Source: Fidelibacterota bacterium
Lineage (GTDB): Bacteria > Fidelibacterota > Fidelibacteria > Fidelibacterales > Fidelibacteraceae
DNA length: 37,162 nucleotides
Assembly (NCBI GenBank): GCA_021734505.1
Contig: JAIPIT010000011.1
Span: 1-37,162 of the forward strand
Reading direction: 5' to 3'
The notes beneath the pieces are model-generated. The model had not been told where the DNA came from. It worked only from the letters and a program-made list of their open reading frames with translations, and ran no database searches. A program made the position numbers and the translations under genes. Shown piece by piece: positions 1 through 37,162 of the stretch (positions are counted from its first letter, which is position 1; each line of letters begins with the position of its first letter).

Positions 1-975
1 CAATTTACTGGTTAATGCAAGCTGACCCGCGATCCGGGAATAATTCTCTTCCGGGATGCGTTTATCGCGTACGCTGTAGGCATAATTTATATTATAGTCT
101 AAGTGGTTAACTTCGCTTAATTTAAAACCGCCACCCATGTTAACTTCTTGATTATAGAAATTATATTTGAATTTGATGCGATGATTTTCTATTTCGGATT
201 TGGTAGTCACGTTAATGATACCTGACGTAAGATCACCGTATTTTGATGAAGGAATACCGCGTATGATCTCGACCGACTCAATATTGTCGGCGGGTATTTG
301 ACGCATATCAAGACCAGAATTTTCAGTGGTTAATTGAGCTCCATTCGATAATGTTGTTTTAGTATCAATTTGAAGATTGGCATTATTAGATAAGGGGATA
401 TCGTCAACGCGGATCTGTGCACTGAAGAATTCGTTATCGCGGGAGTCGCCGTCGGCTTCGGAGCCACCTGTTGAAGTATTGGCACGGATACCAGTTTGTT
501 TTTTCTCAGACATTCCAGGATTCTCAAAACGGATACCCGGAGTCAGTTGCATCACGTCACTGAGATTCGATGCTTGTAAATGCTCAATTTCACCACTTGA
601 AATGCGCGTTTTCGTTTCGGCGTCCGTAGGTAATAATTCCCTGTCAGCCTGTACTACAATACCGCCGATCTCGAAGTATTCCAGGATCATGGTATAGTTT
701 TTCTCGAGTATTTTACCGCTCTCCAAAACGATCTTTTCTTCTATTGTTTTATAGCCCATAAATGAAATATTGACCGTGTAGGATCCTGAAGGAACTTTTA
801 AATTAAAGTATCCGTCTTTATCCGTAGCGATACCTTGCAAGGTCTCTTTAAGTATAATATTTGTTCCAACCAAGGGCTGTTTGTTCTCGTCGAACACATA
901 ACCCTTGAAGGTCGCAGGCTCTGCTGCAAGCAAGAGAGTGCATATTGTGAGTAGTAAGCATGCTTTTTTTATCAT
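1..975 (-). CDS. TonB-dependent receptor, N-terminal 325 residues (runs off the left edge)
   Basis: The reading frame is open from an ATG at 975 to base 1, so the C-terminal barrel lies outside the window. It begins with a signal peptide (MIKKACLLLTICTLLLAAEP). A carboxypeptidase-regulatory-like domain follows at about residues 22-100 (GYVFDENKQPLVGTN, DKDGYFNLKVPSGSY). A plug domain at about 120-265 shows GEIEHLQASNLSDVMQLTPG and PADNIESVEIIRGIPSSKYG. The role would be outer-membrane uptake of a large or scarce ligand, energised by TonB; nothing here shows the ligand. It is a paralogue of the complete receptor at 4340-7039: both share HLQASNL-DV--L-PG and ADNI-SVE-I-GI-S--YG. An inverted-repeat element separates it from the next minus-strand operon, so it is probably transcribed separately. 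Confidence 0.9.
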   Translation of the reverse strand, partial: MIKKACLLLTICTLLLAAEPATFKGYVFDENKQPLVGTNIILKETLQGIATDKDGYFNLKVPSGSYTVNISFMGYKTIEEKIVLESGKILEKNYTMILEYFEIGGIVVQADRELLPTDAETKTRISSGEIEHLQASNLSDVMQLTPGIRFENPGMSEKKQTGIRANTSTGGSEADGDSRDNEFFSAQIRVDDIPLSNNANLQIDTKTTLSNGAQLTTENSGLDMRQIPADNIESVEIIRGIPSSKYGDLTSGIINVTTKSEIENHRIKFKYNFYNQEVNMGGGFKLSEVNHLDYNINYAYSVRDKRIPEENYSRIAGQLALTSKL

Positions 976-1134
976 ATATAAAACCTCTGTTATCAAGAAG
1001 ATAATAATAGCACATATTTTGTTAAAAATCAAATGAATGTGTGAATTTAATGATGAATAATTGGGGGAAATTGTTAAGAAATTGTAAATCGTAAGACGTA
1101 AGACGTGAAAAGGCTGAGAAGATGAGAGAAGGAG

Positions 1135-1259
1135 AACTGTCATCCTAAATCCCGATGTGTCGGGATGAAGGATCTATTCTTAATTCGGACTTTTGTAACA
1201 TGAATAGATCTTTCGACTGCGTTCCGATTTATATCGGAACTTCGCTCAAGATGACAGTT
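1135..1259. repeat. Cloverleaf-like inverted-repeat element (MITE/REP-like)
   Basis: The outer arms AACTGTCATC (1135-1144) and GATGACAGTT (1250-1259) are exact reverse complements. Inside are a hairpin ATCCCGA/TCGGGAT (1149-1155, 1160-1166), a central stem GATCTATTC/GAATAGATC (1171-1179, 1202-1210) and a hairpin GTTCCGAT/ATCGGAAC (1221-1228, 1233-1240). Together these fold as a three-armed structure on either strand. It resembles the GTCATCC...GGATGAC palindromic repeats scattered in many FCB-group and candidate-phylum genomes. Short open frames through it are not genes. Confidence 0.8.
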
Positions 1260-1304
1260 TTTTCTTTGCCTCTCCGTGCTCAGCGCCCAGCGCTCAGTGC
1301 ATAT

Positions 1305-1336
1305 AAAAAATGCCCCGACGTTTCCATCAGGGCATT
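1305..1336 (-). terminator. Rho-independent terminator of the ABC/DUF4857 operon
   Basis: Read on the minus strand, TGCCCTGA pairs with TCGGGGCA around a short loop, with one wobble pair, and is followed by a run of T. It lies about 40 bp after the stop codon of the last gene of the minus-strand operon. Confidence 0.75.
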
Positions 1337-1372
1337 ACATTATTTGAAATGTTATTCAGATTTAATGGTTTT

Positions 1373-2605
1373 TTAATCTTCCGGTTTGATCAACAATACT
1401 CCGATCAATCCGAAAACACCGGTAAAAAGGACAACAACATAATCGAACCAGGGACGTTTGCGAGAGAACAGCAGTAAAGCAAGCAGAGATACCGCTATAC
1501 CTATCAAACCATGCCACCAGAAGATATCCATCTGAAGTTTGACATACTGCATTGGGTCATAAGTGCTTAACTCAAAAGGAAAGAGAAAGCTTTTTACAAT
1601 AGGTGCAGGACGTTTATCATAGGGCGTCCAGGTTTCAACATGTTCCGCAATTTTTTTAAAATCATTGTTCAGAATGATCAATTGACTAAAACCATCTCCG
1701 GAGATATTAATATGTTTATCGACAGGATAAATATAGAAACGGATCGTCATTTCATTAGCAACATAATCATATTTTGCATTATTACCGCCGGTTGGGATCT
1801 GACGAAGTTTATAATCATCGTAAGTGATCAAATACAGGTCATTATCTTCAGTTAATATCCATCCGTAGAACTCTTTTCGCATATTTTCGCTTATGAAAAT
1901 CTGTCGTACTTTAAGTTTTGTATCTATTCCCGTATTAACGCAAACCGGCTCATCTTTGATCATTTTCAGATGAAATATCTTGTTTGTAGCATCTTTAATG
2001 AAGTAGCCCTCGTCAAAAGGTTTACGGTTTGTTTGGTTCGCTGCAGCCAGTTTTGCCGGGAAAGTAAATCCTGCTGCAAGCATCGCTTCCTGGAACTTGT
2101 GGGATTTTTCTTCCAGCACAGAATTTGAAGCCGGATCAAGGAACTCAATCGTATTGCTTATCCGGAATATATCGTCCGGGATCTGTAATGACGCATAATC
2201 TCCTTCGGCCTCGAACATAATATTCAGTGGGACGGTAGGGGGATCTATATCTTTAGGCTGGATGCGGACCATCTGAGAGTTTTGCCGGATATTCTTTGAC
2301 GTCATTTCAAAGCCCTTCAGCGTAAGGGGTAATTCACCCCATTTTTCAAGGTTCGCATAATGCATAAAAGGTAAGAGTTTGTAATATTCACGTTCGGAAT
2401 AGTTATTTCCTTTTATGTCCATGTAATCGATCTGTCCCATACCATAATATTTTGTATAGACAAATTCATCGATCACGGAAGAATAGCTCAAGCGGGGAGT
2501 ATTTTCCTTCTTATCAAAAAGCATCGAAAAGAAATCCGGCAGATAAAGCGCGGACACAATGACCATAAGAAGGATGATCGTATATCTTGATATTTTATTT
2601 AACAT
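1373..2605 (-). CDS. DUF4857-like membrane-anchored protein, 410 aa
   Basis: It has one N-terminal transmembrane segment (about residues 8-25), a long soluble, presumably periplasmic, domain and two C-terminal transmembrane segments (about 360-405, ending KRPWFDYVVVLFTGVFGLIG). The architecture and the position directly behind an ABC ATPase and a permease-like protein match the DUF4857 family of Bacteroidota, whose function is unknown to me. The soluble domain shows no catalytic motif I recognise. It is the last gene of a three-gene operon, 23 bp after the permease-like gene, and is followed by a terminator. A plausible role is the extracytoplasmic partner of the ABC transporter, but this is inference. 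The family name comes from recall of architecture and context, not from a search. Confidence 0.75.
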   Translation of the reverse strand: MLNKISRYTIILLMVIVSALYLPDFFSMLFDKKENTPRLSYSSVIDEFVYTKYYGMGQIDYMDIKGNNYSEREYYKLLPFMHYANLEKWGELPLTLKGFEMTSKNIRQNSQMVRIQPKDIDPPTVPLNIMFEAEGDYASLQIPDDIFRISNTIEFLDPASNSVLEEKSHKFQEAMLAAGFTFPAKLAAANQTNRKPFDEGYFIKDATNKIFHLKMIKDEPVCVNTGIDTKLKVRQIFISENMRKEFYGWILTEDNDLYLITYDDYKLRQIPTGGNNAKYDYVANEMTIRFYIYPVDKHINISGDGFSQLIILNNDFKKIAEHVETWTPYDKRPAPIVKSFLFPFELSTYDPMQYVKLQMDIFWWHGLIGIAVSLLALLLFSRKRPWFDYVVVLFTGVFGLIGVLLIKPED

Positions 2606-2628
2606 AACATATACCTAAGGTTTTAAAG

Positions 2629-3300
2629 TTATTTGGTTCCACGGCGAAAACGATGGCCGGCGAACATGACAGTCAGAGGCATCACCGCAACGATTAGAAT
2701 TAATGCCCAAAGATTTTGGTACTGATCATAGGTTGATGCCCGAAAGTTCAATTCGATCAATCCATAAGATATAACGGCATAAATTATTCGATAGATCCAT
2801 GAGGGTTCAAGAATGATGAAGGCAGTCATAAAATATATGGCTGATCCTCCCAAGAACCACGGAATCGTTGACATCAAAACCTTAGTGACGATTTCAGTCG
2901 GGTAGGTCATTGAAATGACCATCCAAAGACCAAAGAAAAGAAAAACGATCTCAGCTAAGAGGAACATATAGCCGAAGCCTGCCGATGAGATGAGTAATTT
3001 CTTTTCTGAGATCGGCAAATGATAAGATAAACGCATGCGCTTATTGGTCATTTCCGGTACAAATTGGATCAAAGCAAATGCCAATCCGGTTATAAGAGGA
3101 AGCACTTTTACGAAGACGATGTTTTTCAACAGAAGACTTTTACCGATCACATACATCCAGTTCTGAAAAGCGCCTTGAAATTCGACGTAATAATTGATCA
3201 TACCGATCGTGTAGGCTAGTGAAAGCACCGTTAATGCGGCGATCACGATCACTGCCCAGCGCAGTTTGATCCATTCTTTATATAATATTGCTTTTAACAT
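2629..3300 (-). CDS. ABC-2-like membrane protein (permease subunit), 223 aa
   Basis: About six hydrophobic segments span the protein, starting with AVIVIAALTVLSLAYTIGMI near residue 15 and ending with ALILIVAVMPLTVMFAGHRF. The length is typical of short ABC-2 type membrane subunits, and it has no signal peptide beyond the first transmembrane helix. A Shine-Dalgarno sequence (AAAGGTG) precedes the ATG at 3300. It starts 14 bp after the stop of the ABC ATPase, so the two should be co-expressed and form one transporter. The substrate and direction are not visible. The segment ending NKRMRLSYHLPISEKKLL looks like the conserved cytoplasmic loop seen in such permeases. Confidence 0.75.
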   Translation of the reverse strand: MLKAILYKEWIKLRWAVIVIAALTVLSLAYTIGMINYYVEFQGAFQNWMYVIGKSLLLKNIVFVKVLPLITGLAFALIQFVPEMTNKRMRLSYHLPISEKKLLISSAGFGYMFLLAEIVFLFFGLWMVISMTYPTEIVTKVLMSTIPWFLGGSAIYFMTAFIILEPSWIYRIIYAVISYGLIELNFRASTYDQYQNLWALILIVAVMPLTVMFAGHRFRRGTK

Positions 3301-3314
3301 AGTGACACCTTTGA

Positions 3315-4205
3315 TTAATACTTTCCGGTCAAGCCGATGAACGCTTCTTCAAGACTCATAGGGATCTCAGTGAGTTTCTCAATTGTAATACCCAGAGTTT
3401 TAAGATGCTTTATAACGTCGGCCTCTGATTTAAAAGAATAGAGTGTGATCTTGTCATTATAATATTCAACATTAGTGATCGTGTTATCATCTGCTTTGAT
3501 CACACCGTTAACATTGGCATTACGGAATTCAAAACGATGGAAATCTTTTTTCAATGTTGTCAATGGCATTTTCAGCAAGAGTTTTTGATAACCCATGATA
3601 ATGGTATCATCAGCGACTTTTTCCACATCCTGAATAATATGAGACGTAAGAAAGACAGTTTTATTCTTTTCACGAACATATTCCTGTAGATAGTCGATAA
3701 ATAGAGCACGATATCCGGGGTCCAGACCCATTGAGTAATCATCAAGGATCAACAATTCCGGGTCTTGAGCAAAAATAAGACCTAAAACAACCTGTGAACG
3801 CTGTCCGCAGGACATATTCTTGATCTTGTGATTATCTTTTAGGCCGAGTTTGCCCATCAGATCCCAATAGTAGTCCGCTTTCCAATTCGGAAAAAAGCGT
3901 GCATAAAAATTCTCGACCTGTTTAATGGTCATGAAATCATAAGCTAGATGACCTTCATGCAAAAGACCGATCTTTTGACGTGTTAAGGGTGAAAGTTTGT
4001 GAGATTCTTCACCGAGTACCAGGCACTGTCCGCTGGTAGGACGCAGAAAACCCATCAAAATATTGATGGTGGTGGTTTTTCCCATGCCGTTCTTGCCGAG
4101 AATACCAAAGATCCTGCCTTTTTCGACCTTTAGGTTAAGATCGTTCAAAACCAATTTGTCCCCATAATAATGGGTCAGGTTCTTACATTCAATAACGTGT
4201 TCCAT
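3315..4205 (-). CDS. ABC transporter ATP-binding protein with variant signature and Walker B motifs, 296 aa
   Basis: Walker A is GKNGMGKT (residues 37-44). The signature motif reads MSCGQ (131-135) in place of LSGGQ. Walker B is LLILDD (151-156), with Asp where the catalytic Glu normally sits and Tyr where Pro normally follows. The D-loop region (GLDPG) and the switch His189 (TSHI) are normal. The fold matches ATPases of ABC-2 type, CcmA-like exporters, with an extra C-terminal domain from about residue 215. It is first in an operon with a permease-like and a DUF4857-like protein and is divergent from the TonB-receptor operon. The Glu-to-Asp change could lower turnover but may simply be a subfamily trait. 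Confidence 0.9.
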   Translation of the reverse strand: MEHVIECKNLTHYYGDKLVLNDLNLKVEKGRIFGILGKNGMGKTTTINILMGFLRPTSGQCLVLGEESHKLSPLTRQKIGLLHEGHLAYDFMTIKQVENFYARFFPNWKADYYWDLMGKLGLKDNHKIKNMSCGQRSQVVLGLIFAQDPELLILDDYSMGLDPGYRALFIDYLQEYVREKNKTVFLTSHIIQDVEKVADDTIIMGYQKLLLKMPLTTLKKDFHRFEFRNANVNGVIKADDNTITNVEYYNDKITLYSFKSEADVIKHLKTLGITIEKLTEIPMSLEEAFIGLTGKY

Positions 4206-4279
4206 ACATGATTCCTGATTTTTTACTTAAATAACGCTGGGAATATAGGATAATTGAAGTAAAACTGCACATAAAAATA

Positions 4280-4307
4280 TTGCAATTAAGTAAATATTAT
4301 TTATAAA
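4280..4307 (+). promoter_or_regulatory. Candidate promoter of the TonB-receptor operon
   Basis: TTGCAA (4280-4285) and TATAAA (4302-4307) are separated by 16 bp in the 134-bp divergent intergenic region, about 32 bp before the ATG at 4340. The region is very AT-rich, so a chance match is possible. Confidence 0.35.
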
Positions 4308-4339
4308 TTAACAGCTTACATGAAGTAATTAAGGTAAAT

Positions 4340-7039
4340 ATGAAAAAAACACAACGATTTATCATTTGTTTCACGCTATTGTTTATGATGTTCATTGGAC
4401 AATTATCTGCCGCAACTGTACGCGGATATGTCCGTAATTATAATGGGAATTCTCCCATTATCGAGGCATTGGTAGCGATCGAACCGCAGAAAGGTACTGA
4501 ATTCAGGGCACAGACTATGACGGACCGTGATGGCTTTTTCGAATTCAAGGAAGTTCCCGAAGGCACCTACAAGATCGCCGGTATGAAGGAATGCTTTTAT
4601 TCCAACAGTCTTTTTGATTTCTATATTTCAGATGAAGGCGTATATAATGTAAAAGTAAAACTTATCGAGAATCCTAAGGGTACTGACGACATGTCGTATT
4701 GTTTCATGATCGGGGGCATAGAAGTGGAAGCTGCCGGCCGGGATATCGTTCCCGAAGAGATCGCAACTACACGTAAAATTGATGCCGGTGAGATAGACCA
4801 TCTACAGGCATCAAATCTTGGGGATGTACTAACCTTGGTTCCCGGTGTGGAAAAATCCGGACAGATGGGACTTGCGTCGCAGCAGAATGTCGGATTGAGA
4901 AAAGTCAAACGGTCTGATTCCGGTCTTTACGGTTTCGATTCCTTTGGTACATCCGTTGTTGTAGATGGAAATGAGATATCAGGAGATATGCAAGCCTCTG
5001 GATATGTGAGCGGAACAGGTGATCAGAGTGGTACGGACCTTAGAACGATACCAGCAGACAACATTAAATCCGTTGAAGTCATCACCGGTATTGCTTCGGT
5101 GGAATATGGTAATTTCACAGACGGTATCGTTAAGGTTGAAACAAAAAAAGGAAGTGTCAATCGCCGTTTCAAAGCGAAGTTCAATCCCGACACAAAAGGA
5201 TTTTCCTATAATGGTGGATATAAGTTCGGAGACGATAATACCGTTTTTGATTATCATGTAAACTATTCCTACAGTGAACGCGATCTTAGGGAGATCGGTG
5301 ATGAGTACCAGCGCATTTACGGATCTGCCAATTTAAGCAGGTCTTTTTTGGACGATAAACTTGACTCCCGTTTGGGTTTGACGTATACGCGCATTTTTGA
5401 TGATACCGAACCCAATAACGAATACCATATGCAGAATACAGATCGGGGATTTAGCACCTCAGGTAAATTGGATTTAAAATATACGACGGATAACAATGTC
5501 CGATATGAATTGTTAGCCGGATTGGATTATAAAAACGAAGATGTTGTAAAACAAAAAATGGTCACCGATCAGCTTTTTCTACCTATGGATGCCGATATAA
5601 GCAGTATAGACCAAAGTTATTGTACCATTACGCCGATCTATGATACCGTTTACGTTGCCGATAGCGATACGATCGATTATATCGATAGTTCTCTTATGGT
5701 GTATCCTTATAATGCGACCGCCACTCAAAATGGTGAAGAATGGGATGTTTCTTTTAAGCTGAAAAGAAAATCAACGGTGGAGTTGGGCAAAACGAAAAAT
5801 AACCTTCTGTTCGGCTTTGAAACCGATTATGAGAAGAATACCGGAGAAGGGGTGGTTCTTGATTCCGTTTTTAATTATTATGGAAATGAATCGACCAAAC
5901 GCTCTTACAGTTTTGACAATTTCCCTGCTAATATCAAATTTTCGATTTATGCCGAAGATAAAATATCATTCAAATTCTTCAAGAGGAAAATGGATATATT
6001 GATCGGATTACGTTACGACCTGATCAATCCCGAAAAATTCAAGATCTCTTTCGATGAGGGCTTTTCATTGTTTGATGCAAAACAGGGGGATTTCTTTAGT
6101 CCGCGTTTCAACATCAAATATCAGATCAGCGATGATTTGGCTCTGCGTATGGGTGTAGGGCAAAGTGTCAAATCCGTATCGTTGACCCAAATATACAAAG
6201 TACCTATGCATATTGCCTATTTAGATACGTCTACAAATCAAATTGCCGAAAAAATATTTTATCAGATCAACGAAAATTTGAAATCCTATGTATCTCAAAA
6301 GGCAGAAGGTTCCCTTGACTGGCGTATCAATGACCTGGTGGGCACTTCACTGACCGGGTATTATTCCCATACCAAGGACAGGCCTCAATCTGTGAACTAT
6401 CCCGATGGATATGATATTAATCCCGATACGATCAATATTCAATATATTTATTCCATCTATGAAAATGCCGGTTGGGCTGATGATTACGGAGCGGAATTGA
6501 CATTCAGGACAAAACGGATCAATGATTTAAAATATGCATTAAATGCCATATATCGTTTCAGCCGTACCGGTTCTGATGCTTCGATTTATGATTCAGACTA
6601 CCAGGCAACCTCATCCAATTGGGAATTGTGGTATCCAAAATATGTCGAATGGCAAAGTAAACTGGTTTTGGATGGACAAATATCCTATCTGAACCAACGC
6701 TTCGGGCTTTGGGTGACAATGGATGTTCAATATACGCCGTTCTACAAAAGACAAAAAATATTCAGCAGCGTCGGTGTTGAACAAACTAATGAATACGGTG
6801 ATGCCTATATAAATTATCAGGGAATGTCATATTGGTATGATGCCGAGATGTTCAACTATACCGGCCAGTGGCTAATGAACCTCCGGCTTTCCAAGTCATT
6901 GGGTAATAATGCCGAGGTGTCATTATATATTAACAATTTTTTTGATAATCGAGCTACTTATGTTAGTCCTTTTACCGGATCTCAGATCAACCTGAATTCG
7001 CCGATCTATTACGGACTTGAGATGAGCGTTCAACTATAA
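4340..7039 (+). CDS. TonB-dependent receptor, complete, 899 aa
   Basis: A signal peptide (to about residue 24, QLSAA) is followed by a carboxypeptidase-regulatory-like domain (about 27-115; TDRDGFFEFKEVPEGTY). The plug (about 140-275) contains DHLQASNLGDVLTLVPG, VVVDGNEISG and PADNIKSVEVITGIASVEYG. A long beta-barrel follows with alternating aromatic strands, ending YYGLEMSVQL. The SD is TTAAGGTA before ATG 4340. It would import a ligand across the outer membrane with TonB energy. Neighbours are a DUF4876-like lipoprotein 8 bp downstream, a barrel protein and a T9SS protein on the same strand, and an ABC operon divergently. The combination suggests a dedicated uptake or surface-assembly locus. 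The barrel region does not reveal the substrate. Confidence 0.92.
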   Translation: MKKTQRFIICFTLLFMMFIGQLSAATVRGYVRNYNGNSPIIEALVAIEPQKGTEFRAQTMTDRDGFFEFKEVPEGTYKIAGMKECFYSNSLFDFYISDEGVYNVKVKLIENPKGTDDMSYCFMIGGIEVEAAGRDIVPEEIATTRKIDAGEIDHLQASNLGDVLTLVPGVEKSGQMGLASQQNVGLRKVKRSDSGLYGFDSFGTSVVVDGNEISGDMQASGYVSGTGDQSGTDLRTIPADNIKSVEVITGIASVEYGNFTDGIVKVETKKGSVNRRFKAKFNPDTKGFSYNGGYKFGDDNTVFDYHVNYSYSERDLREIGDEYQRIYGSANLSRSFLDDKLDSRLGLTYTRIFDDTEPNNEYHMQNTDRGFSTSGKLDLKYTTDNNVRYELLAGLDYKNEDVVKQKMVTDQLFLPMDADISSIDQSYCTITPIYDTVYVADSDTIDYIDSSLMVYPYNATATQNGEEWDVSFKLKRKSTVELGKTKNNLLFGFETDYEKNTGEGVVLDSVFNYYGNESTKRSYSFDNFPANIKFSIYAEDKISFKFFKRKMDILIGLRYDLINPEKFKISFDEGFSLFDAKQGDFFSPRFNIKYQISDDLALRMGVGQSVKSVSLTQIYKVPMHIAYLDTSTNQIAEKIFYQINENLKSYVSQKAEGSLDWRINDLVGTSLTGYYSHTKDRPQSVNYPDGYDINPDTINIQYIYSIYENAGWADDYGAELTFRTKRINDLKYALNAIYRFSRTGSDASIYDSDYQATSSNWELWYPKYVEWQSKLVLDGQISYLNQRFGLWVTMDVQYTPFYKRQKIFSSVGVEQTNEYGDAYINYQGMSYWYDAEMFNYTGQWLMNLRLSKSLGNNAEVSLYINNFFDNRATYVSPFTGSQINLNSPIYYGLEMSVQL

Positions 7040-7047
7040 AGGTATGG

Positions 7048-8166
7048 ATGATGAAAACAATTAAAACATGGATCATTTCAATCGCCGTAATCCTATTCTT
7101 AGCTTCATGTTTCCTGAGTCTTGATAAGCCTGCTCAGAAAGACGGTTTAGCCAATATTGCTATCACTGTCAAAGTGGATACCAGCGACGGAATGGAATTA
7201 GCCATCAATGTTCCCGTAACACTTGAAACCTACGATTATAATATTAAGACCCTTTACGATACGACCGATTCAAACGGCAGAGTTGAATTTCGTAATATTC
7301 CTTTTGCCAGCTATATGGTAAGATCATTTATTGATATTATTTTCGAAGACGAAACAAGAAAGATCGGTGGAGCTGTCAAGGTCGATGTTTTTGCGGGTGA
7401 TGACTATGACAGTATAAAGGTAGACTCAATTCAGATGGGTTCCTATAAAGGGCTTAAAATTAACGAAATGTACAGTGCCGGTCCCATTAATAATATCTTT
7501 TATTTTTATGATCAGTTTTTTGAGTTGTATAACTACTCCGATACAACGGTATATCTTGACGGTATGGTCTTTCTGAGATTGGGTACATCGGAATTATTTG
7601 CAGATACCTTAAGAGTTACCAATATTTATCAGTTCCCGGGTACGCCTAAAACCGGGCGAGAATATCCAATGGGTCCGGGAGAATTTGTCGTACTGGCTCA
7701 AAAAGCATTCAATCATAACCTCATTGGTCCGATCAAAGGGAAAACGGTTGACCTTTCAAATGCTGATTGGGAATTCTTTAATATGATCGAACCGGGTGCT
7801 TATAATAATCCCAATGTACCCAATATTACAACAAACAATGGTCAGGTAACCCAAAAAAGTAAAGTCGATTTCATGGTAGGAGTTACCGGAGACGGTATTG
7901 CCCTATGTGACGGTACCGATTATGACCAGACCGATGGTATTGATATCAATACCGTGATCGATTGTATCGAAATCAGTAGCAGCCCAACCCATACCAAGGA
8001 AGTACCCTATTCTTTGGATGCTGATTTTGGAGGTATTGGCTTGACTAAATATTCCGGACAATCTGTAGAAAGGCTTTGGCCGGGATTTGATACGAACAAT
8101 TCAGCTATAGATTTTATTATCAGAGAAAAACCAACACCCGGATATCAATATGAATCAAACAATTAA
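7048..8166 (+). CDS. DUF4876-like outer-membrane lipoprotein, 372 aa
   Basis: A lipoprotein signal peptide ends in lipobox LASC with acylated Cys at residue 21. An N-terminal Ig/CarboxypepD-like module follows (about 35-125; NVPVTLETYDYN...TDSNGRVEFRNIPFASY). A lamin-tail-like domain comes next (about 135-370; LKINEMYSAGP, FFELYNYSDTTVYLDG, GPGEFVVLAQKA). This two-module layout, directly behind a TonB receptor and before a barrel protein, matches the DUF4876 family of Bacteroidota as I know it. It probably sits at the outer membrane as a partner of the receptor, perhaps in ligand capture. The stop lies 17 bp inside the next gene, indicating translational coupling. Biochemical function is unknown. 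Confidence 0.75.
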   Translation: MMKTIKTWIISIAVILFLASCFLSLDKPAQKDGLANIAITVKVDTSDGMELAINVPVTLETYDYNIKTLYDTTDSNGRVEFRNIPFASYMVRSFIDIIFEDETRKIGGAVKVDVFAGDDYDSIKVDSIQMGSYKGLKINEMYSAGPINNIFYFYDQFFELYNYSDTTVYLDGMVFLRLGTSELFADTLRVTNIYQFPGTPKTGREYPMGPGEFVVLAQKAFNHNLIGPIKGKTVDLSNADWEFFNMIEPGAYNNPNVPNITTNNGQVTQKSKVDFMVGVTGDGIALCDGTDYDQTDGIDINTVIDCIEISSSPTHTKEVPYSLDADFGGIGLTKYSGQSVERLWPGFDTNNSAIDFIIREKPTPGYQYESNN

Positions 8167-9565
8167 AATATTTACTATAGCTATCCTCATATTTTCTTCC
8201 GTCTTTGCTTTTGAAGATGATTTCTCAAAGCAGGTCAATAAACTGGAAATGCTGAAAGATCCAATGAATACTTACTTTTTCAGCCACAATCCTGCAAACA
8301 TGCTTTATAAAGAGAATAGTGAAGTATATTATGTAAAAACGGTCTTCGGCAATAATGGCTATCACCGTGTATACGATGCAGCCACTTTTCAGAATTACAA
8401 AGCCGATTACAGCACTTTGCGTATGATCGATGAGTCTTCATTTCTTTTGGCAAGTATCACGTATGATGATCTTCGTATGAAGGATATGTACGGCTCAAGG
8501 GAAAAAGATTTTTATGACGATTATTTTTCTACGATCGATTCTTCAGGTGGCAACACTGCATATTACGGTCCTCAATTGTCAATTCTCTACAATGTCAAAA
8601 TAGCAGATGATCTTTATTTTGGCGTAAAGGGGAATTATGGCGTCGAGCGCGGATTGAAGGACACATTTCCCGAGACGATCACGATCATGCGAAATTCCAC
8701 ATATCATTTGGGTTTGGATTATCGCAAGGAATCCTTTGGGATCGGTTTGCATGGTCGGTATTATGACGATCAAACATACTATGAATCCGTAAAAAGCTAT
8801 TCTGAAGTGATTCCCAAAACTTACATGGGATATAATGTAATATATAATGAGAGCCCTTCTTCGACGTCCAAGAAAAAAAGAGACAGAAATGGATTGGAAT
8901 ATGGCGGACATGTAAGATTGAATAAGGGTGAATCAATAATATTTACGACAGGCATTACCGGATTATACAGATCATCAAGTTCAGAAATGTATACCTCTTA
9001 CAGTAAACCAAGGGGACAATGGGTAAGACAGGGGATAAACCTTTGTTCAGGTGTAACTGTCAATCCGTCCAGACTAATAAGCATCCAGATCGATGGTGAG
9101 TATCTGGGCTATTATGATTGGGGTGAATCACTGGTGACCAATACTCTGATATTGGAGAACTGGGAAAAAATGGGTCACTTGGGACTAAGTGTCCTGTATC
9201 AGCCTTCAATGGCACTAAAAGCTTATTTAGGTAGCAAGATCGGGAGTGTATCGTATAAATACTACGAATATATCCAGAGCTTTGAGGACATCAGATCCGG
9301 AGTGGAGTGGAACGTTTACGGCGGAACTGAATTATATATTTCTTCAAAAACTAAACTAAACATTAATTTGGAATTTGGAAAAGAAGTCCCCAAATTTTAT
9401 TGGGATATAGAATATTTTCAATATACGGGTGTAATAATAAATCTTGAACAATTGTTTTCTTTCGGTTATATTGCGTTGAAATTTGAAAATATTAATAAAA
9501 AACCATCGAATGGTAGTGAAAACATAAGTAATATGCAATTTGGACTATCATATCACAGAAAATAA
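8150..9565 (+). CDS. DUF6850-like outer-membrane beta-barrel protein, 471 aa
   Basis: A signal peptide (to about residue 20, SSVFAFED) is followed by a chain of alternating amphipathic strands rich in Tyr, Gly and Phe, the pattern of an outer-membrane barrel; the last strand is MQFGLSYHRK. The N-terminal motif YFFSHNPANMLYKE resembles the conserved start of the DUF6850 barrel family, which accompanies TonB receptors and DUF4876 lipoproteins in Bacteroidota. It overlaps the lipoprotein gene by 17 bp, so the two are probably made in fixed ratio. It may form a second pore or scaffold next to the receptor; this is inference. No enzymatic motif is visible. Confidence 0.7.
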   Translation: MNQTIKIFTIAILIFSSVFAFEDDFSKQVNKLEMLKDPMNTYFFSHNPANMLYKENSEVYYVKTVFGNNGYHRVYDAATFQNYKADYSTLRMIDESSFLLASITYDDLRMKDMYGSREKDFYDDYFSTIDSSGGNTAYYGPQLSILYNVKIADDLYFGVKGNYGVERGLKDTFPETITIMRNSTYHLGLDYRKESFGIGLHGRYYDDQTYYESVKSYSEVIPKTYMGYNVIYNESPSSTSKKKRDRNGLEYGGHVRLNKGESIIFTTGITGLYRSSSSEMYTSYSKPRGQWVRQGINLCSGVTVNPSRLISIQIDGEYLGYYDWGESLVTNTLILENWEKMGHLGLSVLYQPSMALKAYLGSKIGSVSYKYYEYIQSFEDIRSGVEWNVYGGTELYISSKTKLNINLEFGKEVPKFYWDIEYFQYTGVIINLEQLFSFGYIALKFENINKKPSNGSENISNMQFGLSYHRK

Positions 9566-9608
9566 AAAATTTGTAATTAATGAATCTTAGTCAAAAAAGG
9601 AGACAAAG

Positions 9609-11753
9609 ATGAAGAAGATGATAACGATACTTACGTGTCTGATTTTTGCCACAATGGCATTCGGACAGTGGGAAACGGTCAAGGGTCCGGTCGTATTTGA
9701 CTACCCGGCTGACGCAGTGGCATTAAATGCCACAACCATTTTAACAGTCAATGGTAATGTTGTTCAAAAGACAACTGATTTCGGAGCACATTGGACAGAA
9801 ATATTGCTACCGGATGACGTTTCTTTGACTGCTATTGACGCGGCAAACGAAACTGTTGCATATGCCTGTTCAGATGACGGTTTTGTATACAAAACCATCG
9901 ATGCGGGTGATACTTGGACTCAAGTTGGAGATACCGCACAATTCAAGATTGATATGGATGAGATCGACGTTTTGGATGCCAATACCGTATTCATTTCCGG
10001 CGGAGCCGGATCGTCTGCAACGGGTTATACCGGTTGGTTTTTTAAGACCACGGATGGTGGTGCCAACTGGGACACGACTATCGTGAGTGATCAAATTCTC
10101 GATGGTGATGTTGCATTTAACGATGCATTGAACGGGATTGTTTTTGATGACGGTACAGGCGGAATTATTCACACAACGCATGATGGCGGAGCTACATGGT
10201 CAGAGTATGCAGTAACTGCTCCGTTTGGGATAACATCAAAACGTATGTATACCGGTATAGCAGCCGGTGCAAATACATACTATATCGGTTCATATTACAA
10301 TGTGATCTGGAAATCAACCGATAATGGTGATACATGGTCATGTATCAGTGAATATACCTATTTCCTGGAATATGTAAAAAAAGTGATCGCTTTTGATGAA
10401 AATACGATGATGGCTTGGACATCATTATCCAATATCCTTACCACCACCGACGGTGGTACAACTTGGGATACTTTGAGAACAGGTACTGCTCAATCCGGGC
10501 AGACAATGGCTTTCAGTTCATTGACCAATGGTATGACGTGGTCATCTAATGGACAGGATTTCTCAACGGTCGACGGCTCAACATTTGTCCCGATGCACGA
10601 TTGGCCGGCCGTTAGTCTTTACGGCATCGCTTTCCCTGCACAAGATAAGGTCTTTGTAACAGCTACCTCCGGCGGTGAAGTTACCATGAGCGATGATAAT
10701 GGTAACACATTCTCATATCCCAGCAATGTTCCGACCGGATTTACATCATCAATATATAAAACTGAATTTATCAGTGAAAATGTAGGTCTTATCGGTGGTT
10801 CATCCGGTTATATCGGAAAAACAATTGATGGTGGTGAAACATTTACAACCATTCCTACGCCAATGGCGGAATTAAGCAATAAACACATCAATATGATGCA
10901 CATTGCACCGAATGGAGATATCTTTGCCGGCGGTTCAAGCGGTTTGGTTATGAAAAGTACCAATGATGGCGACACATGGGAAATGGTCAGTATTGAAGCA
11001 ACGCAGACTGTCTATGACATGTGTGTCTTTAGCAATGGCATGGCCATGTTGGGACAGGGTTCTGGCCAGTTCTCAGTCAGTACATCAACTGTTTTGGATA
11101 CATTTGAAATGGTAGCCGATTACGGTTCACAATCATTCCGCGAAGTTAAAGAACGCAATGGTGTTGTTCTTGTTGCCGGAACTGACGGTGTTTACAAAAC
11201 AACAACAGATGCATTGGATACACTTATTCAAATATTCGTTGAACCAAATACGAAAGATATGTATTGCATAACATTTATCAATGATTCGCTTGTCTATGCT
11301 GCCGGTGAACTAGGTTTGGTTTATGTATCAAGCGATACAGGCGCGACCTGGCAAGAAGTTCCAAATGATGCTGAGAAAACAATTCAGGGTTTGCGTTTTA
11401 ATGGCGAAAAACTTTGGGCTGTAGGACAAGAAGGTATTATTATGTACTTGCAGGTTATTGAAACAGGAATTTCTAAAAGCGGTATTCCTGATGAATATGA
11501 TCTTGCGCAAAACTACCCGAACCCCTTCAATCCTGTAACAACATTGAAATTCCAGGTTCCGAACGCCGATATGGTCAATATCAGTGTTTATAATGTTACC
11601 GGACGTAAGGTTGCCAGTTTAGTAAACAAACAACTTGAAGCCGGTTTCTACTCTGTCAACTTTGATGCAAGCGCACTCCCAAGTGGCATATATTTATATC
11701 GCCTCACTGCCGGTGAGTTCTCTTCAGTCAAGAAGATGACATTGCTTAAGTAA
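9609..11753 (+). CDS. BNR/Ycf48-like beta-propeller protein with T9SS sorting domain, 714 aa
   Basis: The signal peptide ends at AFGQ, near residue 20. At least eight BNR/Ycf48-type blades carry the hallmark DGG-TW turn: TTDFGAHWTE, TIDAGDTWTQ, TTDGGANWDT, THDGGATWSE, STDNGDTWSC, TTDGGTTWDT, STNDGDTWEM and SSDTGATWQE. The last ~75 residues are a type A T9SS sorting domain (YPNPFNPVTTLKF, VYNVTGRKVA, LPSGIYLYRL, KKMTLLK). It should be exported by the Sec system, cross the outer membrane through T9SS and be attached at or released from the surface. A strong SD (AAAGGAG) precedes the ATG, 43 bp after the barrel gene, and a strong terminator follows, making it the last gene of the receptor operon. 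The ligand of the propeller is unknown. Confidence 0.88.
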   Translation: MKKMITILTCLIFATMAFGQWETVKGPVVFDYPADAVALNATTILTVNGNVVQKTTDFGAHWTEILLPDDVSLTAIDAANETVAYACSDDGFVYKTIDAGDTWTQVGDTAQFKIDMDEIDVLDANTVFISGGAGSSATGYTGWFFKTTDGGANWDTTIVSDQILDGDVAFNDALNGIVFDDGTGGIIHTTHDGGATWSEYAVTAPFGITSKRMYTGIAAGANTYYIGSYYNVIWKSTDNGDTWSCISEYTYFLEYVKKVIAFDENTMMAWTSLSNILTTTDGGTTWDTLRTGTAQSGQTMAFSSLTNGMTWSSNGQDFSTVDGSTFVPMHDWPAVSLYGIAFPAQDKVFVTATSGGEVTMSDDNGNTFSYPSNVPTGFTSSIYKTEFISENVGLIGGSSGYIGKTIDGGETFTTIPTPMAELSNKHINMMHIAPNGDIFAGGSSGLVMKSTNDGDTWEMVSIEATQTVYDMCVFSNGMAMLGQGSGQFSVSTSTVLDTFEMVADYGSQSFREVKERNGVVLVAGTDGVYKTTTDALDTLIQIFVEPNTKDMYCITFINDSLVYAAGELGLVYVSSDTGATWQEVPNDAEKTIQGLRFNGEKLWAVGQEGIIMYLQVIETGISKSGIPDEYDLAQNYPNPFNPVTTLKFQVPNADMVNISVYNVTGRKVASLVNKQLEAGFYSVNFDASALPSGIYLYRLTAGEFSSVKKMTLLK

Positions 11754-11772
11754 GCCGCTAAAGGATATAAAT

Positions 11773-11800
11773 AAAGGGCTGAGTAACATCAGCCCTTTTT
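11773..11800 (+). terminator. Rho-independent terminator after the T9SS propeller gene
   Basis: AAAGGGCTGA and TCAGCCCTTT pair around a 6-nt loop and run into a T tract, 20 bp after the stop codon. It ends the receptor operon. Confidence 0.9.
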
Positions 11801-11843
11801 AGTTTTAGGGGTGATTGGGTTTTGTTAAGATTTAATTAAGATC

Positions 11844-11984
11844 GACTCAATGATAACAATTAGGTTTGAGTCAAACTGAAAAGTTATCATTGAGTCAATC
11901 ATAACAATTGGGTTTGAGTCAAACTGAAAAGTTATCATTGAGTCAATCATAACAATTGAATACGACTTGAAAATTTGAGTCAAA
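11844..11984. promoter_or_regulatory. 48-bp tandem array with three TTTGAGTCAAA dyads, probable operator region
   Basis: ATAACAATT recurs at 11853, 11901 and 11949, a period of exactly 48 bp. The dyad GTTTGAGTCAAAC occurs at 11864-11876 and 11912-11924, and its core TTTGAGTCAAA again at 11974-11984. GACTCAATGATAAC (11844-11857) and GTTATCATTGAGTC (11883-11896) form a perfect inverted repeat. The array ends about 17 bp before the -33 element of the polyferredoxin promoter, where an activator would bind. The TTGA-N-TCAA shape loosely recalls CRP/FNR-family half sites, but the spacing differs from the classical FNR box. The regulator is unknown. Confidence 0.6.
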
Positions 11985-12000
11985 ATTAAGTATCTATTAA

Positions 12001-12032
12001 TTGTTTATCTCGCTGAACGCTTTGTATATTTG
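12001..12032 (+). promoter_or_regulatory. Bacteroidota-type -33/-7 promoter for the polyferredoxin gene
   Basis: TTG (12001-12003) and TATATTTG (12025-12032, matching TAnnTTTG) are separated by 21 bp, as in Bacteroidota primary-sigma promoters. The start codon is 23 bp further on, and the operator-like array lies immediately upstream. Confidence 0.5.
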
Positions 12033-12055
12033 TTAGTTAAAATTAAGGACTAAAC

Positions 12056-13999
12056 ATGAAGAAAAAATGGTTTCACAATAAGACAAGAATGATCATTCAA
12101 TTGCTGATCCTTGCACTTGTTGTCGGTACGCTTATCCTCGGTGCCGTAAAAGCAAATTTTAATCCGGATATGGAAAAATACTGCCCATTTGGCGGTCTTA
12201 TGTCTTTCGGATCAAAACTGAACATTGGTACAATGTCTTGTGCTATCAGTGAAACTCAGGTCTTTATCGGACTGGGTATTGCTCTGATGATCGTGCTTGT
12301 AGGTAAACTGTTCTGTAGCTGGATTTGCCCCGTGGGAACGGTTAGTGAATGGTTTAATAAAATTGGAGAGAGACTGGGTGTTTCATTCACCATAAAAGGT
12401 ATTGTTGATCGCATCCTGAGACTTGGAAAGTATGTGCTGCTTTTCTTTGCGGCATATATAACCATGAATAGTTCCGAATTATGGTGCAAGAAATTTTGCC
12501 CCTATTTTGGATCGGTCAGCGGATTTAATGTTGATACAATATTGCTATTCTCCCTTTTATCTATCGGAGCAGTCGTCATAGGCTCGATCTTTATAAAGAA
12601 GTTCTGGTGTAAATATGCCTGCCCTCTTGGCGCATTGAGCAATGTCTTTGCAAATATATTGATCACAGGCCCGATCATTATCATCTATGTGATCCTCTTG
12701 CTTGTTGGTGTTAAAATTCCATTGTTCTGGTTTCTGCTGGTTGTGATTGCCGCTTCGGCTCTGACTGAATCACTCAGATTAAAGCTCTTTTCGATCTCAC
12801 CTTTCAAAATTCGACGCGGTGAATCCTCATGTACCTCTTGCAAGGTTTGTGATACAAATTGCCCCGAAGGAATTGAAGTCAGCAAACAAGATCCGGTAAC
12901 TCATCCCGATTGTACCCTTTGTCTGGATTGTGTAAAAGCTTGTCCGGTAAATGATACTTTAAAAGTAAAAGGCGGCCGTTGGATGCCTCCGTTTGTATTG
13001 CTTATTGTCATTGCATTGGCATTGATCCTGGCAAAGCAATTTCCTATGACAACTCTGTCTGAACGATGGGGCACATACGAAACGGCAGATTCACTCAAAC
13101 ATATTGAAAAAGTCGTATTTGAAGATCTGATGTCCGTGAAATGTTTCGGTTCGGCAAATTCGATGAAAAACCGTGTATCACGCATACCCGGGATCCTCGG
13201 AATGGATGCTTGGGCATCAAAACATAAAGTGACCTTATATTACGATACGGCTACGTTAAGCGAAACAGACGTCAAACGTGCCGTGTTTACCCCATCACGC
13301 TATAATATTAGAAAAAGTGTAATGCTTGAAGATGCCCCCGAAACCCTTGTAGGCTATCGAGTGGGTGTATGGGAACTCTGGGATGGGACCGATAATGCTC
13401 ATATTTATCGTATGTTAATGGCTAACAAGGGCATTTACGGTTTTTCAACAGAATTCGGAGAACCGGTGTATGTAATCGTTTATCTCGATCCTCTAAAAGT
13501 TCAGCCTGAAGATATCAAGGCACTGATAGAAGTTACTAAATACGAATATGAACAAAAAGGTGAAAAGATCGTTCAAAAGGTCGATTTTAAGCTGGAAGGC
13601 AAGGGAGAGTATGTAGATACACTTACCTATTTGGATTACAGAAAACTGTTTTTCTCAGCTTATGATAGAACTTTCAATAACTATCGGAAACAGGATCCCG
13701 AAAAGATGAATGTATTTGAAGTGGGTTTCCCGAATGCGGAAAATTCTGAAGTCGTTCGTAAAATGAGCTACCTGACTTCCCACATGTCATTTGAACCCGG
13801 TGCGGTTCGCGTAAGCACTGAGTTTACGGATCACCCCGTATTACTGGTTTATTTTATGGCCGACAGTACCAACGGTGAAAACATTATGATGCATCTCGAG
13901 AAAGATATGCTGACATGTATGTTGCGCGACGGTTCAACCAAAGAATATGAAAATATCTTTGAGTTTGAAGAACCCTTTACGGTAAAACCTGCTAAGTAA
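12056..13999 (+). CDS. NapH/NosR-like membrane polyferredoxin with three HMA-like periplasmic repeats, 647 aa
   Basis: Five or six membrane segments carry paired Cys-Pro motifs of the NapH/NosR type: CPFGG (43), CSWICPVG (87-94), CKKFCPYFG (144-152) and CKYACPLG (185-192). Two classic 4Fe-4S ferredoxin motifs follow at 259-270 (CTSCKVCDTNCP) and 286-297 (CTLCLDCVKACP), then a transmembrane helix at 311-328. The remaining ~315 residues look like three beta-alpha-beta-beta-alpha-beta units at about 352-413, 432-493 and 551-615. Unit 1 matches the HMA metal-binding pattern (CFGSANSMKNRVSRIPGI), but with C363-x-x-S366 instead of CxxC; units 2 and 3 lack the site. It likely moves electrons through the membrane to a periplasmic partner. 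A terminator follows. The link to the nearby receptor/ABC locus is inference. Confidence 0.82.
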   Translation: MKKKWFHNKTRMIIQLLILALVVGTLILGAVKANFNPDMEKYCPFGGLMSFGSKLNIGTMSCAISETQVFIGLGIALMIVLVGKLFCSWICPVGTVSEWFNKIGERLGVSFTIKGIVDRILRLGKYVLLFFAAYITMNSSELWCKKFCPYFGSVSGFNVDTILLFSLLSIGAVVIGSIFIKKFWCKYACPLGALSNVFANILITGPIIIIYVILLLVGVKIPLFWFLLVVIAASALTESLRLKLFSISPFKIRRGESSCTSCKVCDTNCPEGIEVSKQDPVTHPDCTLCLDCVKACPVNDTLKVKGGRWMPPFVLLIVIALALILAKQFPMTTLSERWGTYETADSLKHIEKVVFEDLMSVKCFGSANSMKNRVSRIPGILGMDAWASKHKVTLYYDTATLSETDVKRAVFTPSRYNIRKSVMLEDAPETLVGYRVGVWELWDGTDNAHIYRMLMANKGIYGFSTEFGEPVYVIVYLDPLKVQPEDIKALIEVTKYEYEQKGEKIVQKVDFKLEGKGEYVDTLTYLDYRKLFFSAYDRTFNNYRKQDPEKMNVFEVGFPNAENSEVVRKMSYLTSHMSFEPGAVRVSTEFTDHPVLLVYFMADSTNGENIMMHLEKDMLTCMLRDGSTKEYENIFEFEEPFTVKPAK

Positions 14000-14019
14000 T
14001 TTAACATAACATATTTGTA

Positions 14020-14050
14020 GAGACGCGATTTATCGCGTCTCTTTTTTTTT
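14020..14050 (+). terminator. Rho-independent terminator after the polyferredoxin gene
   Basis: GAGACGCGA (14020-14028) and TCGCGTCTC (14033-14041) form a perfect stem followed by nine T. The TGTAGAGACGCGA start is typical of the mobile short palindromes seen elsewhere in the window, so the terminator may derive from one. Confidence 0.9.
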
Positions 14051-14081
14051 TATGCCGTTAATTTTCCCGGTTTTCCGGTAA

Positions 14082-14101
14082 CCCCGGGTTTAAACCCGGG
14101 G
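14082..14101. repeat. 20-bp perfect palindrome CCCCGGGTTTAAACCCGGGG
   Basis: A perfect dyad in the ffh upstream region. Degenerate relatives (CCCGGGTTTAAAGGTAC) occur at about 18502-18520 and 22012-22028 in the tRNA-Phe island region, so it belongs to a dispersed repeat family. Confidence 0.8.
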
Positions 14102-14213
14102 CTATCCCCATTCGCCATCAATTATTCCCGACCCCCGACCCCTGACAGCAGGTTCACAATTTTCTTGCCATAAGTTATTGATAAACACTATATTGATAAT
14201 GAACTAAAAACAT

Positions 14214-14241
14214 TTGCTTTCGATAATATATTTACTATATT
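14214..14241 (+). promoter_or_regulatory. Candidate promoter of the ffh-rplS operon
   Basis: TTGCTT (14214-14219) and TATATT (14236-14241) are spaced 16 bp apart, 23 bp before the chosen ffh start. AT-rich context limits confidence. Confidence 0.3.
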
Positions 14242-14264
14242 TCTGAGCTATTTTGGAGATTGGA

Positions 14265-15596
14265 ATGCTTGAACAGTTACGGGATAATCTACAGACGATC
14301 TTTAAAAACTTACGGGGCCAAGGCAAGATCACGGAACAGAATGTGTCTGAGGCATTACGCGAGGTTCGCAGAACCCTGCTTGAAGCCGATGTCAATTATA
14401 CCGTGGCCAAGTCGTTTATCGCCCGGGTGAAAGAAAAAGCCCTGGGTGAAAAAGTCCTGACAAGCATCACTCCCGGTCAGTTGGTGGTCAAGATCATCCA
14501 TGATGAAATGATCAACCTTCTGGGCGAAGCACACGTTCCTTTACAACTTGATGGTCTTCCTCCCGCCATGATCATGGTGGTTGGCTTGCAAGGGTCCGGT
14601 AAAACGACCTTTGTGGCCAAACTGGCGAAGCAATTGAAAGCATCGGGCAAACGTCCTATGGTGGTTGCAGCAGACATTTATCGTCCTGCCGCGATCGATC
14701 AATTGGTGGTACTCGGTCAACGGATCGGGGTGCCGGTTTATAAAGAAGACAGTAAAAATGCCGTGAAGATATGCAAGCATGCGCTAGCAGAAGCACGACA
14801 AAGTGATGTGAACGTATTGATCTTTGATACTGCGGGTCGATTACATATTGATGACACCATGATGGACGAAGTGGGTAATATTCATAAAGAATTAAAACCT
14901 AAAGAAGTCCTATTCGTGGCTGACGGTATGATCGGACAGGATGCCGTGAATGCGGCAAAGGCTTTCAATGAACGATTGGATATCACGGGTATTGTTCTGA
15001 CCAAATTGGACGGAGATACACGGGGTGGGGCAGCATTGTCAATCCGAAGCGTTACAGGAAAGCCGATAAAATATATCTCTCTTGGTGAAACATTAGATGA
15101 TCTGGAAATTTTTTACCCGGATCGTTTTGCCAATCGCATTCTCGGTAAGGGCGATGTTGTCTCCCTGGTTGAAAAGGCTCAAGAGGCCTTTGATGAAAAA
15201 GAAGCCGAAAAACTGGAAATGAAGATCAAGAAGAATACCTTCGATCTTCAGGACTTTCAGAACCAACTGAAAAGCCTGAAGAAGATGGGACCGCTTTCTT
15301 CTTTGGTTGACATGATCCCCGGAGCACAAAAACTTAAAAATGCTCAAGTGGATGAAAACCAGTTTGCTCGGACACAGGCTATCCTGAATTCGATGACAAT
15401 AAAAGAAAAGGAAAAGCCGACTATCATCAATGCAAGCAGGCGGAAACGCATTGCTTTTGGCTCCGGCACTCAGGTAATGGATGTCAATCGACTCTTGAAT
15501 CAGTTTGATCAGATGAAGAAGATGATGAAACGAGTAAATAAAATGAAACTTCCAAAACAGGCAATGGGAAACATGAATAACTTGCCTTGGAACTAA
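14265..15596 (+). CDS. ffh: Signal recognition particle protein Ffh (SRP54), 443 aa
   Basis: This GTPase binds signal peptides and 4.5S RNA and delivers ribosomes to FtsY at the inner membrane. The N domain (1-95) is followed by the G domain with GLQGSGKTT (107-115), the DTAGR motif (188-192) and TKLDGD near 248. The C-terminal Met-rich M domain ends MKKMMKRVNKMKLP. I chose ATG 14265 over the in-frame TTG at 14253: the protein then starts MLEQLRDNLQ as in the family, and GGAGA sits at the right distance upstream. It opens the classical ffh-rpsP-rimM-trmD-rplS operon, with rpsP starting 12 bp after its stop. Confidence 0.97.
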   Translation: MLEQLRDNLQTIFKNLRGQGKITEQNVSEALREVRRTLLEADVNYTVAKSFIARVKEKALGEKVLTSITPGQLVVKIIHDEMINLLGEAHVPLQLDGLPPAMIMVVGLQGSGKTTFVAKLAKQLKASGKRPMVVAADIYRPAAIDQLVVLGQRIGVPVYKEDSKNAVKICKHALAEARQSDVNVLIFDTAGRLHIDDTMMDEVGNIHKELKPKEVLFVADGMIGQDAVNAAKAFNERLDITGIVLTKLDGDTRGGAALSIRSVTGKPIKYISLGETLDDLEIFYPDRFANRILGKGDVVSLVEKAQEAFDEKEAEKLEMKIKKNTFDLQDFQNQLKSLKKMGPLSSLVDMIPGAQKLKNAQVDENQFARTQAILNSMTIKEKEKPTIINASRRKRIAFGSGTQVMDVNRLLNQFDQMKKMMKRVNKMKLPKQAMGNMNNLPWN

Positions 15597-15608
15597 AGGA
15601 GAACAACA

Positions 15609-16304
15609 GTGTCAGTACGGATTCGGTTAACAAGAATGGGAAGAAGGAATCGTCCTTTTTACCGTGTAGTAATCGCAGATTCACGAAGCCGCCGCGACGG
15701 TAGCTTTATTGAACAAATTGGAACGTATGATCCAATTAAATTAGATAAAAATTTCACAATAAATGAAGATCGCGTCTTTCATTGGTTGAAAGTTGGCGCA
15801 CTACCTTCGGATACAGTAAAACGCTTACTGTCTAAAGAAGGCATTATGCTGAAATGGCATCTCGAATCAAGCAATCTTACAGAAGATAAAAAGAAACAAG
15901 AACTCCAGAAATGGGAAATGGCTAAAGAAAACAAAGAAAAAGCCAAAGCCGACAAAAAAGCAGCTAAAAAAGTTGAAAAGGTTGAAGAAGTTGAAGAGGT
16001 TGAAAAAGCCGCTCCAGTTGAAGAAGCCGCTCCAGCAGAAGAAAAAGCGGATGAACCTGTAGAAGCTGTTGAAAAAATCGTCGCTGAAGTCCCCGTTAAA
16101 GAAGAAACCGCTCCGGTGGAAGAAGTTGTTGTAGCTCCAGCAGAAGAAAAAACCGAAGAAGTAGTAGAAGAAGTCGTTGAAGCTTCTCCCGCTGCAGAAG
16201 AGGTAAAAGAAGACGTTGCCGAGGAAGCTGCTCCAGTTGAAGAAGCAGTTGCTGAAGAAGTTGAATTACCGGAAACAAAAGAAGATACACCCAAAGCTGA
16301 GTAA
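15609..16304 (+). CDS. rpsP: 30S ribosomal protein S16 with a long acidic Glu/Ala/Val tail, 231 aa
   Basis: Residues 1 to about 85 are a normal S16 (RIRLTRMGRRNRPFYRVVIADSR, FIEQIGTYDP). It starts at GTG with SD AAAGGAG eight bases upstream. The following ~145 residues are a low-complexity, lysine-then-glutamate-rich tail with repeats such as APVEEA and APAEEK. S16 is usually 80-100 residues; tails of this kind are known in Bacteroidota-group S16, but this one is long. The antisense Ser/Thr-rich open frame over the tail is a composition artefact. S16 is an early assembly protein of the 30S body; the tail's role is unknown. Confidence 0.95.
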   Translation: MSVRIRLTRMGRRNRPFYRVVIADSRSRRDGSFIEQIGTYDPIKLDKNFTINEDRVFHWLKVGALPSDTVKRLLSKEGIMLKWHLESSNLTEDKKKQELQKWEMAKENKEKAKADKKAAKKVEKVEEVEEVEKAAPVEEAAPAEEKADEPVEAVEKIVAEVPVKEETAPVEEVVVAPAEEKTEEVVEEVVEASPAAEEVKEDVAEEAAPVEEAVAEEVELPETKEDTPKAE

Positions 16305-16371
16305 GATCGGTAAAGGGGATAGATAACCAACAGCAAACAAAGAACTAGAAATTCAAATTGAAAGGGATACT

Positions 16372-16608
16372 ATGCAAGAATTTGTAGAATCGATTGTGAA
16401 ACGTTTGGTTGATAATCCGGATGAAGTTAAAGTTACCAAGATCGAGAGCGAAAATAATACGATCTATGAATTGACAGTCGCTCCTGAAGATCTCGGTAAG
16501 GTCATTGGAAAACACGGTCGGACCGCACAAGCCTTGCGAACACTGTTAACGGCAGTTTCCGCAAAGGCAGGACTAACGCGTTCGACACTAGATATTATCG
16601 ATAGATAG
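16372..16608 (+). CDS. khpA: KhpA-type KH-domain RNA-binding protein, 78 aa
   Basis: A single type II KH domain fills the protein. The RNA-binding GxxG loop is GKHG (residues 46-49) in LGKVIGKHGRTAQALRTLL. The N-terminal MQEFVESIVKRLVDNPDEV matches the family. The size and the place between rpsP and rimM are standard for KhpA. An SD (AAAGGGA) precedes the ATG. The protein binds structured RNAs and is linked to RNA folding and cell-envelope regulation in other bacteria. Confidence 0.93.
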   Translation: MQEFVESIVKRLVDNPDEVKVTKIESENNTIYELTVAPEDLGKVIGKHGRTAQALRTLLTAVSAKAGLTRSTLDIIDR

Positions 16609-16619
16609 TTCAGAATAAC

Positions 16620-17129
16620 ATGCCTTTTACGATCATTGCTTATATTGGAAAGTCCTATGGTCTAGGGGGTAAATTTTATCTTTCTGAACCGAAGATAGAC
16701 GCTCAGGCGTTACGCTCATTGAAATATGTATATGTTGGCAACGGTGTTGAACCGGATGAGGTTCTAAAGATCAGCTCGGTGGAAGAGCGTGGTACACGAT
16801 TGTGTATCGGGCTCGAATCGATCGATTCCAAGGAACTGGCCATCCGATTGACACATAAAGCAGTATTTATTACGGAGAAACAGGCAAAGCTCTTACCGGA
16901 GATTAAAGAGGATATATCTTATATCGGTTTCCGCGTCCTTGAGGATGGGGAAGAATTAGGTACGGTAACGGAGTGGCTGTCTCAGCCGGCACAAGACATC
17001 ATAACATTTACGACAATGAACGGATCAACTGTAATGGTTCCCTTTGTCGACGAATTTATTGAATCCGTTGACGAGAAGGAGGGGATCCTTCATGTCCATT
17101 TATTGGAAGGAATGCTCGATGATCATTGA
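16620..17129 (+). CDS. rimM: Ribosome maturation factor RimM, 169 aa
   Basis: The N-terminal RimM domain (IGKSYGLGGKFYLSEPK; family pattern Gk..G.hGl.G) and the C-terminal PRC barrel (IGFRVLEDGEELGTVTEW; MVPFVDEFIESVDEKEGILHVHLLEGML) are both recognisable. It assists 30S maturation and binds S19. The SD is weak, consistent with coupling to khpA 11 bp upstream. The 3' end overlaps trmD by 11 bp. Confidence 0.95.
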   Translation: MPFTIIAYIGKSYGLGGKFYLSEPKIDAQALRSLKYVYVGNGVEPDEVLKISSVEERGTRLCIGLESIDSKELAIRLTHKAVFITEKQAKLLPEIKEDISYIGFRVLEDGEELGTVTEWLSQPAQDIITFTTMNGSTVMVPFVDEFIESVDEKEGILHVHLLEGMLDDH

Positions 17130-17835
17130 TGTGCTGACTTGTTTCCCCGAGATGATCAATCCGGTCATTTCCGAGAGCATGGTCAAACGAGCTCAGGAAA
17201 AAGGCCTGGTTGAGATCAGGGTGCACGACCTGCGGGAATTTTCCGCGGACAAACACCGCAAAACCGATGATTATCCTTTCGGTGGCGGTGATGGAATGGT
17301 CATGACCCCGCAGCCGCTTTATGATGGCATTCGCACCCTCTTGCAACAAGCACCCGACGGTGTCCACAGTCGTGTTCTTTTTCCCACTCCGGATGGCGTG
17401 GTATTTAAACAAGAACAGGCGGAAGAGCTCTCACAAGAAGAGCATTTGATCTTTGTATGCGGACACTACAAGGGGATCGATCAGCGCATTAGAGATATGC
17501 TGATCACCGACGAAATATCCATCGGGGACTATGTCCTTACGGGAGGTGAGATATCATCCATTGTGATTATGGATGCGATCATCCGTCTTATACCCGGTGT
17601 ACTTAGCGAGATAAATTCTGCGTTAAGTGATTCGTTCTCTGATCCCTTGCTTGACTGTCCATGGTACTCTCGCCCTGAAGCATTTGAGGGTGAAAAAGTA
17701 CCGGATGTGTTGTTAAGCGGGCATCATGCCAACATTGACGCATGGAGAAAAGAAGAACGAATTAATAAAACAAAAGAACGCAGACCCGATATGTGGAAAG
17801 CATATCAGGATAAAGGAGATGATAAGAATGGATAA
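17119..17835 (+). CDS. trmD: tRNA (guanine-N1-)-methyltransferase TrmD, 238 aa
   Basis: TrmD makes m1G37 in tRNAs with a G36pG37, using S-adenosylmethionine held in a trefoil knot. Knot motifs are [12 protein letters not shown] and [19 protein letters not shown]. The start ATG 17119 gives [13 protein letters not shown], the family N-terminus, and GGAAGGA lies eight bases upstream. The frame is open further up, with ATGs at 17044 and 17092. The one at 17092 also follows AAGGAGG, but that stretch encodes conserved RimM residues and would add nine non-homologous residues. It overlaps rimM by 11 bp and rplS by 8 bp, so the three are translationally coupled. Confidence 0.94.
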
Positions 17836-18175
17836 GACACAGATCGCGGCAGTAGGCCACTTGAAAAATGATATCCCGGAATTCAAAGCCGGAGATACGC
17901 TGGTCGTAGACGTTAAGGTCCGCGAAGGCGATAAAGAACGTATTCAGCAATTCAAAGGTATTTGTATTGCACGCAAGGGTACGGGGATCAATGCCACATT
18001 TATGGTAAGAAAAATTTCTAACGGTGTTGGTGTAGAACGTATTTTCCCGGTACATTCACCGAATCTTGCAAAGATCGAAAGAGTCAGTATCGGTAAGGTT
18101 CGCAGAGCCAAGATCTACTACATTCGTGCACTTAAAGGCAAGAAAGCGACACGCGTCAAAGAATTGCGTAAATAG
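17828..18175 (+). CDS. rplS: 50S ribosomal protein L19, 115 aa
   Basis: The complete L19 sequence is present: [53 protein letters not shown] and [22 protein letters not shown]. It sits at the 30S-50S interface. Start ATG 17828 is preceded by AAAGGAG; the longer in-frame extension to 17726 lies inside trmD and is not real. It is the last gene of the operon, 77 bp before tRNA-Phe. Confidence 0.96.
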
Positions 18176-18217
18176 TCGTATTTTTACTTGCAATTCGGGG
18201 CGAAAACGCTTAAAATT

Positions 18218-18246
18218 TTGCTCTTTTGAATTCGATATTTTATAAT
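18218..18246 (+). promoter_or_regulatory. Promoter of tRNA-Phe
   Basis: TTGCTC (18218-18223) and TATAAT (18241-18246) are separated by 17 bp and end six bases before the mature tRNA 5' end, implying a very short leader. None of the downstream tRNA fragments has this promoter. Confidence 0.75.
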
Positions 18247-18252
18247 ATCCGT

Positions 18253-18325
18253 GGCTCTGTAGCTCAGTCGGTAGAGCAGGGGACTGAAAATCCCTGTGTC
18301 GCTGGTTCGATTCCGGCCGGAGCCA
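18253..18325 (+). tRNA. tRNA-Phe(GAA)
   Basis: The acceptor stem GGCTCTG/CGGAGCC contains one G-U pair. The D arm contains AGCTCAGTCGGTAGAGC, the anticodon stem-loop is GGGGACTGAAAATCCCT with anticodon GAA, and the T arm has GGTTCGATTCC. The discriminator is A and no CCA is encoded. It is the only intact copy. Its 44-bp 3' part (18283-18326) is repeated downstream three times almost perfectly, which marks it as the integration target for the islands that follow. Confidence 0.97.
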
Positions 18326-18328
18326 CTC

Positions 18329-18359
18329 CAAAAATGCCTGTCAATCGACAGGCATTTTT
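18329..18359 (+). terminator. Terminator of tRNA-Phe
   Basis: AAAAATGCCTGTC and GACAGGCATTTTT form a perfect stem with an AATC loop directly after the tRNA. Confidence 0.88.
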
Positions 18360-18655
18360 GCAAGTACAAAGATTAAAGGTAAAAGATAAAAGTAGGGGCA
18401 CAGCATGCTGTGCCCATTTGATACATATGATATAAAAATATATATTAGAAAGGGAGTGGCAGATGTAGGGGCTACTCGGGAGTCGCCCGTTTTTCACTGT
18501 GCCCGGGGTTTAAAGGTACTTGGGGGTTGAGTATTTTTGGAATAAAAAAAAGTTACCTCATAATGTTCACTTTAGGCTTACATTAAATAATTGACAATAA
18601 TAAAATATAACTATAAAATATCAACAAATTGTATTTAGAATAACAGGAAGGCAAA
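18360..18655. other. Gene-free left junction of the first island: palindromes and repeat blocks
   Basis: It contains the 20-bp palindrome GGGCACAGCATGCTGTGCCC (18396-18415). A second, degenerate GTAGGGGC-type palindrome (18464-18490) lies in a block (18451-18495) that recurs at 34994-35036. A CCCGGGGTTTAAAGGTACTTGG block (18502-18535) recurs at 22012-22050. An AAGATTAAAGGTAAAAGATAAAAGTAG block (18370-18396) has a close relative at 35118-35148. A sigma70-like promoter (18591-18619) precedes the next gene. No gene is seen. Confidence 0.6.
18591..18619 (+). promoter_or_regulatory. Candidate sigma70-type promoter of the island propeller gene
   Basis: A perfect TTGACA (18591-18596) and TAAAAT (18614-18619) are spaced 17 bp apart and lie 36 bp before the ATG at 18656. 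Confidence 0.5.
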
Positions 18656-20107
18656 ATGGGAAACCACAAAAAACTTCAGCTTGTAATTAAGTTCGTTTAT
18701 TCATTCGTTTTTTTTATAGGTGCATATTCAACTGCCAATGCTCAGCAATTGCTTTGGGAACGTATTTTTGATAATGGAGAAGAAAATATTTCAAATAGTA
18801 TTTCGACAGATAGTGATGATAATATTATTATTGCGGGTTTTAGCGGTTATCCAAATGGTCTTATTGTAAAATACAATTCAGAAGGTGATACTTTGTGGAC
18901 TTGCCTAAATGATGTGCCAATATCAGCTGTGGCTTGCGATAGTGAAAAGAATATTATTGTGTTTGGCACCATGTATATAGAAGATTCAATGAGAGTTTGC
19001 ATTCTAAAATATGATCCTGAAGGGAATTTGCTTTGGCGACAACAAACAAAAGGTATTAATATTTTTAATGGGCATAGTAGTAGCACCGGTTGTCTGGCAA
19101 TAGATTCAAAGAATAATATTGTGATTGCCGGAATATATTTAAGTGATGAATATGACTATCTTACCCTTAAATTTAATTCTGATGGGGATTTGATTTGGTA
19201 TCGCACTTATCAAGATGCGGAAAACTACTGCGGTGCCCCAGACGGGGTCGCTATAGATAAATCAGATAATATTATAATAACCGGTAGATCTATATTCAAT
19301 AGAGTATGGAATTGGAGAACTCTTAAATATGATCAAAACGGTGATCTACTTTGGGCTGTAGAACAATATCGAACAAGTTGCAATGATTATGCTTATGGTG
19401 TTACAAGTGATCAAGAAGACAATATTATTGTAGTTGGATATGTTGATTCTTTAAATACCAAGTGGTGGCCTTTTATTATAAAATACACACCTGATGGAGA
19501 TACACTTTGGACAAAAAAATTTCAACTATATCCGGACAGCTATGACTTCTCATTTTATGATGTTGTAACGGATAGCTTAGATAATATTATTATCTGCGGA
19601 ATATATAGGCCAACTTCTTCTTGGGGAGAATATTTTGTTTGCAAATTAGATCAAAATGGCAATTTATCATGGACATTTAATGAAATGGTAGATACCAATC
19701 TAATTCATTACGTTCAAGATATGGCCATCGATGACAATGGAGATATATTTGTAACAGGGGCGGTTGAACTTAATACCTGTGATTGTTATACAATAAAAAT
19801 AAGGGATATCGTTACAGACATTGGTGACAATAAACAAATTCCTCAAAAATTTAGCTTATATCCGAATATCCCTAATCCCTTCAATGCAATGACAACATTA
19901 AAATATCAATTGATAGATAAAAATTTTGTTGATCTAACTATATACGATTTGCTTGGCAGAAAGATAATAACACTCGTTTCACAAATGCAATCAGCTGGGG
20001 TTTATACATTTAGATGGAATGCATTTGATATTCCCAGTGGTATATATATTGCGTGTTTAAAGGCCGGAAATCGCTTTTCTTCTCAAAAAATTGTTTTATT
20101 GAAATAA
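18656..20107 (+). CDS. Seven-bladed (SBBP-like) beta-propeller protein with T9SS sorting domain, 483 aa
   Basis: After a signal peptide (cleavage near NAQQ, residue 29) there are seven repeats of D-xx-(N/D)IxxxG followed by KYn-xGdtLW: NIIIAGFSG, NIIVFGTM, NIVIAGIY, NIIITGRS, NIIVVGYV, NIIICGIY and DIFVTGAV. That number fits one closed seven-bladed propeller. The C-terminal ~80 residues are a T9SS type A sorting domain (YPNIPNPFNAMTTLKY, IYDLLGRKI, IPSGIYIACL, QKIVLLK). It is surface-targeted with unknown ligand. It is the only cargo gene of the first att-flanked segment (18326-21783) apart from an IS3 element downstream. Confidence 0.85.
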   Translation: MGNHKKLQLVIKFVYSFVFFIGAYSTANAQQLLWERIFDNGEENISNSISTDSDDNIIIAGFSGYPNGLIVKYNSEGDTLWTCLNDVPISAVACDSEKNIIVFGTMYIEDSMRVCILKYDPEGNLLWRQQTKGINIFNGHSSSTGCLAIDSKNNIVIAGIYLSDEYDYLTLKFNSDGDLIWYRTYQDAENYCGAPDGVAIDKSDNIIITGRSIFNRVWNWRTLKYDQNGDLLWAVEQYRTSCNDYAYGVTSDQEDNIIVVGYVDSLNTKWWPFIIKYTPDGDTLWTKKFQLYPDSYDFSFYDVVTDSLDNIIICGIYRPTSSWGEYFVCKLDQNGNLSWTFNEMVDTNLIHYVQDMAIDDNGDIFVTGAVELNTCDCYTIKIRDIVTDIGDNKQIPQKFSLYPNIPNPFNAMTTLKYQLIDKNFVDLTIYDLLGRKIITLVSQMQSAGVYTFRWNAFDIPSGIYIACLKAGNRFSSQKIVLLK

Positions 20108-20209
20108 TATAAAATACTTGATTATAATGCTGGGATTTATCAACAAGGAGTAAGGTGTACGTCTTCTAAGTTAATTGGACAAGTTTCATGATAAGTTAAG
20201 AGATACATT

Positions 20210-21217
20210 TCAGTTTACCAAGTTTAATATCTGAGCATTGTTTTGAGGGCTCAGATTTTGTTTTCTACGCAATTTTATTGTTTCGATCTTGATCCTTTCG
20301 CGCCTGCTAAGCACTTCATGATGACGGCCGTAAAATACATCGGCCGGTGTAACGTTATTAATGGATTCATGGTACCGTTCATTGTTGTAATGATCCACAA
20401 ACTGTTTTAGTTCATTCTCCAGTTCCCAAGGGAAGTAATAAGTATCCAATTTCACGACATTTTTCATGGTCCGGTGATAGCGCTCTATCTTACCCTGAGT
20501 CATAGGATGGTATGGCGCACCACGGGTATGATCCATCTGCTTCTGGTCCAAATATTTTTTCAGATCTTTAGATAAATAAGACGGCCCGTTATCCGATAGC
20601 AACCTGGGTTTATGTTTGACCTTAACCTTATCTACACCGGTTTTCGCGATCGCCAGATCCAGAGTGTCTTTGACGTCTTCGGCCGTCATGCTACTTGTCA
20701 GCTTCCAACTGATGATATAGCGGGAGTAATCATCTAGCACTGAAGATAGATAATACCAGCCCCAGCCTACGATTCTAAAGTAGGTGAAGTCAGTCTGCCA
20801 CAGCTCGTTGACTCGCTTTGTAGGGTTCTTAAACTTATCTCCTGCGGACATTAATATGAAGTCCGGAGACGTGATCAGATCATAGGATTTAAGTATTCTG
20901 TATACTGAGGATTCAGAGATAAAGCACTCGTATTTATCTGTAATATGACAGGCCAGTTCACGTGGAGATTTATCCGGTTCTTCCAACGCGATATCAACCA
21001 CTTGTTCTTTTACGAAGTCTGGGATCCTGTTCCAGAAGCGCTTTGAGTTTGCAGGCCTTGTTGCCAGTCCGTCATAACCGTCTTCAAGATACCGCTGATA
21101 CCAGTTATAGAAGGTACTGCGATTGATCCCCAGTTCCATGAGTGTTCTTTTTGCCGATATTTCAGAGTTTTCTACCAGTTTGATTATCTCCATTTTTTCC
21201 GGTTGGGAGTATCTCAT
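20210..21217 (-). CDS. IS3-family transposase OrfB (DDE integrase), 335 aa
   Basis: An N-terminal helix-turn-helix (RTLMELGINRSTFYNWYQRY) is followed by the rve integrase core. The catalytic triad is D143 (WQTDFTYF), D209 (LLSDNGPSY) and E245 (QGKIERYHRTMK); the 35-residue spacing between the last two is the DD(35)E signature of IS3. The frame is open upstream of the ATG into orfA, as expected for OrfAB made by -1 frameshifting. It looks intact. Confidence 0.93.
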   Translation of the reverse strand: MRYSQPEKMEIIKLVENSEISAKRTLMELGINRSTFYNWYQRYLEDGYDGLATRPANSKRFWNRIPDFVKEQVVDIALEEPDKSPRELACHITDKYECFISESSVYRILKSYDLITSPDFILMSAGDKFKNPTKRVNELWQTDFTYFRIVGWGWYYLSSVLDDYSRYIISWKLTSSMTAEDVKDTLDLAIAKTGVDKVKVKHKPRLLSDNGPSYLSKDLKKYLDQKQMDHTRGAPYHPMTQGKIERYHRTMKNVVKLDTYYFPWELENELKQFVDHYNNERYHESINNVTPADVFYGRHHEVLSRRERIKIETIKLRRKQNLSPQNNAQILNLVN

Positions 21218-21231
21218 ATATTTATCGATCT

Positions 21232-21579
21232 TTATTCCGCGCCATTCAAACTTTTTTTTAATCCCCGGTTCTTCAACATCAGTTCTGCCACCAATTCTTT
21301 AAGCTGAGTATTCTCCTGGCGCATTTCATTTACTTCCACACTATTTGCTTCACGGATGGTATCACCTTGAAGGCGTTTCTTACCGGCTTCTAAAAAGTCT
21401 TTACTCCACTTATAATATTGATTGGGGTGAATGCTTTCACGGCGGCATACTGCTGCTATACTGTCTTCGCCTCTTAAACACTCTAAGACGATCCGTATTT
21501 TGTCTTCGGGAGAGAATTTTCTGCGGGTTGCTCCGTTAAGGGGGTGTGCATAATTTTGTGTAAACGGTCTTTCAATCAA
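21232..21579 (-). CDS. IS3-family transposase OrfA, 115 aa, with A8 frameshift site
   Basis: A transposase_8 helix-turn-helix (RRKFSPEDKIRIVLECLRGEDSIAAVCRRE) is followed by a leucine-zipper coiled coil (MRQENTQLKELVAELMLKN). It starts at TTG (21579) after GAGGAAC. A run of eight A (minus strand; 21252-21259) just before the stop is a typical -1 slippery site. Slippage would join OrfA to OrfB, whose frame is -1 and open across the gap. Confidence 0.88.
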   Translation of the reverse strand: MIERPFTQNYAHPLNGATRRKFSPEDKIRIVLECLRGEDSIAAVCRRESIHPNQYYKWSKDFLEAGKKRLQGDTIREANSVEVNEMRQENTQLKELVAELMLKNRGLKKSLNGAE

Positions 21580-21678
21580 AGTTCCTCATACGCTCTCTAA
21601 GCTTAGTATAGCAGACAGTGTTTTGCCTAAAACCCGCATCATTACTACACAAAACACTTAAAACGCTCCTTCTCAATT

Positions 21679-21783
21679 CACCGGTCACTTTTTGGTCACC
21701 CAAGCTCATAACTTATTGATTACCAGTATAGGACAGAGTACTGAAAATCCCTGTGTCGCTGGTTCGATTCCGGCCGGAGCCAC
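21679..21783 (+). repeat. att-like junction 1: 11-bp direct repeats, 39-nt spacer, 44-bp tRNA-Phe 3' fragment
   Basis: GGTCACTTTTTGGTCACC (two GGTCAC 11 bp apart, 21683-21700) is followed after 39 nt by a 44-bp sequence (21740-21783) identical to the 3' part of tRNA-Phe, from the anticodon loop through the acceptor stem. The tRNA 5' half and promoter are absent, so it is not a gene. I read it as the right attachment site of the first island. Confidence 0.85.
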
Positions 21784-21792
21784 ACTTAACTG

Positions 21793-21816
21793 CCCTGTAA
21801 ACAAACATTTACAGGG
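21793..21816 (+). terminator. Terminator-like hairpin after tRNA-Phe fragment 1
   Basis: CCCTGTAAA and TTTACAGGG pair around a 6-nt loop and are followed by TTTGTTGTTTT. It sits 10 bp behind the fragment, in the same relative position as the real tRNA-Phe terminator. Confidence 0.6.
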
Positions 21817-22242
21817 TTTGTTGTTTTGGCACTGTATTTTGTGAAATATAACGGGTTAATAATGTAATGTTTTTAGTTCTGATGGGGTGGTCATTTTATG
21901 GTCAGTTTTTGGGCAACGCAAAATGATGAAACTCGCAAGAGAAGGCACCTTATATAGCGAAAATCAGCCCTCTCTCCTCGATGCTAGTACCAGGGTATTT
22001 TTCCACTGTACCCCGGGTTTAAAGGTACCCATGATACTTGGGAGTTGAGAATTATTTTATCTATAGCAAGAAGCCACCTGGGAGGTGGCTCTAGTGACTG
22101 TCTGAATAATGGGAAAGGGCATAATGTTTGTGATTATTTAAAATTAGGAACAATATTTAAATATTTACAGTATGTGTTTTGTTATTATGCATTTAATTAG
22201 TATTATACAAAGTATTATAGATAATGTATTCAAGGAGGTTTC
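21817..22242. other. Gene-free left part of the second island
   Basis: Three direct repeats with 11-bp period (GGTCATTTTAT, GGTCAGTTTTT, GGGCAACGC) start at 21889, 21900 and 21911, about 105 bp after the tRNA fragment. A CCCCGGGTTTAAAGGTACC block (22012-22056) matches the one at 18502. An AGCCACCT/AGGTGGCT hairpin lies at 22072-22090. An AT-rich upstream region with SD AAGGAGG precedes the next gene. No gene is seen. Confidence 0.6.
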
Positions 22243-23247
22243 ATGAAAATAAAATTAACAATTTCTCCAATACTACATATATTTGTCACAATATTTTTAG
22301 TTTCTTGCTTTAATAGTACAGTTGACGAATATCCTGATCATTATTTGGATGATTGGCAGCTATATTCTTTGGAGAATAAAGATATCGGAGTTTTTAGTCT
22401 GCACCCAATAAATACAGATATTGTTTATGCAGGAGGAACAGAATTATTGATAACAATTAATGATGGACAAACTTGGGATACGCTTTTTACGGAAAATGAG
22501 AGTAGGGATATTAAGATTTCCACTGATAATATAATATATTATGCAACATATGGATTATTTAAAAGCACTGATGGTGGAGTTATCTGGAATGCCATTAATC
22601 CCACTTTTCCAGAAGAAGCTATTTTTACTTGTTTTGATATTGATCCGGATAATAACGATATAATTTATGTCGGTTGTGGTGGCCCAACGGGTGGAGCATT
22701 ATATAAAAGCATTAATGGTGGGATAGATTGGTCTCAGATAAATACTGAAGAAATGTTTGGCAGTATTAAGAAACTTGTCGTTAATCCAAATAATACAGAT
22801 ATAGTATATGCAAGTGTAGCCGGTGAGGGACTTTTATTTAAGACAAAAAATAAGGGACGAACTTGGATCCAGATGGATATTGGAATTGAGGATCTAGCTT
22901 ATGACTTTAATGATATATTTTGCGATCCCTTAGATAATTCCACTACATATATTGTCAGTAGATCTATATTTAAAACTGATAATAACGGTAGAAGTTGGGA
23001 AGATATTAGTGAAGGAATATTAGAAAATTCCACTATAAATAATATTACCGGGACAAATAATGGTCGATTATTCGTGAGTACCAGAACAAGTTTATACGAA
23101 TTTATTCATGAGTCTGAATCATGGACAAAAATTAGTAATGATTCTTTAAATCTAATTATTAATGATATTAAGTGTTCTGAAAATACTAACAAGTTATTCA
23201 TAGGCACTGATAAAGGAATATATACAATCAATTTATTGCACGAATAA
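22243..23247 (+). CDS. BNR/sortilin-like repeat lipoprotein, 334 aa
   Basis: A lipoprotein signal peptide ends in LVSC (Cys 22). At least five BNR-type blades follow (TINDGQTWDT, STDGGVIWNA, SINGGIDWSQ, TKNKGRTWIQ, TDNNGRSWED), interleaved with DP-N-DIVYAG strands, as in sortilin/Ycf48-type propellers. It lacks a T9SS tail, so lipid anchoring replaces the sorting domain. It has strong SD AAGGAGG and very AT-rich codon use. It lies 12 bp before the subtilisin/beta-helix gene and is probably co-transcribed with it. Confidence 0.78.
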   Translation: MKIKLTISPILHIFVTIFLVSCFNSTVDEYPDHYLDDWQLYSLENKDIGVFSLHPINTDIVYAGGTELLITINDGQTWDTLFTENESRDIKISTDNIIYYATYGLFKSTDGGVIWNAINPTFPEEAIFTCFDIDPDNNDIIYVGCGGPTGGALYKSINGGIDWSQINTEEMFGSIKKLVVNPNNTDIVYASVAGEGLLFKTKNKGRTWIQMDIGIEDLAYDFNDIFCDPLDNSTTYIVSRSIFKTDNNGRSWEDISEGILENSTINNITGTNNGRLFVSTRTSLYEFIHESESWTKISNDSLNLIINDIKCSENTNKLFIGTDKGIYTINLLHE

Positions 23248-23259
23248 GGAGTAAAGGAA

Positions 23260-26200
23260 GTGATTCGCAGAACATACAGTTTAGTAATAATAATATTAAT
23301 TCTATTGAATATTCAATTAAATGCCTCTGGAATAAATGAGAAAAAACTGAATATTAAAACCGCATTTTGGAAAGGAAAGTATGTTAAATATATACCACAC
23401 CAAATTGCAGTTAAAATAAAACCTGATGCAAGTAAAAAGGAAATTAAAGAGTTATTTAGAGAAAAAAATATAATAGAAATTGTTCCTGTTGATAAATGGG
23501 GCTGGTTCTTGGCTGGAATAAACAAAGAAATTGATGAAATTTCTTTTATTAATGAATTACTAAGTAATCCAATAGTTATTTGTGCCGAATTAAATAATTT
23601 TGTTACAGCAGGATTTGAACCTGATGATCCATATTTTGATGGAACTAGTCCAGCAACTTATGCACATCAGTGGGCATTAAAAAATACTGGTCAAACCCCT
23701 CCTTCTGGTACTATTGGTGCTGATATAGATATAATAAATGCTTGGGATATAACTAAAGGGGATACAAGTGTAATAATTGCCGTTCTTGATTCAGGTATCC
23801 CTATGGAAAACGGCGTTTTATCACATCCAGATTTAAATAATTCTCAAAAAATATTATTAGGTGATGATTTTACCCCACTCATATATAGTAATGTAGAAGA
23901 TGAAACTGTAACTGATCATTGGGGACATGGAACACATGTTACGGGTATTATTGCCGCAGAAGCAAATAATGATACTGGTATAGCTGGTATTGCACATGGT
24001 TGTAAAATAATAGTTATGCAAGTATTTGAAGATGAAGGGGGTTTTGGAAGTTCTTATCTTTTTAAACTTGGTGTAGATTCTGTCGTTAATTATAAAATTA
24101 ATCATCCAAATACAAATTGTATTATAAATTTCAGTGGTAACTCCGGTAATCAAACCTATGTTACCGACGCACTTGATAATGCTGAAGAATATGAAGTCCT
24201 AATTGTTTCAATTGCTGGGAATGGCTTTTCAGATCCTGTAGAATATCCAGCTAAATTTTCAGAAGATTACTCAAATATAATTGCTGTTTCTTCAGTAGAT
24301 GCCGATGGTGTGTTCTCAGCTTTTTCTAACAAAGGAAGTCAGATCTGTGTAGCTGCACCTGGGGGATATGGGGGGGTATATGTAAATAACATTATGTATT
24401 ATAATACAACATCTAATTATGGGAAAAATATTTTTTCAACAACACCCAATTATAATTTTAATATGCAAAGTTCAACTGATGTAACGACATCCTATGGTTA
24501 TTTAGATGGAACTTCTATGGCCGCTCCAGTCGTTTCAGCAATAGCAGGGCTATTATTATCAATTAACTCGGATTTAACACCTTCACAAGTTAGAAATATT
24601 ATCGAGACAACTGCTGATGATGATGATGCGGGAGACGGTTTTGATAATTACTATGGACATGGAAAAATTAATGCCTATAAAGCTTTGAAATATACTCTAG
24701 AAAACTACGGTGGTACTTTAACTCAAAATATAACTGTTTCATCTGGAAGAACATTAGATATTAAAACGGGCACCACAGTAAATCTTAATTCATATACATT
24801 TACTTCTTCAGGTGGAACAATAATAGTTGAAAATGGTGCTACCATTAATCCATATATATGCCTTAAAAATGGTTCAGCAATTAAAGGATTATATTCAACG
24901 CTATCATCAGCATTGAGTGCAGCTAGTAACGGAGAAACAATTGAATTTGGTGCAACAACCACTCTTACTGGTGATGTTACTATTCCCTCAGGAGTGACAC
25001 TTACTATTAATAGTGATGCTTCAATAACAATGCGTGGAAATAAAATCACTACAACTTCTGGCACGATCAATGTTAATTACGATGCAGATATAAATCCATT
25101 TATAGTACACAGAGATCATTCTGACGATATTATTGGTTTATATCCAAATATAGATGATGCGTTTTCAGCCGTTTCAGCTGCTGCTGACCAAACAGTCGAA
25201 ATCAATAGTGCTGTAAGTGTTTCGAGTGATGATATAATAGTTCCTTTTGAAACTACTTTGGAAATAATGGACAAAGCAAATCTTTCAATTGATTATCCAT
25301 ATACAATTACAACGAATGGAGGTAGTATTGTATTAAGTGGAAGCCCTACCATTAATCCTGATATCAGAGCATTAAACTCAGGAACAATACAGGGTCTATA
25401 TCACTCAATATCAGATGCAATGTCCCAAGGAACTACTGTACAGGCTCGTGGTGGAACTCATACATTTGCTGATCATTATACCATAGCATCCGGGAAATTA
25501 CTTGGACTTTATGATGAAGCAGAAATAAAATTCCCCTCAGGTAAATATCTTTATGTAAATGGTGGACTGTATTGTGATGAAGCGACATTCACAAGCACGT
25601 CAGGGACATGGGGAGGCATTAAATACCAAAGTGGTTTTGGAACATTAAATGAGGCAACGATTACTAATGCCACTTATGGAGTCTACTGCAATTCCGCATC
25701 ACCAACCATTGAGTATAGTGATATTTCCAATTGCACTTATGGTGTTTATAACAGTGGCGGCTCGCCGGACATTTATAACAGCAGTATCAATGGCGGTACA
25801 TATGGCGTATATAATTATAATGGAAGTTATTATAATACAATTGCCGGTAATATGATATCCTCGACATATGGTATCTATAGCTACGCTTCATTATCACTTA
25901 TAAGGAATAATGAAATAACAAGCAGTACGATTGGTTTATACTGTGACAATAATTCATCCCCCGAATTATTGAGTGGCGGTAATTATTTTCATGGAAATTT
26001 TGTAATATTCGGTGTTTTTGCTGATAACAATTCAAGTCCCAGCATGGGAGTAGACTATTGCAGTGTCGGTGGGAATCACAGTTTTGTATATAATAACCTT
26101 GATATTGCCCTCGTTAGCGCCGGAACAAACTGTCACATATGGGCCCAAAACAACTGGTGGGGAACATCATCGCCCAATGCAGGTATGTTCGGCGGTAATG

Positions 26201-27204
26201 TGGAGTGGGATCCCTGGCTTACAAGTATGCCTCAATACACTATGCAATTATCCCCTGAGAACGAACTATTTGAAGAAAGTTTCAAATTATCTTCGGTTGC
26301 TCCCGATGATGGTGGTGAAGATCTGATCACTTATTACGACGACACTTGGTCGTTGGAACAAAAGATCAGGTTCTTGCGATATTTGGTAAATAATGATGAA
26401 GTACTTGGTGTTCCTGCTTTATGTAAAGATATCATTGAAACATATCCTTATTCACAAGAGGCCTTTACAGCACTTAATATCATTTACCAGATTACCAAAA
26501 AAAGAGATATTAAAAAAGATATAGACAAAGGATCCTTAAAAACCTATTTAATGGATTTTGAAGAGAAAAAGGGAAATAAAATGCTCAACGGTTCGGCCCT
26601 GCTGATGCTTGCAGGATTGGAAAAGAAAGAAGGGCTTTCACGGATCGATGTTGTTTATTCGGAAAATAAAAACAATTACCTGGGAGAATATGCATTGTAT
26701 CAAAAGTACATGTATTACTTCCATGAAGAGGAGGATTCACTGCAAGCTAAAAAAGTACTTGCTCTGATGGATGAGGTTTATCCTGATAGCAGGGTGACCT
26801 ATGAAGCCCATCTTCTATTAGGTGATGAGGTAATAACTCCTGGAGAATTCTATAGCCAACTTCAAAAGAATAATGAAGCAGAACAAATCGAATTTACATC
26901 TACGGATATCGATGAGATTCTTCCTGAAGAGTATGCTCTTAGCACTGCATATCCCAACCCATTCAACCCGAGTACGACCATTGAATTCGCATTACCGGTT
27001 CAATCAGATGTTGAGTGTAGTATCTATAATGTATCAGGTAACTTGATTAAGGAATACAGCTTAAATCAGAATGCTGGAATACATTCGATCGTTTGGGATG
27101 GCTCAAATGTATCAAGTGGTATTTATCTAATCAAATTCACAGCTGAATCTCAAGATGGTGCTGAAACCTTCGTGGATTATCAGAAGGTGACTTTACTTAA
27201 ATGA
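23260..27204 (+). CDS. Subtilisin-like (S8) protease fused to beta-helix, helical and T9SS sorting domains, 1314 aa
   Basis: It starts at GTG after AAGGAG, with a signal peptide to about residue 23. A propeptide-like region (45-115) is followed by an intact S8 domain (about 130-475): D177 (VLDSGI), H223 (GHGTHVTG), oxyanion N321 (IAGNGF) and S419 (DGTSMAAP). Three repeats of INP-x-GLY...A (about 525-735) lead to a right-handed beta-helix (about 776-985; YGVY, NNWWG). A helical domain (about 1020-1220) and a T9SS tail (YPNPFNPSTTIEF, VSSGIYLIKF, KVTLLK) complete it. Residues 776-1314 are closely paralogous to residues 315-855 of the protein at 31443. The N-terminal part is much more AT-rich than the C-terminal part, suggesting a chimera. 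The stop overlaps the next start (ATGA). Confidence 0.88.
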   Translation: MIRRTYSLVIIILILLNIQLNASGINEKKLNIKTAFWKGKYVKYIPHQIAVKIKPDASKKEIKELFREKNIIEIVPVDKWGWFLAGINKEIDEISFINELLSNPIVICAELNNFVTAGFEPDDPYFDGTSPATYAHQWALKNTGQTPPSGTIGADIDIINAWDITKGDTSVIIAVLDSGIPMENGVLSHPDLNNSQKILLGDDFTPLIYSNVEDETVTDHWGHGTHVTGIIAAEANNDTGIAGIAHGCKIIVMQVFEDEGGFGSSYLFKLGVDSVVNYKINHPNTNCIINFSGNSGNQTYVTDALDNAEEYEVLIVSIAGNGFSDPVEYPAKFSEDYSNIIAVSSVDADGVFSAFSNKGSQICVAAPGGYGGVYVNNIMYYNTTSNYGKNIFSTTPNYNFNMQSSTDVTTSYGYLDGTSMAAPVVSAIAGLLLSINSDLTPSQVRNIIETTADDDDAGDGFDNYYGHGKINAYKALKYTLENYGGTLTQNITVSSGRTLDIKTGTTVNLNSYTFTSSGGTIIVENGATINPYICLKNGSAIKGLYSTLSSALSAASNGETIEFGATTTLTGDVTIPSGVTLTINSDASITMRGNKITTTSGTINVNYDADINPFIVHRDHSDDIIGLYPNIDDAFSAVSAAADQTVEINSAVSVSSDDIIVPFETTLEIMDKANLSIDYPYTITTNGGSIVLSGSPTINPDIRALNSGTIQGLYHSISDAMSQGTTVQARGGTHTFADHYTIASGKLLGLYDEAEIKFPSGKYLYVNGGLYCDEATFTSTSGTWGGIKYQSGFGTLNEATITNATYGVYCNSASPTIEYSDISNCTYGVYNSGGSPDIYNSSINGGTYGVYNYNGSYYNTIAGNMISSTYGIYSYASLSLIRNNEITSSTIGLYCDNNSSPELLSGGNYFHGNFVIFGVFADNNSSPSMGVDYCSVGGNHSFVYNNLDIALVSAGTNCHIWAQNNWWGTSSPNAGMFGGNVEWDPWLTSMPQYTMQLSPENELFEESFKLSSVAPDDGGEDLITYYDDTWSLEQKIRFLRYLVNNDEVLGVPALCKDIIETYPYSQEAFTALNIIYQITKKRDIKKDIDKGSLKTYLMDFEEKKGNKMLNGSALLMLAGLEKKEGLSRIDVVYSENKNNYLGEYALYQKYMYYFHEEEDSLQAKKVLALMDEVYPDSRVTYEAHLLLGDEVITPGEFYSQLQKNNEAEQIEFTSTDIDEILPEEYALSTAYPNPFNPSTTIEFALPVQSDVECSIYNVSGNLIKEYSLNQNAGIHSIVWDGSNVSSGIYLIKFTAESQDGAETFVDYQKVTLLK

Positions 27205-27896
27205 TGAAATATGCCATATATGAAAGCATGTGTAGGGGACGCTCGCGAGCGTCCCTTACATTACCGAAGATGTTTTTTGTTATTGCCATAAGCGTTCTTC
27301 CCTTTCTTCTCCATGCCGAACATCCAGATTCAACCATTATGAAGCTGGAAAATCAGAAATCGAATATTGCATACGCCTCAAAGATATTTGATATCAATTT
27401 TGATTATCTCAAATCCATCATCTATGTTGAACGAACAAATAATTACAACTGGCAGGATGAGTATTTTGATGATTACCTTGCCAAGAAAGGACAGAACAGC
27501 TCCATCGGCTTTTGTCAGGTTAAGATGAAAACGGCATATTGGATAGAGTGTCTGTTGGTAGATAGTACATCCGAGTTTTATCCCGGGAAGAAATACGAAG
27601 GTATTCTGCCAGTAAGTCAGTCGCCTCAAGAGATCATTGATAAACTCGAAGATGATCGAACAAATCTTCTCTATGCATCTGCTTACATGAGAATCATTCA
27701 AAGCTACTGGGAAAGCAAAGGTTTCTCGATTGATGATAGAGTAGATATTATCGCCACAATCTTTTCTTATGGGATATTTAATAGATCTACAGGTGAGCCT
27801 TTAAAACCTAATGCCAATCCAAAGCCAAATTGGTTTGGGTCAGAAGCTCTAAAAGCATACAGGATGTTGCTCTTGCAACAACCCAACAAGAATTAA
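27201..27896 (+). CDS. Secreted lytic-transglycosylase-like protein, 231 aa (copy 1)
   Basis: The mature part has the order of motifs of the SLT/lysozyme-like fold: Glu77 in IIYVERTNN as likely catalytic acid, SSIGFCQVKMKTA (100-112) at the place of the GLMQ motif, DDRTNLLYASAYMR for the Ni..G..YL helix, and ATIFSYGIF for the AxYNxG segment. It would cleave peptidoglycan in the periplasm; the match is by pattern only. The signal peptide (hydrophobic core about 24-37) is preceded by CRGRSRASLT, encoded by a 30-bp palindrome. The start overlaps the previous stop (ATGA). The copy at 34007 is about 80% identical in the mature part. Confidence 0.72.
   Translation: MMKYAIYESMCRGRSRASLTLPKMFFVIAISVLPFLLHAEHPDSTIMKLENQKSNIAYASKIFDINFDYLKSIIYVERTNNYNWQDEYFDDYLAKKGQNSSIGFCQVKMKTAYWIECLLVDSTSEFYPGKKYEGILPVSQSPQEIIDKLEDDRTNLLYASAYMRIIQSYWESKGFSIDDRVDIIATIFSYGIFNRSTGEPLKPNANPKPNWFGSEALKAYRMLLLQQPNKN
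27231..27260. repeat. 30-bp short palindromic repeat inside a signal-peptide coding region
   Basis: The arms TGTAGGGGACGCTCG and CGAGCGTCCCTTACA contain the perfect 20-bp palindrome GGGACGCTCGCGAGCGTCCC. It belongs to the GTAGGGG-type family seen at 18396, 18464 and 35010. Here it is in frame and encodes the charged n-region of the signal peptide. Confidence 0.85.
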
Positions 27897-27952
27897 GGTA
27901 ATCTGGCCAAAACACTTGTAAAATAGCACTTTGCCACACCCTGAAAAACTTC

Positions 27953-28131
27953 GGGCACTTTTTGGGCACCTTTTTCTCAAAAACCCACATCATTACTACC
28001 TAAAACCCCTAAAAACACAAACTTCTCCGCGGTAGCCACATCTTGGTATACACAAACGGTATAACCCGCATGGATAAAGGGTCTGTACCAGACTCTTAAT
28101 CCGTTGGTTCTAGGTTCGATGGCGTACGATG
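27953..28131 (+). repeat. att-like junction with GGGCAC direct repeats and a degenerate tRNA-Lys(CTT)-like 3' fragment
   Basis: GGGCACTTTTTGGGCACC (27953-27970) has the same 11-bp spacing as the GGTCAC pairs at the tRNA-Phe junctions. Downstream, CAGACTCTTAATCCG then GGTTCTAGGTTCGA (28089-28119) resembles the anticodon stem (CTT) and T arm of tRNA-Lys, but the acceptor end is scrambled. It looks like the right end of an element that once targeted tRNA-Lys. Confidence 0.5.
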
Positions 28132-28154
28132 ACTCCCCTTTCTTGGGGAGTTTT
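28132..28154 (+). terminator. Terminator-like hairpin after the tRNA-Lys-like fragment
   Basis: ACTCCCC and GGGGAGT pair around TTTCTT, followed by TTTTG. Confidence 0.7.
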
Positions 28155-28259
28155 GTTATTGTGTGGAAAAGTGCAAAGAAGCTACAAATAATCATTCTTG
28201 ATAAATAAAAAGATTCAACATATATTAACTATCATTAATAATATTTGATAGGTGCTGCG

Positions 28260-28925
28260 ATGAAAAAATATTTTGTCATACTTTTTTGCATATTGATGTT
28301 CTCTTGTAGTGATCTCTTAGATATTATGAATCAACAGCACACAGCCCCCGAATTAATTACTAAACCTGTTACAGAAATATCTCTTTTTGGAGCAAAGGTT
28401 TCTACCCAAGTGACTGATACTGATGCAGAACTGATTGATGAGGCCGGTTTTTATCTGGGTTTTGAATCTGATACCAGTAGCTCTAATGATCTTAAGATAC
28501 TTTATGAAAAATCTGATAATGAAAGATATATCCCTTGGGATTTTTCATGTCAAGTAAGTGATTTAGATTCAAATACGACATATAGAGTAAAAGCATATGC
28601 TTTTTCAATTATGACTGGTTGTGGATATGGGAACTATGTTGCTTTTACTACTATGAGCAATGTCATCAAAGGGAAATGGTCATTTTACGATACTTATAGC
28701 CGAGGATATGAAGTATTTACTTTTAATAAAGACCTAAGCTTTATACTGGAAGAATTAGACAGCAATCTGCAAATTACGTTTACATCACCGGGAACATATG
28801 ATTTAAGCCCTGATAGCATATTCTTAAATCATGATAGAAGAACTGGTGAAAGATCACATTCGTATACACTAACTGATACCATTCTAAACATCGACAATAT
28901 TCCCTATATCAAACAAAACGAATAA
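28260..28925 (+). CDS. Fn3-like lipoprotein, 221 aa
   Basis: ATG 28260 gives a clean lipoprotein signal (MKKYFVILFCILMFSC); the upstream TTG at 28245 is not needed. Residues about 35-135 have the pattern of Bacteroidota fibronectin type III-like lipoproteins (EAGFYLGFES, SDLDSNTTYRVKAYAFS, GYGNYVAFTTM). A C-terminal lipocalin-like beta region follows (GKWSFYDTYSRGYEVFTFNKDLSF). It is the only gene between the tRNA-Lys-like fragment and the second tRNA-Phe fragment. Function is unknown. Confidence 0.78.
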   Translation: MKKYFVILFCILMFSCSDLLDIMNQQHTAPELITKPVTEISLFGAKVSTQVTDTDAELIDEAGFYLGFESDTSSSNDLKILYEKSDNERYIPWDFSCQVSDLDSNTTYRVKAYAFSIMTGCGYGNYVAFTTMSNVIKGKWSFYDTYSRGYEVFTFNKDLSFILEELDSNLQITFTSPGTYDLSPDSIFLNHDRRTGERSHSYTLTDTILNIDNIPYIKQNE

Positions 28926-29039
28926 CTGCAAATATTGTACGTACAAGTAATGAAGACTGTGATAATCAAATAATGTCATACATTTTATAAATATTGTCCT
29001 AAATCCCTGTAAAATCACACTATACTACACCTAAGAATT

Positions 29040-29144
29040 CACCGGTCACTTTTTGGTCACCTTGCCTTGTAACTTATTGAATATCAGCAGTGAACAGAGT
29101 ACTGAAAATCCCTGTGTCGCTGGTTCGATTCCGGCCGGAGCCAC
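29040..29144 (+). repeat. att-like junction 2: 11-bp direct repeats, 39-nt spacer, 44-bp tRNA-Phe 3' fragment
   Basis: GGTCACTTTTTGGTCACC (29044-29061), a 39-nt spacer closely similar to junctions 1 and 3, then the 44-bp tRNA-Phe 3' part (29101-29144), identical to 18283-18326. There is no tRNA 5' half. Confidence 0.87.
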
Positions 29145-29151
29145 CACCTAA

Positions 29152-29185
29152 AGCCCTGTAATAACATAGACTTACAGGGCTTTTT
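29152..29185 (+). terminator. Terminator after tRNA-Phe fragment 2
   Basis: AGCCCTGTAA and TTACAGGGCT pair around a 10-nt loop, followed by TTTTATTT. The stem is related to that after fragment 1 (CCCTGTAA). Confidence 0.75.
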
Positions 29186-29230
29186 ATTTCTACATCATTT
29201 ATATAGTAATATAACGAGAAACGGCGTTTT

Positions 29231-29263
29231 TGGACATTCATGGGCGCCATTTGGGCGCCGCAA
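29231..29263. repeat. Three 11-bp-period repeats on the left side of the third island
   Basis: TGGACATTCAT, GGGCGCCATTT and GGGCGCCGCAA start at 29231, 29242 and 29253. They lie about 90-110 bp after the tRNA fragment, like the triple at 21889. Confidence 0.55.
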
Positions 29264-29279
29264 TTATTATAGGGGAGAT

Positions 29280-30578
29280 TTATTTGATTAAAACCATTTT
29301 CCTTGAGTATGTACTATTGCCATTCTCAAGTCGACTAATATAGATCCCCGAGCTATAATTAGAAGCATTCCATTTTACTTCATATTGCCCGGCCTGATAA
29401 AAATCATCTATAAGAGTTTCTACAAGTTGTCCTGAAATATCATAAATACTGAGTTTTACCTTTGATTCAGAAGGTATTGTGTAATTGATCGTGGTTATAG
29501 GGTTGAAGGGATTGGGATAATTTTGCATCAAAGCCACTTCGTGAGGGACCGGATCTTCTTTTATACCGACTCCGTCGCGCTGCCATTTGAGAAAGGGATA
29601 ACCGTCATTATATTCAGGATCGATCACCCATGTGTCAATGAAGTTCCAGCTGGAATCTGTATAAGTAGACTGCATCTTCATTTCTGTCGTTGTTTTGCCT
29701 GTTCCGCCAGCGCTGGCGGCCAAATCGGTTGTATCCATGTCCCAAAAGCTGTTTTGAATGACAGACCCCTGGTTCGTACCGATCAAACCACCAGCAATTC
29801 CTTCGTCTTCGGACAAAGAAATATCAGTTATACCCGCGCGGTAACAGTTTTTAACGATCGTGTTGATACTCTCACCAATCAGTCCCCCATAATTATAGGA
29901 AGATCCCGAATAAAATGACTGAACCATATGGATACCCAGGGAATAACAATTACTGATATGGGAATCTTTACTGTAAGCAACGATCCCGCCTGATGTAATG
30001 CTTGATACAAAAGCATTGATCCCGGTTAAACCCATAAGATCAGTATATGAATCCCGTATCGTGGTTGAGCACGCCATACTGACAATACCACCGGCAATTC
30101 TTCCGGAAATATAGCCTTTTACTGAGCAGTTGATGATCGTTGACATAGAATCTTTTCCCACTAAACCACCAACGTAATGTCTGCCTATTAGATTTTGAAA
30201 ACGTATATGAATATTTTTTATAGTAGCATTATGTGTGTATCCGAATAAACCACTATAAAGAAGATTGGCAGATGATATGATCATGATAAAATCCAATGAA
30301 TATCCCTGTCCATCATAAGAACCGTAAAAGCAACTGTCGGAGCTTACCCCGATAGGTAAATAACCTAGAGAGCTACTGCTTGAAGCATCAATGTCATCTG
30401 TTTGAATGTAATGTTTTCCCCAATTCGCCGAATCTGTTGAAATCCAATGGAGATTTTCTAGGGTAGCAATCTGATAGGGGTCGCTTTCCGCGCCGCTGCC
30501 CAAGGCTGGGGGCGTTGCCGTCTGGGCAAACAAAACAGAAATTGATAAAAATATAAAGACTTTATATAATGTTTTCAT
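29280..30578 (-). CDS. GLUG-motif secreted protein with T9SS sorting domain, 432 aa
   Basis: The signal peptide ends near LFAQT, residue 20. The body is a beta-solenoid of GLUG type, starting with the typical PYQIATLENLHWIS...HYIQTDDIDAS entry, then LFGYTHNATIKNIHI, GGLVGKDSMSTIINCS, GGIVAYSKDSHISNCYS, GGLIGESINTIVKNCY and GGLIGTNQGSVIQNSFWD. The conserved close TEMKMQSTY...WNFIDTWVID...GYPFLKW is present. The T9SS tail is YPNPFNPITTINY...YSSGIYISRL...RKMVLIK. GLUG proteins are adhesin-like surface proteins. It is divergent from the following secreted-protein operon. Confidence 0.88.
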   Translation of the reverse strand: MKTLYKVFIFLSISVLFAQTATPPALGSGAESDPYQIATLENLHWISTDSANWGKHYIQTDDIDASSSSSLGYLPIGVSSDSCFYGSYDGQGYSLDFIMIISSANLLYSGLFGYTHNATIKNIHIRFQNLIGRHYVGGLVGKDSMSTIINCSVKGYISGRIAGGIVSMACSTTIRDSYTDLMGLTGINAFVSSITSGGIVAYSKDSHISNCYSLGIHMVQSFYSGSSYNYGGLIGESINTIVKNCYRAGITDISLSEDEGIAGGLIGTNQGSVIQNSFWDMDTTDLAASAGGTGKTTTEMKMQSTYTDSSWNFIDTWVIDPEYNDGYPFLKWQRDGVGIKEDPVPHEVALMQNYPNPFNPITTINYTIPSESKVKLSIYDISGQLVETLIDDFYQAGQYEVKWNASNYSSGIYISRLENGNSTYSRKMVLIK

Positions 30579-30710
30579 TGTTATTTACTCCCAAAAACTT
30601 ATTTAGCTACAAATTATAAGATTAAAGAATTAATATCAAAGGAAAAATTATTTGATATAAAAAATTAATATAGTAAATTAATAGAAGAATATACAAAATA
30701 TGGGGTAAAT

Positions 30711-31433
30711 ATGAATCGTAAACTTAAAGGTATTTTTTTGTGTAGTTTGTTTTTAATATTATCTGCGAAGAATTCTAATGACAATATAGGGTCGGAGATA
30801 AATGGAGGGAAAGAACATATAACATATATTGAGATGTTAGAAGTTTTGCAAATACAAAATGAGGAAATACAAAAAATGCCAACAGAACAACTTTTAAACA
30901 CCTGTATAGATTGCCCTTTAATTTTTAAAATTTGGTTGAACTCGAGCGTACAAGAAGGAGTAGAAATTTTAATTAATGAATATAATGGTTTGCAAGAATT
31001 ACTAATACGTAAAGATGCCGGGACGGAGCTGTTAAAAATCTATATGAAAATGGATCCACATGCTTTTTATCATGATTGGAATGATATACAAAGAGGCAAG
31101 TATACATTTAAATTTGCTTTCGTTGAAATGCTTCTAGCTCAAGAAACTATAATTTCCTTATTAACTAAAGAAGAACGTTTATCATTACTTCAAGAATTAT
31201 TGAATAAACAAAAGCATATGTCTGAATACCCTATATATGATATAAAAAACCAAGAATCAAATATTTTCTTAATTGGGAAAATAATTCAAAAAGACTATAG
31301 TGAATATATGTTTTCTTTATCGTCTGAACAAAATGATAAGTTACAGTATTTTTTAAGAAGAGGTTCACATTCAATAATAGGTACTAAAGAAATGATATTG
31401 TACATGGTCAATAAAATTATTAATGAATTATAA
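30711..31433 (+). CDS. Small secreted helical protein upstream of the cysteine-hydrolase-like gene, 240 aa
   Basis: A signal peptide is followed by an all-helical sequence with EMLEVLQIQNEEIQKMPTEQ, TCIDCPLIFKIWL and YTFKFAFVEMLLAQETIISL. I do not recognise a named family with certainty, though similar exported proteins starting M-TE-LL--C--YPL are, from memory, common in Bacteroidota. It ends 9 bp before the cysteine-hydrolase-like/beta-helix gene and shares its low GC, so the two probably travel as a pair. A protective inhibitor or chaperone of that enzyme is one possible role; nothing in the sequence proves it. The equivalent place before the S8 gene holds a BNR lipoprotein instead. Confidence 0.65.
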   Translation: MNRKLKGIFLCSLFLILSAKNSNDNIGSEINGGKEHITYIEMLEVLQIQNEEIQKMPTEQLLNTCIDCPLIFKIWLNSSVQEGVEILINEYNGLQELLIRKDAGTELLKIYMKMDPHAFYHDWNDIQRGKYTFKFAFVEMLLAQETIISLLTKEERLSLLQELLNKQKHMSEYPIYDIKNQESNIFLIGKIIQKDYSEYMFSLSSEQNDKLQYFLRRGSHSIIGTKEMILYMVNKIINEL

Positions 31434-31442
31434 GAAGCATTT

Positions 31443-34010
31443 ATGTTAAAAAAGAAAAGAATAATACAGATTATTTTAATTATTTTGTTATATCAAAATT
31501 TGGGAGCACAATATATCCCTATAGATTTATTTACACCTCGTGGAACATTAATTGGTAATACTTATTATTGCAATACAGATTATAATTCAGTCACAATAGC
31601 AATTCTAAATGAAATGTATCAAAATGACTATCCTCTTGCAGAAATAATTGGAAATTCATCTAGAAAATATAATTGTCATGGATATGCTTGGCATATGATT
31701 GAAGGTGGGGCTATAGATAACCCTATTTGGATAGGTTTAACTTCTGCAGGAAATACATATAAGTATTGGGAAGACGAAAGCTATAGCGTAGTAGATGTTC
31801 AATATGCTACTATTGTTGATTATTCGATTGATCACTCTGCAATAACTACCGATACAATAGAAATACTTATTTCTAAATGGGGCGATGGTCCGTTAATGAG
31901 ACATGGTACAACTGGTTATGGTACAATTTCTAAATATTTACGAAAAAACCCTGCAACACCATCAGATTTTATTACTGTTTTAGAAGCTATTAACGATGCT
32001 GTTCCTAATCAAATTGTACATGTTGATAGCGGTGTGCCTGTACTTTCATGTAATATATCAATATCAGAAAACATTACATTAAAAATTCATTCAGGGGCAA
32101 TTTTAGAACTTGATACCTGTTCAATAATTTTTCAGGAAGGTTCATTATTCATTGCTACAAATGCAGAAATAAGCCCCTATTTCTGTTTAAAAGAAGGAAT
32201 GAATGTAAAAGGACTGTATCCCTCCTTTTTGACTGCATTAAATGTAGCTACATCTGGTCAAACAATTGAAATTGGTGATAATGTTTCACTGACAACAAGT
32301 ACAACCATCCCTTCGGGCATTACCCTTAAATTTGCTACCGGTAAATCATTAAATACTTCAGTATCATTAAACGCGACGAATGTTACGTTTACAAGTCTGT
32401 CGGGAACCTGGGGTGGTATTAAATATAATAGTGGCAGTTCAGGAACATTGAATAATTGTACTATAAGCAATTCAACTTACGGTGTCTATTGTAATTCCTC
32501 ATCACCTACCATTGAAAACAGTAATATTTCAAATTGTACCTATGGAGTGTACAATAATAACGGCTCGTCGGATATTTATGATAATAATATCGTGAGCGGC
32601 ACCTATGGCATATATAATTATAATGGAAGCGGCTATAATACAATCTCCGGAAATACCATATCTTCATCATACGGTATCTATAACTATGCTTCATCATCGA
32701 TCATCCGGGATAATGAAATCACCAGCAGTACGGTTGGTTTATATTGTGATAATTACTCTTCACCCGAGCTTTTGACAGGAGGGAATTATTTTCATGGCAA
32801 TTATGTGATCTTCGGTGTTTATGCCGATAATAATTCAAATCCGAGCATGGGAGTTGCATGGTGCATGCTAGACGGTGAACACAGTTTCGTATACAATGGT
32901 TTTGACATTGCCCTGGTCAATGCCGGAACGAACTGTTCCATATGGGCCGAGAACAACTGGTGGGGAACCTCGTCGCCATACGCGGGGATGTTCAGCGGAT
33001 CGGTTGATTGGAATCCGTATTTACAGAACATGCCGACATACAGCATGCAGCCGAATCCGGAAAATGATATTTATGACCAGACATTTAACAGGGTTGCAGT
33101 TCAGACTGATGACCAGACAGATAACGATCTGATCAACTATTATGATGAAGCCTGGTCCTTAGATCAAAAGATCAAGTTCCTGCGGTATCTGGTTCATTAT
33201 AACGAAGCGACGGGTGTACCCGCCTTATGTAAAGAAATCATTGAAACCTATCCGTATTCCCCGGAAGCATTCACGGCGTTGGATATCATTTATCAGGTTG
33301 TAATAAATGAAAACGCCGCAAAGGATATCGATAAAGAATCCCTCAAGATCTATTTGAAAACGTTTGAAGAGAAAAAGGGAAATAAAATGCTCAACGGTTC
33401 GGCTTTGCTGATGCTGGCCGGACTGGAAAAGAAAGAAGGACTTTCAAGGATCGATGCCGTTTATACCGCGAATAAGGATAATTATCTGGGGGAATATGCA
33501 TTATATCAGAAGTTCATGTATTATGTTCATGATGAGGAAGATATGGAGACAGCCAAATCGGTACTTGATTTGATGGATGAGGTTTATCCTGAGAGCAGGG
33601 TGAGTTATGAAGCCCATCTTCTTATCGGTGATGAGGTGATATCCCCCGAAGAATTCTACAGCCGTCTTCAAAAGAAAACCGAAGCAGAACAAATGGAACT
33701 TGTATCCACCGATATCGATGAGATCATCCCCGCGGAGTACGCGCTTGATCCGGCAGTACCAAACCCCTTTAATCCGAGTACGGCTCTTGAATTTGATCTG
33801 CCGGTCCAATCGAAAGTTCAATGTGGTATATATGATGTGAGAGGTAACCTGGTCAAGGAATACAGCTATGAGCAGAATGCCGGGACCTACTCGATCGTGT
33901 GGGATGGCTCAAATGTATCAAGTGGTATTTACTTGATCCGGTTTGTTGCTGAGGCGTCTGATGGAACTGAAACGTTTGTTGATTATCAGAGGGTGACGTT
34001 ACTTAAATGA
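31443..34010 (+). CDS. Papain/CHAP-like hydrolase domain fused to beta-helix, helical and T9SS sorting domains, 855 aa
   Basis: After a signal peptide (to about 22, LGAQ), residues about 35-170 carry YNCHGYAWH (Cys78), VDYSIDHSAI (His131) and ISKWGDGPLMRHG. This is the Cys-His layout of NlpC/P60- or CHAP-like amidases and peptidases, assigned by pattern only. A NAEISPYFCLKEG...GLYP segment, a right-handed beta-helix (about 315-525; repeated YGVY/YGIY, NNWWG), a helical domain and a T9SS tail (VPNPFNPSTALEF, VSSGIYLIRF, RVTLLK) follow. Residues 315-855 are closely paralogous to 776-1314 of the S8 protein, whose N-terminal enzyme is unrelated. GC rises from very low in the 5' part (7 of 60 bases in 31441-31500) to 27 of 60 in 33181-33240. 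The stop overlaps the next start (ATGA). Confidence 0.82.
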   Translation: MLKKKRIIQIILIILLYQNLGAQYIPIDLFTPRGTLIGNTYYCNTDYNSVTIAILNEMYQNDYPLAEIIGNSSRKYNCHGYAWHMIEGGAIDNPIWIGLTSAGNTYKYWEDESYSVVDVQYATIVDYSIDHSAITTDTIEILISKWGDGPLMRHGTTGYGTISKYLRKNPATPSDFITVLEAINDAVPNQIVHVDSGVPVLSCNISISENITLKIHSGAILELDTCSIIFQEGSLFIATNAEISPYFCLKEGMNVKGLYPSFLTALNVATSGQTIEIGDNVSLTTSTTIPSGITLKFATGKSLNTSVSLNATNVTFTSLSGTWGGIKYNSGSSGTLNNCTISNSTYGVYCNSSSPTIENSNISNCTYGVYNNNGSSDIYDNNIVSGTYGIYNYNGSGYNTISGNTISSSYGIYNYASSSIIRDNEITSSTVGLYCDNYSSPELLTGGNYFHGNYVIFGVYADNNSNPSMGVAWCMLDGEHSFVYNGFDIALVNAGTNCSIWAENNWWGTSSPYAGMFSGSVDWNPYLQNMPTYSMQPNPENDIYDQTFNRVAVQTDDQTDNDLINYYDEAWSLDQKIKFLRYLVHYNEATGVPALCKEIIETYPYSPEAFTALDIIYQVVINENAAKDIDKESLKIYLKTFEEKKGNKMLNGSALLMLAGLEKKEGLSRIDAVYTANKDNYLGEYALYQKFMYYVHDEEDMETAKSVLDLMDEVYPESRVSYEAHLLIGDEVISPEEFYSRLQKKTEAEQMELVSTDIDEIIPAEYALDPAVPNPFNPSTALEFDLPVQSKVQCGIYDVRGNLVKEYSYEQNAGTYSIVWDGSNVSSGIYLIRFVAEASDGTETFVDYQRVTLLK

Positions 34011-34699
34011 TAGACTTATTAAATGATAATAAATGTAAGGGACGGTCTAGACCGTCTCCTGCATTTTTAGGTCGGTTTATTTTATTGTTCCTGTCTATAA
34101 CAGGCTTTCTTCTTGCCGAAGATCCGGATACGACACTGCAAAAGTTAAAAGAGCAGTCAGTAAATATTGAATATGCCTCTAAAACATTTGATATTGATCC
34201 GATGAAGCTTAAAACTATTACTTACGTAGAACGTACAAATAACTACGACTGGCGTGATGAATACTTTGATGATTATCTGGCTAAGAAGGGGCAAAATAGT
34301 TCTATTGGTTTCTGCCAAGTGAAGATGAAAACGGCTTATTGGATTGAATGTCAATTAGCTGATAGTACATCTGAGTTTTATTCCGGGAAGATGTACGAGG
34401 ATATCCTACAGGTTAGCCAGTCTCCACAAGCGATCATTGACAAGCTTGAAGATGATAGGACAAATCTTCTTTATGCATCAGCTTACATGAGGATCATTCA
34501 AAGCTATTGGCAGAGCAGGGGATATTCGATTGATGATCGCGTAGATATTATTGCCACGATATTTTCTTATGGAATATTCAGCAGAGCAACTGGTGAGCCT
34601 TTAAAACCTAATGCCGACCCAAAGCCGAATTGGTTTGGAGAGCAGGCATTAGATATCTATAAGATGTTCACTTTAAAGCATCCAATAAACCACGAATAA
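34007..34699 (+). CDS. Secreted lytic-transglycosylase-like protein, 230 aa (copy 2)
   Basis: Paralogue of 27201-27896, with the same motifs: Glu75 in ITYVERTNN, SSIGFCQVKMKTA, DDRTNLLYASAYMR and ATIFSYGIF. The block from DEYFDDYLAKK through AYWIEC is identical in both. The signal peptide (hydrophobic core about 24-36) is again preceded by CKGRSRPSPA, encoded by a diverged 30-bp palindrome. ATGA overlap with the upstream gene keeps the pair translationally coupled. It probably acts on peptidoglycan, perhaps to open the wall for the partner or to attack a neighbour; the target is not visible. Confidence 0.72.
   Translation: MIDLLNDNKCKGRSRPSPAFLGRFILLFLSITGFLLAEDPDTTLQKLKEQSVNIEYASKTFDIDPMKLKTITYVERTNNYDWRDEYFDDYLAKKGQNSSIGFCQVKMKTAYWIECQLADSTSEFYSGKMYEDILQVSQSPQAIIDKLEDDRTNLLYASAYMRIIQSYWQSRGYSIDDRVDIIATIFSYGIFSRATGEPLKPNADPKPNWFGEQALDIYKMFTLKHPINHE
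34034..34063. repeat. 30-bp palindrome inside the second signal-peptide coding region
   Basis: The arms TGTAAGGGACGGTCT and AGACCGTCTCCTGCA have a perfect 16-bp core GACGGTCTAGACCGTC. It lies at the same codons as the palindrome at 27231, but the stem sequence differs with pairing kept. Confidence 0.82.
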
Positions 34700-34763
34700 G
34701 CATTTTCTTTTACATACGAGTTCTAAATACTTTTAAAACAGTACATTAGCAGCACAAAATAAT

Positions 34764-34868
34764 CACCGGTCAGTTTTTGGTCACCTTGCCTTGTAACTTA
34801 TTGATTATCAGCAGTGAACAGAGTACTGAAAATCCCTGTGTCGCTGGTTCAATTCCGGCCGGAGCCAC
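34764..34868 (+). repeat. att-like junction 3: 11-bp direct repeats, 39-nt spacer, 44-bp tRNA-Phe 3' fragment
   Basis: GGTCAGTTTTTGGTCACC (34768-34785), a 39-nt spacer nearly identical to that of junction 2, then the tRNA-Phe fragment 34825-34868 with a single change (GGTTCAATTCC in the T loop). Confidence 0.87.
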
Positions 34869-34876
34869 TCCGACGA

Positions 34877-34900
34877 CCCCATCAATACGATGGGGTTTTT
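34877..34900 (+). terminator. Terminator after tRNA-Phe fragment 3
   Basis: CCCCATC and GATGGGG pair around AATAC and run into five T. Confidence 0.8.
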
Positions 34901-35194
34901 GTTTTTTGAGGAATAAATTATTGATCTTTCTCATTTCAATAACCGAGGGGGAGAAGCAGGGACCCGCCTTCGTCAAGACTACGGCGGACAGGGGAGGAGT
35001 GGCGGATGGAGGGGCAACTCATTAGTCGCTCGTTGGATGTGCGCTGATTCGGTAAATTATTTGGTGCTAAGTGATATGTTCAAGGGCTTTTTTGATGCAA
35101 GGCAAAAATACAAAGGCAAAAGATTAAAGTAAAAAAGATAAAAGTAGACAGTTGATATTGCCAGTTGTATATTTTATTCGTTAATAAAAAGTAT

Positions 35195-36352
35195 TTAAAA
35201 ACTTGTAGAAATGAGTTCTATTTTACGTTTCACTGTTGTTGTACCATTACTGGAATTATATTCTGCTTTTACGATACCGATGTTTAACCCCATGTCCCAG
35301 TAAAATTGTTCCCAGTCTGCTAAGTAATATTTGACAATATGTACAGTATCATCATTATTATCTAAATATCTAGGAATTTCATATGCTTTGATAATAATTA
35401 AACCCGCAACTTCCTCATAAGTAAATCCCGAAGGAGTATCAGATGTTGTTAACAAAGAATCATATTCAATATATTCACCATCGTAAGATAGTTGTATAGT
35501 TCTCGAATATTCTACGTCTGTCGTATCTCTTTGACCTGAATTGTAAGGATCAAAGGAAATCATAATACCTTTAAAATCAATCTTGAGATCTAATGTATAA
35601 TGATATGAATCAATCTCAAGAATTTCCCATATTTCACTTCCAATCCATTTCCAAGAATTTCCTTCACCAATATAATTAAATGACTCATAAGTCCACGAAT
35701 TACCTGTTTCTATTGGGAAATAATTATTCATAGGTTCAAGAACCTGTAATGTATAATTATCAGTACTGCTTCCATACTCATTAGAGACTGTACACGTGAT
35801 CGTCACAAAGCAGTTACTCTCCGAAATATATACTGCTGTTGAGTCATCTCCTTCTATAGTACCATTTGTACACGTCCATTGATATTCCAGAGATCCATGT
35901 TGGGGATCTCGAGCTGAGCAAACAACATGCAAGGTATCACCAATATAGATATTTTCGGTTTCAATTACATATACTGAATCGATTATCGGAGCTTCTGCTG
36001 TTTCTAGCAAGATATTAATATTTCGTAATGCAGTTTTATTTGAAGGATCACTTACAAGACAATTAACATTCAGATTTGATTCACTGCTAACTATAGTTGC
36101 AGTATCATTTAGAGACATAACAATAGTTCCCCCTGTACAACTCCATTGATATGTCAGTGAATCTTGATCAGGGTCATATGCAGAGCAAACAATATGCAAG
36201 GTATCACCATTATATAGATCACCTTTTTCAATGACATACAATGAATCAATAATCGGAGCTTCACCTAATGGGAAGAGATTGCAATGAATAAAAAACACAG
36301 GTAGAATAACCAGAATAATTAAAAAATGAATTGTTAGCTTCTGTCTCAACAT
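35195..36352 (-). CDS. Lipoprotein with two PKD/Ig-like repeats, 385 aa
   Basis: The lipobox is FIHC (Cys 24). Two tandem modules of ~95 residues start EAPIIDSLYVIEKGDLYNGD and EAPIIDSVYVIETENIYIGD and carry LHIVCSAYDPDQDSLTYQWSCTGGTI and LHVVCSARDPQHGSLEYQWTCTNGTI, typical of PKD/cadherin-like beta-sandwiches. The C-terminal ~190 residues (YFPIETGNSWTYESFN...) resemble the beta-rich domain found in many FCB lipoproteins that begin FPL-vGN-W-Y. SD GAGGT precedes the ATG. It is the only gene of the last att-flanked segment and is probably surface-exposed or periplasmic. Confidence 0.8.
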   Translation of the reverse strand: MLRQKLTIHFLIILVILPVFFIHCNLFPLGEAPIIDSLYVIEKGDLYNGDTLHIVCSAYDPDQDSLTYQWSCTGGTIVMSLNDTATIVSSESNLNVNCLVSDPSNKTALRNINILLETAEAPIIDSVYVIETENIYIGDTLHVVCSARDPQHGSLEYQWTCTNGTIEGDDSTAVYISESNCFVTITCTVSNEYGSSTDNYTLQVLEPMNNYFPIETGNSWTYESFNYIGEGNSWKWIGSEIWEILEIDSYHYTLDLKIDFKGIMISFDPYNSGQRDTTDVEYSRTIQLSYDGEYIEYDSLLTTSDTPSGFTYEEVAGLIIIKAYEIPRYLDNNDDTVHIVKYYLADWEQFYWDMGLNIGIVKAEYNSSNGTTTVKRKIELISTSF

Positions 36353-36460
36353 AAATTACCTCTTTAATGATTGAAAATAATAAAAGCACATAAAAAAACC
36401 AACTGATAAAAGAAATAAGTTTATATGTAATAAGATTATCAGTAATAATGTCAATAAAAA

Positions 36461-36645
36461 CACCGGTCAGTATTTGGTCCCCACTACGTCCGTCAGCTAA
36501 CGGACTTCGTAGGGCAGGCACCTTTTTGCCTTTAACCTTTATGTATACTGAGTGTTTTAGGTACTGAAAATCCCTGTAGAGTTTATCCGGCGTAGTCCCG
36601 ATATGCATCGGGACGTAGTCGGACTGGTTCCCCCGGAGCAACGGT
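36461..36645 (+). repeat. att-like junction 4, degenerate and interrupted by two palindromes
   Basis: CACCGGTCAGTATTTGG is interrupted by a ~40-bp insert containing ACGTCCGT...ACGGACTTCGT; GGCACC then resumes, and ACTGAAAATCCCTGT (36563-36577) follows 40 nt later. The tRNA sequence is then broken by a second insert with TCCCGAT/ATCGGGA (36588-36612), before GGTTC and CCCCGGAGC end it. It is the decayed distal end of the array. Confidence 0.65.
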
Positions 36646-36646
36646 G

Positions 36647-37162
36647 TTAAGAAGCAAGTATAAAATCTGGATTTTTTAGTGCCGAGTTAAGCGCAACGAT
36701 CATTTTTCTCATAACGGCAGTTAAAGCAACTTTGCTTGGACAGTGATTTTCATTTACCAAACGTTGGTAAAATATTTTTAAATGTGGGTTGTGTGTGATC
36801 GCACATACAGCCGGCATATAAAGAGCTGTTCTTACTTTAGCTCGTCCTCCATAAATAAACCGCTTACCTCTAAATCCGCCACTATCTCTGTTGTACGGAG
36901 CAAGTCCGGCTAGAGCGGCAGCTTCTTGTTTGTTTAGATGTCCGATCTCCGGTAAATGAGCTAATATTGTTAAGGCGGTTATAATTGATATGCCGCAGAT
37001 CTTTGTCATAGCTGAAATTTTGTTGCTTAAGCTTTGATCATCTACCCATAAGATTTGAAGTTGCTCTTCGATCAAAGCTATCTGTTGATTGAGTTGATCT
37101 AAATTCTCTTCAATCAACTTTGTCATAAAATCATCTGTCGACATGTCTAAACGATTTTGCTC
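36647..37162 (-). CDS. IS110-family transposase, C-terminal 171 residues (runs off the right edge)
   Basis: The frame is open to the window edge; the ATG at 37144 is internal, since EQNRLD continues upstream. A coiled coil (LIEENLDQLNQQIALIEEQL) is followed by the transposase_20 domain: ICGISIITALTILAHLPEIG, then AALAGLAPYNRDSGGFRGKR with the conserved serine, and GGRAKVRTALYMPA. The N-terminal RuvC-like DEDD domain lies outside the window. The stop codon abuts the degenerate tRNA-Phe fragment, so this element marks the right boundary of the island array. Confidence 0.92.
   Translation of the reverse strand, partial: EQNRLDMSTDDFMTKLIEENLDQLNQQIALIEEQLQILWVDDQSLSNKISAMTKICGISIITALTILAHLPEIGHLNKQEAAALAGLAPYNRDSGGFRGKRFIYGGRAKVRTALYMPAVCAITHNPHLKIFYQRLVNENHCPSKVALTAVMRKMIVALNSALKNPDFILAS

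Follow-up and report, generated by a model that had tools for sequence, protein, structure and literature searches.

A tandem array of tRNA-Phe-bounded, integrase-less cassettes in a Fidelibacterota genome, with cargo biased to exported proteins and a probable origin by integration in trans

Downstream of a tRNA-Phe gene in a Fidelibacterota bacterium (assembly GCA_021734505.1), four DNA segments bounded by copies of the tRNA 3' half lie in tandem. Comparison of their sequences suggests that they are probably non-autonomous integrative cassettes, accreted by a tyrosine integrase acting in trans. Structures of this kind are already known as CIMEs and additive genomic islands; what is new is a set of ends conserved throughout the phylum and a bias towards secreted proteins. 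The window, meaning the whole stretch of DNA analysed, spans 37,162 nucleotides (contig JAIPIT010000011.1), with the following features (strand in brackets; basis of each call after the semicolon):

18253–18326 (+) intact tRNA-Phe (GAA), presumed integration target; ARAGORN, core scan
18283–18326 (+) 44-bp core inside tRNA-Phe; ungapped scan, 44/44
18327–21739 (+) cassette 1: one T9SS propeller protein and an IS3 element, left end partly replaced; core copies, Pfam
18656–20107 (+) exported DUF5122/SBBP beta-propeller protein, T9SS sorting domain; domain and export calls
20210–21579 (−) IS3-type transposase ORFs, passenger; Pfam rve, HTH
21677–21752 (+) cassette 1 right end, direct repeat GGTCACTTTTTGGTCACC at 21683–21700, 57 bp before core; R1 69.7 bits, alignment A1
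21740–21783 (+) core copy 2; scan, 44/44
21784–29100 (+) composite cassette 2, in which a nested Lys-type end and one more lipoprotein follow the left end and cargo
22243–23247 (+) lipoprotein, Vps10/Ycf48-like propeller; Pfam, export heuristic
23260–27204 (+) exported S8 subtilase-like protein, 1314 aa, T9SS sorting domain; domain and export calls
27201–27896 (+) exported 231-aa protein, 71% identical to the 34007–34699 product; export heuristic, comparison
27953–28119 (+) second-family right end, terminating in a tRNA-Lys(CTT)-type 3' segment (core 28091–28119)
28245–28925 (+) lipoprotein, 226 aa; export heuristic
29038–29113 (+) cassette 2 right end, direct repeat 29044–29061; R1 74.7 bits
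29101–29144 (+) core copy 3; scan, 44/44
29145–34824 (+) cassette 3; left-end comparison
29280–30578 (−) exported GLUG-motif protein, T9SS sorting domain; domain and export calls
30711–31433 (+) exported protein, 240 aa; export heuristic
31443–34010 (+) exported NosD-like protein, 855 aa, T9SS sorting domain; Pfam, comparison
34007–34699 (+) exported 230-aa paralogue of 27201–27896; export heuristic, comparison
34760–34837 (+) cassette 3 right end, direct repeat 34768–34785; R1 76.4 bits
34825–34868 (+) core copy 4; scan, 43/44
34869–36562 (+) cassette 4; core copies
35195–36352 (−) exported PKD-domain protein; Pfam, export heuristic
36465–36640 (+) degenerate right end (GGTCAGTATTTGGTC at 36465) and broken core at 36563

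ARAGORN finds a single tRNA in the window, the tRNA-Phe at 18253–18326, and an ungapped scan of the window at 70% identity or above places the 44-bp core at 18283, 21740 and 29101 (44/44 each) and 34825 (43/44) and nowhere else; an exact repeat of this length far exceeds chance. A first-pass annotation, made from the sequence alone, had listed the three distal copies with 0, 0 and 1 changes and without a 5' half, and both points are borne out, there being no second 5' half in the window. Its broken copy at 36563 is also real, retaining just ACTGAAAATCCCTGT before an interrupted T-arm. The 7-bp centre of the core is the anticodon loop, CTGAAAA, the presumed overlap, flanked by inverted core-type sites (GGGA-CTGAAAA-TCCC); this layout fits lambda-type cores (PMC8371274), and junctions outside tRNAs diverge beyond the block. 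As in tRNA-targeting tyrosine-integrase elements, the tRNA 3' part is repeated distally and an intact tRNA is restored, but no integrase lies within the window cassettes.

Every junction also carries a conserved right end, in which a direct repeat, GGTCAC-N5-GGTCACC, stands exactly 57 bp ahead of the core. Aligned right ends from several families of the phylum keep this spacing, with 17 of 18 sequences free of internal gaps and 20 columns invariant. Strict right-end geometry occurs at eight loci in 84,980 species' genomes, six of them in Neomarinimicrobiota and two in genome G037, which is placed in the same phylum; a right-end profile (R1), run on 245 genomes of the phylum Ca. Neomarinimicrobiota, matches 32, often several times per contig. 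At 36465–36640 right end and core are each broken up by short palindromic inserts, and past the last cassette an IS110-like ORF occupies the end of the contig. The conserved right ends are absent from the first-pass annotation.

The reading of the locus as repeated site-specific accretion gains support from an occupancy comparison set beforehand: at species level, relatives differ in sequence past tRNA-Phe, and a search for elements using the core found them, one being integrase-bearing and located at the orthologous locus of a congener. The further claim that the array grew at one tRNA-Phe gene is not fully supported, because cassettes of this family also lie between rsfS and grpE in this genome and, in relatives, at tRNA-Met and many non-tRNA loci. 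Across the phylum R1 marks arrays beside tRNA-Phe and tRNA-Met as well as sites outside tRNAs, the rsfS-grpE insertion among them; the same right end is also joined to a tRNA-Met core, and a complete cassette at tRNA-Met has three genes for exported proteins but lacks an integrase. The presumed rsfS-grpE insertion has its ends on two contigs, and the site is unoccupied in four congeners (G001, G003, G005, G007). The sequence flanking its junction on the right (TGTAGAGTCTA) is seen again at 36563 and in genome G002, so that the junction may be an altered att copy; several solo right flanks resemble decayed tRNA halves, not clean secondary sites. Two candidate comparisons were set aside: the 18-bp tRNA-Phe match at the rsfS-grpE junction was rejected as proof of a native secondary site, and the likeness of 18327–18395 to the sequence after tRNA-Met in G008 was judged a genus-wide terminator with a low-complexity repeat, not a shared left end.

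In relatives, the tyrosine integrases beside tRNA-Phe in G001, G043, G052 and G037 form a single family in which R, K, H, R, H and Y are conserved, and integrase elements or integrase fragments follow right ends in G240, G052 and G046. The G001 element, at the orthologous site of this congener, has ~90 bp of its left end in common with two cassettes that lack an integrase, cassette 3 of the window and one in G007. Across genomes, integrase family and right ends co-occur (14 genomes overlap, p=1.4e-5 without phylogenetic correction). The window itself, as first annotated, holds no integrase, nor does it hold an integrase remnant, with ~22% of the genome lying outside the assembly. A tyrosine recombinase elsewhere in this genome, on an element ending in the same core, did not emerge from the whole assembly (116 contigs, 78% complete), where PF00589 finds two proteins only; both look like XerC and XerD from their neighbour genes and were rejected as dedicated integrases. 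At E<=1e-25 the integrase family is missing from this 78%-complete assembly and from eight of nine congeners, and 18 of the 32 right-end genomes have no strong match, so many arrays may be inert. Viral vehicles were considered and rejected: IMG/VR contigs include none with the strict right-end pattern, and viral integrases are just distant.

By a simple heuristic for signal peptides and lipoproteins, all ten non-IS cargo ORFs of the window score as exported, four with a T9SS sorting domain. That cassettes carry almost only exported proteins is thus true of the window and becomes an enrichment elsewhere, where 13 of 18 ORFs in complete cassettes and 16 of 25 nearest ORFs score as exported against a background of 36 in 140 (26%). 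Predicted export is therefore enriched outside the window, not exclusive, and some cassettes hold two-component, radical-SAM or transporter genes. The sampled integrase-bearing elements carry DNA-processing or unknown cargo and no exported ORF.

Under the favoured reading, each unit has at its left the tRNA 3' half, a terminator of its own and arm-like repeats; one to four cargo genes follow, and at its right stand the arm repeat GGTCAC-N5-GGTCACC, a 57-bp interval and the core. Recombination would be the work of a tyrosine integrase encoded elsewhere, binding both the arm repeats and the inverted repeat of the anticodon stem, with strand exchange over the 7 bp of the anticodon loop. A cassette in circular form would thereby enter tRNA-Phe or a core copy already in place; as each integration would restore the tRNA, units could stack. 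A change of overlap to CTCATAA or CTCTTAA would redirect cassettes to tRNA-Met or tRNA-Lys, and cassettes also land outside tRNAs. Some vehicle would presumably move cassettes between cells, and the system may be active today. Given cargo biased to secreted proteins, T9SS proteins and lipoproteins, the array would act as a changeable surface or secretome locus. A bolder extension, which we regard as possible and rather doubtful, is that Neomarinimicrobiota own a two-part system, in which helper elements encode an anticodon-loop-specific tyrosine integrase, while a distinct population of integrase-less cassettes, having only the helper's recombination ends, carries genes for secreted proteins into arrays at tRNAs and into chromosomal sites, the tRNA target being switched via the 7-bp overlap. 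If so, it would amount to integron-like secretome exchange built on tRNA cores.

The best-surviving alternative, though we consider it unlikely, is that the cassettes are CIMEs: once-autonomous elements that lost their integrase by deletion, forming a passive graveyard moved only by a newly adjoining element or never. This is a described route to tandem att-flanked elements (PMC5704250). As in that ICESt1-related accretion, integrase-less att-flanked units stand in tandem at one target, attL and attR are kept, integration and transfer genes are absent (transfer genes by ORF and Pfam lists), and relatives hold integrase-bearing elements of the same specificity. The lack of an integrase in most congeners, the integrase fragments adjoining some right ends (L059, L132, L134) and the single broken core all fit decay; the cassettes have no remnants, yet the left end of cassette 3 matches the G001 integrase element. 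Against decay, the cassettes show no trace of a parent ICE or IME; no integrase remnant lies in the four of the window or in those of G008, G003 and G228; both terminal ends are retained phylum-wide; and deletion alone would not yield cargo that is mostly exported in integrase-less cassettes and so unlike that of integrase-bearing elements. Tandem duplication or homologous recombination between repeats, with no site-specific integration, is very improbable. Cassettes 2 and 3 have a 2.27-kb stretch in common (74% DNA identity), so some duplication or homologous exchange did happen, but the similarity gives out before the unit boundaries are reached, little beyond the ends is common to cassettes 1, 3 and 4, two left ends in G003 match for ~110 bp before their cargo differs, and in other families unrelated cargo comes with the same ends, terminators and 57-bp spacing. 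Least credible of all are modules (IMEX or pdif-like) driven by the host dimer-resolution recombinases XerC/XerD, the sole PF00589 proteins detected in the assembly, since the junctions consist of tRNA 3' halves accompanied by arm-type repeats, which makes 28-bp dif-like sites improbable there, and dedicated integrases sit beside this tRNA in relatives.

Non-autonomous cassettes of the proposed kind have several known counterparts. Marine additive flexible genomic islands contain cassettes with tRNA 3' direct repeats (Alteromonas, PMC5217437; Methylophilaceae, PMC10872708; Ca. Actinomarinales, PMC7771536), and here too one locus with such repeats varies in cassette content between relatives at species level. 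The present cassettes differ in that their ends, defined by an arm repeat with its 57-bp spacing, an anticodon-loop core and a terminator of their own, are conserved throughout the phylum; they also lie away from tRNAs and have an exported-protein bias. The ssrA-specific islands of Dehalococcoides (PMC3146451) likewise stand in tandem, bounded by direct repeats of the 3' end of a single RNA gene, with about half lacking an integration module and one dominant cargo type, but they target tmRNA through the serine recombinase DsiB and carry reductive dehalogenases, whereas the target here is tRNA-Phe and the relatives' integrases are of tyrosine type. Integron arrays also consist of small cassettes that would rely on an integrase encoded outside them; instead of promoterless, attC-bounded cassettes and IntI, however, the cassettes here have tRNA 3' halves and arm repeats as boundaries, several genes on both strands and their own terminators, and integrase-bearing elements are themselves array members. 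Tycheposons, also tRNA-bounded, carry their own tyrosine recombinase, which these cassettes lack. A literature search on Marinimicrobia mobile elements returned nothing relevant and no earlier description. Islander requires an integrase in each island (PMC4383910), and tools of this type would miss such arrays by design. The end signature and candidate integrase provide a searchable, well-delimited and putatively mobile unit in an almost uncultured phylum, with which two questions become testable from metagenomes: do cassettes without an integrase move in trans, and are small mobile units the preferred carriers of secretome genes, an idea put forward for Escherichia (PMC2773837)?

Within the window, the 231-aa paired cargo protein has no match in Pfam or NCBIfam, PDB matches just at E~0.9 (one of them named as a T6SS effector) and an unusable AlphaFold model (pLDDT 34). 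Residues 186–855 of the NosD-like protein and the last 675 aa of the subtilase-like protein share 64% identity. Arm-like repeats lie at 29232–29259 in cassette 3 and at 21889–21915 in the left end of cassette 2, which is 93% identical over 243 bp to a left end on contig C59; a flank of the IS3 element of cassette 1 recurs at the end of that contig. Absent from the first-pass annotation, the nested tRNA-Lys(CTT)-type end at 27953–28119, with its arm-like repeat GGGCACTTTTTGGGCACC at 27953–27970, makes cassette 2 a composite.

The single tRNA-Phe gene of the window (18253-18326), downstream of trmD and rplS, is followed by exact copies of its 44-bp 3' end at 21740 and 29101, a copy with one change at 34825 and, at 36563, a broken copy of which the anticodon arm alone remains. 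The repeats reported in the first-pass annotation are thereby borne out, and a scan for the 44-bp core found no further match of at least 70% anywhere else in the window. Behind each core copy lies a terminator-like hairpin, a different one each time, as is expected if the tRNA 3' end was rebuilt each time by sequence that the unit itself supplied. GC content is 36% in the array and 41% in the host part of the window. Immediately behind the broken core stands an IS110-like transposase ORF (36647-37162; family judged by eye), truncated at the contig end, and the array may continue past it.

Ahead of every core copy, the conserved stretch that forms the right end of each cassette contains GGTCAC-TTTTT-GGTCACC, a feature absent from the first-pass annotation, with the first base of the GGTCAC repeat 57 bp upstream of the A in ACTGAAAATCC. 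BLAST also places this stretch in relatives, and an alignment of 18 right ends has 20 invariant columns, with 17 of the 18 free of internal gaps. From its period and fixed distance to the core, the direct repeat is best read as putative integrase arm sites. Within the core, GGGA-CTGAAAA-TCCC is the tRNA anticodon stem and loop and comprises two inverted core-type sites flanking seven bases; that anticodon arms fit lambda-type cores has been described (PMC8371274). Short palindromic repeats also interrupt cassette ends and, where a tRNA 3' half stands detached, its T-arm. They occur in two distant genera and may either disable att copies or point to a small mobile repeat of palindromic type:

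Palindromic inserts
window, 36483-36625
locus L020, around 3660-3720
locus L061, 1609-1680 and 3084-3212
locus L121, 1469 and 4342

Among named GTDB genomes, a strict end pattern recovered eight loci, six in Candidatus Neomarinimicrobiota and two (contigs C245 and C150) in G037, a genome that belongs to the window's phylum, which places the host in Neomarinimicrobiota (Marinimicrobia). The right-end profile R1 matched 32 of 245 phylum genomes at E<=1e-4, with up to nine matches per genome, the weaker of which may include chance ones; all comparisons, made among MAGs or assemblies from different species, are at species level. Sequence 3' of the core defines three settings: arrays, in which a tRNA 3' half continues from the core, single copies away from tRNAs, and cores that have degraded. 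Two members of the window's genus (G003 and G008) have the arm region fused to GGACTCATAATCC, the tRNA-Met anticodon arm; in G008 one cassette extends from tRNA-Met (4254-4328) to a right end at about 8190-8260, and its three ORFs are all apparently exported, with no integrase among them. In G060 (L060 7003-7260), tRNA-Phe is followed about 207 bp on by a second core and arm repeats with no gene between, apparently an empty cassette. A larger array lies on a 36-kb contig of another family (G228:C11; L121 1-20000 and L122), where the right end is matched four times and many genes encode exported proteins. The window genome itself (metagenome-assembled; 116 contigs totalling 1.98 Mb, among them the window as C14 with 37,162 bp; completeness 78%, about a fifth missing) holds three occurrences of a second end family:

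Ends with a tRNA-Lys(CTT)-type core
window, 27953-28119
contig C98
contig C65

Elsewhere in the same genome, a right end adjoining rsfS closes contig C48, and C59 terminates beside grpE in a left end that is intact. Because rsfS immediately precedes grpE across a short intergenic region in G001, G003, G005 and G007, the two contig ends are most likely the borders of a single insertion, at a non-tRNA position empty in those four genomes. Once joined, the flanks match the tRNA-Phe anticodon arm over 18 bp, where chance alone would give 6e-5 such matches in the window genome; a caveat is that the right flank resembles other altered core copies.

No integrase remnants were found in any window cassette, in keeping with the earlier claim that no integrase remains in the window. 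Four other genomes (G001, G043, G052 and G037) have a gene for a tyrosine integrase beside tRNA-Phe, its 3' end pointing to the tRNA, and in G001 the locus is trmD-rplS-tRNA-Phe, as in the window. Together with a fifth at a different site in G026, these integrases are 27-45% identical and have the catalytic R-K-H-R-H-Y in common. The G037 integrase ORF (L075 8631-9869) runs through its own attachment site into tRNA-Phe, such that its C-terminus overlaps the tRNA sequence. The G001 integrase element has ~90 bp of left end in common with window cassette 3 (29145-34824) and with a cassette of G007, and directly behind a right end and core lie an integrase element in G240 and integrase fragments in G052 and G046. 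The integrase family (E<=1e-45) occurs in 36 phylum genomes, 14 of which also have right ends (p=1.4e-5, kinship ignored); within the window's genus it occurs in G001 alone, one of ten genomes. The evidence best supports site-specific accretion of cassettes that are non-autonomous, units without an integrase on which a tyrosine integrase would act in trans. Its chief rival holds that the cassettes are decayed CIMEs (att-flanked units without integration or transfer genes), no longer mobile; the predictions of the two readings part over circles and over whether integrase-less cassettes are gained and lost between strains.

The apparently exported cargo noted in the first pass is confirmed, with all ten non-IS ORFs of the array predicted to be exported, four of them with T9SS sorting domains. 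Signal peptides were called by a home-made rule that treated cargo and background alike, and 36 of 140 host-region ORFs scored as exported; against this background, 13 of 18 ORFs in complete cassettes outside the window (hand count; p about 2e-4) and 16 of 25 ORFs nearest a right end outside the window (p about 3e-4) were predicted to be exported. T9SS tails often lie immediately upstream of the right end, and cargo domains include subtilase, GH127, MGH1-like hydrolase, laminin-G, PKD and propellers, with two-component, radical-SAM and transporter genes as non-exported exceptions. The few integrase-bearing elements sampled carry Mu Gam-like, primase and exonuclease genes, or unknowns, and the two that were scored (L129 and L155) had no ORF predicted to be exported.

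The architecture of the array is of a known kind: tandem accretion is described for CIMEs (PMC5704250); Dehalococcoides ssrA islands are likewise tandem, 15 of 31 lacking an integration module (PMC3146451), as the window array lacks an integrase; and additive flexible genomic islands of marine bacteria also carry tRNA repeats. Secreted proteins are enriched in mobile regions of Escherichia (PMC2773837). New, as far as the literature found extends, are integrase-less cassettes that form one family across the phylum, have defined ends at even spacing and several tRNA specificities, also lie away from tRNAs and markedly favour exported cargo.

Cassettes 2 and 3 are mosaic, being alike in the C-terminal part of their large T9SS protein (23260-27204 and 31443-34010; 64% identity over 670-680 aa) and in the ORF that follows it (71%), and unlike before that, where the N-terminal parts differ and one holds a subtilase; the comparison suggests domain swapping within cassettes. 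A palindrome similar to those inserted in the cassette ends (27231-27262 and 34032-34063) lies in frame in the first codons of both paralogous cargo ORFs of 231 and 230 aa.

What the first reader, a model, noticed from the sequence alone, without database searches (positions are those of the whole stretch)
21679..29263. 11-bp-period direct repeats on both sides of the tRNA-Phe cores, at a fixed 39-nt distance on the left
GGTCAC-N5-GGTCAC ends exactly 39 nt before the core at 21740, 29101 and 34825. On the other side, about 90-130 bp after the core, 11-bp-period triples occur (GGTCA/GGTCA/GGGCA at 21889, 21900, 21911; TGGACA/GGGCGCC/GGGCGCC at 29231, 29242, 29253). One helical turn of spacing and two-sided placement are what arm-type integrase binding sites look like. 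In the tRNA-Lys-like junction both half-sites change together to GGGCAC, as if tracking a different recombinase.
Basis: partly seen in the sequence, partly recalled or inferred. Interest (0 to 1): 0.72.

Follow-up and report, generated by a model that had tools for sequence, protein, structure and literature searches.

The report
Integrase docking sites on tRNA islands
The short repeats beside the broken tRNA copies are very probably docking sites for the enzyme that inserts gene islands into tRNA genes, and the same layout recurs in many related marine bacteria (Marinimicrobia), often around small islands that lack the enzyme's own gene.

Summary
The window is a whole contig of a Marinimicrobia draft genome. 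Behind an intact tRNA-Phe lie three copies of its 3' half. Each is preceded by GGTCA(C/G)-N5-GGTCAC ending 40 nt (not 39) before the core. Two of four left ends carry roughly 11-bp-period repeats.

Relatives supply independent evidence. The same right-end module occurs in 38 of 245 Marinimicrobia genomes. In 42 distinct junctions the gap is 40 nt in 37 and 39-41 nt in all, with Phe, Met, Lys and Arg cores. Half-sites change together. In an intact integrase-bearing relative the right pair lies at the end far from the integrase, so it is not an integrase 3' end. Arm motifs track the integrase's N-terminal domain beyond what the rest of the protein predicts.

Arm-type integrase sites is the best reading (about 0.8); binding is unproven and an excisionase remains possible. 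The window's islands carry no integrase; the draft genome shows only XerC and XerD. The 'Lys' GGGCAC pair is 121 nt from its core and missing from two sister copies, so that sub-claim fails. tRNA cassette islands are a known kind; I found no earlier report of this phylum-wide attachment module.

The parts
18253..18326 (+). intact tRNA-Phe (GAA), the insertion target; no arm-like repeats follow it
18656..20107 (+). island 1 cargo: secreted protein with DUF5122 propeller and Por_Secre_tail
20210..21579 (-). island 1: two transposase genes (rve/HTH type and HTH_Tnp_1), next to the right end
21683..21699 (+). right-end arm pair GGTCACTTTTTGGTCAC (island 1)
   Evidence: conserved in relatives
21740..21783 (+). 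core: 3' half of tRNA-Phe, junction island 1/2
21889..21915 (+). left-end arm repeats GGTCA-N6-GGTCA-N6-GGGCA (island 2)
   Evidence: homologous left end at G000:C59:2166(-)
22243..27896 (+). island 2 cargo: Sortilin/YCF48-like, subtilase with Por_Secre_tail, 231-aa protein without Pfam match; no recombinase
27953..27969 (+). GGGCAC-N5-GGGCAC pair, 121 nt from the Lys-like core; role unclear
28091..28135 (+). tRNA-Lys(CTT)-like 3' remnant inside island 2, a different end module
29044..29060 (+). right-end arm pair GGTCACTTTTTGGTCAC (island 2)
29069..29087 (+). conserved box between arms and core (consensus GTAAxT..CTGATAATCAG), possible accessory-protein site
   Evidence: role inferred
29101..29144 (+). 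core: 3' half of tRNA-Phe, junction island 2/3
29231..29259 (+). left-end repeats TGGACA / GGGCGCC / GGGCGCC (island 3); similar left end in G007:C115
29280..34699 (.). island 3 cargo: GLUG and NosD-like secreted proteins with Por_Secre_tail and two proteins without Pfam match; no recombinase
34768..34784 (+). right-end arm pair GGTCAGTTTTTGGTCAC (island 3)
34825..34868 (+). last core: 3' half of tRNA-Phe; no arm repeats after it
36465..36481 (+). decayed right-end pair GGTCAGTATTTGGTCCC, with a core fragment at 36563

Best explanation
The repeats are arm-type attachment-site sequences of tRNA-targeting tyrosine integrases. Each island end carries short direct repeats about one helical turn apart: at the right end a pair 40 nt before the core, at a typical left end two or three GGNCA-like repeats, often followed by a second pair, roughly 80-150 nt after the tRNA 3' end. 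The integrase N-terminal domain would grip these arms while its catalytic domain cuts the core, which is the anticodon stem-loop of the target tRNA (ACAGRGT-ACTGAAA-ATCCCTGT). The conserved box between arms and core would let an accessory protein bend the DNA. The islands in the window hold no integrase gene, so they would have been inserted one after another behind the tRNA by an integrase supplied in trans, such as the one seen behind tRNA-Phe in genus mate G001. Shown: geometry, its conservation and covariation, position opposite the integrase in an intact relative, absence of an integrase in the window. Inferred: binding, bending, action in trans.
For: Fixed gap of 40 nt in 37 of 42 distinct junctions (39-41 nt in all), control none, including five junctions not found through the model. 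Right-end model in 38 of 245 phylum genomes, 13 genera, with Phe, Met, Lys and Arg cores. Half-site covariation 169/216 against 132.6 by shuffling, 0 of 20,000. Arm motif tracks the integrase N-terminal part after the rest is accounted for: partial r 0.33-0.35, p 0.0006-0.003; the converse is not significant. Tyrosine integrases sit directly behind tRNAs with repeats between. G084:C175 complete 13.3-kb element has arm pairs at both ends and the integrase at one. N-terminal part predicted as three strands plus helix and superposes on HPI and Tn916 arm-binding domains at 1.8-2.0 A.
Against: No binding data. Related sequences inflate covariation and distance tests. Left and right pairs of one island do not always match (island 3; L128). 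Two of four left ends in the window have no repeats. The structural matches have low Z (4-5), shared by unrelated folds. The 78% complete assembly cannot prove that no cognate integrase exists in this genome.
Confidence: 0.8

Rival explanations
1. The repeats bind a recombination directionality factor (excisionase) or another winged-helix protein that assembles along DNA with one helical turn per unit, rather than the integrase.
For: Phased direct repeats near att sites are also used by such factors; RdfS of ICEMlSymR7A oligomerises at attL next to integrase arm sites (PMC11963761).
Against: The arm motif tracks the integrase N-terminal domain specifically, and pairs occur at both ends of the element. 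An excisionase gene was not searched for, and it could co-evolve with the integrase.
Confidence: 0.13
2. The pair is conserved only because the junctions descend from a recent common junction; it has no function of its own.
For: Inside the window the junctions are copies of a 149-nt repeat.
Against: Across families the surrounding sequence diverges while pair, gap and core persist and the two half-sites change together.
Confidence: 0.04
3. The pair is the 3' end of an integrase reading frame (FTGHFLVT) conserved as protein.
For: The stretch is open in that frame across the repeats.
Against: In 23 junctions no frame through the pair exceeds 140 codons or matches the integrase profile; at 29101 that frame opens three codons upstream. 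Integrases lie at the other end of the element on the opposite strand.
Confidence: 0.01

Closest known systems
attP sites with arm-type and core-type elements of lambda-like, P4-like and ICE tyrosine integrases (lambda Int, HPI integrase, Tn916 Int, IntS of ICEMlSymR7A)
   Same: Short direct repeats on both sides of a tRNA-derived core; an N-terminal domain distinct from the catalytic domain; several arm sites per attachment site (five for IntS, PMC11963761).
   Different: Here one right-end geometry (pair, 40-nt gap) is kept over at least six families of one phylum and several tRNA targets, and many copies flank islands with no integrase. Binding is not shown.
Additive flexible genomic islands with tRNA-targeted cassettes (Actinomarinales PMC7771536, Alteromonas PMC4119200, Methylophilaceae PMC10872708)
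   Same: [quoted passage not shown] cargo of ordinary metabolic and surface genes.
   Different: The passages read there name no arm-type site; here the ends carry a recognisable attachment module that links them to an integrase family.
Tycheposons and integrase-less integron arrays (CALINs)
   Same: Cargo islands at tRNA genes; arrays depending on an integrase encoded elsewhere (PMC11389934).
   Different: No integron integrase in this genome and tRNA cores with arm repeats rather than attC; no phage-satellite feature was sought.

Membership tests
Lambda/P4-type tyrosine-integrase attachment site | core with inverted integrase half-sites inside a target gene | tested here: met
   Core is the anticodon stem-loop, ACAGRGT-ACTGAAA-ATCCCTGT, shared by tRNA and junctions; cleavage positions not determined
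Lambda/P4-type tyrosine-integrase attachment site | direct-repeat arm sites on both sides of the core at set distances | tested here: met
   Right pair at 40 nt in 37 of 42 junctions; left repeats at integrase-bearing elements, but only at two of four left ends in the window
Lambda/P4-type tyrosine-integrase attachment site | cognate integrase with an N-terminal arm-binding domain | tested here: inconclusive
   Predicted three strands plus helix resembling HPI and Tn916 arm domains, Z 3.9-5.2; motif co-varies with this part; no cognate integrase found in the window's own genome
Lambda/P4-type tyrosine-integrase attachment site | integrase binds the arms and recombines the site | not testable with these tools
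   needs footprinting and a recombination assay
[quoted passage not shown]
   three 3'-half copies delimit three islands
Additive tRNA cassette island | cassette presence/absence differs between close strains | not tested
   no strain-level genomes compared; genus mates differ in what follows tRNA-Phe
Integron / CALIN | integron integrase (IntI) in the genome | tested here: not met
   the two PF00589 proteins found pass XerD and XerC cut-offs and fall far below integron-integrase cut-offs; assembly 78% complete
Tycheposon | own tyrosine recombinase in the island | tested here: not met
   none in the three window islands; present in some relatives

The most novel reading that the evidence does not exclude
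Marinimicrobia use a phylum-wide cassette system: small integrase-less gene cassettes carry a standard attachment module (arm pair, 40-nt spacer, tRNA core) and are collected in tandem behind several tRNA genes by tyrosine integrases acting in trans, comparable in function to integron cassette arrays but built from tRNA sites.
Probability: 0.4. Interest if true: 0.75.

Novelty: new member of a known kind. Interest (0 to 1): 0.55.

Why it matters
tRNA cassette islands without a recombinase gene have been reported in several aquatic bacteria, and what moves them is unclear. If these repeats are integrase arms, the ends of such cassettes can be recognised by sequence, orphan cassettes can be matched to candidate integrases through the arm motif, and the pairing of N-terminal domain and arm motif can be tested directly. 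It also gives a way to map mobile cargo in an uncultured marine phylum.

Tried and rejected
Protein-coding reading of the repeats: rejected. Integron: no integron integrase. 'Lys junction tracks another recombinase': the GGGCAC pair is 121 nt away and not shared by two sister Lys-type ends. Left/right arm identity within one island: looked at by eye on complete islands; some agree (island 2, G084), some do not (island 3, L128), so inconclusive. Full-length integrase model: catalytic half of low confidence (mean pLDDT 65), so only the N-terminal part is used; Foldseek with that part alone gave no match below E 0.001, and the second look gave low Z values. Literature searches for Marinimicrobia or SAR406 with integrase terms returned two papers each that only mention the words. 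No empty site from a sister strain was compared.

Full report
What is in the window. The window is a complete contig (C14) of a 1.98-Mb, 78% complete draft genome. Relatives with named records are Candidatus Marinimicrobia / Neomarinimicrobiota. An intact tRNA-Phe lies at 18253-18326, downstream of rimM, trmD and rplS. Three further copies of its 3' half follow at 21740, 29101 and 34825, the usual trace of serial site-specific insertion at a tRNA gene. They delimit islands of 3.5, 7.4 and 5.7 kb. The islands carry mostly secreted proteins with Por_Secre_tail sorting domains and a pair of transposase genes, and no tyrosine recombinase.

The observation. About 0.001 such pairs are expected by chance in the window. 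Because the junctions are copies of a 149-nt repeat, the window alone cannot separate function from shared descent. Left-end repeats follow only two of the four tRNA ends. The GGGCAC pair at 27953 is real but sits 121 nt from the Lys-like core, and two sister copies of that Lys-type end in the same genome lack it.

Relatives. A DNA search with the junction found matching right ends in other families of the phylum. Twenty-two were aligned: arm pair, conserved inner box GTAAxT..CTGATAATCAG, core. A sequence-only model of this alignment finds right ends in 38 of 245 Marinimicrobia genomes, 13 genera. The cores are not always tRNA-Phe: Met, Lys and Arg cores stand behind the same module.

Fixed geometry. 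Independently of the model I asked where an anticodon-loop-like core occurs 30-51 nt after a near-identical 11-bp-period pair. Forty-two distinct junctions qualify: 37 at 40 nt, 3 at 39, 2 at 41, none elsewhere; the reversed core gives none. Most of the loci had been chosen with the model or by DNA similarity, which favours the same spacing. Five were reached through integrase genes or a Lys-core query (L318, L319, L324 twice, L346), and all five show exactly 40 nt.

Covariation. Over 36 distinct right-end pairs the two half-sites agree in 169 of 216 letters against 132.6 by shuffling, with 0 of 20,000 shuffles reaching it; the third and fourth letters agree in 56 of 72 against 33.9. Left-end pairs at integrases behave alike: TGCACA twice in L120 and L320, TGCGCA twice in the related L321; GGGCAC twice in L130 and L323, TGGCAC twice in L131. 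Shared ancestry inflates these figures, and the left pairs were recognised by being repeats.

Tyrosine integrases of about 336-412 aa lie directly behind tRNAs on the opposite strand, in most cases with left repeats between tRNA and integrase. G084:C175 holds a complete 13.3-kb element at tRNA-Arg cores: integrase and a GGAGAC pair at one end, a GGTGAC pair 40 nt before the core at the other. The right pair is thus far from the integrase 3' end. In 23 junctions no reading frame through the pair exceeds 140 codons or matches the integrase profile, and at 29101 the FTGHFLVT frame opens only three codons upstream. The refutation condition is not met.

Does the integrase read the arms? For 17 integrases with a readable left pair, arm-motif distance was compared with protein distance. 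The N-terminal part explains motif distance after the rest is accounted for (partial r 0.33, p 0.0006; 14 non-redundant: 0.35, p 0.003), and the rest does not after the N-terminal part is accounted for (0.08 and 0.06, not significant). L337 (tRNA-Phe) and L335 (tRNA-Leu) share the GTGAC motif and 69% of the N-terminal part but only 52% of the remainder. These permutation tests do not correct for the tree. The N-terminal part is predicted as three strands and a helix (pLDDT about 86) and superposes on the arm-binding domains of HPI integrase (3rmp, 1.8 A over 51 residues; 3jtz, 2.0 A) and Tn916 integrase (1bb8, 1.9 A), at Z values that unrelated folds also reach.

Non-autonomous islands. In about fifteen islands bounded by cores in the fetched contigs (0.2-24 kb, most 1-7 kb) no integrase of this family was found. 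Cargo includes LVIVD and laminin-G proteins, radical SAM proteins, acetate kinase and HEAT-repeat proteins. The window's genome and eight of nine genus mates have no integrase of this family at E 1e-40; G001 has one, behind its tRNA-Phe. The two tyrosine recombinases of the window's genome pass the XerD and XerC cut-offs. Incomplete assemblies limit every claim of absence.

Mechanism and limits. The best reading is a lambda/P4-like arrangement: arms gripped by the integrase N-domain, core in the anticodon stem-loop, a bend at the inner box, and repeated insertion behind the tRNA with the integrase in trans. The sequence evidence supports the sites; binding, bending and mobility in trans are inferred. 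An excisionase binding the same phased repeats is not excluded (compare RdfS, PMC11963761).

Known or new. tRNA cassette islands are described for Actinomarinales, Alteromonas and Methylophilaceae (PMC7771536, PMC4119200, PMC10872708), and arm-type sites are classical. I found no description of this attachment module in Marinimicrobia in the library searched. I file it as a new member of a known kind whose main value is a readable link between orphan cassettes and their likely recombinase.

Noticed in passing
L270:10001-10290 (G060:C16): A 207-bp mini-element between an intact tRNA-Phe and a second core holds three GGACA repeats, a GGTCAC pair and the core but no gene: left and right ends fused.
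   Followed up: partly
L099:1457, L099:4330, L100:8779, L253:1220, L270:10238, window 36563: Short palindromes (such as TCCCGAT..ATCGGGA or TCCGGCAGCTGCCGGA) interrupt tRNA-Phe 3' remnants at the variable loop and T-loop in several genomes.
   Followed up: no
L126:995-1606, L130:5725-6321, L117:18604-19203, L124:4042-4539: A second, catalytic-only tyrosine recombinase of about 165-203 aa occurs on some of the same contigs, several kb from the 340-aa integrase or from a core.
   Followed up: no
window 21621-21663 and 27980-28135; G000:C98:1153-1290; G000:C65:3473-3598: A separate tRNA-Lys(CTT)-type end module, longer and without the 40-nt pair, is found next to Phe-type ends in this genome.
   Followed up: partly
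window 25634-27707 and 32437-34507: Neighbouring islands 2 and 3 share 76-81% identical DNA covering the end of a large secreted protein and a following 230-aa gene without Pfam match.
   Followed up: no
G000:C48:25145-25227 (L062), L114:307, L064:3757: Some right ends lose tRNA identity just after the anticodon stem-loop, either by decay or by insertion at a secondary site.
   Followed up: no
window 11836-11952: A compact array of inverted and direct TTGAGTCAA-containing repeats in an intergenic stretch.
   Followed up: no

Follow-up and report, generated by a model that had tools for sequence, protein, structure and literature searches.

Why should two paralogous genes carry, at matching codons just past their starts, palindromes of the kind found in dispersed repeats, and translate them into protein? 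The question is raised by a stretch of 37,162 nucleotides from a Fidelibacterota bacterium (contig JAIPIT010000011.1), referred to in its whole length as the window. An initial annotation had proposed that either two independent insertions had occurred or the hairpin is under selection as RNA. The features concerned are the following.

23260–27204, plus strand: cargo gene 1, a subtilase (PF00082) with a C-terminal module and a T9SS (type IX secretion system) type A sorting tail (PF18962, TIGR04183).
27201–27204, plus strand: ATGA stop/start overlap of cargo gene 1 and enzyme gene 1.
27201–27896, plus strand: enzyme gene 1, a predicted exported lytic-transglycosylase-like protein of 231 aa, named from a structure model.
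27231–27260, plus strand: palindrome 1, REP-like, an RNA hairpin with no adjacent U-tract, codons 11–20 of enzyme gene 1.
31443–34010, plus strand: cargo gene 2, NosD-like repeats, with C-terminal module and T9SS tail as in cargo 1.
34007–34010, plus strand: ATGA stop/start overlap of cargo gene 2 and enzyme gene 2.
34007–34699, plus strand: enzyme gene 2, paralogue of enzyme gene 1, 230 aa.
34031–34066, plus strand: palindrome 2, REP-like, within the signal-peptide codons of enzyme gene 2, with a terminator-like score at 34039–34058.

We confirmed that palindromes are present at matching codons of the two paralogues (27231–27260 and 34031–34066), as had been reported; they start 30 nt (palindrome 1) and 27 nt (palindrome 2) past the ATGs at 27201 and 34007. 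Palindrome 1 (TGTAGGGGACGCTCG joined to CGAGCGTCCCTTACA) forms 14 of 15 Watson-Crick pairs plus one G-U, and palindrome 2 (AAATGTAAGGGACGGTCTA joined to TAGACCGTCTCCTGCATTT), whose arms overlap centrally, has two G-U and one A-C in its arms. Both translate to C-(R/K)-G-R-S-R-x-S, which, again as annotated, is read as the positively charged n-region of a signal peptide. Hairpin strength at both starts far exceeds that of synonymous-codon shuffles (z of 8.5 and 5.4). The GC-rich hairpin of palindrome 2 (34039–34058) runs directly into a U-tract, and palindrome 1, with a single T in the next 8 nt, has none. An Rfam search of the window returned a tRNA as its sole match and no known RNA family at the palindromes. 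The further claim that the two stems differ while pairing is kept stands for one pair only, a true compensated change against the family consensus (G-C to C-G, in copy 1), but not for the central G-C to T-A change of copy 2, which lies in the hairpin loop of the RNA.

The two genes belong to a cargo-plus-partner module that the window repeats, each cargo having its own lytic-transglycosylase-like gene, and both enzyme ORFs overlap the upstream cargo stop by 4 nt. The cargo proteins share 64% identity across 679 alignment columns in their C-terminal parts and differ at their N-termini (subtilase versus other); since like C-termini stand behind unlike N-termini, it was the whole module that was duplicated. 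The enzyme proteins had no match in Pfam or NCBIfam, and a sequence search against solved structures gave nothing significant. An AlphaFold2 model (pLDDT 75) aligned with the lytic transglycosylases MltC, MltE and MltF and the muramidase Tse3 at VIA-align Z of about 10–11, with weak Foldseek E-values (best 0.2), and the predicted overall fold matches solved lytic transglycosylase/lysozyme-like members. The motifs V-E-R-T and N-S-S-I-G-F-x-Q are invariant, the loop being poorly modelled, and are compatible with a putative catalytic Glu and with predicted peptidoglycan cleavage. The window also holds an IS481/IS3-like transposase (20210–21214) and an IS110-family transposase fragment (36647–37141), both on the minus strand.

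The palindromes are copies of a repeat of the form GTARGGG...CCCYTAC, 28–30 bp long, that several genomes of the genus carry in a few copies each. Searching for its 20-nt core, GGGACGGTCGCGACCGTCCC, at up to three mismatches, we found nine copies in the window genome (G000, 2 Mb), seven in G005, seven in G004, six in G008, three in G009, two in G002 and one in G003; the reversed pattern, used as control, had none in these genomes at the same threshold. The description of a dispersed, mobile-type family holds. The genome-wide mapping that the initial annotation had proposed found the nine copies to lie for the most part close to gene 3′ ends; among 34 copies, the majority are no more than about 65 nt from a gene 3′ end, with fewer near 5′ ends. 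A stricter core gave no copies in other genera of the bacterial family, and GTAGGGG taken by itself is not significantly enriched in the window (4 matches versus 1.84 expected). Symmetric stem variants are common across the copies, and paired differences between the two window copies alone are therefore not local covariation. Intergenic copies, read in the same frame, also give C(K/R)GRSRPSP or similar, so the C(K/R)GRSR peptide is encoded by the element and its frame, and convergence of the peptide is ruled out. Neither the shared peptide nor the compensated stems can thus be taken for a sign of two insertions.

Other palindromes were also seen. Two further GTAGGGG-type palindromes (GTAGGGGCACAGCATGCTGTGCCC and GTAGGGGCTACTCGGGAGTCGCCC) lie 3′ of a tRNA at 18391–18490 of the window, and two other types adjoin at 13980–14110 (AGAGACGCGAT..ATCGCGTCTCT and AACCCCGGGTTTAAACCCGGGGCTA). 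Genes for Y1_Tnp transposases are present in eight of ten genus genomes; in these incomplete genomes, no GTAGGGG-family palindrome lay within about 1.5 kb of the Y1 genes at any of 12 inspected loci. The IS200-like Y1 transposase genes L031 (G000:C112) and L030 (G004:C133) sit amid several CCCCGGCTTAAAAGCCGGGG or CCACGGCTTTTAAGCCGTGG palindromes, which together with the Y1 genes make a candidate repeat-plus-transposase system separate from the GTAGGGG family.

How the two window copies arose can be approached through G005, in which an orthologous subtilase cargo (L052) precedes an enzyme gene (L002) that has the same variant of the element at the same codon. Copy 2 and this orthologue also have the flanking codons DNKCKGRS in common, and with element, frame and flanking codons shared, one ancestral insertion is the simplest account; two independent insertions at identical codons are not needed. 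Trees of the mature enzyme genes gave no resolved branching of the five genus copies, and when the upstream gene was added the within-genome copies grouped together, suggesting gene conversion. In the window genome, a dispersed REP-like repeat would have been captured at the junction, probably once and ahead of the duplication of the cargo-enzyme module, and retained afterwards.

Homologue searches through the window phylum, the class of an Ignavibacteria genome and the Calditrichota phylum gave 39 usable genes, as DNA mostly from MAG contigs; the homologues are partly related, and the counts that follow are not fully independent. A T9SS-tail gene precedes the enzyme in nearly all 39, with unrelated hairpins lying anywhere from the cargo stop to about codon 20. 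Junction hairpins were found in Neomarinimicrobiota, Calditrichota, Ignavibacteria and one Bacteroidetes MAG, unrelated in sequence and often within signal-peptide codons (for example, AGTGCCGGAAataTTCCGGCACT then TATTTTTTT in L072 of Ignavibacteria and AGGCGGGGATTtgttgcAATCCCCGCCT in L075 of Calditrichota). Between the cargo stop and enzyme position +75, a strong hairpin (dinucleotide-shuffle z about 3.9 or more) is present at 26 of 38 homologous junctions; none was seen at about six of the 38 (L099, L100, L103, L116, L127 and L079), and the upstream-stop finder may have overlooked some junctions (L113). At compact junctions the hairpin lies inside the enzyme ORF and begins about 9–31 nt past the cargo stop, and at spaced junctions it precedes the enzyme start, in most cases 5–60 nt past the cargo stop. 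The initial annotation had named as refuting evidence any homologues with a normal signal peptide and no palindrome at this locus. Two gene copies of the genus, L003 (G004) and L014 (G005), do have normal signal peptides and lack the GTAGGGG palindrome, but both carry an unrelated hairpin there, of the AACAGGCG...CGCCTGTT type.

The hairpin is particular to these junctions when compared with other tight same-strand gene pairs of the same loci, of which 2 of 46 have one, versus 14 of 21 enzyme junctions (Fisher p about 1e-7; enzyme start codons were chosen by rule, and control ORF calls and starts were mechanical). T9SS-tail genes lacking an enzyme partner, collected from three genomes, have hairpins with z above 3.5 in 17 of 29 cases, most of them at +4 to +57 past the stop, a distance like that at enzyme junctions. 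One T9SS-tail gene (L159, G000:C31, minus strand) is followed by an ORF at +1 with a strong hairpin across its first codons; a start past the hairpin is on offer there (MKKGYILF). In L002, L003, L014, L126 and L129, no ATG, GTG or TTG stands between hairpin and hydrophobic region, so the hairpin is translated in these genes and a translation start after it is ruled out; such a start is possible in L001 (ATG at +69), L098 and L125.

Of the two proposals made for this locus, selection on the hairpin as RNA is well supported, by synonymous shuffles, covariation, frozen codons and wobble polarity. When the first 90 nt of each enzyme gene were scored for hairpins against synonymous shuffles, with internal windows of the same genes as controls, z exceeded 3 in 14 of 39 first windows versus 3 of 189 internal ones (Mann-Whitney p 9e-7; Fisher p 9e-10), and in 12 of 33 versus 3 of 159 after near relatives were thinned. 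The motif G-[YFHC]-[LVI]-x-[ITV]-P recurs in the signal peptides of L075, L126, L129, L105 and L113, its Gly and Pro codons being both arms of a covarying hairpin. In five rows of this G-x-L-x-I-P type with a common stem, 7 of 11 pairs had changed on both sides, which none of 500 shuffles equalled, although these rows were picked for one shared register, which makes the count an illustration and not a blind test; the signal vanishes when the register is slid by 1–3 columns, and the outer pairs covary while the encoded amino acids vary. The hairpin codons are also synonymously frozen: between L001 and L002 all 11 codons of the hairpin region are identical versus 69 of 141 elsewhere, and between L003 and L014 all nine versus 58% elsewhere. 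Within each 2-kb locus the hairpin ranks with the best-conserved 30-nt windows (0.97–1.0 versus 0.62 overall). Imperfect pairs, read on the coding strand and with both kinds given the same score, comprise 19 G-U versus 2 A-C (composition-corrected p 0.0015; thinned p 0.006), an excess which argues that the coding-strand RNA is the functional form. The junction therefore has a hairpin in a kept position, under selection beyond that on the protein sequence and with the polarity of the coding-strand RNA.

As to what the hairpin does, its presence at the same distance in partnerless T9SS-tail genes makes a 3′ hairpin of the cargo gene the simplest reading, and we think it rather probable that the cargo transcript ends in this hairpin, which would serve as a leaky terminator or a barrier to decay, and that the enzyme gene starts ahead of it. 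An RNA hairpin would mark the 3′ end of the cargo-gene transcript; with the enzyme gene starting at or just past the cargo stop, its first codons would be read through the hairpin, and these codons would become the n-region of the enzyme signal peptide. Where a U-tract follows, the hairpin would act as a leaky intrinsic terminator, for which the U-rich codons of the hydrophobic region could serve as U-tract, and in E. coli terminators lying up to 100 bp into an ORF are efficient (PMC4824070). Among the in-ORF hairpins, no more than about half are followed by at least five T in the next 8 nt; because the other half, palindrome 1 included, lack them, simple intrinsic termination does not cover all of them, and U-rich tails are expected anyway because those codons encode the hydrophobic region. 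The malE-malF intercistronic hairpin is a REP. Without a U-tract, as at palindrome 1, the hairpin would shield the cleaved cargo mRNA at its 3′ end, as is reported of that REP, and palindrome 1 may be a decay barrier instead of a terminator. Intercistronic hairpins give malE-type differential decay, protecting the upstream mRNA (PMC5927463). Most likely the hairpin would lower enzyme expression relative to cargo; termination, decay protection and a purpose in dosage are what we infer from its place and conservation.

Alternatively, one could envision a translation-dependent attenuator, in which a ribosome re-initiating at the ATGA would block the hairpin and the enzyme would be transcribed only if the cargo is well translated. 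It could be built into the signal-peptide codons themselves, the Arg/Lys-rich n-region as stem and the Phe/Leu/Ile-rich hydrophobic region as U-tract, so that coupling to cargo translation would gate enzyme transcription and mobile palindromes could replace the native hairpin. The tight overlap, and a hairpin starting about 9–31 nt past the stop in compact junctions, would suit such a device, and E. coli ribosomes do repress terminators a few bp past a stop, with efficiency growing with distance (PMC4824070). However, a terminator 30 bp past a start codon retained most of its efficiency under translation (PMC4824070), spaced junctions carry the hairpin without any overlap, and the U-tract is missing from some hairpins, so that we regard the attenuator, in the general and in the built-in form, as doubtful. 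It also seems unlikely that the hairpin chiefly controls enzyme translation, whether by blocking independent initiation and admitting coupled ribosomes only or by slowing elongation for export: its position 10–60 nt past the start in compact junctions, overlapping signal-peptide codons, would allow this, but in spaced junctions it precedes the start, 5–60 nt past the cargo stop in most, and T9SS-tail genes without an enzyme partner have hairpins at equal distance.

Neutral debris of a mobile repeat, palindromic through DNA processes (transposition, template-switch correction) and tolerated in signal peptides, would account for the dispersal of the family and for its symmetric variants at numerous sites, and translation has been described both for REPs and for Rickettsia palindromic elements (PMC3733652). 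We nonetheless consider it improbable, given that other lineages have unrelated, non-repeat hairpins at the same place, that wobble is biased toward the coding strand and that the hairpin codons are synonymously frozen. That the hairpin arises only as a consequence of the amino-acid sequence of the signal peptide and has no role as RNA is very improbable and already largely refuted; G-x-L-x-I-P is indeed found in several signal peptides with its Gly and Pro codons as stem arms, but the hairpins exceed synonymous-codon shuffles, their outer pairs covary though amino acids vary, their codons are synonymously frozen, and those of spaced junctions are untranslated. The evidence favours one old insertion in the window lineage together with selection on the RNA, the latter acting also on unrelated hairpins that are not mobile repeats. 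Judged from sequence, the actual pattern is a conserved hairpin at the cargo/enzyme junction, and the mobile palindrome is one form that it takes.

Parts of this arrangement have counterparts in known systems. The malE-malF REP and the puf hairpin likewise separate a gene whose secreted or structural product is abundant from a downstream gene that is needed less; they differ in that the hairpin described here is often in translated signal-peptide codons, is represented by unrelated hairpins across phyla and is known from DNA only. GTAG-tagged REPs are palindromes of 20–40 bp that start with GTAG or GTAA and lie mostly just 3′ of ORFs, occasionally within them, most N-terminal cases being suspected untranslated (Di Nocera et al. 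2013; PMC3733652). The window family is also a short repeated palindrome found predominantly downstream of ORFs, but in the copies listed it is paired to both ends with no unpaired GTAG tag, it is low in copy number with no Y1 transposase beside it at the 12 inspected loci, and its member L002 is without an alternative ATG, GTG or TTG start. Rickettsia palindromic elements are palindromic repeats that lie inside protein genes and are translated in the gene's own frame (PMC3733652), as in the window enzyme genes; those elements occupy varied genes and positions, whereas the junction hairpin keeps one fixed position and selection acts on non-repeat sequences as well. Plasmid W48, with an engineered intrinsic terminator 30 bp past the start of ORF2 of an operon (Li et al. 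2015; PMC4824070), is synthetic, and the signal-peptide hairpin would be its natural, conserved counterpart.

These junctions offer a clear natural case, in several phyla, of RNA structure and signal-peptide coding using the same bases, in which the U-rich stretch for a signal peptide's hydrophobic region can also serve as the U-tract of a terminator. The hairpin appears to have been replaced repeatedly, among others by a dispersed repeat, which illustrates one route by which a selfish palindrome may be captured into a function. For the two-gene modules themselves, composed of a T9SS cargo and a predicted peptidoglycan-cutting partner, it suggests that stoichiometry is important.
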